Positions 1-64,000 of a DNA stretch of 64,000 bases are shown in pieces. Below the pieces are notes generated by a model. The model saw only the letters and a program-made list of their open reading frames with translations, was not told where the DNA came from and made no database searches. Within the stretch, counting starts at the first letter, position 1. Each line of letters begins with the position of its first letter. Origin of the DNA: an uncultured Bacteroidales bacterium (GTDB lineage Bacteria; Bacteroidota; Bacteroidia; Bacteroidales; Paludibacteraceae); contig ONHW01000016.1 in the NCBI GenBank assembly GCA_900317745.1, forward strand, positions 18,031 through 82,030, in the 5' to 3' direction. Both the position numbers and the translations under genes were made by a program.

Positions 1-1
1 C

Positions 2-1096
2 TGTGCACTGAGTAGTGTGACGTTCGATGCCGTGTCATCGGCTGGCGAAGAGCAGGTGCGTATGCCGGATAATCTTTCTGATGAACTGCAGGCTATCTAC
101 CGCGTGTCGGTGGCTACGTTGCAGGAGTGCATGCAGACCGTGTATGAGGATGGACCGAAGCGTGACCGACGTCTGTGGTCGGGAGACCTGTATCTGCAAT
201 CGCTGGTTAACCGCTATAGTTTCCGTAACTTTGACCTCACCAAGCGATGCCTGTATCTGTTTGCAGCATTGGCAGCCGACGATGGCACTATTATCAGCAA
301 TATCATTGAGCAGCCTTACCCCCATCCGCAGATTGGCTCGTATATGATCACCTACTGCTTGCTTTGGAATTCCACATTGCTCGAATATCTGATTGATACC
401 GGCGATACAGCCACTGCGCAGGACCTGTGGCAGGTGGCAAAACGGCAGATGGAGGATGCGCTGTCGTATGTGGGAGAGGATTATATATTCGACATCCACA
501 AGCGCGATGTATGGATCTTCTTCGATTGGCGCGAGCACGAAGGTTTGGATGTATCTGCAGCCATGCAGGCGGCTACTGTCTTTGCCATTGACCAGACGTA
601 CGATCTGGCTCGTCGCTTGGGCAGAACCAATGAGGTGAAGCATTATCCCGATATCGCTGCCAAGATGCGTCGGGCTGCTATCAGGCAGATGTATGACGCC
701 AAACGCGGTGTTATCTTCAGCGGCCCGGAGCGACAACTGTCAGTTCAGTCGCAGACCTGGGCGGTGAAGGCTGGCATCCTCACCGGCGCCAAGGCGCGCA
801 AGGCGCTGACAACGGCTCTGGCTGACCGGCAAGCCATCCAGCCGGGCACGCCGTACGCTACCCATTATGTGGTCGAAGCTATGGTTCTTGCGGGCATGAC
901 TGCCGAGGCGCGCGAGTACCTCACGGATTATTGGGGAGGCATGGTGCGCAAGGGTGCTGATACGTTCTGGGAAGCCTACGACCCGAATAACGATTATCTG
1001 TCGCCTTACGACTTCTTCCCCGTCAACTCTGCATGCCATGCATGGAGCTGTACACCGGTATATTTCATGCAGAAGTATCCGGAAGTATTCAAGTAA
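2..1096 (+). CDS. Six-hairpin glycosidase, GH78 alpha-L-rhamnosidase-like (5' end outside window)
   Basis: The frame is open from base 2 with no stop, so this is the last 364 residues of a longer protein; the GTG at 17 is internal, not a start. The visible part is an alpha/alpha-barrel typical of GH78-like enzymes, which release terminal L-rhamnose. The segment PKRDRRLWSGD at about 154-186 matches the conserved catalytic-acid region, and DTFWEAYD near 958-981 matches the region of the general base. Unlike the GH78 enzyme at 17354, it lacks the NERLGW form of the first motif and so belongs to a different subgroup. It has no C-terminal tail of the type seen on the following secreted proteins. 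Rhamnose specificity is inferred from family and from the rhamnose genes downstream; another six-hairpin specificity is possible. Confidence 0.75.
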   Translation, partial: CALSSVTFDAVSSAGEEQVRMPDNLSDELQAIYRVSVATLQECMQTVYEDGPKRDRRLWSGDLYLQSLVNRYSFRNFDLTKRCLYLFAALAADDGTIISNIIEQPYPHPQIGSYMITYCLLWNSTLLEYLIDTGDTATAQDLWQVAKRQMEDALSYVGEDYIFDIHKRDVWIFFDWREHEGLDVSAAMQAATVFAIDQTYDLARRLGRTNEVKHYPDIAAKMRRAAIRQMYDAKRGVIFSGPERQLSVQSQTWAVKAGILTGAKARKALTTALADRQAIQPGTPYATHYVVEAMVLAGMTAEAREYLTDYWGGMVRKGADTFWEAYDPNNDYLSPYDFFPVNSACHAWSCTPVYFMQKYPEVFK

Positions 1097-1152
1097 TAAT
1101 ATCAATTATTAACTATTAACTTTTCATTTTAACCCCTTAAAACATTAATCGT

Positions 1153-1878
1153 ATGAAAAAGCTATTCTTTTTGAGCCTTATGGTTCTGACGGCAGCTACG
1201 ATGTCTGCCAAGCGTTATTACGTGATGGGTGATGACCGCGCTATCCCTATGTCGGCAAACACCTCTATCATGGAGAAAACCGAACTCATGCTCTGGATTC
1301 GTGACTGGGGCGATCAGTCGCTCACCTGCTCGCTGGAGACCAGCAGCGATGCCGGTCCTTCGGGATTCAGCTATCTCGTTTTTATGTGCCACAGCGATAA
1401 CACGGGTGCACCCGCTTCCGGTTACTACGGCGCAACATGGGCTATCAAAGAGCCGCTCGACCTCACCGAGATTACTGAAGACTGGAAGATGGTTATCGTC
1501 TGCAAGACCGATGTACCTGTATGGACACTGACCGTTACCGGTGATGCTTGCACGCTTGACCTCGCTGCCAAAGTAGCCACCAAGGACAACCAAACTTGGC
1601 AGACTATCGAAATCCCGATGTTCGATATCTTCGACAAGGGTATCTCCTTCGCTCAGCCGCTGGCAACAGGTTACCTGTTCAATATGCTGACCAACGACAA
1701 CACCGCTACCACGCAGCTCTGCATAGACTCGTGGTACTTCACCGACGGCAACGACGACGAGGGCGATGCTGTTGACAATGTATCGCTGACCGGCAAGGCT
1801 ACCAAGGTTATCGAGAACGGACAGATCGTTATTATCAAGAACGGCGTTCGTTTCAATGCTCTGGGTGCACAACTGTAA
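1153..1878 (+). CDS. Secreted single B-module protein with short C-terminal tail
   Basis: A 241-residue protein with a signal peptide (about residues 1-19, ending MSA before KRYYVMG). The rest resembles one copy of the beta-rich module, called B here, that recurs in the proteins at 3496, 5523 and 12141: it begins K-R-Y-Y, has a W in the middle and ends in a D-S-W-Y-F-T-D strand. The last 27 residues form the shared tail (KVIENGQIVIIKNG, then FNALG). No catalytic motif is visible. The neighbours are glycosidases, so a glycan-binding surface protein is the simplest inference, but no named family was recognised. Confidence 0.7.
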   Translation: MKKLFFLSLMVLTAATMSAKRYYVMGDDRAIPMSANTSIMEKTELMLWIRDWGDQSLTCSLETSSDAGPSGFSYLVFMCHSDNTGAPASGYYGATWAIKEPLDLTEITEDWKMVIVCKTDVPVWTLTVTGDACTLDLAAKVATKDNQTWQTIEIPMFDIFDKGISFAQPLATGYLFNMLTNDNTATTQLCIDSWYFTDGNDDEGDAVDNVSLTGKATKVIENGQIVIIKNGVRFNALGAQL

Positions 1879-1908
1879 TTGACACCATTCTGACTAACGT
1901 CACTTATG

Positions 1909-1935
1909 CCGGCGGCGGCTGACTACTGCCGCCGG
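1909..1935 (+). terminator. GC-rich hairpin between secreted-protein genes
   Basis: CCGGCGGC (1909-1916) pairs perfectly with GCCGCCGG (1928-1935) around an 11-base loop, 31 bases after the stop of the gene at 1153. No T-run follows, so it may be a partial terminator or an mRNA-stabilising stem rather than a strong intrinsic terminator. Confidence 0.45.
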
Positions 1936-1959
1936 TTGCTAATCAAACCTCTCTGACCA

Positions 1960-3327
1960 ATGAAGCGACTGATAACTTTTACACTTGCTCTTACTCTGAT
2001 CTTGTGCGCTGCAATGGCGCAGCAACCGCGTAGCAACAAACGCGGTGCGGGTACGAACAATATGGCGTACCGTGCTAACTTCGAAGTGCTCAACCCCGGA
2101 TTGTCATGGTTCTACAACTGGACATTCACAGCACCTACGGTCATTGCCAACGATTGGGAGTCACTCAATCTTGAGTATGTGCCTATGACCTGGGGCGGCG
2201 GTCTGGACCGCGAAGGTGGACTGGATAAGATTCGCGCCTACCTCAGTCAGCACCCGAGTATCAAGTATATCCTGGGGTTCAACGAACCGAACTTCACTTC
2301 CCAATCGCGTATGACGCCTAAGTACGCCGCTTCGCAGTGGCCCTATCTCGAGCAGATTGCCGATGAGTTCAACCTCACCATCGTAGGACCCGCACTGAAC
2401 TTCGGTCCTGCAGGAGGATCGGTGCGCGACGAGGATGATGGTCACGAATATACCAGTCCGTACGACTGGTACGACAAGTTCTTCTCCTACTGCCCCGATT
2501 GCCGAGTTGACCATATCGCCATTCACCTGTATATGCCTACCGGCGCTTTGCAGGGAACAATCGACCAGTTCTGGCAGAAGTACCACCGACCTATCTGGCT
2601 CACCGAGTTCAACTACAACTCCGGCGGCAGTGCCACACCTGAAGATCACATGCGCTTCCTTACGTCCGAACTGGAGATGCTTGAGAAGCATCCGCACGTC
2701 TTTCGCTATGCATGGTTCATGACCTACAGCAGTGTATGGCAGATCAACCTGCTCGACCTCGGAGAGGGCAAACTTACCGACCTCGGCAAACTCTATGTAG
2801 GTATGTCCAGCTTCGACTCGACGTACTATCACTCCGTAGGCGAGAAGATCCCTGCTGCGCATTATCAGAACGCCAAGTCCGTGACTATACGCACCTCAAC
2901 CGATGATACCAACACCCTCATGCTCAAGGATATGTCCACCGGCTCGTGGGCGGAATATCTGGTAGAAGTACCCAGGTCGGATACCTACAAAGTGTTCATG
3001 CACCTGGCATGCAAATCCGGCTCGAAGATTGATGTCTATGAGGACGATCAACTCGTTACTACCCTCCAACCGACTGCTACCTCTACGACTGATTTCGACA
3101 CGTGGGGAACGCAGCAGTTCGATGTCCCGCTCACTGCCGGCAAACATCGCCTGAAGTTCTATAGCAACGCCCGACTCTATTACTACGAGTGGCTCAGCAT
3201 CGGCGAACCCACGCCTGTCGAGCAGACGGCCGCGCAAACGCTACCGGCAAAATGTATAGAAAACGGTCAACTGCTCATCCATACCAACGGAAGGACGTAT
3301 AATGCTTTCGGTCAAGCCGTTGATTGA
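1960..3327 (+). CDS. GH128-type beta-1,3-glucanase with CBM6-like domain and C-terminal tail
   Basis: 455 residues with a signal peptide (cleavage near AMA-QQ, residue 20). Residues about 30-280 are a glycosyl-hydrolase catalytic core of the GH128 type. The acid/base Glu lies in GFNEPN (E109) and the nucleophile Glu in WLTEFN (E216), each at the end of a beta-strand as the family requires. Residues about 290-410 resemble a CBM6-type beta-sandwich, and the protein ends in the shared tail (CIENGQLLIHTNG, then YNAFG). GH128 enzymes cleave beta-1,3-glucans such as laminarin or curdlan, so that substrate is inferred from family. A paralogue with the same architecture lies at 15998. It is probably exported to the cell surface. 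Confidence 0.85.
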   Translation: MKRLITFTLALTLILCAAMAQQPRSNKRGAGTNNMAYRANFEVLNPGLSWFYNWTFTAPTVIANDWESLNLEYVPMTWGGGLDREGGLDKIRAYLSQHPSIKYILGFNEPNFTSQSRMTPKYAASQWPYLEQIADEFNLTIVGPALNFGPAGGSVRDEDDGHEYTSPYDWYDKFFSYCPDCRVDHIAIHLYMPTGALQGTIDQFWQKYHRPIWLTEFNYNSGGSATPEDHMRFLTSELEMLEKHPHVFRYAWFMTYSSVWQINLLDLGEGKLTDLGKLYVGMSSFDSTYYHSVGEKIPAAHYQNAKSVTIRTSTDDTNTLMLKDMSTGSWAEYLVEVPRSDTYKVFMHLACKSGSKIDVYEDDQLVTTLQPTATSTTDFDTWGTQQFDVPLTAGKHRLKFYSNARLYYYEWLSIGEPTPVEQTAAQTLPAKCIENGQLLIHTNGRTYNAFGQAVD

Positions 3328-3433
3328 TGCCGATTTATGCCCAAAAGTGCTATAAAGCATAAAACAATATACTAAATGTCAAAATTCATATATTTTTCGC
3401 CATTATTCATATCTTACTTTGGCAAAAAAGCAG

Positions 3434-3441
3434 TAATTTTG
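3434..3441 (+). promoter_or_regulatory. Possible Bacteroidota -7 element (TAATTTTG)
   Basis: TAATTTTG fits the Bacteroidota -7 consensus TAxxTTTG and lies 55 bases before the ATG at 3496, in an AT-rich gap. No TTTG is found 20 bases upstream, so the -33 element is weak or absent. A weak TTTATGC/GCATAAA stem (3334-3363) precedes it and may end the previous transcript. Confidence 0.4.
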
Positions 3442-3495
3442 CAGCGTTATTGATAATAATACGTGATTTTTATTAATTTCTAAATCTCTAATAGT

Positions 3496-5250
3496 ATGAA
3501 AAAGTTTTTCCTCTTCATCGCAATGGCAGTAGCCACAATGGCTGCCAATGCTACCACCTATGCACTCTTTGGCGCAGTCCCCGAAGGTGCTACTGACCTG
3601 ACGGCTAAAGTTGTAGCCGAAGCACAAGGCACGGCTGCTTTTGCTGAAGGCGTGCTGACCGGCGCAGGTCTGCCCGGACGTATCAACGAAACGAGCAACT
3701 ATCTGCGCTTGTCGTTCTCTGAGGCACAGGATCTCTCTCTTACGGATGAGTTTGCTCTGCACATCGTTCTCCAAAAGGCTGACGGCGCTGCAGGCAAGGT
3801 GCAAGTATCTCTCTGCAACAATGGTTGGAATGCTGCACGTGTCGCTTGGGAAATTGAGAATGCCGACATCGCTGCCGACAAGGCTTCGGATGTAGCGCTC
3901 AAGTATGGCGATCGCAATACAGGTAACTGGAACAGTTACGGTGAGTCGAACATCGTTGGCGATAAGACGTTCACCAATGAGATCATGCGTATCAGCGCAG
4001 CCAGCGGCGAGCAGTTCACCATCACATCCATCTATTTGGAGTCTAAGTATGAATCGCAAGGTGGCGATGACCCTGTTACGCCTCCCACTCCCGAAGGCAA
4101 TGTACGTTACTACCTCTATCGTGGCAACAACACCGATGCGCTGCCTACCATTGATGAGGTAACCTGCATTGACGTTCGTCCTACTGCCAACGCTACCGTT
4201 TCCTGCAACTCTGCAGCTCAAGATGCCGCTGTTACCGACTACGCACAGTTCACCGTCAACGGATCGTGGTGCGCTATCGACCACAAGCCGACGGCAACTG
4301 TTACCAATGCTATCGACAACACCTATTACCTCGTCGTTCGATTCAAAACAGACTTGGCTGATGGGGCTGTCACCAGCAACAAACTCCGCTTCAACCTCTC
4401 CAGCGGTGCAGGTAACTTCTATATCAACAACTCTGAAGAAGTTACGTACAACGACGGCAAGTGGCATATCGTTCAGCTCGCGCTCGCTGATGCCAATGGC
4501 AACAAACCGTCTTCTTACCTCGTCGCCAACCAGCACGCTTTCCAGATTCACCTCGACGGTAATGGCGCGTCCGGCAAGATCATCGCTATCGACTATGCGT
4601 ACTTCACCAACGACATCTCCGCTATTGACGAAGGTACAGCCGCGGACGGCGAGATACCTGTTGAACCGGAAGTTATCCCCGAGCAAGACCCGTACCTCAC
4701 ATCTGAGTGGTGGAACTGCTCTGTATCCAACGAGTTCTTTGGTATAACAACCAACGCCGAGTGGTGGTTCAACTTCCAACTCAAGAACAATGCTGCCGTT
4801 GACCTCACACCGGTTTATAGCACCTGGCGACTCGTTATCCGCCTCAGGAACGGTGTTGTTGAGGACGGTCAGGACCGTGGACTGACCATCGAGATGGGTG
4901 AGCCTGCAGCCAATGTTAACTTGGTTAGCACCTTTGCTGAGGCTGAAAACTTCGTAGTCAAAGAGCTTCCGCTCACAGAGAGCCTGACCGATGCCAAGCA
5001 CTTGAAGGAACTGGCTGCCGGAGCAAACATCCTCGTTATGTCTTCCGGTAACAACAACGAGGCAGGTCGTGCCATCGAGTTCGATTACATCTACTTCACC
5101 AACGAACCGGAGTCTGTTGATCCCGCTACAGGCTTGGATTGCACCGGCAATACTGTTCTTGACCAACCGGTTAAGTTCATCAACAACGGTCAGATGTTTA
5201 TCCGCCGTGGTGATGTAATATACGATCTCAATGGCCAGCAAATTCGCTAA
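3496..5250 (+). CDS. Secreted multimodular A-B-B' protein with C-terminal tail
   Basis: 584 residues with a signal peptide of about 19. Module A (about 21-185) starts TYALFGAVPEGATDL and includes an LCNNGWN motif. Module B (about 203-378) runs from VRYYLYRG to IDYAYFTND. A diverged B-like module (about 395-540) ends FDYIYFTNEP. Proline-rich linkers separate the modules. Residues 556-584 form the shared tail (FINNGQMFIRRG, then YDLNG). No catalytic residues are recognisable. Modules of this kind, beta-rich and repeated next to glucanases, suggest carbohydrate binding, but that is inference. Module A also occurs at 5523 and 14718, and B at 1153, 5523 and 12141. Confidence 0.7.
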   Translation: MKKFFLFIAMAVATMAANATTYALFGAVPEGATDLTAKVVAEAQGTAAFAEGVLTGAGLPGRINETSNYLRLSFSEAQDLSLTDEFALHIVLQKADGAAGKVQVSLCNNGWNAARVAWEIENADIAADKASDVALKYGDRNTGNWNSYGESNIVGDKTFTNEIMRISAASGEQFTITSIYLESKYESQGGDDPVTPPTPEGNVRYYLYRGNNTDALPTIDEVTCIDVRPTANATVSCNSAAQDAAVTDYAQFTVNGSWCAIDHKPTATVTNAIDNTYYLVVRFKTDLADGAVTSNKLRFNLSSGAGNFYINNSEEVTYNDGKWHIVQLALADANGNKPSSYLVANQHAFQIHLDGNGASGKIIAIDYAYFTNDISAIDEGTAADGEIPVEPEVIPEQDPYLTSEWWNCSVSNEFFGITTNAEWWFNFQLKNNAAVDLTPVYSTWRLVIRLRNGVVEDGQDRGLTIEMGEPAANVNLVSTFAEAENFVVKELPLTESLTDAKHLKELAAGANILVMSSGNNNEAGRAIEFDYIYFTNEPESVDPATGLDCTGNTVLDQPVKFINNGQMFIRRGDVIYDLNGQQIR

Positions 5251-5274
5251 TCATGACCGATTAACAAAAAATAT

Positions 5275-5328
5275 AATGGCAAAAGTGGCAAAAATGGCAA
5301 TTTTGTCAACTTGGTCACTTTTGCCATT
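5275..5328. repeat. 13-bp perfect inverted repeat, probable transcript-end hairpin
   Basis: AATGGCAAAAGTG (5275-5287) is the exact reverse complement of CACTTTTGCCATT (5316-5328), with a 28-base loop that repeats GGCAAAAATGGC internally. It lies 24 bases after a stop codon, which suits a terminator or mRNA 3' stem. A related motif (TTGCCATTTGGCAC when read on the minus strand) occurs near 31751. Confidence 0.5.
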
Positions 5329-5382
5329 TCTGCCACATATACTCTCTATTAATCCAACATTTTCGAACGCAGTGTTCAAATA

Positions 5383-5426
5383 GTTAGCGTTAGTGATTCG
5401 TTAATGATTCGTTAGAGATTCATTAG
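5383..5426. repeat. Tandem 11-bp repeats upstream of a secreted-protein gene
   Basis: Successive units at 5394, 5405 and 5416 read TGATTCGTTAA, TGATTCGTTAG and AGATTCATTAG; a more degenerate unit begins at 5383. The 11-base period puts each copy on the same face of the helix, as for cooperative protein-binding sites. It lies about 100 bases before the gene at 5523. Confidence 0.5.
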
Positions 5427-5522
5427 TTATTATCGGACCTTTTAGCACCTTAAGTAGAACTGTCAGCGGTGCCAAACAAGGAATATGTATAAACAACCAT
5501 AGTAACCCCAAAAACTAATACA

Positions 5523-8243
5523 ATGAAACGTTTGTTTTTATCTTTAACTTTTGCCTGCCTCGGTCTGTTCGTCTCCACCCAGGCGCAAACTCCCGCCGGC
5601 TACGCCATCTTCGGCGACGTGCCTGATGGCTATACTGACCTCTCAAGTGCTGTTAATGTTGTCGGAGCAGGTTCATATTCAGATAAAGTTGTTATAGAAG
5701 ATGGTAAGATCAAACTTACAGGTAACACTTCTTTATCAACAACTCGTGTTTGCTCAGATGAAAGCAATAATGTAAGACTGCAGTTTACATCTGTGCAAAC
5801 GTTAACGTGGACATCTGATTTCGCCATACACATTAAAATTAAAAAAGGAAGCACAAATTCCAATGCTAATTTTCATTTCGCATTATGTCGGGACGGCTGG
5901 AATTCCAAACGTTTAGGCTACTTTATTCCGCAATCTGAAATCTCTGATGCTGATGAAAGCGAGATAGTCTTGCAGTTGGGTGATCGCGCGACGACAGACT
6001 GGAGTAGTGCTAACGATAATCAAATGTATGGAACAAACATGTCATTCGGCGCAAATGATATAGTGCGTTTGCAAGCTGCCACAGGTGATTATTTCGAAAT
6101 ATCCCAAATATTCATCGAGGCCGAATATGTAGCACCTGTAGAACCTCTGACACCTCAAGACCCCAAGCGTTATTACTTTGTACGCGGTGGAGATCTTCCC
6201 GTAATTGATGGAGTTGAGTGCGTTGATTTACGCGCAACAACCTATTCTGCTTGGGGAACAAATAGTATTACTGCTCCGACATTAAATGAAAACGGTGCAT
6301 CGTTTACGCTTCCGAATAGTTGGTTTGCGGCAGATATTAGACCCAAAGCACAATGTATGGCAGATGTTCGCCGTGCAGACTGGTATCTGCGTATGAAATT
6401 CAAAACCGATGCTTCTTCTCTGGCAAATCAAAATCTTTGTATCAATTTAAGTAATGGTGCTAACAACTTCCATTTGACAAATGATTATGGAGATGGGGAG
6501 TGGCACGATATAACCTTCTCATTGGATGATGCAGCAAATACTTTGCGTTCCTTCCCTGTTGCCGCAAATGATATTGCTTTCCAATTGCATGCTAACGGAT
6601 CCTTGAATGGCTCTTATTTCAATATTGAATACGCGTATCTTACCAATGACCCCGATTCTGACGAGAAACCGGCTATCGTTGATGAAGAAGCACCGGCTAA
6701 CTTCAGTGTGACGGAGAAACCGGCGGCAACTACATTTAGTTCTACTACGTTGCTACTATACGCCGAGGACGAAGATACGCCAATCACATACACTATCCGT
6801 TATGCCGTCAAGAACTCCGGTGATACGCCTACGGAAACATCCGTTAACGGTGCACAAGGCTCAACGGTTGAGAAAACCATATCCGGTCTGGCTCCTGAAA
6901 CAACGTACACCTTCTCTGTAGTTGCCAGTGACCCGAACGGCAACGAAACATCACCTGTCGAGTTGGATATCACTACAGCCGCATTTGCCGCACAACGTTA
7001 CTATCTCTGGCGTGGCGATAACTCCGATTTTCCATCCTCGGCTTCTGTTACAAGTACATACGTCGACTGCAATCTGGAGTTTGGCAACAGTTCCAGAAAC
7101 GCTCGAGCAACAGACTATATTTCCGCCACTACGGGCAACACATGGATTGCAATTACACTCAAACCCAAAGCAACCGTCGCTAATGACATTGATGACGATT
7201 GGTATATTGTCGTTCGCTTCCGTGCCAATTTGTCGAATAATGTCTTTGGCTTCAACAATTTCCGTCTCAATCTATCCAACAATGCTCAAAACTGGTATAT
7301 CAATAATGATGATGCGGATAAGCCCTTCGGCCGTGATTATTACGATGGGCAATGGATTGTACTCAAGAAGCGTATCGGTGAACGCCGCGCTGGGACTGTT
7401 GTTCCTGCATCTTATTTGCAAGCAGGCCAAGTGGCTGTTCAAATGCATGTCAATGCCAACCTCATTGCCGGCGAGTTCCTTGACCTCGATTACGCCTATT
7501 TTACCAACGACATTTCCTCCATTGACGAAGGAACACAATCGCGCCGCAGGATTGTGCTGAAAGACAGTCAGAATAACTCCTCTGTTCTTGCGGCACGCAA
7601 CGGCGAGACGGTTGATGTGGATCTCGTTCGCTCATTGTCTTCGGCAAGTTACAACTCGTTCTGCGTACCGTTCAGCATGAACGCTGAGCAAGTGGAAAAA
7701 GCCTTTGGTGCAGACGTCAAAATTGGCAAACTCGATAACGCCCGCATCAAGGAGAATGATGAACTTTATCTCGGTTTTGCTTTCGTGGACGCTATTGAAG
7801 CCGGTGTGCCGTATATTATCCAACCGGGCAGCAATGTTACAAGTTCGCTCATTCATGATGTAACTATTAGCAACGCGCTCGTTCCCACCGTTATTGATGG
7901 CGTAATCACGTTCCACGGTGTTGTCAATCCAACAGAGATTTCCGCCCAGTCGGCTGAGGATCATACAATCCTGCTGTTGGGTGCTGAGAACACCCTGTCA
8001 TGGCCGAACACGACTGCTAATATCAAAGGTATGCGTGCTTACTTCCAAACCACCTCGGCTATTGCTCCTGTTGTTCGCAGAGCGCGTCTGGGCTTTGAGC
8101 AAACCGAAGTAGCCACCGATATCCATGATCTCCCAACCGCCGACAATGTAGCAAAAGTGGTTCACGACGGACAACTTTACATCCTTCGTGACGGCGAGGA
8201 GTACTCGGTATTAGGTCAACACATTCACCATATCAACCAATAA
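5523..8243 (+). CDS. Large secreted A-B-FN3-B protein with C-terminal tail
   Basis: 906 residues with a signal peptide of about 21 (ending TQAQ). Visible order: module A (24-202, GYAIFGDVPDGYTDL), module B (215-378), a fibronectin-III-like domain (388-487, ending LAPETTYTFSVVASD), a second B (490-670), a beta-rich domain of unknown family (about 675-870), and the shared tail (VVHDGQLYILRDG, then YSVLG). No enzyme motifs are seen. The part from about 5640 to 6660 is visibly more AT-rich, with codon choice unlike its 3' half and its neighbours, which suggests recombination. It is likely a surface-exposed binding protein; the modules are of no named family that I recognise. Confidence 0.7.
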   Translation: MKRLFLSLTFACLGLFVSTQAQTPAGYAIFGDVPDGYTDLSSAVNVVGAGSYSDKVVIEDGKIKLTGNTSLSTTRVCSDESNNVRLQFTSVQTLTWTSDFAIHIKIKKGSTNSNANFHFALCRDGWNSKRLGYFIPQSEISDADESEIVLQLGDRATTDWSSANDNQMYGTNMSFGANDIVRLQAATGDYFEISQIFIEAEYVAPVEPLTPQDPKRYYFVRGGDLPVIDGVECVDLRATTYSAWGTNSITAPTLNENGASFTLPNSWFAADIRPKAQCMADVRRADWYLRMKFKTDASSLANQNLCINLSNGANNFHLTNDYGDGEWHDITFSLDDAANTLRSFPVAANDIAFQLHANGSLNGSYFNIEYAYLTNDPDSDEKPAIVDEEAPANFSVTEKPAATTFSSTTLLLYAEDEDTPITYTIRYAVKNSGDTPTETSVNGAQGSTVEKTISGLAPETTYTFSVVASDPNGNETSPVELDITTAAFAAQRYYLWRGDNSDFPSSASVTSTYVDCNLEFGNSSRNARATDYISATTGNTWIAITLKPKATVANDIDDDWYIVVRFRANLSNNVFGFNNFRLNLSNNAQNWYINNDDADKPFGRDYYDGQWIVLKKRIGERRAGTVVPASYLQAGQVAVQMHVNANLIAGEFLDLDYAYFTNDISSIDEGTQSRRRIVLKDSQNNSSVLAARNGETVDVDLVRSLSSASYNSFCVPFSMNAEQVEKAFGADVKIGKLDNARIKENDELYLGFAFVDAIEAGVPYIIQPGSNVTSSLIHDVTISNALVPTVIDGVITFHGVVNPTEISAQSAEDHTILLLGAENTLSWPNTTANIKGMRAYFQTTSAIAPVVRRARLGFEQTEVATDIHDLPTADNVAKVVHDGQLYILRDGEEYSVLGQHIHHINQ

Positions 8244-8255
8244 ATTCTGACGATT

Positions 8256-8384
8256 ATGAAAAAGTATATCAGTCCGCAAACAGATATTGTTTCCTCCGCT
8301 ATCGTCGGAGTGGTACTTATGGTAAGCAATAATGCGGGATTAAACTATTCTGAGGACGGAATAGATCCCAACAATGCATGGTAA
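8256..8384 (+). CDS. 42-residue small protein
   Basis: Starts MKKYISPQTDIV and ends DPNNAW. It lies 12 bases after the stop at 8243, and its stop is 1 base before the best start of the next gene (8386), so it sits within the operon. The central stretch SSAIVGVVLMVS is hydrophobic. Short proteins starting MKKYxxP are, to my recollection, common beside exported-protein genes in Bacteroidales, but no function is known to me. Coding status rests on the in-frame start, tight spacing and clean stop. Confidence 0.55.
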   Translation: MKKYISPQTDIVSSAIVGVVLMVSNNAGLNYSEDGIDPNNAW

Positions 8385-8385
8385 T

Positions 8386-10839
8386 ATGAAGAATATTATT
8401 CGTTATCTGACGTGTATGCTGCTGCTCTTGTGCGCTCTTGGCGCACAGGCGCAGCGAGGCACGGAGTTTTGGTTTGCACCGCCGTGGATGAACTCACACC
8501 ATACCGGTGAGGCAGATTTTCATGTTGTCCTCTCGGCGTATGATCGGGATGCACATGTTGTCATCTTCCAACCGGCGGACGGCAACCTTGTGTTGTGTGA
8601 TACTGTTGTACTCGCACACAGTTACTGCGACGTTATCGTTGCCCCGAAGTCCGATCACAAGTCGTACGCCGAAGCGCAGATAGAGGTGCCGTACAACTCT
8701 ATATCCAAACGCGGTATGTACATCACTGCCGATCATGATATTGGCGCGTACTACCAGATAACGATGCACAATGGCGAGGCATACACGCTCAAAGGACAGA
8801 ACGCTCTGGGAACGGAGTTCGTTGTCATGTCGCAGAACAAGTATCCCAACCATGCCGACTATAACGGCTACAAGAGCCACAACAACAGCATTCAGATCGT
8901 TGCTACCGAGGATGGAACCACGGTCACCATCACACCCTCGCAACCCATTATACATGACGATAACACTTCTTCTACAGCGCCTGTCACGCTTACGCTCAAT
9001 CGCGGTCAGACCTATGCGGTCAAGGCTGCCGGCACCGCTGCGGCTGCACATCTGATAGGCACGCGCGTGGATGCCGACAAACCTATAGCCGTCACTACCT
9101 CCGATGACTCGGTAGAAGGCGGAGGTGGTGAGGATGCCGTAGGCGAACAACTGGTGCCGACCGACATGGCAGGAACGGATTATACAGTTATCCCTCTGTC
9201 CGGCTCAACTAAGGAGAGCATCTTTATCCTCGCCTTGCATCCGTCCACTACTGTCGAACTGCATGCTGAAGGCAGCGACGAAACAATCGTGCTCGATTCG
9301 CTGCAAAGCGTATCCCGCACCTTATCCAAAGTCACATATATCCACGCCGATGCGGATATTCAAATCTTCCAACTCACGCATCGTGAGGGCGAGTTGGGCG
9401 GTACGGTGCTCCCGCAGATGCTATGTACAGGCTCTAATCATGTGACATACAAGCGTATCCCCAATAGTACATACACTGTCCTCAATATCCTGACTCAGAC
9501 CGACAACGCCGCTTACCTGTATATGAACGGCAACGAGGTGCCACAATCCGACTTCAACCCCATACCCTGCACAGACGGCAAGTGGTCGTATGTCTCGCTG
9601 AACGTAACCGCCAAGCCTGCTGCTATGCCGCTGGAGATAGAGTCCAAACGCGGTGTGTTCCAACTCGGTGTGGTCGATTTTGCTTCCGACCCGACAAAAA
9701 CGCTCACTTACGGATTCTTCTCCGATTATGCCAACGGAGCTGCTATCGATGTGGTGGTTGACGAGGAATTGCTTGACACGGCTTTCGTGCTCTGCGAAGG
9801 CGAATCGGTTACAATGGTTGCCGCCGCTCCTGATGGGGTAAGCAACTTCAAGTGGTACAGGGGCAATACGCTGGTGCATACCGGTGATACACTGACCATT
9901 GAGGCTGCCGATGTAGCCAAGTCCGGCACCTATCGCGTGGAAGGCGACAGCCACGATTGTACGGTTGAGTACAAGGAGTTCACATTCTTTATTCAACCTC
10001 GCCAGACGGTTATTCCGCTCACCGAGGTTATTATCGCTGAGGGCGAGAGCTATACTTGGCCCGTTAATGGACAAACCTATTCCACTTCAACATACGACAC
10101 CGTTTGGACTGCTGTTCAGTATGGCGATCTGCCAATCTTTGGCTGCGATACGGCTGAGGCATTGCATGTCATTGTTCGTGCGTGCATCGAGGCTACACTG
10201 ACTTGTCCTGACGAGATTTGCGGCGATGAAGCAACTATCCTTCTACCCTTCACCATCACAGGTAGTGGCGAATATACCGTAGCCGCTGCTTTTGACGCCA
10301 AGGCGAAGGCCGCAGGATTCACTGATGGTGAACTGACTGCCTCCGGTTCTGATCTTGTATTGCCTGTACCCGAAGCCGTCTATGCCGACACCTATACGGC
10401 TGTCGTCACATTCACCCCAACTGAGGACGGTTGCGAGATTCAGCAGTTCCCGATCTCTTTCCTTGTGCGCTATCCGAATACGGTATTTACGCAGCGTTGG
10501 AACGATGTGCTTGCTGTCTATAACGAGCGTTACAACCGTGGTGAGGGGCGTGTGGGCTACAAGTTCACATCCTACCAGTGGTACAAGAACGGCCAACCTA
10601 TCACCGGAGCAACAGGATCGTATTACTACGTTGGTCCTGTCGAGCAACTGGACTTCAATGCCGACTATTCGGTTGAACTCAAGCGTGAAGACGGTGTGGT
10701 TATGCGCTCATGCGAGTATCGTCCCGTGCAGACCGATGCACCGGATATGGTTACTACCACCAAATCGCTCATACGCGGACAGATCATCATCCGCCGTGGC
10801 GATAAGGAATATACCCCGTTAGGACTGCCGCTCAGATGA
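8386..10839 (+). CDS. Secreted IgGFc-binding-like protein with Ig-like domain and C-terminal tail
   Basis: 817 residues when started at ATG 8386, which gives a clean signal peptide (MKNIIRYLTCMLLLLC to AQAQ); an ATG 12 bases earlier lies within the preceding small gene. Residues after RGTEFWFAPPW up to about 440 match the N-terminal domain of IgGFc-binding-like proteins, often found in large bacterial surface proteins. An Ig-like domain follows (near FKWYRGNTLVHTGD), then further beta-rich sequence, then the shared tail (SLIRGQIIIRRGD, then YTPLG). Its stop overlaps the next start by ATGA, so it is probably translated together with the beta-barrel/OmpA protein. A role in adhesion or surface display is inferred. 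Confidence 0.75.
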   Translation: MKNIIRYLTCMLLLLCALGAQAQRGTEFWFAPPWMNSHHTGEADFHVVLSAYDRDAHVVIFQPADGNLVLCDTVVLAHSYCDVIVAPKSDHKSYAEAQIEVPYNSISKRGMYITADHDIGAYYQITMHNGEAYTLKGQNALGTEFVVMSQNKYPNHADYNGYKSHNNSIQIVATEDGTTVTITPSQPIIHDDNTSSTAPVTLTLNRGQTYAVKAAGTAAAAHLIGTRVDADKPIAVTTSDDSVEGGGGEDAVGEQLVPTDMAGTDYTVIPLSGSTKESIFILALHPSTTVELHAEGSDETIVLDSLQSVSRTLSKVTYIHADADIQIFQLTHREGELGGTVLPQMLCTGSNHVTYKRIPNSTYTVLNILTQTDNAAYLYMNGNEVPQSDFNPIPCTDGKWSYVSLNVTAKPAAMPLEIESKRGVFQLGVVDFASDPTKTLTYGFFSDYANGAAIDVVVDEELLDTAFVLCEGESVTMVAAAPDGVSNFKWYRGNTLVHTGDTLTIEAADVAKSGTYRVEGDSHDCTVEYKEFTFFIQPRQTVIPLTEVIIAEGESYTWPVNGQTYSTSTYDTVWTAVQYGDLPIFGCDTAEALHVIVRACIEATLTCPDEICGDEATILLPFTITGSGEYTVAAAFDAKAKAAGFTDGELTASGSDLVLPVPEAVYADTYTAVVTFTPTEDGCEIQQFPISFLVRYPNTVFTQRWNDVLAVYNERYNRGEGRVGYKFTSYQWYKNGQPITGATGSYYYVGPVEQLDFNADYSVELKREDGVVMRSCEYRPVQTDAPDMVTTTKSLIRGQIIIRRGDKEYTPLGLPLR

Positions 10840-12119
10840 GAAACGTGCTTCGTATCATATTGTCGGTCATGATGGCTGCTTGCGTGGCATCTGCATCAGC
10901 TCAGATGCGCGACTCGTTGCTCACCCACTATGTGGGGCTGGAGGCGCATGTCGGTTACAGCAATATGTTCACGCGTCAGAACGGCTTGCATGATTTAGGC
11001 GGAGTAGGTGGCGGACTCGGGTTTGCTTACAAGTTCCAGTACCGCCCGTGGCGCTTCCAGACAGGTCTGGCTGTCACTTCGCTCAACTCGCTCTCCCGCG
11101 GTGATTGGTATAGTTCTACGCCGGTCACCTCGCCGTATCCGTCCATGACGCTCAACGAGCGCTACGAGGATGTGCGGTTTGGTCGTCACGCCGTGTCAAT
11201 CTCCCTGCCGGTCAAAGCAGGCTATCGCATAGGTGACTGGACACTCATGGCAGGTGTACGTGCCTCATATCCCGTATGGCAGACCGCCAACTATAGCGGC
11301 AAGCGGGCTCCAACCATCACCGACGAACAACTCATCGACGAACTGCGCGATATGCCTAACCATGGATTGGTCACAACACCGTTTGAGGATGTTCTGCCGC
11401 GTACCATGGGACCGGATCTGACGGTAGAAGCAGAGGCTATTTGGGATCTCGACAAGTATCTGGCTTACCACTCGAAAAAGAAATCAAGAAAAAGCCGCAG
11501 AAAGACTTTCAAGGAACTGCTTCATTACGAAGTATCCGTTTTTGCATCGGCCGGAGTGCTCAATTCAGGCACGGCTGCCGATCCGCTGAACAGTCTGTTT
11601 GTTGGTGGAAGGTTTGCTGTGTTCTATGAGTTCGAACACCCGAAGCCCAAGAAGAAACCCGGCCAGAGCAAACCTCGCCCGAAACCCAAACCTACACCTG
11701 CGCCCGAACCTGTTCTTCCTCCGGTTGAGCAACCTGTTCAGCAGGATACGATCTACTATGGCGAGCAGGTGATTCAAAAGGGAGATACCGTCGTGTTGCA
11801 GAACCTGTATTTTGCCACCAACAAAGTACACGTGCTGCCCTCCTCCGCTGAGGCGTTGGACGAACTATATACCTTCCTGGACGAAAATCCCGACATGCGC
11901 ATCCGTATAACCGGTCACACCGATAACACGGCTTCCCGTGAGTACAACCTCCGCCTGTCGAAGGGACGCGCCGAAGCAGTCAAACAGGAGATGGTTAAGC
12001 GCGGCATTGATCCCGAACGTATTGAAACGGATGGCAAGGGCATGGACGAACCTGTAGCGGATAACTCTACTGAAGAAGGTCGTCAGCAGAACAGACGTGT
12101 GGAGTTTGTAGTATTGTAA
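10836..12119 (+). CDS. Outer-membrane beta-barrel fused to OmpA peptidoglycan-binding domain
   Basis: 427 residues with a signal peptide (MRNVLRIILSVMMAACVASASAQ). Residues about 25-270 alternate in a pattern typical of small Bacteroidota outer-membrane barrels (LEAHVGYSNMF, GGGLGFAYKF). A Lys/Pro-rich linker (about 270-300) follows, then an OmpA C-terminal domain (about 318-427) with HTDNTASREYNLRLS and NRRVEFVV, the peptidoglycan-binding signature. The barrel is a paralogue of the one at 13946: both share MPNHGL and the HY-x(4)-A-x-VGYS start. It is translationally coupled (ATGA) to the tailed protein upstream. The likely role is anchoring the outer membrane to the wall, perhaps as partner of that protein. 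Confidence 0.85.
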   Translation: MRNVLRIILSVMMAACVASASAQMRDSLLTHYVGLEAHVGYSNMFTRQNGLHDLGGVGGGLGFAYKFQYRPWRFQTGLAVTSLNSLSRGDWYSSTPVTSPYPSMTLNERYEDVRFGRHAVSISLPVKAGYRIGDWTLMAGVRASYPVWQTANYSGKRAPTITDEQLIDELRDMPNHGLVTTPFEDVLPRTMGPDLTVEAEAIWDLDKYLAYHSKKKSRKSRRKTFKELLHYEVSVFASAGVLNSGTAADPLNSLFVGGRFAVFYEFEHPKPKKKPGQSKPRPKPKPTPAPEPVLPPVEQPVQQDTIYYGEQVIQKGDTVVLQNLYFATNKVHVLPSSAEALDELYTFLDENPDMRIRITGHTDNTASREYNLRLSKGRAEAVKQEMVKRGIDPERIETDGKGMDEPVADNSTEEGRQQNRRVEFVVL

Positions 12120-12140
12120 AATCATCGAAAAGTGCAAGAT

Positions 12141-13949
12141 ATGAAACGAATAGTATGCATACTGGCAGCCCTGACTTTGGTGCTGGCTATATATGCGGAG
12201 AAGCGCATCTACTTCTTCCGTGCTAAAGACCTGCCGACTGATGTTGAGACCATCGATCTGCGTCCCGACATGGGTTTGACGCAACTGACACTCAACAATA
12301 TCTACGCCGATCCCGAGGCGCGCTACGCTTTGTTCAACAAGAATTCGGACAGTTGGTGGCAAGTGATGGTGGAGACAGCCAAAGGCAAGACGGTTGACCT
12401 CAGTGAGGTGGATAACACTTGGTATCTGAAACTCAAGATCCGCCGCACGGTTGATTATACCCTCACGCTTGTTCTTGCCGGTGCAGGCACAGCCAACGGC
12501 TATCCCTTACCTGTATCCCAACTGCCGGCTAACGGCGAGTGGACCGAATTCACCATACCGATGAAGGATCTTCCCGTACTGCCCGAACTGACTGAGAAGT
12601 ATTCCGGACGGCTGTTGCAGATTCACTCCGACGCAGGTTATACGGGTGACATAGTAGGTATCGACTATTGCTACCTTACCAATGACCCGACGGGCGTGGA
12701 TGAAGGTACTGTGCAACGCCCCAAGCGGTACTATTTTATCACCAACAGCAAGACGCCCCTCAGCGGCATGCCATACGCTATAGTGGATTATTCGGCTCAG
12801 ATGACCGCGCGTGCTCAGGGATGGATGCAGTGGTCATATATCCCGTTCCCTTATTACTCAATGGACGCCGACATGCCCGTAGTACAACAATTGCAATGCG
12901 CTGCGCCATGTTCCATGTCTGACGTGAATGACGACTGGTATGTGATAGCCCAGATCCGTACAAACGTAGAGGGTACATTTGCCGTTCGCCTGTACTTGCC
13001 CGATGGTAAGGCTTATGCCGATACCATTGCAGCCGGTCAACTCGTTCGCGACGGCAGTACGTGGAACACGCTCACTCTGCCGTTTGACAGAATGTATCCT
13101 TACACCTATTCGGAAACAACCGATGTGTTGCTGTCTCTTGCATCCGTCGGCAACGCCTCTGCTGGCGAATGGACTATGGCTTCGCTTATGCTTACCAACG
13201 ATCCCTCGATTGCTGACCCGCAACCCGCCGTACCTGCTGACCCATCACAAGAGTCGCGTATCTATCTGCTCAACGATGGTTCACCGCTTCCCGCTGCTAT
13301 GACGTGCACGGATTATCGGCTCGATCAGACAGACTACTTATCCATCGGTTATGGCAACAACACCACACGCAAGTCCACCGATGCGTTTCTTACCTTGCTG
13401 CCTACCAACGGATGGTGGTCGGCTGACATTGCTGCCAAGTCTGCAGTTGATCTGACAGCCGTGGATGATACATGGACCATGCATACGCGTATCCGCACTA
13501 CCTCTACCTATCGGCCGATCAACCTCATCCTGTACAAGGAGGGAAATGCCCAACTTGCCCGCTACCAACTCACCGATGCCCTCTTGCCCGTAGCACAGAA
13601 CGGCAATTGGTACGACTTCGATATACCTATGACTGCTTTCCTGGCAACAGGAAGCACACTGATCAGTTATACCTCGCGTATCTTCTCTTTCCACTCCGAT
13701 GGCGGAGGTACAAGCGGTGTAGAGGTTAGTATGGAGTACCTGTATTTCTCCAAGGAAGGCGAATCGCGACCTGATCCGCAACCGACACTGCCGCCTGTGG
13801 CAGAACCGGAACTCGAACCTGTGCAGACTCCTGACGGATTATTCTATCCGGCTATCACGTCTGCACAGAAATACATCCGAAACGGATTGCTGGTTATTCA
13901 GCACCAAGACAAATACTTTGACGTATTAGGCAGACCGCTAACCAGATGA
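12141..13949 (+). CDS. Secreted triple B-module protein with C-terminal tail
   Basis: 602 residues from ATG 12141, chosen over a GTG 9 bases upstream because it gives a normal MKRIVCILAALTLVLA signal peptide. Three copies of module B follow, beginning EKRIYFFRAKD (about 20-195), PKRYYFITNS (about 197-370) and SRIYLLNDG (about 375-550). The first two end in YCYLTNDP or a similar strand. A Pro/Glu-rich linker leads to the shared tail (YIRNGLLVIQHQD, then FDVLG). No enzymatic motif is seen. The stop overlaps the next start (ATGA), repeating the arrangement at 10836. Glycan binding is inferred from context only. Confidence 0.7.
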   Translation: MKRIVCILAALTLVLAIYAEKRIYFFRAKDLPTDVETIDLRPDMGLTQLTLNNIYADPEARYALFNKNSDSWWQVMVETAKGKTVDLSEVDNTWYLKLKIRRTVDYTLTLVLAGAGTANGYPLPVSQLPANGEWTEFTIPMKDLPVLPELTEKYSGRLLQIHSDAGYTGDIVGIDYCYLTNDPTGVDEGTVQRPKRYYFITNSKTPLSGMPYAIVDYSAQMTARAQGWMQWSYIPFPYYSMDADMPVVQQLQCAAPCSMSDVNDDWYVIAQIRTNVEGTFAVRLYLPDGKAYADTIAAGQLVRDGSTWNTLTLPFDRMYPYTYSETTDVLLSLASVGNASAGEWTMASLMLTNDPSIADPQPAVPADPSQESRIYLLNDGSPLPAAMTCTDYRLDQTDYLSIGYGNNTTRKSTDAFLTLLPTNGWWSADIAAKSAVDLTAVDDTWTMHTRIRTTSTYRPINLILYKEGNAQLARYQLTDALLPVAQNGNWYDFDIPMTAFLATGSTLISYTSRIFSFHSDGGGTSGVEVSMEYLYFSKEGESRPDPQPTLPPVAEPELEPVQTPDGLFYPAITSAQKYIRNGLLVIQHQDKYFDVLGRPLTR

Positions 13950-14701
13950 ATCGACTGAAGCTGATACTTGTTTCGGGCTATACAGCGCTACTGATGTCTG
14001 CTGCGTTGCAGGCGCAAACCGTTACCCATTATCTGACGGCAGAGGCAGGTGTCGGTTATTCGGCAGGATTCCTGGGCGAAGCAGGTGTAGGCTACGCGTT
14101 TGCCGACAGGTTGTTTCTGATGCGCACAGGTCTTGAGATGGCATATACTTTCCGTCGAATGCGTGTGCCTGATCATACGGAGCAACAGGGTGAAGTAGAT
14201 AGCGAAGATGTACCTTATACTGCCGTATATGATTATACACGCCAGACCGACCGTTTGCACCTCACCGAGCTGCGTGTGCCCTTGTTGGCAGGTGTGCAGT
14301 GGCAGAACTGGTATCTGCTTGCCGGAGTAAAAGCGGGCGTACTGGTGGCAGGTAAGCAAAAGTCTGAGATGGATATTACCAAGTCAGGCGATTATGCGAT
14401 GTTCAACGATATATTTGAGGAAATGCCCAACCACGGCTTGACTACCGATCATCAGTTCAGTTCAGCCTCTTTGCCTGCTCAGGCGACAGCCTACGCCACG
14501 CTTGAGACGGGTATGCACTGGCAGTACTTGGGTTGGGCAGTGTTTGCCGATTACAGGCTGCCCGGTTACAGCGTTGACACACGCCCGATTGACCGCCTGA
14601 CCATTGGCGCCAAACTCACCTTCTGGCTCGGTTGGCAGAAACGCCGCTCAATGCCCTGCATGTGCACACCCCAAGCAGCCTATTATTTACGCAGACGATG
14701 A
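13946..14701 (+). CDS. Outer-membrane beta-barrel protein, paralogue of the barrel at 10836
   Basis: 251 residues with a signal peptide (ending LQAQ). Alternating hydrophobic strands and aromatic residues indicate a small outer-membrane barrel. It shares HYLTAEAGVGYS and EEMPNHGLTT with the barrel at 10836 but lacks the linker and OmpA domain; the end is Cys/Arg-rich (MPCMCTP, YYLRRR). The start overlaps the stop of the tailed protein upstream by 4 bases. Pairing of a barrel with a tailed protein recalls SprB/SprF-type T9SS partner pairs, but the barrel does not look like a clear PorP/SprF, so that comparison is inference. Confidence 0.75.
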   Translation: MNRLKLILVSGYTALLMSAALQAQTVTHYLTAEAGVGYSAGFLGEAGVGYAFADRLFLMRTGLEMAYTFRRMRVPDHTEQQGEVDSEDVPYTAVYDYTRQTDRLHLTELRVPLLAGVQWQNWYLLAGVKAGVLVAGKQKSEMDITKSGDYAMFNDIFEEMPNHGLTTDHQFSSASLPAQATAYATLETGMHWQYLGWAVFADYRLPGYSVDTRPIDRLTIGAKLTFWLGWQKRRSMPCMCTPQAAYYLRRR

Positions 14702-14717
14702 TAAAAACAATCATATT

Positions 14718-15983
14718 ATGAAACGAATAGTATTTATATCACTACTTACACTCCTTGTGAGTGTTTCTAAAGCGGATATTCCCGCAGGTTACGCTATTTA
14801 CGGTATAGTGCCTTCCGGTTATACAGATTTGACGGCTAATGTAAGTATAGGCGACTGGGGAGGTGGCTATAATGATTCCCAAACGTCCTATATTGAATAT
14901 ACCGGCAAAGGATTGGGCGGTAATGTAGGAGAGGGAAACTACTTACGCTTGTCTTTTACAACTGAGCAACAGCTTCAACTCACTTCAACTTTCCGTGTGC
15001 ATATAATTATGCGTAAAACAGCGGATTCGGAAAATAGTGTGCAGTTCTCATTGTGTCGCAATGGTTGGAATTTCAACCGTGCCGGTAAAACGATTGCCGC
15101 TGCCAACCTGTCAACCGATTATCAAGACATCGTGCTTGCCAATACTGACTTGACTGAATCTACCTGGGGAACAATCCGCACGGGTGATGAAACCACGTTT
15201 GGGGCGGCGGACGTGATGCGCTTTTGTGCAGTTAATGGTGAAGTAATCAATATTAAGCAGATTTACATTGAGAACGTATTCTCGCCGTTTGTGCAATCAT
15301 CCGGATTGGGTATCCTTCGTGCCAAGGCTCTTCCAATTTATGCAGAAACAAGCGCATTTGTGCCGACAGGTGCAAGTGTGGATAACATAAACTTGTATGT
15401 AGTTAGTGTAAATCAAGATGTTTACGCTCGGATGACATCCACCGGGCATAGTTTCGATGCCGGTTTTGCTGATAACTACCAGTTACGCACATGGAGAAGC
15501 AACGGTGATGCCAACGCAACAGGCAATACGGTTAGTCCTTATCCGTATCCCGATGGTGCGATGTTTACAATGGTAAATGGTTTGTTTGGCATTGGACCAA
15601 ATGCGGATTGTTACGTGAGTGCCCGTGCCAAGCTATGGGGACAAGGAAGTATAAGATGTTCTGCGCAACTTTATTTCCGTGGCACCTATGTTTGCACTCC
15701 TACAGGCGACAAGACCGCTCCGACCGCTACCGCTTCGCCGTATTACGATGGCGAGCATTTTACCGTTACTATTTCTGCAACCGATAATAGCGGCGAAGTG
15801 TTCTATTATACAGAAAACACGACTCGAGGTACAAAGCAAATATCTTTTGTCCCTACATTTGTGCTGAACGGTGCGGTTGAGGGAGATATTATCACGTGCT
15901 ATGCCGTAGATTTTGACGGCAACATGTCTTCTCCTATGCGTGTCGGCGCTATGACCTGCAATAATTGTTTTATCGTAAATTGA
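14718..15983 (+). CDS. Secreted module A protein with Ig-like/chitobiase-like C-terminal domain
   Basis: 421 residues from ATG 14718, which gives the signal peptide MKRIVFISLLTLLVSVSKA; an in-frame ATG 114 bases upstream lies inside the barrel gene. Module A follows (about 20-190, GYAIYGIVPSGYTDL, LCRNGWN). The middle (about 195-345) is unassigned. The last ~75 residues (SATDNSGEVFYYTENT) look like the small beta-domain found at the end of many glycosidases. It is the one secreted module protein here without the shared tail, ending MTCNNCFIVN. Composition is more AT-rich than its neighbours, as in the 5' half of the gene at 5523. Confidence 0.65.
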   Translation: MKRIVFISLLTLLVSVSKADIPAGYAIYGIVPSGYTDLTANVSIGDWGGGYNDSQTSYIEYTGKGLGGNVGEGNYLRLSFTTEQQLQLTSTFRVHIIMRKTADSENSVQFSLCRNGWNFNRAGKTIAAANLSTDYQDIVLANTDLTESTWGTIRTGDETTFGAADVMRFCAVNGEVINIKQIYIENVFSPFVQSSGLGILRAKALPIYAETSAFVPTGASVDNINLYVVSVNQDVYARMTSTGHSFDAGFADNYQLRTWRSNGDANATGNTVSPYPYPDGAMFTMVNGLFGIGPNADCYVSARAKLWGQGSIRCSAQLYFRGTYVCTPTGDKTAPTATASPYYDGEHFTVTISATDNSGEVFYYTENTTRGTKQISFVPTFVLNGAVEGDIITCYAVDFDGNMSSPMRVGAMTCNNCFIVN

Positions 15984-15997
15984 ATCAGTAGTAATAT

Positions 15998-17338
15998 ATG
16001 AAGCGAATTATTCTTTTCTTTCTTGTTTTGTTCCCGTTGCTTGCGGTAGCGCAGACGCAGAGTTACAAACGCGGTTACGGTGTTGATCAGTCGAAGTTCA
16101 CCAATCAGGCTATAGCCAACCTCGCACCGGGTGCAGGTTGGTACTACGACTGGAGTCACTCTACCTACCTGGATTTCGAAGGCGCAGATGTCGATTTTGT
16201 GCCTATGACCTGGAATGGCGGCTATAATGCCTCGCAGTTACGGCAGTTCCTCTCCGAGCACCCTAATGTCAAGTACCTGTTGGCGTTCAACGAACCGAAC
16301 TTCCGCGACCAGGCAAACATGACTCCCTCGCAGGCTGCTGCCGCGTGGCCTGCACTGCAGGCTATTGCCGATGAGTATAACCTCAAGATTGTTTCTCCTG
16401 CGCCAAACTGGTGCGGCTGGTGCGTCGAGGAGGGCGGCACGACCTACAACTCGCCCTACGACTGGCTACGTGACTTCTTTGCTGCCTGCCCCGACTGCCG
16501 CGTGGATTATATAGGTATTCACTTCTATATGGGTGCAATGGAGTCGGTCAAAGGTAGTATTGATCTGCTATGGGAGCAGTTTCACAAACCCGTTTGGCTC
16601 ACCGAGTTCAATATGGATAAAAACGGCATGGGCGACAACGGCACGGCTGACGAGCAGCGCGCGTTCATGGTAAAGATGATCGACTGGATGGAACGCGACG
16701 AGCATGTGTACCGCTATGCCTGGTTCCTTGGTCGCGGCGGAATAATCACTGACCTTATCGGCTCTGACAAGCAATCGTTGACTCTGCTCGGCAAGGTATA
16801 TGCCAATATGTCGTCGTATGACGCCAATTTCTATCACTCTACCGGCAAACGTATTGAGGCTGAACATTATATATCAATGGACAATATCTCGCTTGTCGAG
16901 AGCACGGACGTTGATGGTGCTCTGTCGGTCGGCTACACTGCAGCAGGTAGCAAGGTGGCATATCAGATTGATGTGCCGAATGCGGGGCAGTGGGATCTGA
17001 CCTTGCGTACCGCAGGCGAACAAATAACAGGTGTGGAGATTTACAGCAATAACACGTTCCTTGCCTCCGTTACTATCCCGTCCTCCGGGTCATGGACGAA
17101 ATGGCAGGATTACAAGACTGCCCTCAACCTCCCTGCCGGCAAACAGACTTTGGAACTAAAGATTGCCTCCGGATCATGTGACTTCAACTGGTTGCAACTG
17201 GGCAACACTGCTTCTGCGCTGCCCGCCACAGCCGATGAGCAAAGCACTGTTGCACGTAAGCATATCTTGCGCGACGGCTCGCTCATTATCACCACACCGT
17301 TTGGCGAGTACGATGTTTGGGGACGAAAAATTCAATAA
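15998..17338 (+). CDS. Second GH128-type beta-1,3-glucanase with CBM6-like domain and tail
   Basis: 446 residues, signal peptide ending AVAQ. The catalytic core shows AFNEPN (E99, acid/base) and WLTEFN (E203, nucleophile) with the conserved CRVDYIGIHFYM strand between them. Residues about 285-415 form a CBM6-like domain that opens GKRIEAEHY, a better match to CBM6 than its paralogue at 1960. The tail reads HILRDGSLIITT, then YDVWG. Two GH128 enzymes at opposite ends of the cluster suggest complementary attack on a beta-1,3-glucan. It starts 14 bases after the previous stop and ends 15 bases before the GH78 gene. Confidence 0.85.
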   Translation: MKRIILFFLVLFPLLAVAQTQSYKRGYGVDQSKFTNQAIANLAPGAGWYYDWSHSTYLDFEGADVDFVPMTWNGGYNASQLRQFLSEHPNVKYLLAFNEPNFRDQANMTPSQAAAAWPALQAIADEYNLKIVSPAPNWCGWCVEEGGTTYNSPYDWLRDFFAACPDCRVDYIGIHFYMGAMESVKGSIDLLWEQFHKPVWLTEFNMDKNGMGDNGTADEQRAFMVKMIDWMERDEHVYRYAWFLGRGGIITDLIGSDKQSLTLLGKVYANMSSYDANFYHSTGKRIEAEHYISMDNISLVESTDVDGALSVGYTAAGSKVAYQIDVPNAGQWDLTLRTAGEQITGVEIYSNNTFLASVTIPSSGSWTKWQDYKTALNLPAGKQTLELKIASGSCDFNWLQLGNTASALPATADEQSTVARKHILRDGSLIITTPFGEYDVWGRKIQ

Positions 17339-17353
17339 TCACGCATCACTGCT

Positions 17354-19930
17354 ATGAGAAATAATCTGTTCATCCTGTTGGTTGCCTTCTGCTTGAGCGC
17401 CTGCCATCATGCGTCTGTCCAACCCGACGTAACGGTTGGTCATCGTGCTATAGCCTTACCAGACGAGACTTGGAACGCCGCCGAGTGGATATCTGTGGCG
17501 GACGCACCGGTTAGTACCGAGATAGTGCAGGACAGTTGCCGTGCTGCCGATGGTGCTAATTGGTTTGTATGTTCTTTGCCTGCCGACAAACAGATCGCTT
17601 CCGCCTCATGGATGACCGCAGGCTTGGGCGTTTATCAGTTGTACGTCAATGCACAACCTGTAGGCAATGAGTTTCTCAAACCCGGCTTCACCCATTATGC
17701 CAAAACCAAACGCTCGTTTACGTACGATATAACCGATGCCATGCATCTTACAGCCGGCAGCACGAATATCCTGGCAGCACAAGTCACACCGGGTTGGTGG
17801 GCTGACAAGATCATCACCCCGGCAGGTACACAGGGAATGTATGGTCGCAAGTGTGCTTTTCGCGCAGTGCTGCGGCTACAGTTCGCAGATGGCACGGAGC
17901 AACTTGTCGGAACAGATACTATCCGTTGGCGTGCAGGCATAGCCGGGCCGGTGACACACGCTGCTATCTTTGATGGTGAGGAGTACGACGCCCGTATCCC
18001 AATGGGCTATGATACTCCATATAAACTTGGCGTACCTGAACTCAATCATGAGTTTGCAGGCGATATACTTCCCTCTGAAGGTGCAGAGGTCTATCTGCGC
18101 TACGACTTGGCTCTATCGCCACAATCGGCATACGTCTGGAGCGGAGTAGAGCAGGCTGACGAAACGCATTACGGTCGCGTGAGCATTCTCCGCCGTTATT
18201 CCGCCGGGCAGACGATGACTATCCGTGCCGGCGAGACACTGGTGCTTGACTTCGGGCAGAACAGTGCTGCCGTTCCAGCCTTTGTATTTGAGGCAAGAGA
18301 GGGTACGGTTCTTACTTTTGCACCGGGCGAACTGCTTAACGACAGTCTGGGCGCCCACAGCCGTGGCATGGACGGACCGGAAGGCAGCGTACATCGCCGC
18401 AACCTGCGTATCCCGCACACCGGCGTGACACTGTTCTATACCTTCGGTCAATCTGACGCGCCGGTGACGTATCACCCGCAATGTACCTATTTCGGCTATC
18501 GCTATGCAGGTATAACGGCTACCGATGAGGTGAAGATTTATGCTATACGTTCCATACCCGTCTCGTCTATTACGAGCGAGTTGGAGACCGGATCTATCAC
18601 CACAGGTAATCCTTCCGTCAACCGGCTTATTCAAAATACGCTATGGGGGCAGCGTAGCAATTATCTGTCTGTGCCTACCGATTGTCCGCAACGCAACGAG
18701 CGTCTTGGCTGGACGGCCGACACGCAGGTGTTCTGCGAGACGGGCACATACTTCGCCAATACCGACCGCTTCTTCCATAAGTGGCTGCGCGATCTGCGCG
18801 ATACGCAAAAGGATAACGGTGGCTACCCGGGTGTGGCGCCCTTCGGACAGTACGGCTCCAGCCATGTCGATATGGCGCGTGTCGGCTGGTCGGATGCCGG
18901 AGTGATCGTACCCTGGACAATCTGGAAACAGTTTGCCGATACTCAGATTGTGAACGAGCACTGGCAGTCGATGGCCAAGTTCGTGGACCATATCGCCGAA
19001 TACAAATACGACCATACAGCCATGTTCCCCGACAATGGCGGTTACCAGTGGGCTGACTGGCTCAGTTATGAGGCACTGGAGTCGTTCACCGGTCAGCCTT
19101 GGGATGCCCGAGGCCTGCGCCCCGAGGCGGCGGAATACTGGTCATTCTTGTGCGGATCGTACTGGATGATCGATGCCGGTATGATGCTGGATATGGCGCG
19201 CGCCACAGGACGGGATACTGCCAAATATGCCCGAATGGTAGCTGAGGCAAAGGCATATCTGTGCGAGCGCTTCCTGAACAGCGATGGCTCGTTCAAGTTG
19301 GATATACTCAATACGATGCAAACACCGGCATTGTTCGCGCTCAGAAACAATCTGCTTGACGGTGAAGCCCGTGAAAACATGAAACAACGCCTGCGGGCCA
19401 ATTTCCGTGAGCATAACCAGTGTCTGCAAACGGGCTTCCTGGGCACATCTATCCTCATGCAGACACTTACCGACAACGGCATGGTTGATATAGCCTACGA
19501 CCTCTTGTTCCAGCGCCGTAACCCCAGTTGGCTCTATTCGGTGGATAACGGGGCAACTACTATCTGGGAGCGGTGGAACAGTTACACCATCGAACATGGT
19601 ATGGCTCCCAACGGCATGAACAGTTTTAACCATTATGCGTACGGCTGCGTATGCCAGTGGCTGTGGCAAACGGTGGCGGGTATCCGCACGGATATAGCGC
19701 AGCCCGGGTTCCGACATATCCTGCTTGCTCCTGTGCCTGACAAACGTCTTGGCTCGGTCAATGCCAGCTTTCAGTCCGCCGCGGGACTTATCAAGTCCGA
19801 GTGGCATTATGACGGAGATGTTTGCACGTGGTCGTTCAGTATCCCCGAGGGCACAACGGCTACGGTTCGTCTGCCGAACAGCGAACAAAGGGAATATGCT
19901 GCCGGCACATATACATTGCGCATTGATTGA
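17354..19930 (+). CDS. GH78 alpha-L-rhamnosidase, lipoprotein
   Basis: 858 residues. The signal peptide ends in the lipobox LSAC with the acylated Cys at 17, so the enzyme is membrane-anchored, unlike the tailed secreted proteins. N-terminal beta-domains precede the alpha/alpha-barrel. The catalytic acid is E449 in CPQRNERLGWTAD and the general base E739 in GATTIWERWN, both as in canonical GH78. It removes alpha-L-rhamnose from glycans by inversion. The adjacent kinase, isomerase, transporter and aldolase make rhamnose the likely product. The next gene (19936) begins 5 bases after its stop. Confidence 0.92.
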   Translation: MRNNLFILLVAFCLSACHHASVQPDVTVGHRAIALPDETWNAAEWISVADAPVSTEIVQDSCRAADGANWFVCSLPADKQIASASWMTAGLGVYQLYVNAQPVGNEFLKPGFTHYAKTKRSFTYDITDAMHLTAGSTNILAAQVTPGWWADKIITPAGTQGMYGRKCAFRAVLRLQFADGTEQLVGTDTIRWRAGIAGPVTHAAIFDGEEYDARIPMGYDTPYKLGVPELNHEFAGDILPSEGAEVYLRYDLALSPQSAYVWSGVEQADETHYGRVSILRRYSAGQTMTIRAGETLVLDFGQNSAAVPAFVFEAREGTVLTFAPGELLNDSLGAHSRGMDGPEGSVHRRNLRIPHTGVTLFYTFGQSDAPVTYHPQCTYFGYRYAGITATDEVKIYAIRSIPVSSITSELETGSITTGNPSVNRLIQNTLWGQRSNYLSVPTDCPQRNERLGWTADTQVFCETGTYFANTDRFFHKWLRDLRDTQKDNGGYPGVAPFGQYGSSHVDMARVGWSDAGVIVPWTIWKQFADTQIVNEHWQSMAKFVDHIAEYKYDHTAMFPDNGGYQWADWLSYEALESFTGQPWDARGLRPEAAEYWSFLCGSYWMIDAGMMLDMARATGRDTAKYARMVAEAKAYLCERFLNSDGSFKLDILNTMQTPALFALRNNLLDGEARENMKQRLRANFREHNQCLQTGFLGTSILMQTLTDNGMVDIAYDLLFQRRNPSWLYSVDNGATTIWERWNSYTIEHGMAPNGMNSFNHYAYGCVCQWLWQTVAGIRTDIAQPGFRHILLAPVPDKRLGSVNASFQSAAGLIKSEWHYDGDVCTWSFSIPEGTTATVRLPNSEQREYAAGTYTLRID

Positions 19931-19935
19931 TTCGG

Positions 19936-21291
19936 ATGACCAACGATTATAAATATTATATTGCCATCGACTGGGGAGCGACTTCCGGTCGCGTGATGGT
20001 TGCCCGTGTGCTTGACGGTGATATCCGTCTGCGCGAGGTGTATCGTTTCACGCATAGTGTCGTGCAGGGCGCTGACGGACATTGGTACTGGGATTTCAAT
20101 TCCCTGCTCAGCGAGACGCTCACCGGCTTGCGCGAAGCAGCCGGGCTGGGACATCACTACGAGTCTGTCGGAGTGGATACATGGGGTGTGGATGTAGCGT
20201 TTTACGGCGGGAATGGTCAACTGCTGTATGCTCCTTTAGCATATCGCGACCCGTTCACTACAGATGCGCAGAAGCAGTTTTACGAGCAGATGTCTGCCGG
20301 TGAATTGTATGGCAAGACAGGTATTCAGCAGATGCACTTCAATACGGTATTCAAGTTGTACGCGTGTCAAAGGGAGCGATATCTTCCGCTGTTGAATGCC
20401 GAACATATCCTGTTCCTGCCCGATGCAGTCAGTTACTTCTTGACAGGACAGATGGTTTGCGAGTATTCCGTTTTGTCCACTTCCGCCATGCTCAACCCCG
20501 TAACCAAAGATTTCGACGAGGATATACTCTCTCTTTGTGGCTTACGGCGGGAGCAGTTCCCTGATATCGTTTATCCCGGGCAGGTCATCGGCAGCCTCAA
20601 ACCCGAAATCATTGCCCAAACAGGTCTGAATGCTGATTGCCGGGTTGTGGCTGTAGCCGGTCATGACACCGCCAGTGCAGTCGCGGCTGTGCCTCGTCTG
20701 TACAATGGCAAGCGCGTAGCCTATCTCAGTAGCGGTACGTGGAGTCTGATGGGCACTGTGGTTGATTCACCGGTTATCACCGAGCAAAGTATGCAGCTGA
20801 ACTTCACCAACGAGGGTGGAGTGAACGGCACAACGCGACTGCTGAAGAATATCACAGGTATGTGGATCCTCGAGCAGTGCCGCAAGCAGTGGAGCCTGCA
20901 AGGCAAGCGGTACAGCTATCCGCAACTCATTGATATGGCGGAGAGTGTGTGCCGGGTGCCCGAATTGTTCAATCCTGACGAACCGCGGTTTGCTAATCCT
21001 GAAGATATGCTGTCGGAGGTAGCAGCTGGACGTTCGCTTACCGATGCTGAGATAGTCAGTTGTATTTTCCACTCGCTGGCGCAACGCTACGGAGAGGTGT
21101 TTGACATGCTCTGTGCACTCGTCGGCGAAGCGTTCGGAGCATTGTATATCATCGGTGGCGGAGCGCAGAACAGTTATCTTAACAGCCTGACCAAGCAGGC
21201 GGTAGGAGTACCGGTGCTCATCGGATCAACCGAGGCAACCGCTATCGGAAACATAATGGTGCAAAATCAAAATAACCCATCTCAGTTCTAA
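19936..21291 (+). CDS. rhaB: Rhamnulokinase
   Basis: 451 residues from ATG 19936; a TTG 9 bases upstream overlaps the previous stop and is not preferred. It belongs to the FGGY sugar kinases: the N-terminal phosphate-binding loop IDWGATSGR, the RhaB-like GVDTWGVDVAF, GHDTASAVAAVP, and a C-terminal IIGGGAQNSYLN adenosine motif. It phosphorylates L-rhamnulose to L-rhamnulose-1-phosphate in the cytoplasm. Identification is supported by the GH78 upstream and RhaD downstream. Confidence 0.92.
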   Translation: MTNDYKYYIAIDWGATSGRVMVARVLDGDIRLREVYRFTHSVVQGADGHWYWDFNSLLSETLTGLREAAGLGHHYESVGVDTWGVDVAFYGGNGQLLYAPLAYRDPFTTDAQKQFYEQMSAGELYGKTGIQQMHFNTVFKLYACQRERYLPLLNAEHILFLPDAVSYFLTGQMVCEYSVLSTSAMLNPVTKDFDEDILSLCGLRREQFPDIVYPGQVIGSLKPEIIAQTGLNADCRVVAVAGHDTASAVAAVPRLYNGKRVAYLSSGTWSLMGTVVDSPVITEQSMQLNFTNEGGVNGTTRLLKNITGMWILEQCRKQWSLQGKRYSYPQLIDMAESVCRVPELFNPDEPRFANPEDMLSEVAAGRSLTDAEIVSCIFHSLAQRYGEVFDMLCALVGEAFGALYIIGGGAQNSYLNSLTKQAVGVPVLIGSTEATAIGNIMVQNQNNPSQF

Positions 21292-21311
21292 CATATAAAA
21301 TAACAATCTCT

Positions 21312-22739
21312 ATGAATACTCCCCTTGTTCCCACCCAAGCACGTGTTGGCGTTTTCTCAATCGCCTTAGGTGCGTATTTGCCGCAATTCCCGTCACTTGT
21401 GCCGGAGTTTGAGGCGCAGTATAAATCATTCAAGGCTACCTTGCCGGACAGTGTTGAAATCATCGATGGCGGCATAGTTACTACCAAGGAGCTGGCACAG
21501 GCTGCAGGCGACAAGTTCCGCGCTGCGGATGTTGACCTGGTTATCCTGCAATTGCTCACCTACGCCACGTCGTATAATATGCTGCCCGCCGTGCGTGACT
21601 TGGATGTGCCGGTTGTGTTGGTTAATGTCCAGAAGTTGCCCGCGCCTGACTACAAGCACACCGATACGCCTACTTGGCTTGGCGAACTATATGCCTGCGG
21701 TGCCGTAGGCGAGATGGTTGCCGACCTTGAGCGTGCCGGCAAACGGCATGCCGTTGTTACAGGTATTCAAGGTGACGATCCCGAAGTGCAGCGCGAGATC
21801 GAACAGTGGTGCCGCGCAGCACAAGTGCGCCGCCGGTTCCGCGACACGAACATCGCACAGATCGGACGACCGTATCCGGGCATGATGGACCTGTATATCG
21901 ACGAAACGAACCTCTACCACCGCATGTGGCTTTATACCAAGCAGTTTGATTGGGAGAAGATGTGGGCTATAGCCGACCATGTCACTGATGAGGCGGCTAT
22001 CCGCGCCAAAGCCGAGGATATATTGGCAACCTTTGACATTGAAGGCGGAGCAAGCGTTGATACCGTGTGGGATATGGCGCGATATGTGGTTGCTTTCGAG
22101 CAATGGGTCAGGGACGAACACCTCGGACTCATCGCCTCTCATTACGATGGTTTTGCCCAGGGCGTAGCCGGCAAACTCGACTCTATGCTCATCCCCGCTT
22201 TCTCCATGCTGATCAAGCAGCATACGGCTTGCGCCGTCGAGGGAGATATCAAGGTTGCTATGGCTATGTCTATTCTCAAGACTATTGCCGGCACAGGACA
22301 ACTCAGCGAGATGTATTCTATCGATTTCCCTGCCGACATCTGTATCATCGGTCACTCGGGCAGTGGCGATGCCGATATATCGCAGGCGCATAAGCCTACG
22401 ATGAAGATCGTGCCCGTCTTCCACGGCAAGACAGGCGGCGGCTATCTCACGCAGTTCTATCCGCCTGCAGGTCCCGTAACGTATCTGGCTATCACGCAGG
22501 ACAGAAACGGTGTGTTCAAGTTCGTTGTTGCTGAAGGCGTCAACGAGCCGGGCGATATCTTTATGTTCGGCGATACGAACATGCGTACGCGATTCAGCAT
22601 CGGTGCACGGGAGTTCTGCAACCGCTGGTCGGAAGCAGGACCTACCCACCACATGGCGGCTGCCGTCGGACGACATATCGATACGATACTCAAGGTTGCC
22701 AAAATCTTCAATATCCAAGTAGATATAATTTGCAGATAA
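21312..22739 (+). CDS. L-fucose/L-arabinose isomerase-family protein, probable rhamnose isomerase stand-in
   Basis: 475 residues, cytoplasmic. The N-terminal Rossmann-like part (ARVGVFSIALG, LVILQLLTYATSYNM) and C-terminal part (EMYSIDFPADICIIGHSG, GPTHHMAAAVGRH) place it in the arabinose/fucose isomerase-like fold; Glu and His residues in these segments are plausible metal ligands. It is not the TIM-barrel RhaA type. It occupies the isomerase position between rhaB and rhaD, and no other isomerase is in the window, so I infer it converts L-rhamnose to L-rhamnulose. An isomerase for another sugar in the same glycan is the main alternative. Confidence 0.75.
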   Translation: MNTPLVPTQARVGVFSIALGAYLPQFPSLVPEFEAQYKSFKATLPDSVEIIDGGIVTTKELAQAAGDKFRAADVDLVILQLLTYATSYNMLPAVRDLDVPVVLVNVQKLPAPDYKHTDTPTWLGELYACGAVGEMVADLERAGKRHAVVTGIQGDDPEVQREIEQWCRAAQVRRRFRDTNIAQIGRPYPGMMDLYIDETNLYHRMWLYTKQFDWEKMWAIADHVTDEAAIRAKAEDILATFDIEGGASVDTVWDMARYVVAFEQWVRDEHLGLIASHYDGFAQGVAGKLDSMLIPAFSMLIKQHTACAVEGDIKVAMAMSILKTIAGTGQLSEMYSIDFPADICIIGHSGSGDADISQAHKPTMKIVPVFHGKTGGGYLTQFYPPAGPVTYLAITQDRNGVFKFVVAEGVNEPGDIFMFGDTNMRTRFSIGAREFCNRWSEAGPTHHMAAAVGRHIDTILKVAKIFNIQVDIICR

Positions 22740-22740
22740 T

Positions 22741-24096
22741 ATGGGTAAAAGTAGTAGTTTGAAGAGCACTCTGGCGGTCTCGCTCAACAATTATCTGGAT
22801 GCGGGTGCTATCGTGGCGGGCGCCAGCGGTTTGACATTGTGGCAGAACTATCTCGGATTGAGTGAGGTGAGTCTGGGCTGGTTGAACTTCATCAGTGCCA
22901 ACTGCCTAGGTGCGGCTATTGGTGCAATCATCGGAGGATTTCTGGCGGACAAGTACGGACGTAAGTTCATCTTTACTTACAACCTGCTCGTATATATGTT
23001 CGGCGTGCTGCTGGTGATGTGCGCCACTAACTTTGCCGTGCTGTTTGCGGGATTTCTGTTCACGGGTATATCTGTCGGCATAGGCGTGCCGGCGTCGTGG
23101 ACATATATCTCCGAAAGTTCGGAGGTGAACAACCGCGGTCGTAATATCAGTCTCTCGCAAATGTCGTGGGGCATAGGTCCCATGTGCATCTTGCTGCTCG
23201 GTATGCTTTTTGCTCCGGGGCATGCCGGCGAGACCGATGGCGTGCTCTACGGATGGGTACAAACGTTGGCGAACCTGTTCATGGGTGCTGAGGCGGATGT
23301 GGCAGCCGTGCAGGTGTTTGCTTCGCGTATAGTGTTCGCTTCGCTGTTCATCGTAGCATTCGTCGCGTGGAATCTGCAGCGGCGCTTGCAGGAGAGTGCC
23401 GAGTTTGAGGCTACCAAGGCTGCTGCTCAGCATACCGGTCTGTTGCAGAATATCAAAGTTTTGTTCCAGAATAAGATTGCTATCCGCACTGTCGCATTCC
23501 TGGCAGTTATCTATCTGTCGTGGAACCTTGTGGCATCGGTCATGGGATTCTTCCAACCGCATATCTACGAGTCGGCAGGCGGTATGAGTAATAAGGACGC
23601 CAATATGCTCAGTTGCATCAGTTGGGCAGTGGTCGTATTTGTTACGTTCATCGTTTCCCGCCTGGTTGATAAGTTCGCCCATCGCATTTTTTATATCTTC
23701 GGCTTGCTTTGCGCACTCACGGCGTGGATGATCATCATCGGCATAGGTGTCACAAATATCGTCTGGCTGTGGGTGTTCACCATCCTTTGGGGTGTCAACA
23801 ACGGCTGCTCGGTGCAGATCTTCTACGCACTCTGGGGCTCGGAGCTGTTCCCCGCCAAGTTCCGTGCCGGAGCTCAGGGATTGATGTTCTTCCTCGTGCG
23901 CGGATTGTCGGCAGTCTGGGGACTGGTGTTCACCTATATCTATGGCGAGAACGGCGAAGGCTTTACCATAGCTGCCTGGTGCATGGTGGCTCTGCTGCTC
24001 GTGTCGCTCGTTGTCGGTGTGATTGGCGCACCGCAAACGCGTGGCAAATCATTAACTCAAATCACTAAAGAACGTTATGGAAATACTGTTGACTAA
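22741..24096 (+). CDS. MFS sugar transporter, probable L-rhamnose importer
   Basis: 451 residues with about 12 hydrophobic segments. The MFS motif A, GGFLADKYGRK, lies in the loop after the second helix, and a sugar-porter-like end (TRGKSLTQI) is present. It starts 1 base after the isomerase stop and overlaps rhaD by 20 bases, so it is tightly coupled with the rhamnose genes. It replaces the RhaT-type symporter often found in such loci. Rhamnose as substrate is inferred from context. Confidence 0.82.
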   Translation: MGKSSSLKSTLAVSLNNYLDAGAIVAGASGLTLWQNYLGLSEVSLGWLNFISANCLGAAIGAIIGGFLADKYGRKFIFTYNLLVYMFGVLLVMCATNFAVLFAGFLFTGISVGIGVPASWTYISESSEVNNRGRNISLSQMSWGIGPMCILLLGMLFAPGHAGETDGVLYGWVQTLANLFMGAEADVAAVQVFASRIVFASLFIVAFVAWNLQRRLQESAEFEATKAAAQHTGLLQNIKVLFQNKIAIRTVAFLAVIYLSWNLVASVMGFFQPHIYESAGGMSNKDANMLSCISWAVVVFVTFIVSRLVDKFAHRIFYIFGLLCALTAWMIIIGIGVTNIVWLWVFTILWGVNNGCSVQIFYALWGSELFPAKFRAGAQGLMFFLVRGLSAVWGLVFTYIYGENGEGFTIAAWCMVALLLVSLVVGVIGAPQTRGKSLTQITKERYGNTVD

Positions 24097-24895
24097 TCCG
24101 GCTCTGAAGGCTGTTATTACAGATGTATCGGAGGTGGCCGGGCATATATGGACTAAAGGCTGGGGCGAGCGTAACGGTGGAAATATCACCGTCAACATAA
24201 CCGAGTTCGCCGATGCGTCCTGGCAGGTTATGCCTGCACTGGTTCCGGCTATTGCTATCGGTTGCACGCTGCCGCAACTCAAAGGCAAATATTTCTACGC
24301 CAAAGGCACGCAGAAACGCATGCGTGACTTGGCACGATTCCCCATGGCTAACGGCTCGATCATCCGTATCACGGACGATTGTGCGCATTACGAGATCATT
24401 GCCGATCAGCCTGTCATGCCCACCAGCGAACTGCCGTCACACCTCATGGTGCAGAACTATCTGCTTGAGTCCGGCAGCCGCTACAAGGCTACGCTGCACA
24501 CCCATCCTATCGAACTCGTAGCCATGAGCCACTCGCCCGAGTTCCTTGACGCCAAGCATATTACCCGTACGCTGTGGTCAATGATTCCCGAGACGCTTGC
24601 GTTTGCTCCGCTCGGACTGGGCGTTGTGCCTTACGAGGTGCCCGGCTCGGTGCAGTTGGCGGAAGCAACGCTCAATCAGATTCATGATTACGATGTCGTG
24701 CTCTGGGAGAAACACGGCACTTTTGCTGTAGGGCAGGACATCATGGACGCTTTCGACCAGACCGATGTGCTCAACAAGGCGGCTACTATCTACCTGCGTG
24801 CCCGCTCCATGGGTTTCATCCCGCAGGGTATGTCCGACTGGCAGATGTCTGACATCCAGCGCATCTTTTCTTTACCCACTCAACGCCCCTGCTGA
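24077..24895 (+). CDS. rhaD: Rhamnulose-1-phosphate aldolase
   Basis: 272 residues, class II aldolase of the AraD/FucA-RhaD type. Zinc ligands H141 and H143 (LHTHP) and H213 (WEKHG) and the catalytic E118 (TSELPSH) sit at nearly the same positions as in the E. coli enzyme. It splits L-rhamnulose-1-phosphate into dihydroxyacetone phosphate and L-lactaldehyde. It is the last gene of the rhamnose series. No lactaldehyde reductase or rhamnose regulator is in the window. Confidence 0.95.
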   Translation: MEILLTNPALKAVITDVSEVAGHIWTKGWGERNGGNITVNITEFADASWQVMPALVPAIAIGCTLPQLKGKYFYAKGTQKRMRDLARFPMANGSIIRITDDCAHYEIIADQPVMPTSELPSHLMVQNYLLESGSRYKATLHTHPIELVAMSHSPEFLDAKHITRTLWSMIPETLAFAPLGLGVVPYEVPGSVQLAEATLNQIHDYDVVLWEKHGTFAVGQDIMDAFDQTDVLNKAATIYLRARSMGFIPQGMSDWQMSDIQRIFSLPTQRPC

Positions 24896-24972
24896 ACATA
24901 AGTCATAGTCAAATTTTCGCCTTACCATAACGGGACCATCTCCCAATGAGAATCCAATAGGAAACATAGCAA

Positions 24973-25002
24973 AAAAAAGTGAGTATTTCTACCCACTTTT
25001 TT
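24973..25002. terminator. Bidirectional intrinsic terminator between convergent operons
   Basis: AAAAAAGTG (24973-24981) pairs with CACTTTTTT (24994-25002), and GTA/TAC extend the stem past one mismatch to leave a TTTC loop. The A-run before and T-run after serve both strands, separating rhaD from the convergent gene ending at 25049. Confidence 0.8.
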
Positions 25003-25048
25003 GATTTTTAGAGTTAACTGCTATCCGATTACCGATTGCAAGCCTCTC

Positions 25049-27808
25049 TTACTTGATGAACTGCAGTTCGACGCGGCGGTTCATTTGCTTGCCTTCGACT
25101 GTCTCGTTGTCGGAAATCGGGCGGGTTGCGCCGTAGCCTTTGGCAACGAGCAGTGCAGCGTCACAACCTTGCTTAATCAGGAAGGTGCGCACGGATTCAG
25201 CACGCTGGCGGGAGAGAACCATGTTCTTTTTGGGATCACCTGAAGAGTCGGTGTGACCGCTGATCTCAACGCGCAGATTTTTAGCCTTGATGATCTCGGC
25301 AACACGCATAAGTTCGTTCTCCGACTGCGGCAACAACTCGTACTCGTTGACAGGGAAGAACAGGTTGTTGACCTGCACAGCCATACCTTGCTCAATCATC
25401 TGTTTGTATGAAGTAAGTTGGATATTCTTCTCGATACTGATGAATGTCTTTTGCTCGCGCAGGTCAATGTTGTTTGACAGCGGGAAGTAACGCTCGTCGT
25501 CAATATAGTAACCATAATTTTTCCCAAGCGGCATAACGAGGTAGAATGTGCCGTCGTTCGGGTCTGTCTGCAACTGACCGATACTTTCGTGCGTGTCGAG
25601 GTCTTCCCAGCGAATGGTGACATCAGCGGTTTTTCCTGTTTCGTCACGCACGACACCTGATATGGTTGCTACAGCATTTGGTCGCATGCTCCATGGCAAC
25701 TCTAGCGTGTATAAGTCATCGCCATTGGAGTAGTAAGCTGTGCTGCCGTCGGTGCTGATCTTGTATCCCCATTCCTGTCGCGGTGAATTGATTAGTGCTC
25801 CGAGGTTGACCGGTGTAGACCACTCCGTCCATGAGTCATCGCGCAGACGGGTAGTCTTGAATACATCCAAGTCGCCCAGATTGCTATGGCGGTCGGAACT
25901 GAAATACATGGTTCGCATATCTGGGTGCAGGAACGGCTTACGTTCCAGACCCGGAGTGTTGATAGTAGGACCAAGATCAATAGGTTCGCCCCAGTTGCCG
26001 TTTTCATCCATGACGGAAACGAAAAGGTTAACGGATGTTCCTACTTCGTTCTCCACCTGCTTGAGCGCCGAGAAGAGCATAGCACGCCCGTCGCTACTGA
26101 TCATAGCGTCACTCTGCCAAGTAGATATATTGATGTTATCCGGCAGTGTGACCGGGCGTGACCAACCTCCAGACGTCTTGGAAGTGGAGTAGAGCAAGCC
26201 GTTGCGGAAGAAGATCAACTGTGTACCGTCAGCTGAAACCGACTGCATAGCCTCGTTGGTCGCCGGCGTGTTGAGTTCTGATACAGGCGTAGCCTGCGTC
26301 CAACCGCGGGAACGTCGGGTGGACGTATAAATATCTTCGCTGTTGCCGGATGCCTTGTCGAATACAACTCGCACAAAGTATATCGTTTTGCCATCGGCGG
26401 TCATGACTGGCGAATATTCTTTCTGCGTGGTATTGATAGAATCAGAGAGAACTTCGGGAGTCAACTCCTTCTGCAAACCTTGTTCCAGCGCAGCTATCAA
26501 TCCTTGGTAGTCTGGATCGTTGCCAAAGGCTTCCGCAAAAGGCCGTACCGTCTGCAAAGCCATCTCTGCGTCTTGACGGACAAGATAATTTGAAATGAGA
26601 GATAGCATCCACTCATACGCTACGCGATAAGGCGCAGCCAGTTTGATAAGTGCCTGCCATCCGTTGTCCGTGGTCATAACTGTGTTGTATTGCGATACAA
26701 TCTTTTTGTCATGCGCAGCCAGTTCTGTGAATTGCGGATGCGGGTACTGGTCATGGAATTTGGTTATGTCGGAAACATTGCCTGTGCTGCAATAGATGAC
26801 ATGCAGCAGCATCCATGCCGAGTCCTTGATGTCCTGACTCGTTCCGTTCTGATAGGTCAATAGTGCAGCGGGTGCACTGTGCCTGTCGCGGGCAATCTTT
26901 AGGATAGCGTAATAGAGTTTGCGTTGCTCCATCTGATCTTTGCGTCCGGCGACTTTATTTTTGAGTGCCACCCAATCTCCTTCGCGGATGTAAGAGGCGT
27001 ATTTGTCTTCGGCTTGCAGAGCGAGTTGCCGGCGCGCGTAGGGACTTTCCGGATAGTTGCTGACATATTCAGCCAAGGCCTCTTCCGTGCCAACAGCCTG
27101 TGCTTTGCTCAGAGCCAGAGAATACACACTTTGCCGAGCCTGAGGTACCTCTTCGGCGTCGGGGTATTGGTCAATAAATGTATTGTATGCCAACAAGGTG
27201 TTTTTGCTCTGCGCGTCAGCGTATGCAAGAGCATTACGCCGGCGTACCGCCTCTTTTGCGTCTTGACCATTCGGGTGCTGCTCAAGGAAAAACTCATACG
27301 ATCCGATAGTGTTTCTGTCAGCAGCCTGCTCAAAGGCTATATGGCTCAAGTGCTCTTTCGCCTGACGTTGTAACGATGGCACGGCTCGAGGATAAGACTT
27401 GAGGAAATCGTTGTATGCTTCCTCGGTATCAATTACCTCGGCATCCTTGAGCGCAAGGGCACAAATCTCGTGAATGGTTGTGTTTAGCAGATCCTTGGTT
27501 AACCCTTTGGCAATGAGTTTATCTTGTGCATCCGGCTGAAGGCGGAGGAACTTGGCTTTGCAGTCGTTGATATACTTGTATGCATTGGGTATATCTCTGC
27601 CGCTAAATTCTGCCAAAGAATAGAGTTTGGCAGCCGAATAGAGGTATGGCACATCTGCTGGATCTTTGGTTAAGCGCTTGTCAATATCCTTTTGTGCGGC
27701 TTCGTAGTTGCCCTTCAATACTTGTTTTAATATCGGATACTCATACTCCTGAGCTTGAAGCATGCACGCAAATAATAGTGCGATAATAGAAAGTGTAAAG
27801 TTCTTCAT
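25049..27808 (-). CDS. TPR-PD40-OmpA protein with PorE-like architecture
   Basis: 919 residues with a signal peptide (ending MLQAQ). The N-terminal half is TPR-like helical (repeats such as ALAYADAQSKNTLLAYN). Residues about 450-720 contain PD40/beta-propeller repeats (SADGTQLIFFRN, ISSDGRAMLFSA, HPDMRTMYFSSD). Next is a short carboxypeptidase-regulatory-like domain (ISGVVRDETGKTADV) and an OmpA domain (SGHTDSSGDPKKNMVLS, NRRVELQF). This order is that of PorE, a periplasmic T9SS component that binds peptidoglycan. It fits with the PorW/SprE homologue at 42902. Many Bacteroidota have several proteins with this architecture, so PorE itself is not certain. Confidence 0.75.
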   Translation of the reverse strand: MKNFTLSIIALLFACMLQAQEYEYPILKQVLKGNYEAAQKDIDKRLTKDPADVPYLYSAAKLYSLAEFSGRDIPNAYKYINDCKAKFLRLQPDAQDKLIAKGLTKDLLNTTIHEICALALKDAEVIDTEEAYNDFLKSYPRAVPSLQRQAKEHLSHIAFEQAADRNTIGSYEFFLEQHPNGQDAKEAVRRRNALAYADAQSKNTLLAYNTFIDQYPDAEEVPQARQSVYSLALSKAQAVGTEEALAEYVSNYPESPYARRQLALQAEDKYASYIREGDWVALKNKVAGRKDQMEQRKLYYAILKIARDRHSAPAALLTYQNGTSQDIKDSAWMLLHVIYCSTGNVSDITKFHDQYPHPQFTELAAHDKKIVSQYNTVMTTDNGWQALIKLAAPYRVAYEWMLSLISNYLVRQDAEMALQTVRPFAEAFGNDPDYQGLIAALEQGLQKELTPEVLSDSINTTQKEYSPVMTADGKTIYFVRVVFDKASGNSEDIYTSTRRSRGWTQATPVSELNTPATNEAMQSVSADGTQLIFFRNGLLYSTSKTSGGWSRPVTLPDNINISTWQSDAMISSDGRAMLFSALKQVENEVGTSVNLFVSVMDENGNWGEPIDLGPTINTPGLERKPFLHPDMRTMYFSSDRHSNLGDLDVFKTTRLRDDSWTEWSTPVNLGALINSPRQEWGYKISTDGSTAYYSNGDDLYTLELPWSMRPNAVATISGVVRDETGKTADVTIRWEDLDTHESIGQLQTDPNDGTFYLVMPLGKNYGYYIDDERYFPLSNNIDLREQKTFISIEKNIQLTSYKQMIEQGMAVQVNNLFFPVNEYELLPQSENELMRVAEIIKAKNLRVEISGHTDSSGDPKKNMVLSRQRAESVRTFLIKQGCDAALLVAKGYGATRPISDNETVEGKQMNRRVELQFIK

Positions 27809-27840
27809 AAGTGCAATGGTTTTACGGGTTATTTGCGTTA

Positions 27841-28812
27841 TTAGAAATTATCGTCCCAGAAAATCTTCTTAAGGAATCGACACAGGTAATTTTGCCAGTT
27901 CTGCCATGTATGTCCGCCTGTACTTTCGTAATAGGTGTACTCAAAATGATTGGTATCCAGCCACAGCCGATAATCTTGCATCTGAGCGTAGAGAAAGTCG
28001 TCACACCCCATACCAATCCAGTACATGGGCGGTGCGGAAGCCATGTGACGCATTTCTTCCATCCAGTTGCTGTAGGCAGGCGACTTATATTCAATCTGAT
28101 AGTCGAATCCTGTGGTGTGGTACTGCGAGTCGTATTCGGGAGATACCTCCTCGTTGCCTTGCTGCGGAATAATTACAGCCGAGAATAAGCCGATGTAAGC
28201 AAACTGATCGCGCAGATAATGGGCTACATGCATGGTGTGGAATCCGCCCATCGATAATCCTGCAATTGCCTTGTGTGCTGGATCGGTTGCGATGGAGTAG
28301 CGAGATTCGGCAGCATCCATAAACTCGCGGAAATGCTCCTCCCAGTAGCCGGACATCTCATAACTTTTCTCCTGATCATCGGTGAGCTTTCGCCAATGTG
28401 CACTGCCCTTGGATGTGTCAAACTTCTCACCGGCAGGTGTGACATTGGGTGCTTCCATCAACTGATAGCGCTCATCGGGAGGTATACTGCCCAGAAAATT
28501 GTCGGGCATAATTATTACCATCTCCTTGACTTGCCCTGCCAGTAATAGCATATTCATCAGCCGCAGCAGGTCGCCTTGTACTGTCCAATCATCTTCCGAA
28601 CCGTACATGCCATGTTGCAGATACAGAATGGGGAAGACTATCTTGCTTGAATTCACACGTTCAGCATATTTGTATGGCAGATATATCCGGCAAGGTACAC
28701 CAAGCAGCGTGTCGCGTTCAATCGTGCCGACGCTGACGGATGCGTAAGCCGTGTAACCTGACGAAATGCAGAACAGGGCTATCAGGGATAGCAGGAGAGA
28801 GGTGCGTTTCAT
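27841..28812 (-). CDS. Secreted alpha/beta-hydrolase esterase
   Basis: 323 residues with a signal peptide (ending TAYA). It is an esterase of the feruloyl esterase/esterase D-like type: oxyanion region LYLQHGMYG, nucleophile elbow GLSMGGF (S187), and a His near the end in TGGHTWQNW. Such enzymes remove acyl groups from polysaccharides or other esters; the substrate cannot be told from sequence. It lies 5 bases after topoisomerase IV A on the same strand, so it may be cotranscribed. Confidence 0.8.
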   Translation of the reverse strand: MKRTSLLLSLIALFCISSGYTAYASVSVGTIERDTLLGVPCRIYLPYKYAERVNSSKIVFPILYLQHGMYGSEDDWTVQGDLLRLMNMLLLAGQVKEMVIIMPDNFLGSIPPDERYQLMEAPNVTPAGEKFDTSKGSAHWRKLTDDQEKSYEMSGYWEEHFREFMDAAESRYSIATDPAHKAIAGLSMGGFHTMHVAHYLRDQFAYIGLFSAVIIPQQGNEEVSPEYDSQYHTTGFDYQIEYKSPAYSNWMEEMRHMASAPPMYWIGMGCDDFLYAQMQDYRLWLDTNHFEYTYYESTGGHTWQNWQNYLCRFLKKIFWDDNF

Positions 28813-28817
28813 ACTAA

Positions 28818-31463
28818 TTACAAATCAAGTGACAGTTGAACATCCGATTCGCCGTTCGTTATGGTAAACGGGATGCTTGAGGGAGAGTCGTCAGCAGCGT
28901 CCTTTGCACCAGCAGATGGTGCATCCGTGGCACCCGGCGTGCTCACCTCCGGCTGATCCGGTGTGTCAGGTGTTTCCGGCTCAGGTTCGGGCTCCGGTGG
29001 CTCGGGAGTGATGTCAATGATGTTGGCAATGTCGTAGTTGCTTAGACGTTTGCCGCGTGCCTTTGCCGACTTGACATCGATAAAGTCCGCCATTATTACA
29101 TCCTGTGCGGGACGGTTGGCATCGGTGAACTGCAATTGGAACGCTGCCTCTTCGCGGTCGGAAAGAATGATTATTTTGTGCCCTTGAGCCTCGCCCAGTA
29201 AGGACTGAGGTTTGGCTAATGCATCCGACAGGGTAAAACGTTTGCCGTAATAGAATTGCAACTCATCATTCCACATTGCCAATGACCAGACCTTATCCGG
29301 TTGCCACTTCTCGATGCGCAGGATATTGTTGTCGAAGTGCGCTGTGGGATCGAAGTTGTTGAGGTAATAGTTGCCTTCGGTAGTGATAACAAGTATGCGG
29401 TCGTCATCATCGAACTCGCCGAGGTAAGTGCCTTGCTCGTCGTAATTGACACGCAGCACATCGGCATCGAACCACACTTTGCGTCCGCCCAGTGTAGAGT
29501 GACCTTTCTGCTTGAGGGTGATTGATTTGACTTCGAACTTGGTCAGCACGTTACCCATTGCTCCACGGTTCTTGACAGCCAACTCTGACAGATCCTTGAG
29601 CACTTCCACTTTCTTGAGGTGCAGTTGCGGCTTCAGGGCTACGCGGATAATCTCTGCTTCGCCGTTGGGGTTAGCGGTGAAATACACAACTTTCGACCCC
29701 GGTTTGCCTTGCGTAAGATCGTACTCCTTGTCACGCGCCACGCCTGTTACGTGGAAACGCTTCATGTAGTATATTCCGCCTTTGCCATCGCGGTACACTA
29801 CGTTGTAGATGGTGCGGACGTCGTCTTTCTTGAAGATGGCGATGTGCAGAATATCCGTACCGATGAACAACTTTTCCGCCACGCGCATGATCTTGTATTT
29901 GCCATCGCGGTGGAAGACGATGATATCGTCGATATCCGAACAATTGAACAGGAACTCGTCTTTCTTCAAGCCTGTGCCCACAAAACCGTCAGCGTAGTTG
30001 ATGTACAACTTCTCGTTGGCCTCAACAACGGTCTTAACATTGATATTGGCAAAGTTGCGAACCTCGGTCTTGCGCGGATAGCGGCTGCCGTACTTCTGCT
30101 TGAGCATCTCAAACCATGCAATCGTATATTCGGTCAGATGGTTGAGGTCGTGTATGGTTGCCTTGATCTTTTTCTCCAGATCCTTCATCAGTTCGTCAGC
30201 CTTCTTGGTATCGAACTTGGTGATGCGGATCATGCGGATATCAAACAGGCGTTCAATATCTTCGGTGCGCACTTCGCGAATCAGTTTCGCCTTGAACGGC
30301 TCCAAAGCACCGTCCACAAACTGAATCAGTTTTTCTTTGCTTGACGCTTGCTCGTAGCCTTGCTCCTTGTAGATGCGGTTCTCGATGAAGATCTTCTCCA
30401 GCGAGGTATAGAAATACTGCTCTTCCAGTTCTGCTTTCTGGATCTCCAACTCCTGGCGCAGCAGGTCTTTGGTGTTGTCCGTAGAAAGTTTGAGCAGGGT
30501 AGATACGTTGGTGAAGATTGGCTTTTTGTCCTGAATGACGCAGCAGTTAGGCGAGATGGACACCTCGCAATCGGTGAACGCATAGAGCGCATCGATCGTC
30601 TTGTCGGACGATGCACCCGGAGCGAGTTGTACAACTATCTTGGCTTCTTCAGCGGTGAAATCATCAACTTTCTTGATCTTTATCTTTCCGCGCTCCTGCG
30701 CTTTCAGGATCGTGTCAATGATTTTCGACGTCGTTGTTCCGTATGGTACCTGACTGATGATCAGTGTCCTGTTGTCGTCCGCCTTGCTGATGTGCGAACG
30801 AATCTTGATAACACCGCCACGCTCCCCGTCGTTATAACGGCTGACATCCACTTCTCCGCCTGTGGGGAAGTCAGGGTACAAGGTAAATTCTTCACCGCGC
30901 AGATAGGCGAGTGAGGCATCGCACAGTTCTACGAAGTTGTGTGGCAGAATCTTCGAATTCAGACCGACAGCAATACCTTCCACACCTTGTGCCAGCAGCA
31001 GCGGGAACTTGACAGGCAGGTGTACGGGTTCCTTCTTCCTGCCATCGTAGGAAGCCATCCAGTGCGTTGTCTTGGGGTTGAAGACCGTCTCAAGTGCGAA
31101 CTTTGACAAGCGCGCCTCGATGTAACGCGGAGCGGCTGCACCGTCACCTGTGAGGATGTTACCCCAGTTTCCCTGACAGTCAATCAGCAAATCTTTCTGC
31201 CCGAGTTGTACCAAAGCATCGCCGATAGATGCATCACCGTGAGGGTGATATTGCATCGTTTGGCCGACAATGTTCGCTACCTTGTTGTACTTGCCGTCAT
31301 CCACTGCTTTCATCGCATGCAGGATACGGCGCTGAACGGGCTTCAAACCGTCCTCTATCGCAGGAACGGCTCGCTCAAGAATGACATACGAAGCATAGTC
31401 CAGAAACCAGTCCTGGTACATGCCTGTCAGATGATATTTGATTGCGTCGCTGAAGTCAGCCAT
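28818..31463 (-). CDS. parC: DNA topoisomerase IV subunit A (gyrase A family)
   Basis: 881 residues. The N-terminal breakage-reunion domain shows GLKPVQRRILHAM, the HPHGDASIGDAL quinolone-region segment, and the catalytic Tyr Y114 in APRYIEARLS. The C-terminal region is a beta-pinwheel-like domain, followed by a Pro/Glu-rich acidic tail. With the B subunit, which is not in this window, it decatenates chromosomes. Lack of a full GyrA-type C-terminal repeat set and its similarity to Bacteroidota ParC favour topoisomerase IV over gyrase. Confidence 0.88.
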   Translation of the reverse strand: MADFSDAIKYHLTGMYQDWFLDYASYVILERAVPAIEDGLKPVQRRILHAMKAVDDGKYNKVANIVGQTMQYHPHGDASIGDALVQLGQKDLLIDCQGNWGNILTGDGAAAPRYIEARLSKFALETVFNPKTTHWMASYDGRKKEPVHLPVKFPLLLAQGVEGIAVGLNSKILPHNFVELCDASLAYLRGEEFTLYPDFPTGGEVDVSRYNDGERGGVIKIRSHISKADDNRTLIISQVPYGTTTSKIIDTILKAQERGKIKIKKVDDFTAEEAKIVVQLAPGASSDKTIDALYAFTDCEVSISPNCCVIQDKKPIFTNVSTLLKLSTDNTKDLLRQELEIQKAELEEQYFYTSLEKIFIENRIYKEQGYEQASSKEKLIQFVDGALEPFKAKLIREVRTEDIERLFDIRMIRITKFDTKKADELMKDLEKKIKATIHDLNHLTEYTIAWFEMLKQKYGSRYPRKTEVRNFANINVKTVVEANEKLYINYADGFVGTGLKKDEFLFNCSDIDDIIVFHRDGKYKIMRVAEKLFIGTDILHIAIFKKDDVRTIYNVVYRDGKGGIYYMKRFHVTGVARDKEYDLTQGKPGSKVVYFTANPNGEAEIIRVALKPQLHLKKVEVLKDLSELAVKNRGAMGNVLTKFEVKSITLKQKGHSTLGGRKVWFDADVLRVNYDEQGTYLGEFDDDDRILVITTEGNYYLNNFDPTAHFDNNILRIEKWQPDKVWSLAMWNDELQFYYGKRFTLSDALAKPQSLLGEAQGHKIIILSDREEAAFQLQFTDANRPAQDVIMADFIDVKSAKARGKRLSNYDIANIIDITPEPPEPEPEPETPDTPDQPEVSTPGATDAPSAGAKDAADDSPSSIPFTITNGESDVQLSLDL

Positions 31464-31469
31464 GAAGTA

Positions 31470-31637
31470 TTAGTCGAGGCGTTTGTTGAAGATAATGTAA
31501 GCCAGTATACCAACAAACTCCAGAACGAGACTGCTGACGAGCAGTTCGTTGATGGGTTTACTGAAATAGTACACACACAGGCAAACAACTCCGCAAAGGA
31601 AGATAATCAATCCGAGATTTTTAAGTAATGAATTCAT
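31470..31637 (-). CDS. 55-residue two-helix membrane protein
   Basis: Reads MNSLLKNLGLIIFLCGVVCL, then a KPINELLV turn and a second hydrophobic helix ending YIIFNKRLD. Stop and start flank it cleanly, and it lies 6 bases upstream of parC and 43 bases downstream of a good minus-strand promoter. Small proteins of this layout are, from memory, common and unstudied in Bacteroidales. Function unknown; an inner-membrane location is inferred. Confidence 0.75.
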   Translation of the reverse strand: MNSLLKNLGLIIFLCGVVCLCVYYFSKPINELLVSSLVLEFVGILAYIIFNKRLD

Positions 31638-31679
31638 ATATTTATAGATTTAAGAATTTCCAAAAATTCGATTTGCGTG

Positions 31680-31711
31680 CAAAGTTACAAAAAAAAAATG
31701 ACATTTGCAAA
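31680..31711 (-). promoter_or_regulatory. Minus-strand promoter of the 55-residue protein/parC operon
   Basis: On the minus strand TTTG (31711-31708) and TAACTTTG (31687-31680) are separated by exactly 20 bases, matching the Bacteroidota -33/-7 pattern. The start codon is at 31637. Confidence 0.75.
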
Positions 31712-31763
31712 TAAAAATTAGCCAAATTGCAAAATTTGTCACATCCGTAGTGCCAAATGGCAA

Positions 31764-32846
31764 TTATATAGCCCTGAATTTGCCTCCCGGAAATGATTTT
31801 ACACGTTTTTTCATTTCCAATGTCATAAGGTGAGTAATGATTTCCGAGTAGGGTATATCCGTCTCCTCGGCAATGTCGTTGACGAGCAGTCCGTCTTCCG
31901 CCTCACGCAAGAGGTGCAGGAGCATTTTTTCGTTGTCGTTGAGGTCGCTTTCGTCTTCTGCTTCCAATCCTTGCAATGTGGTTTGCACCGGATGTTGCGC
32001 TGTGGTCCACATCATTGCCTCAATCAGGTCCTCGGGCTTTTGCAGCAGCGTTGCTTTCTGGTCGCGTATCAGTTCGTTGCACCCGGCAGAGCAGTCATCG
32101 CTCACCCGTCCGGGTACGGCAAACACGGGACGATTGTAGTCAAATGCCATCGAAGCCGTGATGAGCGAGCCGCCGCGAGCACGGGATTCGACTACTATGG
32201 TGCAGTCCGATAAGCCGGCAATGATCCGGTTGCGCGCTACAAAATGATTACGCTCAGGCGTATTGCCGGACATGTACTCCGTTATGATACCGCCGTTCTC
32301 CAAGGCGCGGATGGCGTCCGGGCGATGGTAGGCCGGATAAATCCTGTCCAAACCGTGCGCGGGGATAATCAGGGTAGGAATACCTGCTTCAATTGCTGCG
32401 CGGTGCGCTGCGATATCAATCCCGTAAGCCAAACCGGACACAATGGTTAACTTGGACAACTGATCCGCTAACCGGAGGACAATCTCCCGCGTGGTTATTT
32501 TGCCGAGTTCGGAGGCTTGCCGAGTGCCTACTATTGATACGAAATGTCCGTCGGTGAGGTTGATGTTTCCCTTGGCGTAAAGCAACACCGGTGCATCCGG
32601 GCATTGTGCCAACCGTTGCGGATAATCGCTGTCGTGAAGGTAATAGGTGGCAATATGGTGTTTGTCAACAAATTCCAATTCCTGTTGTGCCCGTTGCCAG
32701 GCAGCACTCTTACCCGGCAGGCTGATTCTCTCCCACGCCTCTTCCGGGTTGGGATAACGCTGTAATACTTCGCGTGCCAAACGCAGTCGGCCTTCGTACA
32801 GACCGGTTATGGCAATCACATAAGGTAACTTGTCAAACGAAATCAT
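31764..32846 (-). CDS. dprA: DNA-processing protein DprA/Smf
   Basis: 360 residues. The Rossmann-like core has SIVGTRQASELGK, VSGLAYGIDIAAHR, RNRIIAGLSD and GGSLITASMA, the family signatures. The last ~60 residues form a winged-helix-like domain. DprA loads RecA on incoming single-stranded DNA in natural transformation. Its start overlaps the VanZ-like gene stop by 4 bases. A palindrome TGCCAAATGGCA (31751-31762) lies just after its stop. Confidence 0.93.
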   Translation of the reverse strand: MISFDKLPYVIAITGLYEGRLRLAREVLQRYPNPEEAWERISLPGKSAAWQRAQQELEFVDKHHIATYYLHDSDYPQRLAQCPDAPVLLYAKGNINLTDGHFVSIVGTRQASELGKITTREIVLRLADQLSKLTIVSGLAYGIDIAAHRAAIEAGIPTLIIPAHGLDRIYPAYHRPDAIRALENGGIITEYMSGNTPERNHFVARNRIIAGLSDCTIVVESRARGGSLITASMAFDYNRPVFAVPGRVSDDCSAGCNELIRDQKATLLQKPEDLIEAMMWTTAQHPVQTTLQGLEAEDESDLNDNEKMLLHLLREAEDGLLVNDIAEETDIPYSEIITHLMTLEMKKRVKSFPGGKFRAI

Positions 32847-33268
32847 TGTGCAGAGGTCGGAAGGTTTGTCTTGTGAATAAAATAGTATGAGGCGAACAGT
32901 CCTACACCGACTATCGTTCCGATGGCGTCTGCCACCCAGTCAAGCCATTCGCACCTGCGCGGTGGAAAATAGTATTGTGCCCACTCCATCATGCCTCCGT
33001 ATATCAGAGGCAGCAACAATGCTATTGCAAACAGTGCTGTTGCGCTCAATCGTGCACGATAACCATCAAAGGAAAGACACAAAGCCAGAACCATGTAAGC
33101 CAGCATGTGTCCCCATTTGTCAGCTAAAGGTATGTCCTCCATCACGGTAAAAGGCACTTGCTTGATCAGGCTCAGGTACGTTATGCCTATCAGCACAAGC
33201 AGCGATGGCAGGTAGTGCCACCGCCGCCTATGCGTACAGGACGTATTAAAACGAGGCATCAATGCCAT
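32843..33268 (-). CDS. VanZ-like membrane protein
   Basis: 141 residues if started at ATG 33268, 11 bases after the upp stop; an earlier in-frame start would lie inside upp. About four hydrophobic segments, with DKWGHMLAYMVLAL and EWAQYYFPPRRCEWLDWVAD, typical of VanZ-like proteins. Role unknown in most bacteria. Its stop overlaps dprA (ATGA). Confidence 0.8.
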   Translation of the reverse strand: MALMPRFNTSCTHRRRWHYLPSLLVLIGITYLSLIKQVPFTVMEDIPLADKWGHMLAYMVLALCLSFDGYRARLSATALFAIALLLPLIYGGMMEWAQYYFPPRRCEWLDWVADAIGTIVGVGLFASYYFIHKTNLPTSAQ

Positions 33269-33278
33269 ATACGATGTA

Positions 33279-33965
33279 TCAGTTGCGGTCGGATAGGTGA
33301 ATCTTGATTCCGTAGCACAAATCGCCGGCATCTCCAAGACCGGGAACGATGTATTTCTTTTCGTTCAAGACGGGGTCTATCGCTGCGCACCAAAGGGTCA
33401 CATCCGGGCTGTCGTTGAGCGACTGACGCAAACAATCGATAGCCTGCGGCGTACCGATAGTGCAGCATAAATGCGTGTGTTTCGGTTTGCCGTGGCGAAG
33501 CAGTGCAAGATAACCAACCTCCATCGACATGCCGGTAGCCAACATCGGGTCAGCTATAATAAGTGTCTTGCCTTCAATCGACGGAGCTGCCATATACTCG
33601 GCGACAATCTCCAGCTCCTGCTTGCCGTCCACTACACGTCCGGCACGGCGGTAAGCTGACAGAAAAGCATTCTCGGCACGGTCGAAGATGTTCAGAAATC
33701 CCTGGTGCAAAGGCAGTCCTGCGCGCAGAATAGTACCAAGCACGATAGAGTCCGTAATCTGCGGAACGCTGGCGACGCCGAGCGGAGTGGTTACGTCCTT
33801 GGCTTCATAATGGAGAGTCTTGCTGACCTCTACAGCCATTATCTCACCTATACGCTCGATGTTTCTGCGGAATCGCAACGGGTCTTGCTGGATTGTTACA
33901 TCGCGAATCTCGCTCAGAAACTGGTGAAGAATGCTGTTGTTCTCCGATAGGTTGATAACTTGCAT
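33279..33965 (-). CDS. upp: Uracil phosphoribosyltransferase
   Basis: 228 residues, slightly longer than the usual ~210 at the N-terminus. The PRPP loop LIIADPMLATGMSM and the C-terminal GLGDAGDLCYGIK uracil-binding segment identify it. It makes UMP from uracil and PRPP for pyrimidine salvage. It lies 5 bases after the coiled-coil protein gene in the same operon. Confidence 0.92.
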   Translation of the reverse strand: MQVINLSENNSILHQFLSEIRDVTIQQDPLRFRRNIERIGEIMAVEVSKTLHYEAKDVTTPLGVASVPQITDSIVLGTILRAGLPLHQGFLNIFDRAENAFLSAYRRAGRVVDGKQELEIVAEYMAAPSIEGKTLIIADPMLATGMSMEVGYLALLRHGKPKHTHLCCTIGTPQAIDCLRQSLNDSPDVTLWCAAIDPVLNEKKYIVPGLGDAGDLCYGIKIHLSDRN

Positions 33966-33970
33966 AGCAA

Positions 33971-34609
33971 TTACTTTTGAGCTTTTACGTTCTTTGTCTC
34001 AGCCTTGATAATATCTCGGCGTTGTTTCAGAGTGGCCTCCATCTGCTTGATGTCGGTCTCTTTGTTTGTCAGCTCGTTGCTCAGAACCATCAGGTCGGTA
34101 CGCATCTGTTGAAGTTGTACCGGCTGGTTGGCGAGTTGCGTTTGGCGCGAGGTGGTTGCATTGATGGCTGCGTCAAGGGCGCGGCGTTGCTCCTGAAGGA
34201 TGTCAACGGCTTTGTTGCGAATCTCCGTGCTCAGCTGAGTGGCTGCATTAACGGTGCGCAGTTGTTTCTCCGAGTTGTCCTTCAACTTCTTGAACTCGTC
34301 CAGCTCTTTCTGTGACAGCGTTTGCAGGTTCTTGAACGAAGCCTCAGCCTTTGTAACATAACCCGACATGTTTTTGTAATACTCCTTTTCTGTCTTGAGC
34401 TGTTCCTGGGCTTCTTTCAGCACCTTGGTGTCGTCTTTCAGCAGTTTGTCCAGACGCTGAAGCTCCAGCAGGTAAGACTGACCCTGATAAATAGAGCGGA
34501 GCGTGTCAAGGTTGAATTCCGTCAAATGAATGTTGAGCGGAGCAACATGTTGTGCGGACATTGACACAGTCAGCATAACGAAGAAAGCAAAAATGATTGA
34601 CTTTTTCAT
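33971..34609 (-). CDS. Secreted coiled-coil protein of unknown function
   Basis: 212 residues with a signal peptide ending SMSAQ. The rest is almost entirely alpha-helical and rich in Lys, Glu and Gln with heptad spacing (LQRLDKLLKDDTKVLKEAQE), ending in KNVKAQK. No named domain is recognised. It is probably periplasmic. It is the first gene after the promoter at 34675-34706. Confidence 0.7.
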   Translation of the reverse strand: MKKSIIFAFFVMLTVSMSAQHVAPLNIHLTEFNLDTLRSIYQGQSYLLELQRLDKLLKDDTKVLKEAQEQLKTEKEYYKNMSGYVTKAEASFKNLQTLSQKELDEFKKLKDNSEKQLRTVNAATQLSTEIRNKAVDILQEQRRALDAAINATTSRQTQLANQPVQLQQMRTDLMVLSNELTNKETDIKQMEATLKQRRDIIKAETKNVKAQK

Positions 34610-34674
34610 AATAATTGGTATTTAAAAGTAGTATTGATTTCGCAGGTTGAACAACAATTTTCATTTTGACGCTG

Positions 34675-34706
34675 CAAAGATACAAAAAAATTTGGTAATT
34701 TGCAAA
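34675..34706 (-). promoter_or_regulatory. Minus-strand promoter of the coiled-coil/upp/dprA operon
   Basis: On the minus strand TTTG (34706-34703), 20 bases, then TATCTTTG (34682-34675). It is interlocked with the plus-strand promoter at 34691-34722: each -33 element lies in the other's spacer. Confidence 0.75.
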
Positions 34707-34722
34707 AAAAATTGTAACTTTG
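34691..34722 (+). promoter_or_regulatory. Plus-strand promoter of the exonuclease-YrdC/sugar transferase genes
   Basis: TTTG (34691-34694), 20 bases, TAACTTTG (34715-34722); start codon at 34752. It overlaps the divergent promoter on the other strand by 16 bases. Confidence 0.75.
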
Positions 34723-34751
34723 TGTGCTTTTATTGATTTTTCCTTAATTTA

Positions 34752-36002
34752 ATGGAACACACTAAGCAATTTGTACACCATATTTCCAAAGAACTGGTCA
34801 ATCTGATGCCTATAGCGCAGTTTGATGGCGAAACAATTATCGTAGACCAACCCGAGCAGGTTGAAAAGGCTGTCAAGTATCTGCGTTCGTGCAGGATAAT
34901 CGGGATTGATACGGAGTCTCGTCCATCTTTTACGCGGGGTATTCACTATCCGACTGCTCTGTTGCAGGTCGCATCCGAGCAACGGTGTTACCTCTTCCGG
35001 CTCAATAAGATTGGTATGCCTGTCGAATTGGCGCACCTGTTCAGCAACAAAAATATATGCAAGGTCGGACTCGCGTTCAAAGATGATCTCAACGGCTTGC
35101 GGCGACTGCACGACTTCAAGCCTCAGAACTGCATTGACCTGCAATCGCTCGTGGCTAAATACGGCATTCTGGATTTGGGCTTGCAAAAAATCTTTGCCAT
35201 TGTTTTCGGCAAAAAGATTTCCAAATCGCAGCAACTCACCAATTGGGAAGCGGATACGCTAACCGCCGAACAGGCGCGTTATGCCGCTACCGATGCTTGG
35301 GCTACGCTGCTTATCTATCTTGCTCTGAAAGATTCCGAGCCCTTACCCAAACGCGAAGTGGACCGCCTCAAGTTCGCCGAACGCGAAGCACAAGTGCAAC
35401 ACCAGCTCGACGTGAATATGCACAAGGATATTGACAGAGCGGTTGAAGTGTTGCAGAACGGCGGAGTGATTCTGTATCCTACTGATACGGTCTGGGGATT
35501 AGGATGCGACGCTACGAACAGTGAGGCTGTTGAAAAACTCTTCCGGCTCAAACAGCGCGAAATAGGGAAATCAATGTTGGTATTAGTGGACTCTATCGAT
35601 AGAATCCTAGACTTTACTCGAGAGATTCCTGAGGCTGCAATGCAGTTGTTGCAGGTCTCTGCACCCGAAGAAGGCACGTTGCCTAAAGCCGTGACAATCA
35701 TCTATCCCAACGCCTGTGGCGTATCAAAAGATATCTTGGCGGAAGACGGCAGCCTCGGAATGCGTGTTACGTATGAGAAATTCTCCAATATGCTTTGCAA
35801 GCAACTCGGCAAGCCGCTCGTATCTACCTCTGCCAACTTCTCCGGACGTCCCACACCGAAGACTTTTTGTGAGATTGATGCCAAACTGCTGGAGACCGTT
35901 GATTATGTCTGCCATTCGCGGCGAAGTGATAACAAACCTGCCAAACCCAGTACAATCATCAAGGTTGGTACGGATGGCTCATTCAAAATTCTTCGCCCAT
36001 GA
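34752..36002 (+). CDS. Fusion of 3'-5' exonuclease (RNase D-like) and YrdC/Sua5 domain
   Basis: 416 residues in one frame. Residues 1-210 are a DEDD-type 3'-5' exonuclease: D53 and E55 in IGIDTES, then VGLAFKDDLNGL, and YAATDAWATLLIY near 178. Residues 223-416 are a complete YrdC/Sua5 domain (GGVILYPTDTVWGLGCDATN, SMLVLV, STSANFSG), which makes threonylcarbamoyl-AMP for tRNA t6A. M223 would be a normal YrdC start, so the fusion looks like loss of a stop between adjacent genes. No Shine-Dalgarno-like site precedes it. The 194-residue second half is short for Sua5 and fits the YrdC/TsaC type. Confidence 0.85.
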   Translation: MEHTKQFVHHISKELVNLMPIAQFDGETIIVDQPEQVEKAVKYLRSCRIIGIDTESRPSFTRGIHYPTALLQVASEQRCYLFRLNKIGMPVELAHLFSNKNICKVGLAFKDDLNGLRRLHDFKPQNCIDLQSLVAKYGILDLGLQKIFAIVFGKKISKSQQLTNWEADTLTAEQARYAATDAWATLLIYLALKDSEPLPKREVDRLKFAEREAQVQHQLDVNMHKDIDRAVEVLQNGGVILYPTDTVWGLGCDATNSEAVEKLFRLKQREIGKSMLVLVDSIDRILDFTREIPEAAMQLLQVSAPEEGTLPKAVTIIYPNACGVSKDILAEDGSLGMRVTYEKFSNMLCKQLGKPLVSTSANFSGRPTPKTFCEIDAKLLETVDYVCHSRRSDNKPAKPSTIIKVGTDGSFKILRP

Positions 36003-37270
36003 ACGCGCGCCACAAACAACAACTGATCTATCTAATAGCGGATATCATCAGTAGCGAACTGGTTTGGATATGCTTCCTCGGCTTCCGATGGATGGTATAT
36101 GATGGGCGTGTAGCATTGCTGGATGATGTGCTTGTACCTGCTTTCAGTTTTTGGAGACCGTTGATTGTTTATCCCATCGTTTGCGTAGTTGTCTATTACC
36201 TCTCGGGATATTATCTGCGCCCGTTCCAGAAACCACTATGGCGCGAGTTCCTGCGAACATTCTTTGCCGCGATATTCATTTCGCTGTTTTTCTTCTTCGT
36301 TATAGTGATTGACGATCCGACGGAGAATTACCGCAGATATATCGTCTCGCTGCTTGTGCTGTTTGGCCTGCAGTTCACCCTTAGTTATATTCCACGCCTG
36401 ATAATCACCTTGTTATCCCGCAGTATTGGTGTTCGCCAGACGCACGAGGTGTGTTCGCTGGAGGATGTCGATAAACTGCGTGTGCGTGAGTCGGATGAAA
36501 TAATCATCAATCTGCCGGGCAACTATACCGAGAATCAGTTGTACGAGATTATTGCGCGCCTGTATCCGCTGCGCTGCGATATAAGTATTGTACCGCGCGT
36601 GTACGACATGCTTACCGGTGCTGCACGAATAGGGCATATCGACAAGCCTTCGCTCATCCGAATCACCGAACATAACATGATTGATGCCGAGTTGTGTATC
36701 AAACGCGCGTTCGATGTCACGGCTGCTGCATTCGGACTGATTATCCTCTCACCGCTTCTGCTGTTCATTGCCGTGTTCGTCAAATGTACGTCCAAAGGAC
36801 CGGTTCTTTACAGTCAGGAGCGAATAGGCATGTATGGTCTGCCGTTCCGGATATTCAAGTTCCGTACAATGATTGACCACGCCGAGGATGACGGTATTCC
36901 GCGTATCACGCTGAATGGCGATCCGCGAATCACCAAAGTCGGACTTTGGCTCCGCAAGTTCCGATTGGATGAACTGCCGCAGTTGTGGAATATCCTGCGC
37001 GGAGAGATGTCCGTTGTAGGTCCGCGACCGGAGCGTGCATTCTTTATTGCCAAAATCATGGAGAAAGCTCCGTATTATTGCCTGTTGTACAAGGTTCGTC
37101 CGGGATTAACCAGTTGGGGACCAATTCGCGTCGGATACACCGATACGATGGATAAAATGATAGAACGCCTGAATTGTGATATTGTATATGTGGAGAACAT
37201 GTCTCTGCTGCTGGATATGAAAATCATGTTCTATACCATAGGTGTCGTGCTTACGGGCAAAGGACAGTAA
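35999..37270 (+). CDS. Polyprenyl-phosphate sugar transferase (WcaJ-like)
   Basis: 423 residues. Four hydrophobic segments lie in the first 140, then a short soluble region, then the bacterial sugar transferase domain (about 230-423): KRAFDVTAAAFGLIILSPLLL, YSQERIGMYGLPFRIFKFRTM, KFRLDELPQLWNILRGEMS, VGPRPE. It transfers a sugar-1-phosphate to undecaprenyl phosphate, the first step of many glycan pathways. It overlaps the fusion gene by 4 bases. No other glycosyltransferases are adjacent. Confidence 0.88.
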   Translation: MNARHKQQLIYLIADIISSELVWICFLGFRWMVYDGRVALLDDVLVPAFSFWRPLIVYPIVCVVVYYLSGYYLRPFQKPLWREFLRTFFAAIFISLFFFFVIVIDDPTENYRRYIVSLLVLFGLQFTLSYIPRLIITLLSRSIGVRQTHEVCSLEDVDKLRVRESDEIIINLPGNYTENQLYEIIARLYPLRCDISIVPRVYDMLTGAARIGHIDKPSLIRITEHNMIDAELCIKRAFDVTAAAFGLIILSPLLLFIAVFVKCTSKGPVLYSQERIGMYGLPFRIFKFRTMIDHAEDDGIPRITLNGDPRITKVGLWLRKFRLDELPQLWNILRGEMSVVGPRPERAFFIAKIMEKAPYYCLLYKVRPGLTSWGPIRVGYTDTMDKMIERLNCDIVYVENMSLLLDMKIMFYTIGVVLTGKGQ

Positions 37271-37282
37271 CTGATTACAATT

Positions 37283-37456
37283 ATGACATACGATCAAGCT
37301 ATCAAGCGAGTTGAACAGATTGTGCACGAACTGGAACAAACAGAAGCACTTTCTGTCAGCGAATACAAGAAAAAAGCAGCAGAAGCTCAGGAACTCCTGA
37401 ACTTCTGTCAATCCCAACTTGTCGAATTGGAGAAATCACTCACTGAGCAAGACTGA
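37283..37456 (+). CDS. xseB: Exodeoxyribonuclease VII small subunit
   Basis: 57 residues starting MTYDQAIKRVEQIVHELEQ, with the helical L-x(3)-Y-K-x-A-x-E-L pattern of XseB. With XseA it degrades single-stranded DNA; xseA is not in this window. Its last 17 bases overlap the 3' end of ybeY on the opposite strand. Confidence 0.85.
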   Translation: MTYDQAIKRVEQIVHELEQTEALSVSEYKKKAAEAQELLNFCQSQLVELEKSLTEQD

Positions 37457-37892
37457 TGCAGCCTGAAGCAATTTTGAGTGCCTGCTCTTCCTTGCGTGTC
37501 ATTTCAGCTTTGGTCTCGGGCGTTTTATCCGCCTGCCCGGTGAGATGCAACAATCCGTGCGCTAAGATGCGCAGCAGTTCGTATTCAGACGCTACTCCCA
37601 CTTCTGCAGCATTGTGCTGCACCATTTCCCATGAGATAAATATATCACCGTTCACGCAGTGCGGTGTTGTGTAGTCAAACGTGATAACATCGGTGTAATA
37701 GTCATGCCCGAGGAACTCGCGGTTGACTGCCAGTTCTTTATCGTCGGAGCAGAGGATATATGTCAGTTTGCCTATCGTGAAGTTGTACTGCGCAGCCACT
37801 TGCCTGAGCCAACGCTGCAAGCGTGCCTGCTGATTGTCGATGAGCGATATCCGCTCATCGCCTAACGAACCGTCATAGAGGAATTGTATCAT
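37440..37892 (-). CDS. ybeY: Endoribonuclease YbeY (rRNA maturation)
   Basis: 150 residues. The zinc site reads AHGLLHLTGQADK: the first two His of the usual three-His motif are present, and an Asp takes the place of the third, an arrangement I recall in Bacteroidota members. VITFDYTTP is also conserved. It acts in 16S rRNA 3' maturation and 70S quality control. It starts 1 base after the spmAB stop. Confidence 0.9.
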   Translation of the reverse strand: MIQFLYDGSLGDERISLIDNQQARLQRWLRQVAAQYNFTIGKLTYILCSDDKELAVNREFLGHDYYTDVITFDYTTPHCVNGDIFISWEMVQHNAAEVGVASEYELLRILAHGLLHLTGQADKTPETKAEMTRKEEQALKIASGCISLAQ

Positions 37893-37893
37893 C

Positions 37894-39126
37894 TTAATGG
37901 AAGAACAAGTATGCTAACAGTATTGCCGCTACTATGCCGGCAAAGTCTGCCAGCAACCCGCACGCGAGCGCGTAGCGCGTATCCTTAATATTCACACTGC
38001 CGAAATATACGGCAATGATGTAAAAGGTGGTATCGGTTGAACCTTGCAGAATACTTACCAGCCTTCCAACAAACGAGTCGGCTCCGTACTGCACCATAGC
38101 ATCTACCATCAGCCCACGTGCACCCGAACCGGATAGCGGACGCATTAAGGCTGTGGGCAGCGCAGGTACAAAATCCGTATTCAATCCTACCGCAGCAAAG
38201 CACCATGCCAAACCGCTAACGAGCATATCCATTGCTCCGCTGGCGCGGAACATGCCTATTGCCACAAGCATGGCAATCAGGTAAGGTATGATTCCTATCG
38301 CGGTGCTGAAACCGCCTTTGGCGCCATCAATGAACGCGTCATAGACGTTGATCTTTTTCACCATGCCGGCAATAATGAACCAGCAAATCACGCCCAGCAG
38401 CAAGACTGCAGCCAGAACGGCCGACCAGCGGCTGACTGTTTCCTGCGGAAAATACATGGCTGCGGCTATCACTCCGCCAACAAACAGTGTTAATCCTCCC
38501 AGTGTGCCCAATATAACTTTGTCCAACAGGTTAATCCGCTGAATAACAGCCACTGCCACGACACCGGTGATAGCAGCGAAGTAGGTCGCGAGCAAGATAG
38601 GCAGGAACACATCGGCAGGATTTGCCGCGCCAAGTTGTGCGCGGTAGGTCATGATGCTGACAGGCACAAGAGTCAGTCCACTGGTGACGAGCACGAGGAA
38701 CATGATCATCGGATTGGACGCACGCGACTTGTCGGGGTTCGTCTCCTGCATCTCCCGTAGTGCCTGCAAGCCCAGAGGTGTGGCGGCATTGTCGATACCC
38801 AGCATAGTGGCGCTGATGTTCATCAGCATGGAGCCGAAAGCTGGGTGACCTTTAGGCAGGTCGGGAAAGATGCGCGTAAAGAACGGACTCACGCCGCGTG
38901 AGAGTTGGTTCACTACACCTGCCTGCTCGCCGATCTTCATGATTCCCATCCACAGAGACAATACACCGGTCAGACCGATGGAAATCTCAAAACCTGTTTT
39001 TGCACTGGCAAAAGTCGAATCCAGGATGGCGGACATAACTCCCGCGTCACCCATCACCAGCCATTGAATGCAGCCTACCAAGACCGCAATCAGGATTAGT
39101 CCTATCCAAATATAGTTAAGTGCCAT
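37894..39126 (-). CDS. SpmA-SpmB fusion, nucleoside-recognition (gate) membrane protein
   Basis: 410 residues with many hydrophobic segments. It has two gate-type halves: ATMLGIDNAATPLGLQAL and PVSIMTYRAQLGA in the first, TALMRPLSGSGARG and QGSTDTTFYIIAVYFGS in the second, matching SpmA and SpmB of spore formers joined end to end. The fused form is usual in Bacteroidota, which do not sporulate. Function is unclear; transport is suspected. Confidence 0.85.
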   Translation of the reverse strand: MALNYIWIGLILIAVLVGCIQWLVMGDAGVMSAILDSTFASAKTGFEISIGLTGVLSLWMGIMKIGEQAGVVNQLSRGVSPFFTRIFPDLPKGHPAFGSMLMNISATMLGIDNAATPLGLQALREMQETNPDKSRASNPMIMFLVLVTSGLTLVPVSIMTYRAQLGAANPADVFLPILLATYFAAITGVVAVAVIQRINLLDKVILGTLGGLTLFVGGVIAAAMYFPQETVSRWSAVLAAVLLLGVICWFIIAGMVKKINVYDAFIDGAKGGFSTAIGIIPYLIAMLVAIGMFRASGAMDMLVSGLAWCFAAVGLNTDFVPALPTALMRPLSGSGARGLMVDAMVQYGADSFVGRLVSILQGSTDTTFYIIAVYFGSVNIKDTRYALACGLLADFAGIVAAILLAYLFFH

Positions 39127-39142
39127 AGTTGTCGTTTTCTAT

Positions 39143-39162
39143 ATCAGCCAAACTTGGCTGAT
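39143..39162 (-). terminator. Perfect hairpin between epimerase and spmAB genes
   Basis: ATCAGCCA (39143-39150) pairs with TGGCTGAT (39155-39162) around AACT. It lies 8 bases after the epimerase stop on the minus strand. No T-run follows on that strand, so termination may be partial. Confidence 0.5.
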
Positions 39163-39169
39163 GCTCTTG

Positions 39170-40702
39170 TTATTCCCAGCCGTTGAAGATTTCGGAGCCG
39201 TAAATATTGTTCTCGTCGTGTTCGTGCAGGGGCGTCCAAATCTGCGCAAAGAAAGGGTTTGATTTGGCAACCTCATCCCAATGCCACGGGCGCTCGTCTT
39301 CTTTTCCTCTGTACGGGAAAGGCATGTCACCGGGTGCCCAATGTCCGCCCAGCAGAATCAGTCGCGGTGTAGCCTCAAACACTTCTCCGGATGCTGACTG
39401 CCATTGCAATGGTGTATCCCAATCGCCTTGCTTCATTGTCTTGCTCAGACATTTGCCTCCACGGAAAGCGGCTGCCTGTTGCATGTCAGCAAGCGAGAAC
39501 TCCTCCATTGGTTTGCTCTCGTCGTAACCGTGATCAAGAACAACGGCTTCGCGGGAGTTGTGGCTAAGGTCCATGTGCTTCCAGTCGGGAATGCGATTGT
39601 AAGCCTCCAGACTGCCATAATAGGCGTGGATACGCGGCGTTATATTGTGGCGGATCCACCATTGTGTGCCGTGCTCCTCGCTATATGCCATGGCGCGCAT
39701 TGCCAATTTAACGATATGCGGTACGAGTTTGGCTGCCTTGGTGATACGTGCAATCTGAATGCCCTTTGGCACACTTGGCGATTTTGCCATTTGTGCAAAA
39801 TACTCTTTGACAGGGATGTTCGCACGGAAAGGAATGATCTCGTTCAGTTTGTCGCTGTCCAGATACCACATGCCGTGGAAGTTGCGTGTGGTGAACCATT
39901 TGGTGTTGAAAATCAGTTCGGGTCGCGGACAACCGATGGCGTCGAGTAGCAGACATTCAAACTCGTAGTTCGACAGGCGGTACTCTTCTCCCGAACCGAT
40001 GTTATAGTAGTTCTTCCAGAACGATTCAGGTACTTCGTCACGGCACACACCTTCCAGCAGTCGTCCGCTATCCTCAACCGTAGCCCACTCCAGCACGCCG
40101 CGTATAGGCACGTGGAACATGATCGGGTCGTAGTTCTTCAGAATAGCCGGGTAGAGTATGCCTGACTGCCGGAGGCTTACCCAATGCTTGATAGGCGAGT
40201 TGGTGATGATGCGTTCGGCGAGTACTTTGGTTATGCCGTAGTGGTCGTAGGCAGACACGCAAATAGGATCGCCTGTACGTCCCCAATGCAAAGGTTCGCG
40301 GCGATCGCCCATCTGTGCAACGCTGCCGATATACACAACTTTGGGTTGTTTGTCTTCGGGCTGTGCGAGTACGGCGTTGCGAACATTTTCAGCAGCGGTT
40401 ATGTTTGTTTTGTAGGTGGCTTTTGGGCGATAGTCGGCAGCCGGAGAAACCATGCCTCCTACATGAAGAACGACATCTGCGCCGGATACGCCACGCAGCA
40501 CGTCCTCATAACGGGTTAGGTCGCCCCATACGACGCTCAGTGCCGGATATTTGGCAGCCAGCGGTTCGAGCAGGGCTTTGTTCTTCTGGCTGGGTCGCGC
40601 CAAGACGCGTACGTCATAACGGTCGGGATACCGCAGCAGTTCGTTCATGCCGGCGTGTCCCATAGTGCCGGTGGCACCTGTAAGGAATATAGTTTTTTTC
40701 AT
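39170..40702 (-). CDS. Extended NAD-dependent epimerase/dehydratase family protein
   Basis: 510 residues. The N-terminal Rossmann fold of the short-chain type has GATGTMGHAG (NAD loop), GADVVLHVGG and SAYDHYGITKVLAE with the Y-x(3)-K catalytic pair. It is ~170 residues longer than ordinary epimerases; the extra C-terminal part (from about 330) is unassigned and rich in Trp and His. Substrate unknown. It overlaps the antiporter gene by 4 bases. Confidence 0.75.
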   Translation of the reverse strand: MKKTIFLTGATGTMGHAGMNELLRYPDRYDVRVLARPSQKNKALLEPLAAKYPALSVVWGDLTRYEDVLRGVSGADVVLHVGGMVSPAADYRPKATYKTNITAAENVRNAVLAQPEDKQPKVVYIGSVAQMGDRREPLHWGRTGDPICVSAYDHYGITKVLAERIITNSPIKHWVSLRQSGILYPAILKNYDPIMFHVPIRGVLEWATVEDSGRLLEGVCRDEVPESFWKNYYNIGSGEEYRLSNYEFECLLLDAIGCPRPELIFNTKWFTTRNFHGMWYLDSDKLNEIIPFRANIPVKEYFAQMAKSPSVPKGIQIARITKAAKLVPHIVKLAMRAMAYSEEHGTQWWIRHNITPRIHAYYGSLEAYNRIPDWKHMDLSHNSREAVVLDHGYDESKPMEEFSLADMQQAAAFRGGKCLSKTMKQGDWDTPLQWQSASGEVFEATPRLILLGGHWAPGDMPFPYRGKEDERPWHWDEVAKSNPFFAQIWTPLHEHDENNIYGSEIFNGWE

Positions 40703-42420
40703 TCTTCTTCAGTAATTATGATTTTGGGGTCTTGCAGCGTTTGTTCCTGCAAGTGGTCTTGCTGAACGTGTTGCTGTTCGTCTTTGTCGTGCGCCATGGA
40801 CTTACGTCTGCTGCGGTAAGGCATCGGTTTGTTGTCGCGAATATGTTCCCACACGCGAACAACGAATGAACGCGTATTGGAGATCAGTTGTATGTTCCAG
40901 AGATTATTCTGCTGTTCTTCTTCAGCCGCCTTGTATTGATTAGCCATCTCGACATCGTTGTCGGTGAGCACAAGCAGTTGATCGCCCACCTGCAGTTCAC
41001 TTTGCCCGGTGGGTACGAAGAAATCTTCGCCGCGCCTTACCATGATAACCAAGGTGTGTTGAGGGATAGTTATCTCACGGAGGTGGTTGCCTTTGGCAAT
41101 CACATCCTCGGTTACCTCTATTTCTGTGGCAGACGACTGTATCTCTTCCGGCAGTTCGAGGTCAAAATGTTCCAATTTGCGCAGTTTGACCGGTTCGGTG
41201 GCAATGTTGAGTTTGCGTGCCATGGCGGATAGTGATGTGCCTTGTACGAGTAGCGACACAAGCGTGCAAAGGAAGATGATGTTAAACAGCACGTCGGCGT
41301 GCGGCACACCCTCCGCCTTGCACATGATGGCAAACACGATAGGCACAGCCCCCTTGAGTCCTACCCAACTGAGGAAAGCTTTGTCGTTGCGCGTGTATTG
41401 CTTGAAGGGTATCATGCACAACCAGACTGATAACGGGCGAGAGATAAACACCATCACGATGCTGACAATGAGTCCAGCCAGAAGGATGTGCCACGACAGC
41501 AGTTCGTGTGGGCGAACCATCAAACCTAACATCAAGAACATTACCAATTGTGACAGCCACGTCAAACCATCGAAGAACGATTTGGTTTGATGCTTGCGCG
41601 TGAACTTGCTGTTACCAATGATGAGTCCGCCTACATATACAGCCAGATAGGTGTTACCCTTCATGAAATAAGTGACAGAGAAGATAAAAATGCACGCTGT
41701 GAGAACCATGATCGGGTACAGCGATTCGTTGGACAATCTGACACGGCGCATCAGTTCGACCAGTCCGCGACCGAAGAAAAAGCCGATTACTGTACCCATG
41801 ACGAGTTGGATAACGATCGTCTGTACAATCTCTAAGCCACTGACCGCGGCACCGGCAGTAACCACGCCAATCAGAGTGGTCGTCAACACGTATGCCATCG
41901 GGTCGTTGGCACCGGATTCCAATTCCAACAGCGGGCGCAAGTTATGCTTGAGTCCTACACCGCTGGTACGCAGGATTGAGAATACGGATGCCGAATCCGT
42001 TGATGACATGGTAGCCGCCATCAGCAGGGCAAGACTCAGGGGGATAGTAGCACCAACCCAATCATACACGTAAAACATGATGACGCCTGTAATCAGTGCC
42101 GTGAGTAGCACACCGATAGTGGCTAATGTCACACCGGGTGCCATAACCGGCTTGATGTCGGTGAGCCTGGTATCCATGCCACCTGAGAACAAGATGATAC
42201 ACAGGGCAATGGTACTGATTGCTTCTGCCGTTTCGGTCTGAAGCATGTACCCCACACCATCATCGTTGAAGATGACACCTATACCATCGGGACCGAACAA
42301 CATTCCCACTCCCAAAAACAACAGCAGAGCAGGTACGCCGAACTTATAGCCTATCTTATCAGTAAAGATGCTCGCAAAAAACAGGAGCGAAAGAACTAAT
42401 AATACAACTTCAACTTGCAT
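40699..42420 (-). CDS. Cation/proton antiporter (CPA1 type) with TrkA-C domain
   Basis: 573 residues. About 12 hydrophobic segments (1-390) include GGMDTRLTDIKP, MSSTDSASVFSILR, ELESGANDPMAYVL and WVGLKGAVPIVFA, the signature of CPA1 antiporters such as NhaP2/CvrA. Residues about 400-490 form a TrkA-C (RCK-C) ligand-binding domain, and the end is charged and Gln-rich. It likely exchanges K+ or Na+ for H+. Confidence 0.87.
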   Translation of the reverse strand: MQVEVVLLVLSLLFFASIFTDKIGYKFGVPALLLFLGVGMLFGPDGIGVIFNDDGVGYMLQTETAEAISTIALCIILFSGGMDTRLTDIKPVMAPGVTLATIGVLLTALITGVIMFYVYDWVGATIPLSLALLMAATMSSTDSASVFSILRTSGVGLKHNLRPLLELESGANDPMAYVLTTTLIGVVTAGAAVSGLEIVQTIVIQLVMGTVIGFFFGRGLVELMRRVRLSNESLYPIMVLTACIFIFSVTYFMKGNTYLAVYVGGLIIGNSKFTRKHQTKSFFDGLTWLSQLVMFLMLGLMVRPHELLSWHILLAGLIVSIVMVFISRPLSVWLCMIPFKQYTRNDKAFLSWVGLKGAVPIVFAIMCKAEGVPHADVLFNIIFLCTLVSLLVQGTSLSAMARKLNIATEPVKLRKLEHFDLELPEEIQSSATEIEVTEDVIAKGNHLREITIPQHTLVIMVRRGEDFFVPTGQSELQVGDQLLVLTDNDVEMANQYKAAEEEQQNNLWNIQLISNTRSFVVRVWEHIRDNKPMPYRSRRKSMAHDKDEQQHVQQDHLQEQTLQDPKIIITEEE

Positions 42421-42461
42421 ATATATATCGGGATTAGTTCGTCAGACGGGTACTGTTGTGC

Positions 42462-42905
42462 TTATTTGTTGGCAGAAGGTTTGGGCTTCTTGAGCAGGTA
42501 TTCGTCAATGATCTCTACAATATTCTCCTTGGGATACAATCCCTTCAGTATGATCGGTTCACCCTCAACGGGGATATACAGCACCTGGGGAATACTGCTG
42601 ATGCGGAAAACGCCTGCGAGTTCGCGTTCGCGCTCGGTGTCAACCTTGTAGAATCGGACCTGGTCGCAATAGGTCTGACTGAGTTCCTCCATGATCGGTG
42701 CGAGCCGTTTGCATGGTCCGCACCAGGTGGTGTAGAAATCAATGACGCAGGGTTTGTCGCCCTGGTAATGCCAATCGGCATTCGTTGTATAATCGAAGAT
42801 ACGTTCCTTAAACTGTTGTGTGGTAAGGTACGTTACATCGTCAGCCATGGCAGGCAGGATAAGACCTAACATAATCAAGGCTGATAACAGGATTTTCTTT
42901 TTCAT
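42462..42905 (-). CDS. Secreted thioredoxin-like protein
   Basis: 147 residues with a signal peptide (MKKKILLSALIMLGLILPAMA) and a thioredoxin fold with WCGPCK (C62, C65) and the cis-Pro segment ISSIPQVL. It is probably a periplasmic thiol oxidoreductase; the redox partner is not evident. It overlaps the porW/sprE gene by 4 bases. Confidence 0.87.
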   Translation of the reverse strand: MKKKILLSALIMLGLILPAMADDVTYLTTQQFKERIFDYTTNADWHYQGDKPCVIDFYTTWCGPCKRLAPIMEELSQTYCDQVRFYKVDTERERELAGVFRISSIPQVLYIPVEGEPIILKGLYPKENIVEIIDEYLLKKPKPSANK

Positions 42906-45661
42906 TGCAATTGTCCTTTCATAAATTCGTTGTAATCGTCCATAGTCTTGCCGTTGCCAATCAGTTTGCTGTTGGTTTCGGTGATAGGCACGACGGTTAT
43001 TTGCCGGTTAGTGACGAGTGCTTTCATCTCTTCGCTCTCGAGGAGTATGCCGATGTACCATTCGGCTTCGTCCATCGACTCCATTCCGCTGATACGCAGT
43101 GTCGGTCCAGCGCTATAGGCTTGCAGAGCGGTGAGGTCGAAGTCTCGGATAAGGAAGCGCGTGAAGTTGAACAGCGCCACTTCGTAGAGCAGGTTGTTGA
43201 GGTCGGCTTGTATCTCTTCGTCCGTCATGACGGAGGTGGCAGGGTAGATGAGCAGTACAAAAGCTTTCTCGTTGCGCTCGGCAGAGAACTGAACCGTTGT
43301 GTCGGCAGCCTGCTCTTCGGGTTGCACATCTTCGCGTTTGGTAGAGAGAGTGGATACAGCGCCGCCCTTCTGGCTCTCCATACCTTGTCCGAGCATAGCC
43401 AGCATGTCGCGGCTCATGGTTGCCAGTTCGGAGTCGGGGTAACGGGCAATCATATCACGCAGCGACTCGGCAAACGAGTCTTTGCCCTCGGTGCGGGCTT
43501 TGGCAACCGCGTTGAGGAACAGGAACCGCGGCATAAGCGGCGAGAGCGGATAGTTCTGCTCGGCATGTTGCGTGTTTGCCTTGACGGTAGCGAACTGCCC
43601 GACGCGATAGGCGTTGTATGTTGCCTCGTAGAGCGAATCCTGTTCGGCAGCCATTCGGCGGAGTTGTGCAAAGTATTGCGGGTCGGCAACAATCTTCGCC
43701 TGCTTGGTGTCAGGATACTTGGTGAGTATGGCCTGTCGTGCGCTTTCGGCTTCGGCAGGTTTGTTGTCCTTGAGCGCATCGAGGTAACGGGCATAGTACA
43801 GTTCTACACAGCGCTTGTCTTGCGGGAAACGCCTGCAGAACTCCTCGAAGGTGGCGTCTGCCTGAACGGTGTCCTGAAGCTTGTCCTTGTAGATGAAGAT
43901 CATCTTGAACATGGCATCGGCTATGGTGGAGTCGCTTATGGCGAATTCTTCGGGTGTGCGGGGTATCTGCTGGAGATAATACGCCGGGTCGTAGATATCC
44001 GTTACGCGCGGTTTGACTGTAGTAATGCTGTCGGCAGCAATGCTGTCGGTTGATTCGCTGAGGTCGGAATCTTCGGTTGATTCATCGGTAGGCGGAGTCC
44101 AGTCGCCTGAAGAGGCTTTGCTCTTGCGTCGCCAGTTGTCTTCCAGTGGCCGGTTGCCCCAGCGGCGTGAGAACTCCTGTTTGCCGTTGCGCATGAGCTG
44201 AGCGTTGTAGAAGTACCACTCGCCCGTTGCACCTGCTCCGCCGAACATCTTTGATGTGTTGACGCTGTTCAGGCCTTTGTCGCGTGCTTCGCGCTCCTGC
44301 TGAACGGCTTTGGCTGAGTCTTCGGCTTCGGCTTTGCGCAGGTCGGCAACAACCTTTTCGGCAATCTTGAGTTGTTCTTCTTCGCTGAGTGTACTCAGGT
44401 GCTGCAGCGAGTCTTGCAGAACGACTGTGCCGTATTCGGTGCTCAGTTCGTCAAGAACTTCGGCGAGTGTGCGCGTGCGCTGGTAACCTTCTGATTCGGC
44501 GGGAAGGATAGTGATAGCCTCGGAGTAGCATGGCGCAGCCTTGGTGTAGTTGCGCTGAGCGTAATAGATGTCACCGGCTTTGAGCAGCACGGCGGCTTTG
44601 TCCATGCCGTTCTTCTCGCTCTTCTCGATAGCCAGTTCGTAGTTTTCGAGGGCTTGTGCGGTGTCGTGCTGTGCAAGATAGATATCGCCGATAGCGCCGT
44701 AGAGGACGTCAAGTTGCTCGTGGTACTTGTAGTTCTTCGCCATGTTTTTGAGTTGGCGGATAGATTTTTTCTTGTCGGCAGACACGAGTGCCATGCGGAT
44801 GCGTGCATTAAAATCCATCTGCACAGGCGGATAGAGCCGCGTGCACTTTTTGTAAGCATCATAGGCGTCGGCAGGTTTGCCGTCGAGTTCGTATAGTTGG
44901 CCGAGTACGTAAGCGAAGCGTGCGCGGTTGCCTTTGCGTTTCTCGTCGGGCATAGCCAGTTTGACGAAAGGAATGGCTTCCTTGTACTGCTTTGCTTTGA
45001 GCCGGATATCTGCCGTTGTGGCAGCGTAGAGTGAGGCGTGTTTGCGCTTGAGATTGTCCGCCTGCACCTTGTTGAGCATATCTTCCGCCTCGTATATCCA
45101 GCCCATCTCGGCGTAGGCTCGTGCGACCCATAACTGGCATTGCGCGACAACATCGGCATCGTAGTCGTAATGCCGCATGACGTAGTTGAATGTACCTACC
45201 GAGCCGAGGAAATCGCCCTTGTGGAACTCCGCCTGACCGAGTAGGATCCAGGCGTCCGCCAGTTCTTTGTTGAACTCGCCCTGCTTGAGCCACGCCTTGT
45301 ATTTAGGGTCTTTGGAGCGATTGGGGTCGGGTTTGGGTTTCGCTTTTATGGAGTGGAGTTTGATACACTTGCGGCACTTCTCGATAGTGACGTCCATTTT
45401 TCCGGAAGCGGATTCAGCGGCTTTGTGGTCGGAGACGGGGTACAGGGGCAATATCTCGCCGTAGTTGTCCTCGTGGGCTGTGGCGATCTGCTCCAGTCCT
45501 TCGTTGAAGGCGTTGCGTCCGTTGAAGGCGATGTTGTACTTCGTTTTGGTCTGGTGATACCAGCGCGACATGCCGGTGTTCTTCTGTGTGGAACAGGAAG
45601 ACGCCAGTAGCGCCAGCAGAACGGCGGCGAAGAGATATGTTATGTGGTTATGAAGTTTCAA
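42902..45661 (-). CDS. porW: T9SS lipoprotein PorW/SprE (TPR repeats)
   Basis: 919 residues, lipoprotein signal with Cys at 23 (ALLASSC). The N-terminal segment (CSTQKNTGMSRWYHQTKTKY, then FNGRNAFNEGLEQI) is characteristic of SprE/PorW. TPR repeats follow through about residue 700 (WILLGQAEFHKGDFLGSVGTF, AYVLGQLYELDGKPADAY). PorW/SprE is needed for type IX secretion and, in gliders, for motility. Its presence supports T9SS export of the tailed proteins at 1153-17338. Confidence 0.85.
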   Translation of the reverse strand: MKLHNHITYLFAAVLLALLASSCSTQKNTGMSRWYHQTKTKYNIAFNGRNAFNEGLEQIATAHEDNYGEILPLYPVSDHKAAESASGKMDVTIEKCRKCIKLHSIKAKPKPDPNRSKDPKYKAWLKQGEFNKELADAWILLGQAEFHKGDFLGSVGTFNYVMRHYDYDADVVAQCQLWVARAYAEMGWIYEAEDMLNKVQADNLKRKHASLYAATTADIRLKAKQYKEAIPFVKLAMPDEKRKGNRARFAYVLGQLYELDGKPADAYDAYKKCTRLYPPVQMDFNARIRMALVSADKKKSIRQLKNMAKNYKYHEQLDVLYGAIGDIYLAQHDTAQALENYELAIEKSEKNGMDKAAVLLKAGDIYYAQRNYTKAAPCYSEAITILPAESEGYQRTRTLAEVLDELSTEYGTVVLQDSLQHLSTLSEEEQLKIAEKVVADLRKAEAEDSAKAVQQEREARDKGLNSVNTSKMFGGAGATGEWYFYNAQLMRNGKQEFSRRWGNRPLEDNWRRKSKASSGDWTPPTDESTEDSDLSESTDSIAADSITTVKPRVTDIYDPAYYLQQIPRTPEEFAISDSTIADAMFKMIFIYKDKLQDTVQADATFEEFCRRFPQDKRCVELYYARYLDALKDNKPAEAESARQAILTKYPDTKQAKIVADPQYFAQLRRMAAEQDSLYEATYNAYRVGQFATVKANTQHAEQNYPLSPLMPRFLFLNAVAKARTEGKDSFAESLRDMIARYPDSELATMSRDMLAMLGQGMESQKGGAVSTLSTKREDVQPEEQAADTTVQFSAERNEKAFVLLIYPATSVMTDEEIQADLNNLLYEVALFNFTRFLIRDFDLTALQAYSAGPTLRISGMESMDEAEWYIGILLESEEMKALVTNRQITVVPITETNSKLIGNGKTMDDYNEFMKGQLQ

Positions 45662-45667
45662 GGGAGG

Positions 45668-45723
45668 TATGATGTGTTATGTTTGATGTATGATGTATGA
45701 TGTATGATGTGTTATGTTTGACG
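45668..45723. repeat. Short tandem repeat between porW and tsaB
   Basis: TATGATGTGTTATGTTTGA occurs at 45668-45686 and again at 45703-45721, with copies of the heptamer TATGATG between. It lies just upstream of the porW start; slippage could change the porW leader, but there is no evidence of regulation. Confidence 0.6.
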
Positions 45724-45728
45724 TGTGG

Positions 45729-46502
45729 TTAGTGAGCGGTTAGTCCTTTGACGTGCGAGGGCGCGGCAACGAACTCCTTGAGGTAGTTGGGTTCGAAGTA
45801 CGCGATGTCCTTGCCTGCAACGGTTCGCACGAGTTCGGGGTTGTTGCGGTAGGCGTGCGCCAATTGTCCGGCAGCTGTGCCGGTGGGCAGAATACCGTCT
45901 ATCCAATGTGCGTGCGGATGGCTAATGACTGATCTGCACTTGTCGGCGCCGTTGCCGCAGAAGTAGATGTCATGGTCGGCGAGCAGATCGGCGAAGCTCT
46001 GTTCGTCAATCACCTTGGCTGCAAGGGGCTGAACGACACGGAGATTGGTGTCATACACGGTGCAATATACCTCCATGCGTCGTGCGTCAATCATCGGGCA
46101 AATCAGCGTTGGGTGTTGAGTGACATCCCCCGACCCCTTCTCAGAAGGGGAGATTGGTTGAGTATTGAGAGCTGCGTGGGCAATGACGGCGAGAGTGGGT
46201 ACAGCGAGCAGCGGTATTTCCAGCCCGTAGCACAGCCCTTTGGCAAGTGAGGCGGCGATGCGCAGTCCTGTGTAGGAGCCGGGACCTTCGGAAAGAACGA
46301 TGGCGTCCAAAGCAGGTTTTGCTTGGTTACTACACGAAGAGGCGGAAGTGTTGAGGCTTGCCTGCAGCTCTTGCACATAAGCGGGTAACAAGGCGGCGTG
46401 GTTGCTGCCGGTGAGGTTGCAACGTTCAGCAATAACCTTGCCGTCTTGCAGCAGTGCGGCAGAGCAGACGTCGGTTGAACTATCTAATGCGATTGTAGTC
46501 AT
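45729..46502 (-). CDS. tsaB: tRNA threonylcarbamoyladenosine biosynthesis protein TsaB
   Basis: 257 residues from ATG 46502 (MTTIALDSSTDVCSAAL); an in-frame start 21 bases upstream gives no better match. SEGPGSYTGLRIAASLAKGL and MIDARRMEVYCTVYD are family signatures. With TsaD and TsaE it transfers the threonylcarbamoyl group to tRNA A37. Between HAALNT and TLICPMIDAR there is an insert of about 17 residues (QPISPSEKGSGDVTQHP) encoded by a palindromic repeat at 46127-46152. Confidence 0.9.
   Translation of the reverse strand: MTTIALDSSTDVCSAALLQDGKVIAERCNLTGSNHAALLPAYVQELQASLNTSASSCSNQAKPALDAIVLSEGPGSYTGLRIAASLAKGLCYGLEIPLLAVPTLAVIAHAALNTQPISPSEKGSGDVTQHPTLICPMIDARRMEVYCTVYDTNLRVVQPLAAKVIDEQSFADLLADHDIYFCGNGADKCRSVISHPHAHWIDGILPTGTAAGQLAHAYRNNPELVRTVAGKDIAYFEPNYLKEFVAAPSHVKGLTAH
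46127..46152. repeat. Palindromic REP-like element inside tsaB
   Basis: CCCCTTCT (46134-46141) and AGAAGGGG (46143-46150) form an 8-bp stem around one base, preceded by CCCCCGA. The related sequence CCCCTAACCCCTCCCTGAAG lies in the gap at 49680. Its length keeps tsaB in frame. Confidence 0.65.
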
Positions 46503-46568
46503 ATCGTTTGGTGTGTGGCGCATACGCGTTGTTTATTGTGCAGCGCATACGCGCACGCAAAAAGCCCA

Positions 46569-46600
46569 CAAAGTTACAAAAAATAAATCGGAAATGCAAA
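46569..46600 (-). promoter_or_regulatory. Minus-strand promoter of the tsaB/porW series
   Basis: On the minus strand TTTG (46600-46597), 20 bases, TAACTTTG (46576-46569); tsaB starts at 46502. Confidence 0.75.
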
Positions 46601-46745
46601 TTTTTGAGGGATTTTTTGGTTTGTTCTGAGATTTTGATTAGTCGTGTGGGCAAAAGCGGGGAAAACTGGTGGCGGAAGCAACGAAAATGAAGGGGATTTG
46701 CGGGGAAACAGCAGTCTTTTGAAATGAAGAAAAAACGGCGGAAAG

Positions 46746-46770
46746 TATATATATACGTAGTATATATATA
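46746..46770. repeat. 11-bp AT-rich inverted repeat
   Basis: TATATATATAC (46746-46756) and GTATATATATA (46760-46770) are perfect inverted copies around GTA. Possible protein-binding site or cruciform; AT simple sequence lowers its significance. Confidence 0.5.
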
Positions 46771-46809
46771 GTATGTGCATGAAAAATGAAAAACAGGTCT
46801 ATTATCCTA

Positions 46810-46838
46810 CGGTTATCATACGGTTATGTTGCGGTTAT
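46810..46838. repeat. Three CGGTTAT copies at 11-base spacing
   Basis: CGGTTAT begins at 46810, 46821 and 46832, exactly 11 bases apart. GGTATCG then occurs at 46849 and 46860, also 11 apart. The spacing puts the copies on one helix face, as for an activator or repressor array; they lie about 120-150 bases upstream of the fba promoter. Confidence 0.55.
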
Positions 46839-46958
46839 CATTTGGTAAGGTATCGATACGGTATCGAAAACGGAGCGGAAATGGAGTGGGAATGGAGGAG
46901 TTGGGAAAGGTGGTTGAAAAGAAAAAATGCAGAAAAGTAACATTTTTATGCGTGAAAA

Positions 46959-46990
46959 TTTGCAAATGTGGGATTTTTTTCGTAACTTTG
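46959..46990 (+). promoter_or_regulatory. fba promoter
   Basis: TTTG (46959-46962), 20 bases, TAACTTTG (46983-46990). The transcript would have a leader of about 150 bases that opens with a GC-rich hairpin (47006-47012 with 47019-47025) and then lacks structure. Confidence 0.75.
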
Positions 46991-47147
46991 TGCGATAATT
47001 CTACGCGTGCGCCAAAATGCGCGCGGAAGCAAGCGCGAATGTGACAATATAATCAAAGCAGTTGAACAAATATACGCGAAGTAATCAATCAACAAACACA
47101 AAACAAACAAAATACAATAAACAAACAATTAAAAATCAAACAAAATT

Positions 47148-48149
47148 ATGGTAAGTTACAAGGAATTAGGTCTTGTGAACACCCGTGAGATGTTCGCCAA
47201 GGCAATCAAGGGCGGGTATGCTATCCCCGCATTCAACTTCAACAACATGGAGCAACTTCAGGCAATCATCAAAGCTTCGGCTGAGACAAAGAGCCCGGTT
47301 ATTCTGCAAGTATCGAAAGGCGCCCGCAACTACGCCAACCAAACGCTGCTGCGTTACATGGCACAAGGTGCTGTAGAATATGCCAAGGAACTTGGCTGGG
47401 AGCATCCGCAGATCTGTCTGCACCTGGATCACGGTGACAGCTTCGAGCTTTGCAAGAGCTGCGTTGATTTCGGATTCTCGAGCGTGATGATCGACGCATC
47501 GTCGCTGCCTTACGAGGAGAACATTGCTCTGACCAAGAAAGTGGTAGAGTATGCTCACAAGTATGACGTAACCGTTGAGGCTGAGTTGGGCGTATTGGCA
47601 GGTGTAGAGGACGAAGTTTCGTCGGCAGTTAGCCACTACACGAAGCCTGAAGAGGTTGTTGATTTTGCTACCCGTACGGGTTGCGACTCGCTGGCTATCT
47701 CGATCGGTACGAGCCACGGTGCATACAAGTTCACTCCGGAGCAGTGCACGCGTGACCCGAAGACCGGCAGGCTCGTTCCTCCTCCATTGGCCTTTGATGT
47801 ACTGGACGCTATCATGGAGCAGTTGCCCGGTTTCCCGATCGTACTGCACGGTTCGTCAAGCGTTCCGCAGGAGTATGTAGATATGATCAACAAATACGGC
47901 GGCAAGCTGCCTGACGCAGTAGGTATCCCCGAGGAGCAATTGCGCAAGGCTGCAAAGAGTGCCGTTTGCAAGATCAATATCGACTCGGACAGCCGTCTGG
48001 CGTTTACTGCAGCCGTTCGCAAGGTATTTGCAGAGAAGCCGAGTGAGTTTGACCCACGTAAGTACTGCGGTCCTGCTCGCGACCTGATGGAGGAGCTGTA
48101 CAAGCACAAGATTATCAATGTGCTGGGCTCGGACGGCAAGGCTGAGTAA
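47148..48149 (+). CDS. fba: Fructose-bisphosphate aldolase class II
   Basis: 333 residues. Zinc-binding and active-site segments: LHLDHGDS, VEAELGVLAGVED, SIGTSHGAYKF and VLHGSSSVP. It interconverts fructose-1,6-bisphosphate and the two triose phosphates in glycolysis and gluconeogenesis. Strong promoter, long leader and high use of preferred codons suggest high expression. Confidence 0.95.
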   Translation: MVSYKELGLVNTREMFAKAIKGGYAIPAFNFNNMEQLQAIIKASAETKSPVILQVSKGARNYANQTLLRYMAQGAVEYAKELGWEHPQICLHLDHGDSFELCKSCVDFGFSSVMIDASSLPYEENIALTKKVVEYAHKYDVTVEAELGVLAGVEDEVSSAVSHYTKPEEVVDFATRTGCDSLAISIGTSHGAYKFTPEQCTRDPKTGRLVPPPLAFDVLDAIMEQLPGFPIVLHGSSSVPQEYVDMINKYGGKLPDAVGIPEEQLRKAAKSAVCKINIDSDSRLAFTAAVRKVFAEKPSEFDPRKYCGPARDLMEELYKHKIINVLGSDGKAE

Positions 48150-48179
48150 TTGATAATTGACAATTGATAATTGACAGTT

Positions 48180-49673
48180 ATGCTTCCATTTATGACAGCC
48201 GAACAGGCTGCTGAATTGATACAGAACGGCGACGTCTTGGGCATGGGTGGTTTTACCGCCACGGGTGTGCCCAAGTCGGTACCGTTTGCTCTGGCACAAC
48301 GTGCCGAGAGATTGCACGCCGAAGGTAAACCTTTCCGCGTAGGTCTGGAGACCGGTGCTTCGATGGGTGACAGTTGCGATGGTGCGCTGGCACGTGCTCA
48401 CGCAGTAGAGTTCCGTACACCGTATCAGTCGAACAAATCGATGCGCGAGGAGATCAACGCCGAAGGCACACATTACTTCGACATGCACCTGAGCCACATG
48501 GCACAGGATCTGCGTTACGGCTTCCTGCCTCGTCCGAAATGGGCGATCATCGAGGCTTCGTATGTAGGTGAGGACGGTACGATCGTTCCTGCCGCAGGTA
48601 TAGGTATCATGCCTACGATCTGCAACATGGCAGAGAAGATCATTATCGAGCTGAACGAGATGTTCCCCGCTTCGATGCGCGGCATGCACGACTTGTACGA
48701 GCCGCTGGATCCGCCTTATCGCAAGGAGATACCTATCTACAAGCCGTCTGACCGTTGCGGTAGCGACCATATCAAGGTTGACCCGAAGAAGATTGCCGCT
48801 GTAGTGAAGACCAACCGTCCGAACGAGATTCCCGCTTTCACTCCGGTGGATGAGACGACCGCGAAGATCGGCGCTAACGTAGCCGCGTTCCTTGAGGCCG
48901 AACTGAAAGCCGGAAGGATTCCTGCTTCGTTCCTGCCGATACAGTCGGGTGTAGGCAACGTAGCCAACGCCGTGCTTGGTGAGCTGGGCAAGAACCCGCA
49001 TATCCCGCCGTTTGAGATGTACTCGGAGGTTGTACAGGACTCGGTTATCGACCTGATTAAAGCCGGTCATTGCAAGTTTGCTTCGGGCTGCTCGCTGCGT
49101 CTGGTAGAGAGCAAGATGGCCGAGGTACTGGCAGACCTGGACTTCTATCGCGACAAGCTGCTGCTTCGTCCGCAGGAGACATCGAACAACCCGGAGATCA
49201 TCCGCCGGCTCGGTCTGATTGCTATCAACACGGCTCTGGAGGCAGATATCTACGGCAACGTTAACTCAACGCACGTGACGGGTGTAAAGATGATGAACGG
49301 CATCGGCGGTTCGGGCGACTTTGCTCGTAACGCTTACCTGAGCATCTTCACGACCGCTTCGACCGCGAAGAACGGTGCTATCTCGTCAATCGTGCCGATG
49401 GTGACCCACGTGGATCACTCGGAGCACTCGGTGAAGGTGATCGTAACCGAACAAGGTGTGGCTGACCTGCGTGGCAAGAGTCCGCGTCAGCGTGCCGAGG
49501 AGATCATCAACAACTGCGTCGCTCCCGAGTACAAAGAGATGCTTCGCGACTATCTGAAACATGCAAAGCACGGTCAGACACAGCACAACCTGTCGCTGGC
49601 TTTCGCTATGCACGAGGAGTTCATGAAGTCGGGTGACATGCGGAACACGAAGTGGGAGAACTACCTGAGATAA
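48180..49673 (+). CDS. Acetyl-CoA hydrolase/CoA-transferase family protein
   Basis: 497 residues from ATG 48180; a TTG 9 bases upstream is not needed. GMGGFTATGVPKSVP and QSGVGNVANAVLGEL, with the catalytic Glu likely in PFEMYSEVVQDSV, place it in the acetyl-CoA hydrolase/transferase family that includes succinyl-CoA:acetate CoA-transferase. It probably forms acetate or moves CoA between acids in fermentation. It follows fba by 30 bases, filled with repeated ATTGATAATTGAC. Confidence 0.85.
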   Translation: MLPFMTAEQAAELIQNGDVLGMGGFTATGVPKSVPFALAQRAERLHAEGKPFRVGLETGASMGDSCDGALARAHAVEFRTPYQSNKSMREEINAEGTHYFDMHLSHMAQDLRYGFLPRPKWAIIEASYVGEDGTIVPAAGIGIMPTICNMAEKIIIELNEMFPASMRGMHDLYEPLDPPYRKEIPIYKPSDRCGSDHIKVDPKKIAAVVKTNRPNEIPAFTPVDETTAKIGANVAAFLEAELKAGRIPASFLPIQSGVGNVANAVLGELGKNPHIPPFEMYSEVVQDSVIDLIKAGHCKFASGCSLRLVESKMAEVLADLDFYRDKLLLRPQETSNNPEIIRRLGLIAINTALEADIYGNVNSTHVTGVKMMNGIGGSGDFARNAYLSIFTTASTAKNGAISSIVPMVTHVDHSEHSVKVIVTEQGVADLRGKSPRQRAEEIINNCVAPEYKEMLRDYLKHAKHGQTQHNLSLAFAMHEEFMKSGDMRNTKWENYLR

Positions 49674-49679
49674 GCCTAC

Positions 49680-49706
49680 CCCTAACCCCTCCCTGAAGGT
49701 AAGGGA
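49680..49706. repeat. REP-like element after the CoA-transferase gene
   Basis: CCCTAACCCCTCCCTGAAGG with TCCCT (49690-49694) able to pair with AGGGA (49702-49706), followed by an A-run. It resembles the palindrome inserted in tsaB and sits in the 48-base gap before the CHAT gene. Confidence 0.5.
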
Positions 49707-49721
49707 AAAAATTGCAATATA

Positions 49722-52700
49722 ATGGGTAAACTATATCGGAACATAGTAACAGCGGTGCTGCTCGCCTTCGGGTGGGTAGCACCCTTGTGCGCCGCACCTC
49801 TGACACAAGCGGAGGTAGATGCGCTGTACGAACGCATCGATGCGTTGTATGCAGAAGGAATGAATGCCTACAAAGCAGGCGATTACGCCAAGACAGCGAC
49901 CATGCTGACGGAGGCCGTTGCTCTGCAAAAACAGATCGCCGAAGATGAAGACCTATTGGCAATGAGTACCACGTTGGCTGCGGCTCAGTCGCAAGCCGGT
50001 GAGTACCAAGCCGCCTTAACAACAACAGAAAACTCGATAGCTCTTGCCAAACGTCTGAAAGGCGAATCGGCACCGGAGCTGACCCAATTGGAAAACAACC
50101 GCGCCTATCTGCAGAGCAAGATCAGTATGCCCGTGGAGGAGCGCGTAGAGATAGTACGCCACACGATCGTCCGTGAGGCGGATACGACCGCTGCCCAACG
50201 GCTGTTTGCACAAGCCACGGCAGCTTATCGTCAGGGCGAGTGCCAGAGAGCCTTGCAGCTGACGCGTCAGGCTGTGGCAATGGATACGCTGAAGCTGATC
50301 TATGACTCGGATATTCGTACGGCGTATCATAACATTGCCGCGTGCCGGATGGAAGGAGCGCGCGGGCAGAAGAACAGAGGCGAATACAATCAGGCGCTCA
50401 AGAGTCTGCAAGCCATACTGGACGAGTTCGGACAGTCGGCACCGAAGAAAGAGATAGAGAGTGAGATGGCGAGTTGTTACAGTCTGAACGGCGATTACGA
50501 GAAGGCGATAAGCATCTATAACCGCCTGTTGCAACAAGACCCGACGAATGTTGCCATACAGAACAATCTGGCGTTGTGCTATGCGCGCATAGGCGACTAC
50601 AGCCGTTCGCTGAGTATGCAGGAGAAAGCGTTGCGTCTGACACCGGATAATGCCGAGCTGCTGACGAACATCGCTACGACGTATTTCCGTCAAGGCGACT
50701 ACAGCAAAGCTCTGCAAACAACCGACCGTGCTGCGGAGATCATCCGCCGGAAAGACGGTGAGCAGAGTGCCGCCTACGCTACGGCGCTGGTGAACAGAGG
50801 TGCCTGTCTGGCAATGATGGAAAGAACGGACGAAGCGCTGGCAGCCAACGAGCAGGCGCTCGCCATACAGAACAGTGTGCTCGGGGCGAACCATATCAAT
50901 GTAGCCACAACGCTGAACAACATTGCCGACTGCCACTACCGCAGGCTGGATTATCAGCAGGCGATGGACAACCTGCAGTTGGCGGCACAGATACGCAAGA
51001 ACGTGCTGGGCGTGCGGCATCCGGACTATATATTCACGGTGAACAATATAGCCGCGTGCTGTCTGGCTCTGGGTGACAAAGCCGGTTACGCCGCCCGCAA
51101 GCAGGAGTGCCTAAATTGGATGCTCTCCGATGTGCGGCAGAACTTCACGTGGCTGACCGAGCAGCAGCGGCAACTGTTTGTGCAACAGCGCACTCCGCTG
51201 CTGGAGGGTATAGTGGCGTCGTATTGTCCGGACGGCATGCAGTACGACAAGCAGTTGCTGACCAAGGGACTGCTGCTGTCGTCGGCGGTAGAGTTGGAGC
51301 GAATCATGCACGAGGCAAAAGATGCGGAGATAACGCGTTTGTTCGGCGAGTTGCGTACGATACGATTGGCGTTGGACGGCCTATATGCGCAGCCAGCCGA
51401 TGCGCAAGACAGACCGCAGATCGAACAACTCAGCCGTCAGGCGGAAGCAGCCGAGCAGCAGTTACTTGCCCGTTCGCAGGCGTACGGCAACCTGACGCGC
51501 AGCCTGACATATCATTGGCAAGACGTACAAAAGGCACTGAAAGATAATGAAATAGCCGTGGAGTTTGCCAAGGCAGGTCAAGGCGACGAGTCGCAGTATG
51601 TGGCGCTGGTGCTGCGCAAGGGCTGGAGTGCACCGAAGAGTGTGCGGGTAGGCAAGCAAGCGGATTTTGCTGAGTATATACAGAAGCGCTACAGAGCATA
51701 CGAGTACGAGGAGTTGGGTAATGCTATTTGGCACGATGTGTTAGCAGCCGCCGGAGCCAAGGACGGCGAGGTGATCTATTTCTCGCCGGACGGGTTTATG
51801 TACCAGATGGGTATCGAGTATCTGACCGCCGACGGCAAACTGATGAACGACGCGTATCAGATGTGCCGGTTGTCGTCCACGCGTATGCTTTGTCAGAAGC
51901 CGAAGCACACCACAGGAAAAGATATGACGTTATTCGGAGGTCTGCTATACGGGCCAAACAATACGAAAGGTGAGAAGTTCCAGTACCTGCCTGCAACGCT
52001 CAAGGAGGTGCAGAACATTTCCGCCATGTACCCGGGTTCGAAGACCATAACAGGCGGCGAAGGCACAGAGGAGGCGTTCTACGCCCTGTCGGGTCAGTCG
52101 CCTGCGCAGTTGCATATAGCTACGCACGGCTTTTATATCAAGGGTGAGCGTGCGCAGGAGATGGCCGCCGGCACGCGTGGTGCGGGATTCATCCGTATAG
52201 GTGCAAACAGCGAGGTGGCTGACAATTCGATGAGCCGCACGGGTCTGCTGTTGAGCGGCGCCGAGACAGGCTGGACGGGTACGGCGGCAGAACAGCATGC
52301 TGACGGTGTGCTCACGGCGCGGGAGATCATGCTGACCGACCTGCATACGACCGAACTGGCAGTATTGTCCGCCTGTCAGACGGGTATGGGTGATATAGAA
52401 GCGGACGGTGTGGCAGGTCTGCAGCGCGGATTGAAGAAAGCCGGTGTGCAAACAATGATGATGAGTCTGTGGGACGTGAACGATGAAGCAACAGGTATGC
52501 TGATGACCACGTTCTACGAAGGATTGTTGCAGGGCAAGAGCAAGCAGCAGGCGTTGCATGACGCGCAGGAGAGAGTGCGGACGTTCACGGGCAACAGCGC
52601 CCAGGCGCAACGTGCGATAAGCGAGGAAGAGGAGTATATGGCTGAGGTGGAAGAAGAACTTGCGGGCAACACGCGTGCCGCGCGACCGCTGAAGTTCCTC

Positions 52701-52811
52701 AGGCAGAACGGCGGCAGAAACAGCACGAACGTCACTGTGAACGAGAAACCGAAACTGCCCTACGCGGCACCGAGGTATTGGGCGGCGTTTATACTGTTGG
52801 ATGCTCTATAA
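49722..52811 (+). CDS. Secreted TPR-CHAT domain protein (caspase-like fold)
   Basis: 1029 residues with a signal peptide (ending PLCAAP). TPR repeats fill about 25-480 (NGDYEKAISIYNRLLQQDP, FRQGDYSKALQTTDRA). The CHAT domain (about 640-1029) has the catalytic pair H802 (IATHGFY) and C885 (LSACQTG), as in separase/caspase-like peptidases, and GVAGLQRGLKKAGVQTMMMS. An insert near 945-1000 (SEEEEYMAEVEEEL) interrupts the end. It is probably a periplasmic cysteine protease with a TPR sensor arm. The gene at 52903 is the obvious candidate partner. Confidence 0.85.
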   Translation: MGKLYRNIVTAVLLAFGWVAPLCAAPLTQAEVDALYERIDALYAEGMNAYKAGDYAKTATMLTEAVALQKQIAEDEDLLAMSTTLAAAQSQAGEYQAALTTTENSIALAKRLKGESAPELTQLENNRAYLQSKISMPVEERVEIVRHTIVREADTTAAQRLFAQATAAYRQGECQRALQLTRQAVAMDTLKLIYDSDIRTAYHNIAACRMEGARGQKNRGEYNQALKSLQAILDEFGQSAPKKEIESEMASCYSLNGDYEKAISIYNRLLQQDPTNVAIQNNLALCYARIGDYSRSLSMQEKALRLTPDNAELLTNIATTYFRQGDYSKALQTTDRAAEIIRRKDGEQSAAYATALVNRGACLAMMERTDEALAANEQALAIQNSVLGANHINVATTLNNIADCHYRRLDYQQAMDNLQLAAQIRKNVLGVRHPDYIFTVNNIAACCLALGDKAGYAARKQECLNWMLSDVRQNFTWLTEQQRQLFVQQRTPLLEGIVASYCPDGMQYDKQLLTKGLLLSSAVELERIMHEAKDAEITRLFGELRTIRLALDGLYAQPADAQDRPQIEQLSRQAEAAEQQLLARSQAYGNLTRSLTYHWQDVQKALKDNEIAVEFAKAGQGDESQYVALVLRKGWSAPKSVRVGKQADFAEYIQKRYRAYEYEELGNAIWHDVLAAAGAKDGEVIYFSPDGFMYQMGIEYLTADGKLMNDAYQMCRLSSTRMLCQKPKHTTGKDMTLFGGLLYGPNNTKGEKFQYLPATLKEVQNISAMYPGSKTITGGEGTEEAFYALSGQSPAQLHIATHGFYIKGERAQEMAAGTRGAGFIRIGANSEVADNSMSRTGLLLSGAETGWTGTAAEQHADGVLTAREIMLTDLHTTELAVLSACQTGMGDIEADGVAGLQRGLKKAGVQTMMMSLWDVNDEATGMLMTTFYEGLLQGKSKQQALHDAQERVRTFTGNSAQAQRAISEEEEYMAEVEEELAGNTRAARPLKFLRQNGGRNSTNVTVNEKPKLPYAAPRYWAAFILLDAL

Positions 52812-52902
52812 ATTACCCGTCTGCTCAAAACAAAATCCGAACTTAGAGATAAGAAGCAAAGATAAGAAAACAGATATATTAACCCACTAAAATTTAACGA
52901 AT

Positions 52903-54138
52903 ATGAAAAGACCAATTACTGTAACTGCATTATGCCTGCTGATGGCATTCTGTGTGCCTGCAATGGTATTGGGTCAGTCTCGCGGCGGTTCCGACCAAGG
53001 CGAAAAGACCGAGAAGAAAGACAAAGGTCCGAAGCGTAAAGCCAACGGTTTGCAGAAGTATCAGACGTTCGTCTATACGAGCGAGGATCTGTCGGGTGAG
53101 ATCGAGCGTCAGGTATCTGCCGACCGCGATGCGTTGAGCCGTGGTATAGGTGCCGACCTGCTGAGTGCGGGTCTGAGTGCCGCCACAGGTGCTGCTACAG
53201 GTTACATCTCAACGCTGGTGGAGATGGGTATAACCGCTATCACCAAACTGATCCAGCTCGATGCCCAGAACAAGAAAGAGTGGCAGGAGATGGTTAAGGA
53301 GGAGAGCGAGCTGATTATCACTATGGGTACGATAGCCGACCTGAACGACTTCTACAACTGCATGTCGCAGTACGGACCAATGGATCCGAAAGGTATGCGT
53401 TTTGACGGTATAGGCTGTCTGGCTATGGAGGGCGAGGACACCACGTTCTACATCAGCTGCCATATCAACCGCAAGAAGATCGACCGTATCGTTCGTCACT
53501 CGAAGTTCGAACTGGTGATGGATACGTTCATGATCAACCCGTACAAAGCCGGTCTGCCTAACACCGATCTGCCGTTGTTGTTCACCTACGCTGACCGTAA
53601 GTCGTTCGACTTCACGATGAAGATGCGTATGGTTTCCTCGTGGATGGACCAGTTGCCTGACTTGCATAAGGATCAGATCCTGGGTGAGTTCATGCTGAAC
53701 GTGCCTGTTGACTCCGCTGCGCTGGACGAGAACAATATGTTCCGTTACATCCGCCAGGAGGGTGAGGCTCCCAAGTACGGTCTGGTAGGCGAGAGTTTCA
53801 TTGTTCCGCGTTCGTACATGCCTTTGCGCGATGAGGACGGCAAGTACACCGAGAGCTGGGGTACAGGTCAGTACAAGATGGAGGTAGAGATTGTAGAGGT
53901 CTGCGGCGTATCCGATGAGTTCAAGAAGAACTGGCGCAAGGACTTCAGGAAACGTAAAAAGATGACCGGCAAGATGTCGAAAGCCGAGGCTGAGATCTTG
54001 CAGATCTTCACCAACCAGCAGTGGGATAAGCAGGCTAAGCAATGGGTAGCCACCACGCTGAAAGGCCCGTCCACAGTGCTGAACAAAGAGGCCGCCAAGA
54101 TGGTTGGCTCAAGTTACACTGCCGGTGGCAGTAAGTAA
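52903..54138 (+). CDS. Secreted protein of unknown function, possible partner of the CHAT protein
   Basis: 411 residues with a signal peptide (ending MVLGQ), then a Lys-rich charged linker (EKTEKKDKGPKRK). Residues about 83-120 are glycine/alanine-rich and hydrophobic (LLSAGLSAATGAATGYIST), possibly membrane-interacting. The rest is mixed alpha/beta with no domain I recognise; Lys-rich again near 350. Its position directly after the CHAT gene on the same strand is the only functional hint. Confidence 0.6.
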   Translation: MKRPITVTALCLLMAFCVPAMVLGQSRGGSDQGEKTEKKDKGPKRKANGLQKYQTFVYTSEDLSGEIERQVSADRDALSRGIGADLLSAGLSAATGAATGYISTLVEMGITAITKLIQLDAQNKKEWQEMVKEESELIITMGTIADLNDFYNCMSQYGPMDPKGMRFDGIGCLAMEGEDTTFYISCHINRKKIDRIVRHSKFELVMDTFMINPYKAGLPNTDLPLLFTYADRKSFDFTMKMRMVSSWMDQLPDLHKDQILGEFMLNVPVDSAALDENNMFRYIRQEGEAPKYGLVGESFIVPRSYMPLRDEDGKYTESWGTGQYKMEVEIVEVCGVSDEFKKNWRKDFRKRKKMTGKMSKAEAEILQIFTNQQWDKQAKQWVATTLKGPSTVLNKEAAKMVGSSYTAGGSK

Positions 54139-54755
54139 TGCTGCTGCAGCTGTTTTGGACATATCTGAAAGTCGGTACATTCACGCTGGGTGGAGGTTAC
54201 GCTATGTTGCCTCTCATCCAGCGTGAGGTAGTCGATTATCGCCGGTGGATCGATGAGACGGAGTTCCTGAACATGATTGCTCTGGCGCAGGCTGCGCCGG
54301 GAATCATTGCCGTCAACTCGGCGATTTTCATCGGCTATCAGGTAGGCCTGCGACATGTGCCTGCGTCATGGCAAGGCGGTTGGCGTGAGCGGTTGTATCC
54401 GTATCTGGCTGTCAGTGCTGCGGTTTTGGGGGCGGTGTTGCCGTCGTTCGTTATCATTCTGGCGATAGCCATGGTGTTCAGCAGTTACAGCAGTCTGCCT
54501 GCTGTGGAGGCTGTAATGAAAGGTGTTCGTCCGGCTGTGGTGGCGTTGATAGCTGCCCCGCTGCTCAGGATGGCAATGAAGGCGAACAACCCCAAGCCGT
54601 TCAAGGATGGTGGTGTGTGGCTGCTCGGCTGGTCGCTGGCGGCGGCATTGCTGATCTGGCTCGCGCGGGTCAGTCCGGTGTATATCATCATAGCCACTAT
54701 CGTGTTGGCGTTGGCGGCAACGTGGCTGGGAGAAAGGAGGCATAGCAAACGATGA
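54138..54755 (+). CDS. Chromate transporter, first CHR subunit
   Basis: 205 residues, with one CHR domain: GGGYAMLPLIQREVV and ALAQAAPGIIAVNSA, then hydrophobic helices. Short-chain CHR proteins act as pairs of opposite topology, here with the next gene. Its start shares one base with the preceding stop (TAATG). Transport of chromate or another anion by proton exchange is known for the family; the natural substrate is unclear. Confidence 0.85.
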   Translation: MLLQLFWTYLKVGTFTLGGGYAMLPLIQREVVDYRRWIDETEFLNMIALAQAAPGIIAVNSAIFIGYQVGLRHVPASWQGGWRERLYPYLAVSAAVLGAVLPSFVIILAIAMVFSSYSSLPAVEAVMKGVRPAVVALIAAPLLRMAMKANNPKPFKDGGVWLLGWSLAAALLIWLARVSPVYIIIATIVLALAATWLGERRHSKR

Positions 54756-55336
54756 TCTATCTGCAACTGTTCATCAGTTTCTTCAAGATCGGGCTGTTCG
54801 GCTTCGGCGGCGGATTAGCGATCTTGTCACTTATCCAGCATGAGGTGCTTGCCTACGGCTGGATGAGCGAGCAGGAGTTTGTGGATATAGTAGCTATCAG
54901 TCAGGTTACTCCCGGTCCGATAGGTGTGAACTGCGCGACCTACGTGGGTTATACGGCTACAGGCTCGGTGTGGGGCAGTGTGCTGGCTACCTGTGCAATG
55001 GTTCTGCCGGGGTTGGTGATCATGCTTACGCTGTGTAAGTTGTACCTGGTGCTCAGCACGCGTTTTGCCGACAATCCGTACTTCCAGAACACGTTGCGCT
55101 ATCTCAGGTTTGCGGTGTTGGGACTGATTGCTGCTGCTGCGTTGCTGCTGATCACGCCTGCTACGTTCATCGACCGCTGGAGTGTAGTGCTCTTTGCCGG
55201 AGTGTTTGTGCTGACTATTTTGCCACAACTCATCCGCAGTAAGCAACCCGTAGTGAAGAAGATTGTTACAACCCTGTCGCACCCTATACTGCTGATTGTG
55301 CTCGCCGGCGTGGCGGGTTACTTTATCTACCGCTAA
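54752..55336 (+). CDS. Chromate transporter, second CHR subunit
   Basis: 194 residues; GGGLAILSLIQHEVL and SQVTPGPIGVNCATYVGY mark the CHR domain. It overlaps its partner gene by 4 bases (ATGA), consistent with a heterodimeric short-chain ChrA system. Confidence 0.87.
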   Translation: MIYLQLFISFFKIGLFGFGGGLAILSLIQHEVLAYGWMSEQEFVDIVAISQVTPGPIGVNCATYVGYTATGSVWGSVLATCAMVLPGLVIMLTLCKLYLVLSTRFADNPYFQNTLRYLRFAVLGLIAAAALLLITPATFIDRWSVVLFAGVFVLTILPQLIRSKQPVVKKIVTTLSHPILLIVLAGVAGYFIYR

Positions 55337-55345
55337 GTTCTTCGT

Positions 55346-58300
55346 ATGAAACGTTTTGCGTACATAGTATCGATACTGCTGATATGCATCCTGATGGTTG
55401 CATATATGCTGTCGTTGCTTGTTCGCAACGGTGAGGTGCAGACTGCAGCCGTGCGCTGGCTGGCGGCTGAGGTGTCGCAGGCGCTGAAGGCGGATATCGA
55501 TGTCGGGCACGTCGATTACCGGTTCTTCAATACGCTGCATATCGACGATATCTATGTCTCCGATCAGCAGGGCGACACGCTGGCGTATGTCGGTACGGTA
55601 GATGTGCAGGTGCGCATGCGCGACCTGCTGCGCAGGAAGGTGTCTGTTCGCAAGGTGGCTATCGACCGCCCGTACGTCAATCTGCACGACCATAACTACG
55701 ATTTTCTGGTGCGCGCCCTGCAGAGCAACGATACCACCTCGCTCGACTCGCTGCCTGTAGCCATCGAGGTGAACGATGTGCATATCACGAATATCCGTGC
55801 ACGCATGGATACGCTGCTGCTGACGGATGCCGAGGCGCGTATGAGCCTGAACAGGCTGGATAACGAAGCCCTGGAGGCGGATATACAGACCTTGTACGGC
55901 AAGATCGTTGATTACCGCACGGCGGGCAGAGGCAAGCGTGCACGTACGCTGTTTGAGTTGTGCGCGATGGAGGCCAGTCTGGTGGCTAACGATACGTTGG
56001 TTGAGATGCCGAGGTTGTATGTGCGTCTGCCTCACTCACAACTCAACAGCGAGGTCGTGCGAATCGATACCACCTCGTTCACACTGCGCCTGTCGGATAC
56101 GTATATCACCGGCAGGGATTTGGGTCTGTTTATCCCGCAGGTACAGACTGCCGACGGCAAAGTGGGTCTGACGGCAGCCTTGCAGGGAAATGTGGATTCG
56201 GTCGTGCTCAACGAGTTGAGTATGTCGTACAAAGGCATACCGTTCTTCCGCGGCAATGCTACAGCCTACCAGTGGCAGGACTTCGACAGCTTGCGGCTGC
56301 GTGCCGAGTGCGAGGATCTGGTGGTTAAGGCAAGTCTGTTGCAGGATTTTATAGCCGACATTCTTGAGCACCCGTACCAGTTGCCGGTCGAGGCGTACCG
56401 ATTAGGGGATATGCATTACAAGGGCGTGGTTAGCGGCCGCCTGCGTGACATGAATCTGCAGGGTACGTTCCGCAGTGCGTTGGGCGTGTTCACCACCGAC
56501 GGACATGCGCAGATCGATGCGCAGTTCGACGATCTGGCGTTCAACGGTGCAATCGGCACCAAACGCTTCCGGTTAGGCAGACTGCTGGGCAACAAGGATC
56601 TGGGCTCGGTGGCGCTGAACATGCAGATGGACGGTCACATGGCGCAGGGGCACCCGATTCACGGCAAGTTCCGCGGCGAGGTGCAGCGGCTGACCTACAA
56701 GCAATATACGTACACGAACATCCGCCTGGACGGCAAGTACGATACGGACGGTATAGAGGGTTCGCTGGTGAGCCTTGATCCGAATATCCAGTTGTCGCTC
56801 AACGGCTTGGCGGATCTGGGTGAGACATCGCCGAATATCAACGTGTCGCTTGACCTGCAGCACCTGCGTCTGGATGCCCTGCACCTGACCGACAAACTGT
56901 ATGACAGCGACATACAGGGGCAGTTGTATATCAATTTCTACGGCACGCATATCGATCATATCGACGGCTATCTGGTGCTCGACAGTCTGCTCATCGCCAA
57001 TGCAGGCGACACGGCGCGAATGACGCAACTGAAGATCACCGCCGAGACGTTCAGCGACGACTCGACCCACCATAGCCTGAAGCTGCAGTCGGATTATATG
57101 GTGGGCAGAATAGCGGGTAACTTCAGTTACACCGAGTTGGGTACGACTGTCAAGAAGTTGGCGGTACACTACCTGCCTCACCTGTTTGACTCATCGATGC
57201 GCGACAGGCTGAAGAACCGTCCGTCCACCACGCAGGCGACGTTCTACCTCTACGCCCATGATCTCGACAGCCTGCTGGACGTGCTGCCGCTGGGTATATC
57301 GCAGAGCGGCAATCTGACGTTCAAGGGTATGATAGACGAACCCAACCATCGTATAGGGCTGAGCGGCATTGTGCCTGTGCTGCGCATCGGGCAGGAGGAG
57401 ATAAGCGACATTATCATCTCCGCCGACAACCGCAACGACCGTATCAACCTGCGCACCTCGGCACATATCGACCTGCCGGATACGATGCATATAGGCGATG
57501 CCGATGTGCTGATCAGCGTGATGGCTATGAACGACTCGATGCTCGTCACGCTCGACTTGAGCAACGATGTCGAGGAGCGTTACGGCGGACAGCTGGGCTG
57601 TCTGACCACGTTCGCCGAGTATGCCCATAAGCCGCTGATAACGACACATATCCTGCCGTCGGAGATCATGGTGGCTAACTCGCTGTGGTACGTCGATCCC
57701 GCGCGTGTCACTTATACGGTGGCGGATACGGCATTGCAGGTAGAGCACCTGTGGATGGGTAACGAGCAGAAGCATATCTTTGTTGACGGCATAGCTTCCA
57801 CCCATCAGTACGACTCGCTGGTGGTGCGGCTCAAGAATATGGATCTGGGTGCCATACTCAGTCTCACCCCTGTGCCGGAACAGTCGCTGACGGCACAAGG
57901 TAAGATCACCGGTACGGCAACGTTGTACAGCGTGCTCAGCACCCTGCTGCTGAACGCCGACCTGCATGTAGCCGAGGCAGGACTGAACGGCAGTCCGATA
58001 GGCGAACTCGATGCGCGTGCCACGTTCGACCCGGCACGCAAGGCGGTGCTGATTGAGGGCGAGGCGGTGGATGCCGGACGCCATGTGGCGAATCTGAACG
58101 GAGAGATAACTCCGCTGGATGACAAGTCGTGGAGTCTGCATATCTATCCCGACTCGTTCAACCTGGGGTTCCTCAACCACTGGACGAAATCGTTCCTGCA
58201 TAATATCATGGGTCGCGGTTCGGGGCACGTGCACGTGTTCGGCAGGCATAAACTGACGTGGGTAACCATCGAGGCGTTGCCGCATAATGTAGCCATCACC

Positions 58301-59767
58301 GTGCCTTTCACGGGCGCGACGTATTACGTGCGCGATTCCATATTTATGGACAGCACCTCAATCATCTTTCCCCACCACACGGTATATGACCGCGAGGGGC
58401 ACATCGTCAAGCTGGATGGCAAGGTGAACCATACCAACTTCTTCGACTTTAACTTCGACCTGAGTATGTTTGCCGACAATGCTATCGTGCTCGACCTGCC
58501 TAACAGCCCCACGGCTGCGTTCTACGGCAAGGTGTATGGCACGGGTGATGTGCGGCTGTTCGGCGATGAGAAGAAGGTGAACCTTGTGGCGCACGCCAAG
58601 GCGCAGAACGGCTCGACGTTCCACCTGAATATAGGCGGAGCAAGCGATGCCAAGGAGAGCAGTTTCATCACGTTTGTTGATCACAACAAACCCGTAGTCA
58701 AGCCTGCTCCTACCACTGTGCGCCGCCGTCTGCCACGCTCCCTGCGGCAGAACTCGGAGCTGGACTTGGATCTGTTTGTGACTGTTGACCAGGGTACACA
58801 GTTCTTCACGCAGTTCGGCAGCAACAGCGATGATATCCTCCGCGGCCGGGGTGACGGCAGCATGCGTGTGCACCTGATCAACAGCGACCTGCAGTTGCAA
58901 GGTACGCTCACGCTGCGCCAGGGCAGCCTCAGCTACGCGCTGGGCAACATGGTGCACCGCGACTTCACGATCAGCGACGGCTCGAGTATCACATGGCAGG
59001 GCGGACCGATGGATATGAACCTCGACGTTACTGCCAAGTACCACGTTGTGGCGTCGCTCAAGGATCTGTTCGGCAGTGACCTGAGTTCGCTGCAGACGAA
59101 CCGAACCTCCGTGCCGGTGAACTGTATCATCTATGTGCGTGACAATATCCGCAATCCTATCCTGTCGTTTGGCATCGAGCTGCCGCAGTCCGACGAGTCG
59201 GTGCAGTCGCAGGTGCGCTCGTTCATCAACAGCGATGATATGCTGATGCGCGAGGTGCTGTACCTGCTGGTGTTCAACCGGTTCTTTACGCCCGAGTACC
59301 TGCGCAGCACGAACACCACGGGCTTGAACGAGACCTACTCGCTGCTGTCGTCCACCGTGACGGGACAGATCAACTCATGGCTGAGCAAGCTGACGAATAT
59401 CGTTACGTTCGGTATCAATTTCCGAACCGATGGCGAGGGTGCCGATGCGCAGCAGGAGTATGAGGCACAGATCTCTATCCAGCCTATCGACGGACTGCTG
59501 ATCAACGGCAATGTGGGCTACCGCTACAACGACCTGAACAACCGTCCCGTGTTCGGCGATCTGGATATCGAATATATCATTACCCCGGACGGCATGTTGC
59601 GCGTAAAGGGTTACACCCATACGGTGGACAAATATTCGCTCCGCCAGGCGAACATGGTGGAGGGTATAGGTATAGTGCTCAAGCACGACTTCAACTGGGG
59701 TGATGCTTTCCGCAATGCCGAACGCAAGAAGAAACAAAAACAAAAGACCGCTGACGCTGAAAGATAA
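55346..59767 (+). CDS. tamB: TamB/YtfN-like translocation and assembly protein
   Basis: 1473 residues. A single N-terminal membrane anchor (MKRFAYIVSILLICILMVAYM) is followed by very long beta-rich repeats (AsmA/DUF490-like). The C-terminal TamB domain (about 1100-1420) includes LTLRQGSLSYALGNM and SITWQGGPMDMNLDVTAKY, as in the family. It spans the periplasm, probably moving lipids or helping outer-membrane assembly. The last few codons (KTADAER) are supplied by the first copy of the repeat array at 59745. Confidence 0.87.
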   Translation: MKRFAYIVSILLICILMVAYMLSLLVRNGEVQTAAVRWLAAEVSQALKADIDVGHVDYRFFNTLHIDDIYVSDQQGDTLAYVGTVDVQVRMRDLLRRKVSVRKVAIDRPYVNLHDHNYDFLVRALQSNDTTSLDSLPVAIEVNDVHITNIRARMDTLLLTDAEARMSLNRLDNEALEADIQTLYGKIVDYRTAGRGKRARTLFELCAMEASLVANDTLVEMPRLYVRLPHSQLNSEVVRIDTTSFTLRLSDTYITGRDLGLFIPQVQTADGKVGLTAALQGNVDSVVLNELSMSYKGIPFFRGNATAYQWQDFDSLRLRAECEDLVVKASLLQDFIADILEHPYQLPVEAYRLGDMHYKGVVSGRLRDMNLQGTFRSALGVFTTDGHAQIDAQFDDLAFNGAIGTKRFRLGRLLGNKDLGSVALNMQMDGHMAQGHPIHGKFRGEVQRLTYKQYTYTNIRLDGKYDTDGIEGSLVSLDPNIQLSLNGLADLGETSPNINVSLDLQHLRLDALHLTDKLYDSDIQGQLYINFYGTHIDHIDGYLVLDSLLIANAGDTARMTQLKITAETFSDDSTHHSLKLQSDYMVGRIAGNFSYTELGTTVKKLAVHYLPHLFDSSMRDRLKNRPSTTQATFYLYAHDLDSLLDVLPLGISQSGNLTFKGMIDEPNHRIGLSGIVPVLRIGQEEISDIIISADNRNDRINLRTSAHIDLPDTMHIGDADVLISVMAMNDSMLVTLDLSNDVEERYGGQLGCLTTFAEYAHKPLITTHILPSEIMVANSLWYVDPARVTYTVADTALQVEHLWMGNEQKHIFVDGIASTHQYDSLVVRLKNMDLGAILSLTPVPEQSLTAQGKITGTATLYSVLSTLLLNADLHVAEAGLNGSPIGELDARATFDPARKAVLIEGEAVDAGRHVANLNGEITPLDDKSWSLHIYPDSFNLGFLNHWTKSFLHNIMGRGSGHVHVFGRHKLTWVTIEALPHNVAITVPFTGATYYVRDSIFMDSTSIIFPHHTVYDREGHIVKLDGKVNHTNFFDFNFDLSMFADNAIVLDLPNSPTAAFYGKVYGTGDVRLFGDEKKVNLVAHAKAQNGSTFHLNIGGASDAKESSFITFVDHNKPVVKPAPTTVRRRLPRSLRQNSELDLDLFVTVDQGTQFFTQFGSNSDDILRGRGDGSMRVHLINSDLQLQGTLTLRQGSLSYALGNMVHRDFTISDGSSITWQGGPMDMNLDVTAKYHVVASLKDLFGSDLSSLQTNRTSVPVNCIIYVRDNIRNPILSFGIELPQSDESVQSQVRSFINSDDMLMREVLYLLVFNRFFTPEYLRSTNTTGLNETYSLLSSTVTGQINSWLSKLTNIVTFGINFRTDGEGADAQQEYEAQISIQPIDGLLINGNVGYRYNDLNNRPVFGDLDIEYIITPDGMLRVKGYTHTVDKYSLRQANMVEGIGIVLKHDFNWGDAFRNAERKKKQKQKTADAER

Positions 59768-59900
59768 TAGACCGCTGCGCTGAGAGAAGACAGACCGCTA
59801 CGCTGAGAGAAGACAGACCGCTGCGCTGAGAGAAGACAGACCGCTGCGCTGACAGAAGATAGACCGCTGACGCTGAGAGAAGACAGACCGCTGCGCTGAG
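59745..59900. repeat. Tandem ~23-bp repeat array starting inside tamB
   Basis: About seven units beginning AGACCGCTGCGCTGAG start at 59745, 59769, 59792, 59815, 59838, 59861 and 59885, 23-24 bases apart with few differences. The first unit encodes the tamB C-terminus and stop. No spacers are present, so it is not a CRISPR. Confidence 0.85.
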
Positions 59901-60047
59901 AGACCGCAGCCGATGGCTGCTGATAGACGCTCGGATGTAATCTGTCAGCGAACGAAGTGAGCGATCTATAATCTGTCAGTGAGCGCAGCGAACGGTCTGT
60001 ATTCTGTCAGTGAGCGCAGCGAACGGTCTTTCGACTATCGACTAACT
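59768..60047. other. tamB-uvrB intergenic region made of repeats
   Basis: The whole 280 bases is the tandem array (to about 59900), a short palindromic stretch (near GCAGCCGATGGCTGC), then three inverted copies (59942-60029). The two halves are reverse complements and could fold into one long hairpin. No promoter was recognised. Confidence 0.7.
59942..60029. repeat. Three inverted copies of the tamB-uvrB repeat
   Basis: CTGTCAGTGAGCGCAGCG with a GGTCT end occurs at 59973-59998 and 60004-60029 as near-identical copies; a diverged copy is at 59942-59967. The reverse complement (AGACCG...CTGACAG) resembles the forward array, and related units lie inside uvrB at 61204-61238. Confidence 0.8.
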
Positions 60048-62126
60048 ATGTTCAAACTCGAATCCGCATATCATCCTACCGGCGACCAGCCGCAAGCCAT
60101 CGACGCACTCGTTGATGGTATCCGCTCCGGTGCCCGGGCAGAGACCCTGCTGGGTGTCACCGGCAGCGGCAAGACGTTCACCATAGCCAATGTTATCGCG
60201 CGGCTCAACCGCCCGACGCTTATCCTGTCGCACAACAAGACCTTGGCGGCACAGTTGTACTCGGAGATGAAAGCGTTCTTCCCGCACAACGCAGTGGAGT
60301 ATTTCGTCAGTTACTACGATTATTACCAGCCCGAGGCATATATCCCTTCCACCGACACGTATATCGAGAAGGACCTGAGTATCAACGAGGAGATCGACCG
60401 TTTGCGTCTGTCTGCCACCGCAGCGTTGCTCTCCGGCAGAAAGGATGTGATTGTAGTTTCGTCCGTCAGTTGCCTGTACGGCATAGGCAGTCCGCAGGAC
60501 TTCTCGATCAACTGCATCTCTATCCGGCGCGACCAGACCATTCAGATGGATGAGTTCCTGAAGGCACTCGTTGCGGCGCAGTACGTGCGCAACGATCTGG
60601 AGCTGACGCGTGGCAGGTTCCGCGTCAAGGGCGACACGGTGGATATAGCCCTCGCTTATGCCGACTATATCGTGCGCGTGGAGTTCTTCGGCAATACGAT
60701 TGACAGTATCTGTTCGCTCGAGCCCGTGAGTATGAACGTGCTGGAGGAGTTTGAGTTCATCAATATCTATCCTGCTACTATCTTCTGCACCTCGCGCGAG
60801 AGTATCGAGCGTGCCATAGGCGAGATCAAGCGTGACTTGGACGAGCAGATCACATTCTTCCACAACGCGGGTATGGAGCTGGAAGCCAAGCGTATCGACG
60901 AGCGCGTACATTATGATATTGAGATGATTCAGGAGCTCGGCTACTGCTCGGGTGTGGAGAACTACAGCCGGTACTTCGACGGTCGCGAACCCGGCACGCC
61001 GCCGTACTGCCTGCTCGATTATTTCCCCGACGATATGCTGGTCGTCGTTGACGAGAGCCACGTCACTATCCCGCAGATCCATGCGATGTACGGCGGCGAT
61101 AAGGCGCGCAAGGATAACCTGGTGCAGTATGGTTTTCGTCTGCCTGCCGCCCGCGACAACCGTCCGCTCACCTTCGAGGAGTGGGAGCAGAAAGTCGGCT
61201 TGTCTGTCAGCGATAGCGGTCTGTCAGCGAAGCGGTCTAACGTCCAACAGCGGCGCGGTCAAACGATCTTCCTCTCCGCCACACCTGCCGAATACGAACT
61301 GGAGCAGTCCGAAGGCATAGTGGTCGAGCAACTCATCCGTCCTACCGGTCTGCTCGATCCCGAGATTGATGTCCGTCCGTCGGAGCACCAGGTCGATGAT
61401 CTGCTGGAGGAGATCCGTCAGCGCGTGGAGCGTGAGGAACGTGTGCTCGTCACTACTCTCACCAAGCGTATGGCGGAGGAGCTGGACGACTACCTCCGTC
61501 AGTACAATATCCGCTCGGCATATATCCACTCCGATGTCGATACCATCGAGCGCATCAAGATCATGGAAGACCTGCGCCGCGGTATCTACGATGTGCTGGT
61601 GGGTGTCAACCTGCTGCGCGAGGGATTAGACTTGCCCGAGGTGTCGCTGGTGGCTATCCTCGATGCCGACAAGGAGGGCTTCCTGCGCGACCACCGTTCG
61701 CTCACCCAGACCGCAGGACGTGCCGCACGACACGTCAACGGCAAGGTGATCATGTACGCCGACCGTATCACCCGATCCATGCAGCAGACTATCGACGAGA
61801 CCAACCGCCGCCGCTCCATACAGATAGCCTACAACACCGAGCACGGCATAACGCCTACCGCTATCCGCAAGGATATCAATACCGGCGCACTGGCTTCGCT
61901 CTACCACGATGCCGAGAAGGAACGCGAACAGGTACAGCAGCGTATTCGCGAGAGCTGGAAGAACGCACCGTGGCAGCAGATGGACAGCAAGCAACTGCAG
62001 CGTGCTGCCGACCAGAAACGCAAGCAGATGCTCGCCGCAGCCAAGGATCTGAACTTCGACCTCGCCGCCACCCTGCGCGACGAACTGCTGGAGATGGAGA
62101 ACCGCCTGCAGATTCTCGCGGAGTGA
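60048..62126 (+). CDS. uvrB: UvrABC system protein B with repeat-derived insert
   Basis: 692 residues from ATG 60048 (MFKLESAYHPTGDQPQAI), the normal UvrB start; an upstream GTG lies in repeat sequence. Walker A GVTGSGKTFT, beta-hairpin YYDYYQPEAY, VDESH (DEAD-type) and SATPAEYEL, helicase motif VI (QTAGRAARHVNGK), and the C-terminal UVR motif (EMENRLQ) are present. It verifies damage with UvrA and recruits UvrC. About 20 extra residues (384-405, GLSVSDSGLSAKRS) between FEEWEQKV and GQTIFLSATP are encoded by two copies of the neighbouring repeat. Confidence 0.95.
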   Translation: MFKLESAYHPTGDQPQAIDALVDGIRSGARAETLLGVTGSGKTFTIANVIARLNRPTLILSHNKTLAAQLYSEMKAFFPHNAVEYFVSYYDYYQPEAYIPSTDTYIEKDLSINEEIDRLRLSATAALLSGRKDVIVVSSVSCLYGIGSPQDFSINCISIRRDQTIQMDEFLKALVAAQYVRNDLELTRGRFRVKGDTVDIALAYADYIVRVEFFGNTIDSICSLEPVSMNVLEEFEFINIYPATIFCTSRESIERAIGEIKRDLDEQITFFHNAGMELEAKRIDERVHYDIEMIQELGYCSGVENYSRYFDGREPGTPPYCLLDYFPDDMLVVVDESHVTIPQIHAMYGGDKARKDNLVQYGFRLPAARDNRPLTFEEWEQKVGLSVSDSGLSAKRSNVQQRRGQTIFLSATPAEYELEQSEGIVVEQLIRPTGLLDPEIDVRPSEHQVDDLLEEIRQRVEREERVLVTTLTKRMAEELDDYLRQYNIRSAYIHSDVDTIERIKIMEDLRRGIYDVLVGVNLLREGLDLPEVSLVAILDADKEGFLRDHRSLTQTAGRAARHVNGKVIMYADRITRSMQQTIDETNRRRSIQIAYNTEHGITPTAIRKDINTGALASLYHDAEKEREQVQQRIRESWKNAPWQQMDSKQLQRAADQKRKQMLAAAKDLNFDLAATLRDELLEMENRLQILAE
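61204..61238. repeat. Two repeat units inserted in frame in uvrB
   Basis: CTGTCAGCGATAGCGGT (61204-61220) and CTGTCAGCGAAGCGGTCT (61221-61238) are tandem. They match the inverted repeats upstream of uvrB (CTGTCAGCGAACG...) and keep the frame. Confidence 0.8.
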
Positions 62127-62189
62127 TCTTTTAACGTTCGATGCAACCGAACCATTTTATCGGTAATAAACTGCCCAAAATGACCGGAA

Positions 62190-62258
62190 GTGCCGAAAAT
62201 GTGTAAAACTACACGAAAATAGGTGCCGAAAATGTGTAAAATTACACTTTTTTGGCAC
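62190..62258. repeat. Direct 25-bp repeat and extended hairpin after uvrB
   Basis: GTGCCGAAAATGTGTAAAA begins at 62190 and again at 62223, each followed by (C/T)TACAC. Inside each is a GTGTA/TACAC palindrome. From 62223 to 62258 the sequence folds into a 17-bp stem with one mismatch and a 2-base turn, with a T-run on the right arm. It may end uvrB transcription or act as an operator pair for the next gene. Confidence 0.65.
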
Positions 62259-62263
62259 TTTTG

Positions 62264-62295
62264 TTTGCAAATATCAAAAAAATGTTGTATCTTTG
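62264..62295 (+). promoter_or_regulatory. Promoter of the DUF4143-type ATPase gene
   Basis: TTTG (62264-62267), 20 bases, TATCTTTG (62288-62295); the start codon is at 62316. Confidence 0.75.
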
Positions 62296-62315
62296 CATCC
62301 AAATTCAATATAGTT

Positions 62316-63668
62316 ATGTTGCAGATAGAGAGAAATGCTTTTAAGCAATTGCATGCTTGGAAACAAAGCAGCAACCGTAAGCCGCTTCTGCTGCAGGGAG
62401 CACGTCAAATAGGTAAGACCTGGCTAATGCGTGAGTTCGGCAAGCGTGAGTTTGACAGCGTTGTGGAACTTAACTTCGACGAAAAACCTGAACTGCGTGA
62501 GTTGTTCCGACGGACAAAAGACACGACACGGCTCATCCGGGAGTTGGCTCTATATACGCCTGCTTCAATTCAGCCGGAACGTACTTTGCTGATTTTTGAT
62601 GAGATTCAGGAGTCAGAGGAAGCCTTGAATGCTTTGAAATATTTCTGTGAAAATGCTCCTCAATATCCTATTATAGCGGCAGGTTCGCTATTAGGCGTGC
62701 ATGTGCGTAAAAAGAGTATGACTGTGCCTGTAGGCAAGGTGCAAACGCTTCATTTACATCCGTTGAGTTTTAATGAATTCTTGCGCGTAGCCGATTCGCA
62801 AATGTATGATTATTGTGCCTCAGTTACACCCTTTGAGCCATTGCCCGAGATTGTCTTGTCGCGTTTGACAGACGTCTACAGACAATATATGGTATGTGGC
62901 GGTATGCCCGAGGCAGCCATAGCTTTGCTTGAGAATCGGGGCATGCAGACCGTTGAGCAGACCTTAGGCGACATACTGCAACTGTATCAGGCGGACTTCT
63001 CCAAATATGCCACACCTGTTGAAGTGACACGTATGACTGCATTATGGCAGTCCCTGCCTTCGCAGCTTGCCAAAGAGAACCGCAAGTTTATATATAATGT
63101 CATTCGTAGCGGTGCGCGCGCACGAGAGTACGAGGACGGTTTGATATGGCTGGAGGAGGCAGGCTTGATTTATCGCATATACAATGTAGGCAAGCCCGGG
63201 CTGCCACTGGCTGCCTATCGTGATTTATCCGCATTCAAGGCGTACACATTCGATAGCGGCTTGCTGCGACGTCTCGCCCATTTGTCGGCAGAAGTGGTGT
63301 TATCTGAGAATAATCCCGGATATCAAGAGTTCCGTGGAGCAATGGCGGAAAATATGGTGTTGCAATCGTTGGTTTCGCAATATAATGACGTACCGTATTA
63401 TTGGTCAAGCGGCAACAAGGCTGAAATAGACTTTCTGATAGAACATGGTGGGCATATCATTCCCATTGAAGTAAAATCATCCACGCGTATCAGCGGTGGC
63501 AGTCTGGCTTCGTATTTTCATAAATATAATCCGGCACTCCGTATTCGCTTCTCTATGAATAATCTGCACTTTAACGACGGCTTGCTAAGTATCCCGCTTC
63601 CGTTGGCGGATTGGACGCATCAATTGGTCGGGCAAATTTTTGCAGAATCCTCTATCTCAATCAAATAG
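62316..63668 (+). CDS. AAA-type ATPase with DUF4143-like C-terminus
   Basis: 450 residues from ATG 62316, placed just after the promoter; upstream in-frame ATGs would precede the transcript start. Walker A is LQGARQIGKTWLM, Walker B LLIFDEIQE, and the C-terminal half has YWSSGNKAEIDFLIEHGG and IPIEVKSS, a PD-(D/E)xK-like core as in DUF4143 proteins. Such ATPases are common in Bacteroidota and of unknown role; DNA cleavage or toxin-antitoxin action has been suggested. Confidence 0.85.
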   Translation: MLQIERNAFKQLHAWKQSSNRKPLLLQGARQIGKTWLMREFGKREFDSVVELNFDEKPELRELFRRTKDTTRLIRELALYTPASIQPERTLLIFDEIQESEEALNALKYFCENAPQYPIIAAGSLLGVHVRKKSMTVPVGKVQTLHLHPLSFNEFLRVADSQMYDYCASVTPFEPLPEIVLSRLTDVYRQYMVCGGMPEAAIALLENRGMQTVEQTLGDILQLYQADFSKYATPVEVTRMTALWQSLPSQLAKENRKFIYNVIRSGARAREYEDGLIWLEEAGLIYRIYNVGKPGLPLAAYRDLSAFKAYTFDSGLLRRLAHLSAEVVLSENNPGYQEFRGAMAENMVLQSLVSQYNDVPYYWSSGNKAEIDFLIEHGGHIIPIEVKSSTRISGGSLASYFHKYNPALRIRFSMNNLHFNDGLLSIPLPLADWTHQLVGQIFAESSISIK

Positions 63669-63690
63669 TATCTTTTGCGCTGTATATCCT

Positions 63691-64000
63691 ATGGCAAACA
63701 GATTGAAATTATTGCTATCTTGTATACCTGTCAAGTGGAGTTCTTTTCAGGCTCTGCTTTGCGGGGTAGTATGTCTGTTCTGTTCTTGCACAGCCGAGCC
63801 GCTTTGTGAAGCTCGGAAAACGCTTGCTGTTGCCGACAGCCTGCGTGTGAACGAAGGCAGGCTGTATGACGACAGTCTCGCTCTCGCTGAGGCATATACG
63901 TTGCTCGGGCATTGGCGACTCATCTATCCCGATGACTACGCACGCGCGTGTTATTATTATGGTAGGATGTTACGCCATAGGGGTGATCAAGTTGCAGCGA
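63691..64000 (+). CDS. Lipoprotein, probably TPR-containing (3' end outside window)
   Basis: 103 codons are visible with no stop. The signal ends CLFCSC with a lipobox Cys at 33. After it, ARKTLAVADSLR and ALAEAYTLLGHWRLIYPDDY, then ARACYYYGRMLRHRGDQVAA resemble the start of TPR lipoproteins seen in many Bacteroidales, some of which have a C-terminal DNA-binding domain. The part that would tell is outside the window. Confidence 0.6.
   Translation, partial: MANRLKLLLSCIPVKWSSFQALLCGVVCLFCSCTAEPLCEARKTLAVADSLRVNEGRLYDDSLALAEAYTLLGHWRLIYPDDYARACYYYGRMLRHRGDQVAA

Follow-up and report, generated by a model that had tools for sequence, protein, structure and literature searches.

How the type IX secretion system (T9SS) recognizes its cargo is an open question, on which the locus described here bears. 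Seven genes in a 64,000-nucleotide stretch of DNA (the window) from an uncultured Bacteroidales bacterium encode secreted proteins that end in the same short tail, which a first-pass annotation had taken for a probable sorting signal. Is it such a signal, and how does it relate to the signals already described? Its strict C-terminal position, the secreted proteins that carry it, its exchange with type A signals on homologues, a PorU-like cleavage motif and the T9SS components of the genome support that proposal well, and we consider it likely that the tail is a minimal T9SS C-terminal signal that replaced type A signals on cargo proteins.

The tail in the window and across the genome

All seven C-terminal tails were found at the genes named in the first-pass annotation (Table 1); in their alignment, a G, an I and a second G are invariant, and the mean column identity is 39%. 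The family labels given to the differing N-terminal parts also hold in Pfam (PF11790 with CBM6; IgGFc_binding with Ig); PF11790 (Glyco_hydro_cc) is presumably GH128. One gene among the tail genes, 14718-15983, is without a tail. Pfam and NCBIfam gave no sorting-domain match on the seven proteins, and at E ≤ 1 there was none to TIGR04183/PF18962 or, in NCBIfam, to TIGR04131 (type B) or NF033708 (type C).

Table 1. Tail proteins, their tails and a T9SS component in the window
Feature	Coordinates	Strand	Evidence
Secreted protein, fold without assignment, tail at end	1153..1878	+	
Its tail, conserved K to C-terminus, 24 aa	1804..1875	+	
Glyco_hydro_cc (GH128-like) + CBM6 protein with tail	1960..3327	+	PF11790 1.3e-53, PF03422 3.1e-12
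Its tail, 25 aa	3250..3324	+	
Secreted multi-module protein with tail	3496..5250	+	
Its tail, 25 aa	5173..5247	+	
Secreted multi-module protein with tail; fn3-like region scoring under the Pfam cut-off	5523..8243	+	
Its tail, 29 aa	8154..8240	+	
IgGFc_binding + Ig-like protein with tail	8374..10839	+	PF17517 3.8e-36
Its tail, 25 aa	10762..10836	+	
Secreted multi-module protein with tail	12132..13949	+	
Its tail, 26 aa	13869..13946	+	
Glyco_hydro_cc (GH128-like) + CBM6 protein with tail	15998..17338	+	PF11790 2.5e-58, structure model
Its tail, 26 aa; 3 predicted strands behind low-confidence linker	17258..17335	+	structure model
PorW/SprE, T9SS component	42902..45661	-	NF052312 668.7 bits, cut-off 250

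The shared tail is real and is far more widespread than the window locus. Profile A1, built from the tails of the seven window proteins and run over the whole 2.6-Mb genome (G000), gave 102 matches at E ≤ 10 and 79 at E ≤ 0.001, the window seven included; in all 102 tail frames, two of which are fragments of <60 aa at a contig end, the match ended 0 to 10 residues from the stop. Since every match is C-terminal, a chance repeat was rejected. Of the 101 distinct tails, 89 went into a second profile (A2); the other 12, which were weaker or atypical, were removed by hand. A local HMM from 89 tails recovered 100 of the 102 at E ≤ 0.01, all C-terminal, and had no match in the same 102 proteins once their last 34 residues were taken away. 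The consensus of the 101 distinct tails is K(93%)-x-[ILV]-x-[ND]-G(92%)-Q-[LVI]-x-I(88%)-x-R-[DN]-G-x-x-[YF](97%)-x-x-x-G(all)-x-x-[VIL].

A signal-peptide-like start, called by an ad hoc rule with internal windows as the control, was seen in 93 of the 102 tail frames compared with 22 of 425 control windows. Only 4 of the 102 starts are lipobox-like, and the idea that the tail proteins are lipoproteins was rejected on this count. The AF2 model of the tail has three strands (pLDDT 91); a Foldseek search of this model against the PDB gave nothing useful (best E, 1.8). It had been recognized at the outset that the tail might prove to be the end of a larger catalytic or binding domain; this was rejected because the passengers differ and because a low-confidence linker precedes the tail in the AF2 model of the 15998..17338 protein.

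Relation to type A signals

The tail shares with the type A CTD (TIGR04183/PF18962) its C-terminal place on Sec-exported proteins, its interchangeability on homologues, motif B with the preceding strand, and, in 50 of 100 tails, a PorU-type cleavage motif; however, the type A CTD is a seven-strand sandwich of approximately 70 to 100 aa with motifs D and E, and its HMMs do not match the tails. Seven TIGR04183 matches in the genome exceed the cut-off, none of them inside a tail frame, and two sub-cut-off matches, scoring 12.9 and 12.7 bits, touch such frames. At E ≤ 0.01, a local type A profile had no match among the 102 tail proteins, and the tail profile had none among 80 type A proteins of congeners.

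Profile comparison revealed a limited likeness. The tail profile and a type A profile (A3, from 72 of the 80 congener CTDs) aligned with a score of 16.1, which none of 200 column shuffles reached, although the absolute similarity is weak (hhalign probability, 18 to 45%). The alignment falls on the strand and motif B (Y-x3-G), where the tails have Y or F in 97% and G in 101 of 101; motifs D (GxY) and E (the basic C-terminal strand) were not recognizable in the tails by this comparison, and the last 30 type A columns aligned with the tail profile over only 3 columns (probability, 3.7). Permuted profiles scored no better than the native order, and a circularly permuted type A domain was rejected. 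The tail thus appears most like the middle of the type A domain, with motifs D and E probably lost. Within 100 tails, 50 have a PorU-like cleavage motif, [TS]-[AG]-[VIL], approximately 13 residues before the conserved K; in 500 shuffled sets the mean was 10.4 and the maximum was 21.

Each of the 13 genomes sampled from the genus carries the tail, as do, with one match apiece, 5 of 195 genomes outside the family. In 11 congeners, which form one clade, there are from 38 to at least 52 tails and 3 to 10 TIGR04183 matches; in two others (G296 and G306) the proportions are reversed, with at least 11 and at least 9 tails and 33 and 32 TIGR04183 matches, all of these genome counts being lower bounds, since at most 52 tails and 36 TIGR04183 matches were scored per genome (39 tails in the order sample). 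Only these two tail-poor congeners lie behind the anticorrelation, which amounts to one evolutionary event because the replacement maps to a single branch of the tree. Low TIGR04183 counts are also seen in tail-poor genomes of other genera, such as G240 (5 matches, 1 tail).

The two signals replace one another on homologous proteins. A search of the tail proteins against 78 of the 80 TIGR04183 proteins of G296 and G306, those with a match ending ≤10 residues from the stop, gave 22 pairs that were reciprocal best matches and had passenger coverage of ≥50%; they involve 14 own proteins. Twelve of these pairs (8 own proteins) are clean swaps, in which the alignment stops ≤60 residues from the own end and ≤130 residues from the congener's; in the other 10, the alignment breaks off well short of one C-terminus. 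When the GH16 passenger, with its tail removed, was searched against 150 genomes, the best 30 loci comprised 4 with a tail, all in tail-rich congeners, 20 with a type A-like end, including those of G296 and G306, and 6 with neither. Likewise, GH128 homologues carry the tail in 6 named MAGs and a type A-like end in Ca. Azobacteroides.

T9SS components and a proposed export route

The first-pass annotation had read a T9SS from two window genes. The PorW/SprE homologue was borne out (Table 1); the PorE-like assignment proved weaker, in that the protein scored below the cut-off with PorE (143 of 600 bits) and better with CHU_0125 (175 of 620). Matches to SprA and PorV are present in this genome, as is the sortase PorU (1029.9 bits; cut-off, 420), which retains a type A-like C-terminal end. 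Frequent tails in genomes lacking a T9SS would have spoken against a sorting role; none of the 11 SprA-negative genomes in the order sample has a tail, a comparison of little power with only 7 positives among 198 genomes. No SprA match was found in three tail-bearing genomes (G227, G276 and G319), of which G227 has PorU-like and PorV genes.

We infer translocation, PorV binding, cleavage and a single replacement along the following lines. Sec would first export the tail proteins by their signal peptides, and, beyond a flexible linker, the tail would form a small sheet of three strands. The T9SS would then take up the tail, with PorV receiving its last element, the motif-B-like Y-x3-G-x2-[VIL]; in type A signals, motif B forms a loop that enters PorV. 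PorU would cut in the linker near its motif, and this cleavage would release or anchor the protein. In the ancestor of one clade, whose nearest named relatives are Paludibacteraceae, the tail would have displaced type A signals from most cargo, and PorU would have kept its type A-like end throughout. Of 389 PorV columns, 13 are clade-specific, against 5 of 1097 for PorU, and the odds ratio of 7.6 ranks first among the 12 clades compared; as a matching change in PorV this is suggestive only, since PorV is the slower protein, which favors such columns. On balance, we lean towards a clade-wide exchange of cargo signals, in which a motif-B-only tag of approximately 25 residues, which would be the smallest T9SS signal known, came to stand on some 40 to 100 proteins per genome within one ancestral stretch, with corresponding changes in PorV as the shuttle and the earlier signal left in place on the sortase.

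Other readings, significance and genomic setting

A dockerin-like docking module that gathers secreted enzymes onto a scaffold at the cell surface, unrelated to outer-membrane crossing, would suit a small independent fold (AF2) borne by many unrelated enzymes and surface proteins. However, tail and type A signal were found together on none of the proteins compared and replace one another on homologues, a docking module would need an extra export signal, and half of the linkers carry the PorU-like motif; we regard this reading as improbable. We give as little credence to a signal for another outer-membrane route or sortase of the clade: the seven proteins match no T9SS sorting model and motifs D and E are missing, but the homologues use type A signals, the profiles are alike around motif B, and the cleavage motif is PorU-like. 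Types B (TIGR04131/PF13585) and C (ChiA, NF033708) are alternative T9SS signals of approximately 100 aa, and type B signals are described as using other shuttles (PMC12618676).

It is also unlikely that the tail is the short CTD already described from Prevotella intermedia, although both are shortened signals with three predicted strands and a similar, PT/GI-like cleavage motif, and the length from that motif, approximately 38 residues here (13 + 25), approaches the 40 to 55 aa reported there (PMC11969387). That account gives 48 short CTDs beside 32 long ones, in which the cleavage site is followed by motifs B, D (GxY) and E (basic); here, the tail measures approximately 25 aa from the K, the motif-B-like element stands at the very end, D and E were not found, and type A signals are nearly lost from cargo. 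HMMs built on the CTDs of P. gingivalis and T. forsythia are reported to have predicted most P. intermedia CTDs (PMC11969387), whereas TIGR04183 finds none of the tails. The comparison with P. intermedia was made against the published description. Our literature searches found no account of the tail or of a type D or minimal T9SS signal.

If the tail is a minimal T9SS signal, it would offer a very small export tag for harmless Bacteroidota. Signals of P. gingivalis are reported to need motif D as well as motif E at the C-terminus (PMC11285876, PMC11969387); if a 25-residue tag suffices without them, the essential element, motif B with its strand, would be isolated. These uncultured animal-gut bacteria seem to have swapped the usual export signal of 70 to 100 residues for a tag of approximately 25 on most exported proteins, a natural experiment on the lower size limit of an export signal. 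A tag that suffices would also explain why the available HMMs overlook most of the T9SS cargo of these gut bacteria (7 TIGR04183 matches over the cut-off versus approximately 100 tails here). In the paired genomes, the same passengers carry different signals for the same machine, which makes them a ready natural experiment as well.

The locus had further been described as a glycan system without SusC and SusD. This is correct for the window itself but fails for the region just before it, and a SusCD-less system was rejected: on contig C11, where the window starts at 18031, SusC (9961-13017) and a SusD match (13876-14649) lie on the same strand, 3 to 8 kb upstream. The genome has 22 SusC matches, 12 of them over the cut-off.

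A tail outside the type A domain

The seven C-terminal tails reported by the first-pass annotation (genes at 1153, 1960, 3496, 5523, 8386, 12141 and 15998) are present in the window sequence (alignment A1), and no PF18962, TIGR04183, TIGR04131, NF033708 or other sorting domain was found on the seven proteins in Pfam and NCBIfam searches listed to an E value of 1. By Pfam, their passengers are unlike each other: two are Glyco_hydro_cc plus CBM6 enzymes, one is an IgGFc_binding/Ig protein and four have no family over the cut-off.

When the source genome of the window (2,599,311 bases, 38 contigs) was searched with the profile of these tails (A1), 102 matches were obtained at E<=10, 79 of them at E<=0.001. 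Reading of the frames from the contigs showed that all 102 end 0 to 10 residues ahead of a stop codon (2 of the frames are fragments of <60 aa). Signal-peptide-like starts, called by a simple rule devised for this analysis, were present in 93 of 102 tail frames versus 22 of 425 internal control windows; the nine frames that failed the rule comprise some fragments and some frames whose starts it rejected. A local tail model found 100 of the 102 at E<=0.01, every one C-terminal, and gave no match on the tail proteins minus their last 34 residues. Ten tail proteins outside the window comprise four alpha-amylases, one each of GH16, M6 peptidase, endonuclease I, BspA-type LRR and CotH, and one without a family.

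Alignment of the tail profile with the type A domains (TIGR04183/PF18962, the usual T9SS signal) of congeners coincides at a strand and motif B with a score of 16.1, versus a maximum of 13.6 for 200 column-shuffled profiles; the hhalign probability is low (18 to 45%). Motif B is common to both signals, whereas motifs D and E belong to type A only: in the last 30 columns, which hold them, only 3 columns align with the tail profile. Motif B is described in PMC11969387 as the loop that reaches deepest into PorV, and among the mutants cited in that paper, RgpB needs motif B and Hbp35 needs motifs D and E. TIGR04183 had seven matches over the cut-off in the source genome, none in a tail frame; two sub-cut-off matches, scoring 12.9 and 12.7 bits, do touch such frames. 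The two signals were never found together at E<=0.01: none of the 102 tail proteins matched the type A model, and none of the 80 type A proteins matched the tail model. Each model was built largely from its own set, and hence only the zeros of this cross-search are informative. As judged from sequence, the tail is probably a variant of T9SS C-terminal signals, and we place it outside type A because the type A HMM does not match it and motifs D and E are lacking.

Published signal kinds include types A, B and C and the short CTDs of P. intermedia, which a 2025 paper gives as the sole species reported with long and short CTDs (PMC11969387). No earlier description of this tail was found in open-licence PMC articles. 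Annotation based on TIGR04183, as used for the rumen bacterium 'Candidatus Paraporphyromonas polyenzymogenes' (PMC5831590), would overlook tails of this kind. Two short signal kinds may coexist in the source genome, because one protein (L044, contig C23) has an end like the P. intermedia short CTD, with motif B followed by GL-x-I and a basic end.

Anatomy and proposed mechanism

Counted from the conserved K, 84 of 100 tails are 24 to 26 residues long. An AF2 model of the tail (89-row alignment) has a mean pLDDT of 91, with strands at 9-13, 16-21 and 24-26; in the full 15998 protein, three tail strands (421-425, 428-433 and 436-438; pLDDT about 63-70) lie behind a low-confidence stretch (405-420). 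The motif [TS][AG][VIL] occurs 9 to 24 residues upstream of K in 50 of 100 tails, with a peak at 13-14, versus a mean of 10.4 and a maximum of 21 for shuffled linkers. Of 77 type A proteins of congeners, 34 also have it close to the start of the domain, a count that has no null. The reported cleavage consensus is PT/GI in P. intermedia (PMC11969387), and for P. gingivalis it is given as T/E/D/N|G/A/S (PMC10202324).

We postulate that a tail protein would first be exported by Sec, that its small tail sheet would fold, and that it would pass the T9SS; PorV would capture the motif-B end of the tail, PorU would cut in the linker before the tail, and the passenger would then be released or anchored. 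Sequence supports Sec export and the tail anatomy, and the other steps are proposed by analogy with homologues that use type A signals.

Distribution, secretion machine and exchange with type A

In the family sample (150 genomes), the tail was found in all 13 genomes of the window's genus, source genome included (9 to at least 52 matches each), and in 31 of 137 genomes of other genera (1 to 13 each). In the order sample, 7 of 198 genomes had it at E<=1e-3, the source genome and six with one match each; in the four of these six that were read out, the protein ends 0 to 9 residues past the match. Outside the family, the tail was present in 5 of 195 order-sample genomes; such single tails (L102-L104, of families f108, f68 and f111, with TGI/SGV-like motifs upstream) may reflect an old origin or transfer. 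SprA was found in 144 of the 150 genomes of the family sample and in 187 of the 198 of the order sample. None of the 11 SprA-negative order genomes had a tail, which is weak evidence since only seven genomes in that sample are tail positive. SprA gave no match in three family genomes with tails (G227, G276 and G319), one of which, G227, has a PorV gene with a PorU-like gene beside it.

PorW was found in the window, as first annotated. The PorU model matched 8 of 8 scanned PorU proteins (6 tail-rich, 2 tail-poor genomes) over the cut-off and over near the whole length, including the C-terminal part; TIGR04183 was over the cut-off in 5 of the 8, the PorU of the source genome not among them. By eye, the PorU C terminus was type A in 20 of 20 genomes fetched, and a local type A model matched 18 of 20 at E<=0.01 (exceptions: source genome, 0.065; G341, 0.058). 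From these readings, the T9SS machine (PorU) seems to retain type A ends. A PorU+PorV tree set the 11 tail-rich genomes of the genus apart from the two tail-poor congeners (G296 and G306) and outgroups with a support of 1.000, which, on these sequences, places the signal change on one branch. Columns specific to the tail-rich clade (PorV, 13 of 389, versus PorU, 5 of 1097) are, for PorV, suggestive only.

The 11 tail-rich congeners have 38 to at least 52 tails and 3 to 10 TIGR04183 matches, and G296 has 11 tails and 33 TIGR04183 matches (39 at E<=1e-3) and G306 has 9 and 32 (41 at E<=1e-3); however, few TIGR04183 matches also occur in some tail-poor genomes of other genera (G240, 5), counter to an anticorrelation. 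Comparison of the source genome's tail proteins with the TIGR04183 proteins of G296 and G306 gave 30 reciprocal best pairs from 19 of its proteins (E<1e-20), a comparison biased in that only TIGR04183 proteins represented those two genomes. In 22 pairs (14 proteins) the alignment spans half or more of the passenger, and several of these pairs are 47 to 55% identical. Twelve of the 22, from 8 proteins, are clean swaps (alignment stop <=60 residues from the source protein's end and <=130 from the congener's), and in the remaining 10 the alignment ends far from one C terminus.

As an unbiased check, one GH16 passenger minus its tail was searched in the 150 genomes, of which 72 match. Among the best 30 loci, the tail was present in G000 (the source genome), G329, G216 and G333, a type A-like end in 20, including G296 and G306 (by eye except those two), and no C-terminal extension in 6, including tail-rich G282. 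Relatives of the 15998 protein are from Paludibacteraceae or uncultured Bacteroidales MAGs plus one Candidatus Azobacteroides, with sources including sheep rumen (93% identical), goat reticulum and horse faeces; six named relatives have the tail, and the Azobacteroides homologue (49% identical) has a type A-like end, by eye.

The locus

The description of a SusCD-less glycan locus did not hold, as SusC and SusD lie shortly before the window. Together with two Bac_rhamnosid6H proteins, a sugar kinase, an MFS transporter and a class II aldolase, this pair makes the locus look like an ordinary polysaccharide utilisation locus whose accessory proteins carry the tail, and its target looks like a rhamnose-containing glycan, the sugar being deduced from these genes. 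Tail genes 8386 and 12141 each have an outer-membrane barrel gene directly downstream, pairs that recall the type B substrate/PorP pairing.

Features of the locus, the secretion machine and long tail frames
Feature	Location	Remarks
SusC	G000:C11:9961-13017	same strand as locus, before window
SusD (match)	C11:13876-14649	same strand as locus, before window
SusC, SusD, unknown gene, GH3-like start (label by eye)	G000:C11:9961-16149	one strand, before window; locus L313 covers later part
Barrel gene after 8386	window 10836-12119	OmpA domain with barrel-like N-part
Barrel gene after 12141	window 13946-14701	OMP_b-brl_2
Module-A-like protein	window 14718-15983	amid the seven tail genes, no tail; C terminus ...NNCFIVN
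PD40+OmpA protein	window 25049-27808 (-)	CHU_0125 and PorE models nearest, both under cut-off
SprA	G000:C20:158563-165831	
PorV	C38:29123-30205	PorU adjoins
Six open frames of ~3000-3650 residues with tail	G000 C17:52357, C16:102716, C12:73746, C31:124534, C20:181750, C4:25884	several with a tail variant like NDHVVIIRDGERYDVTG
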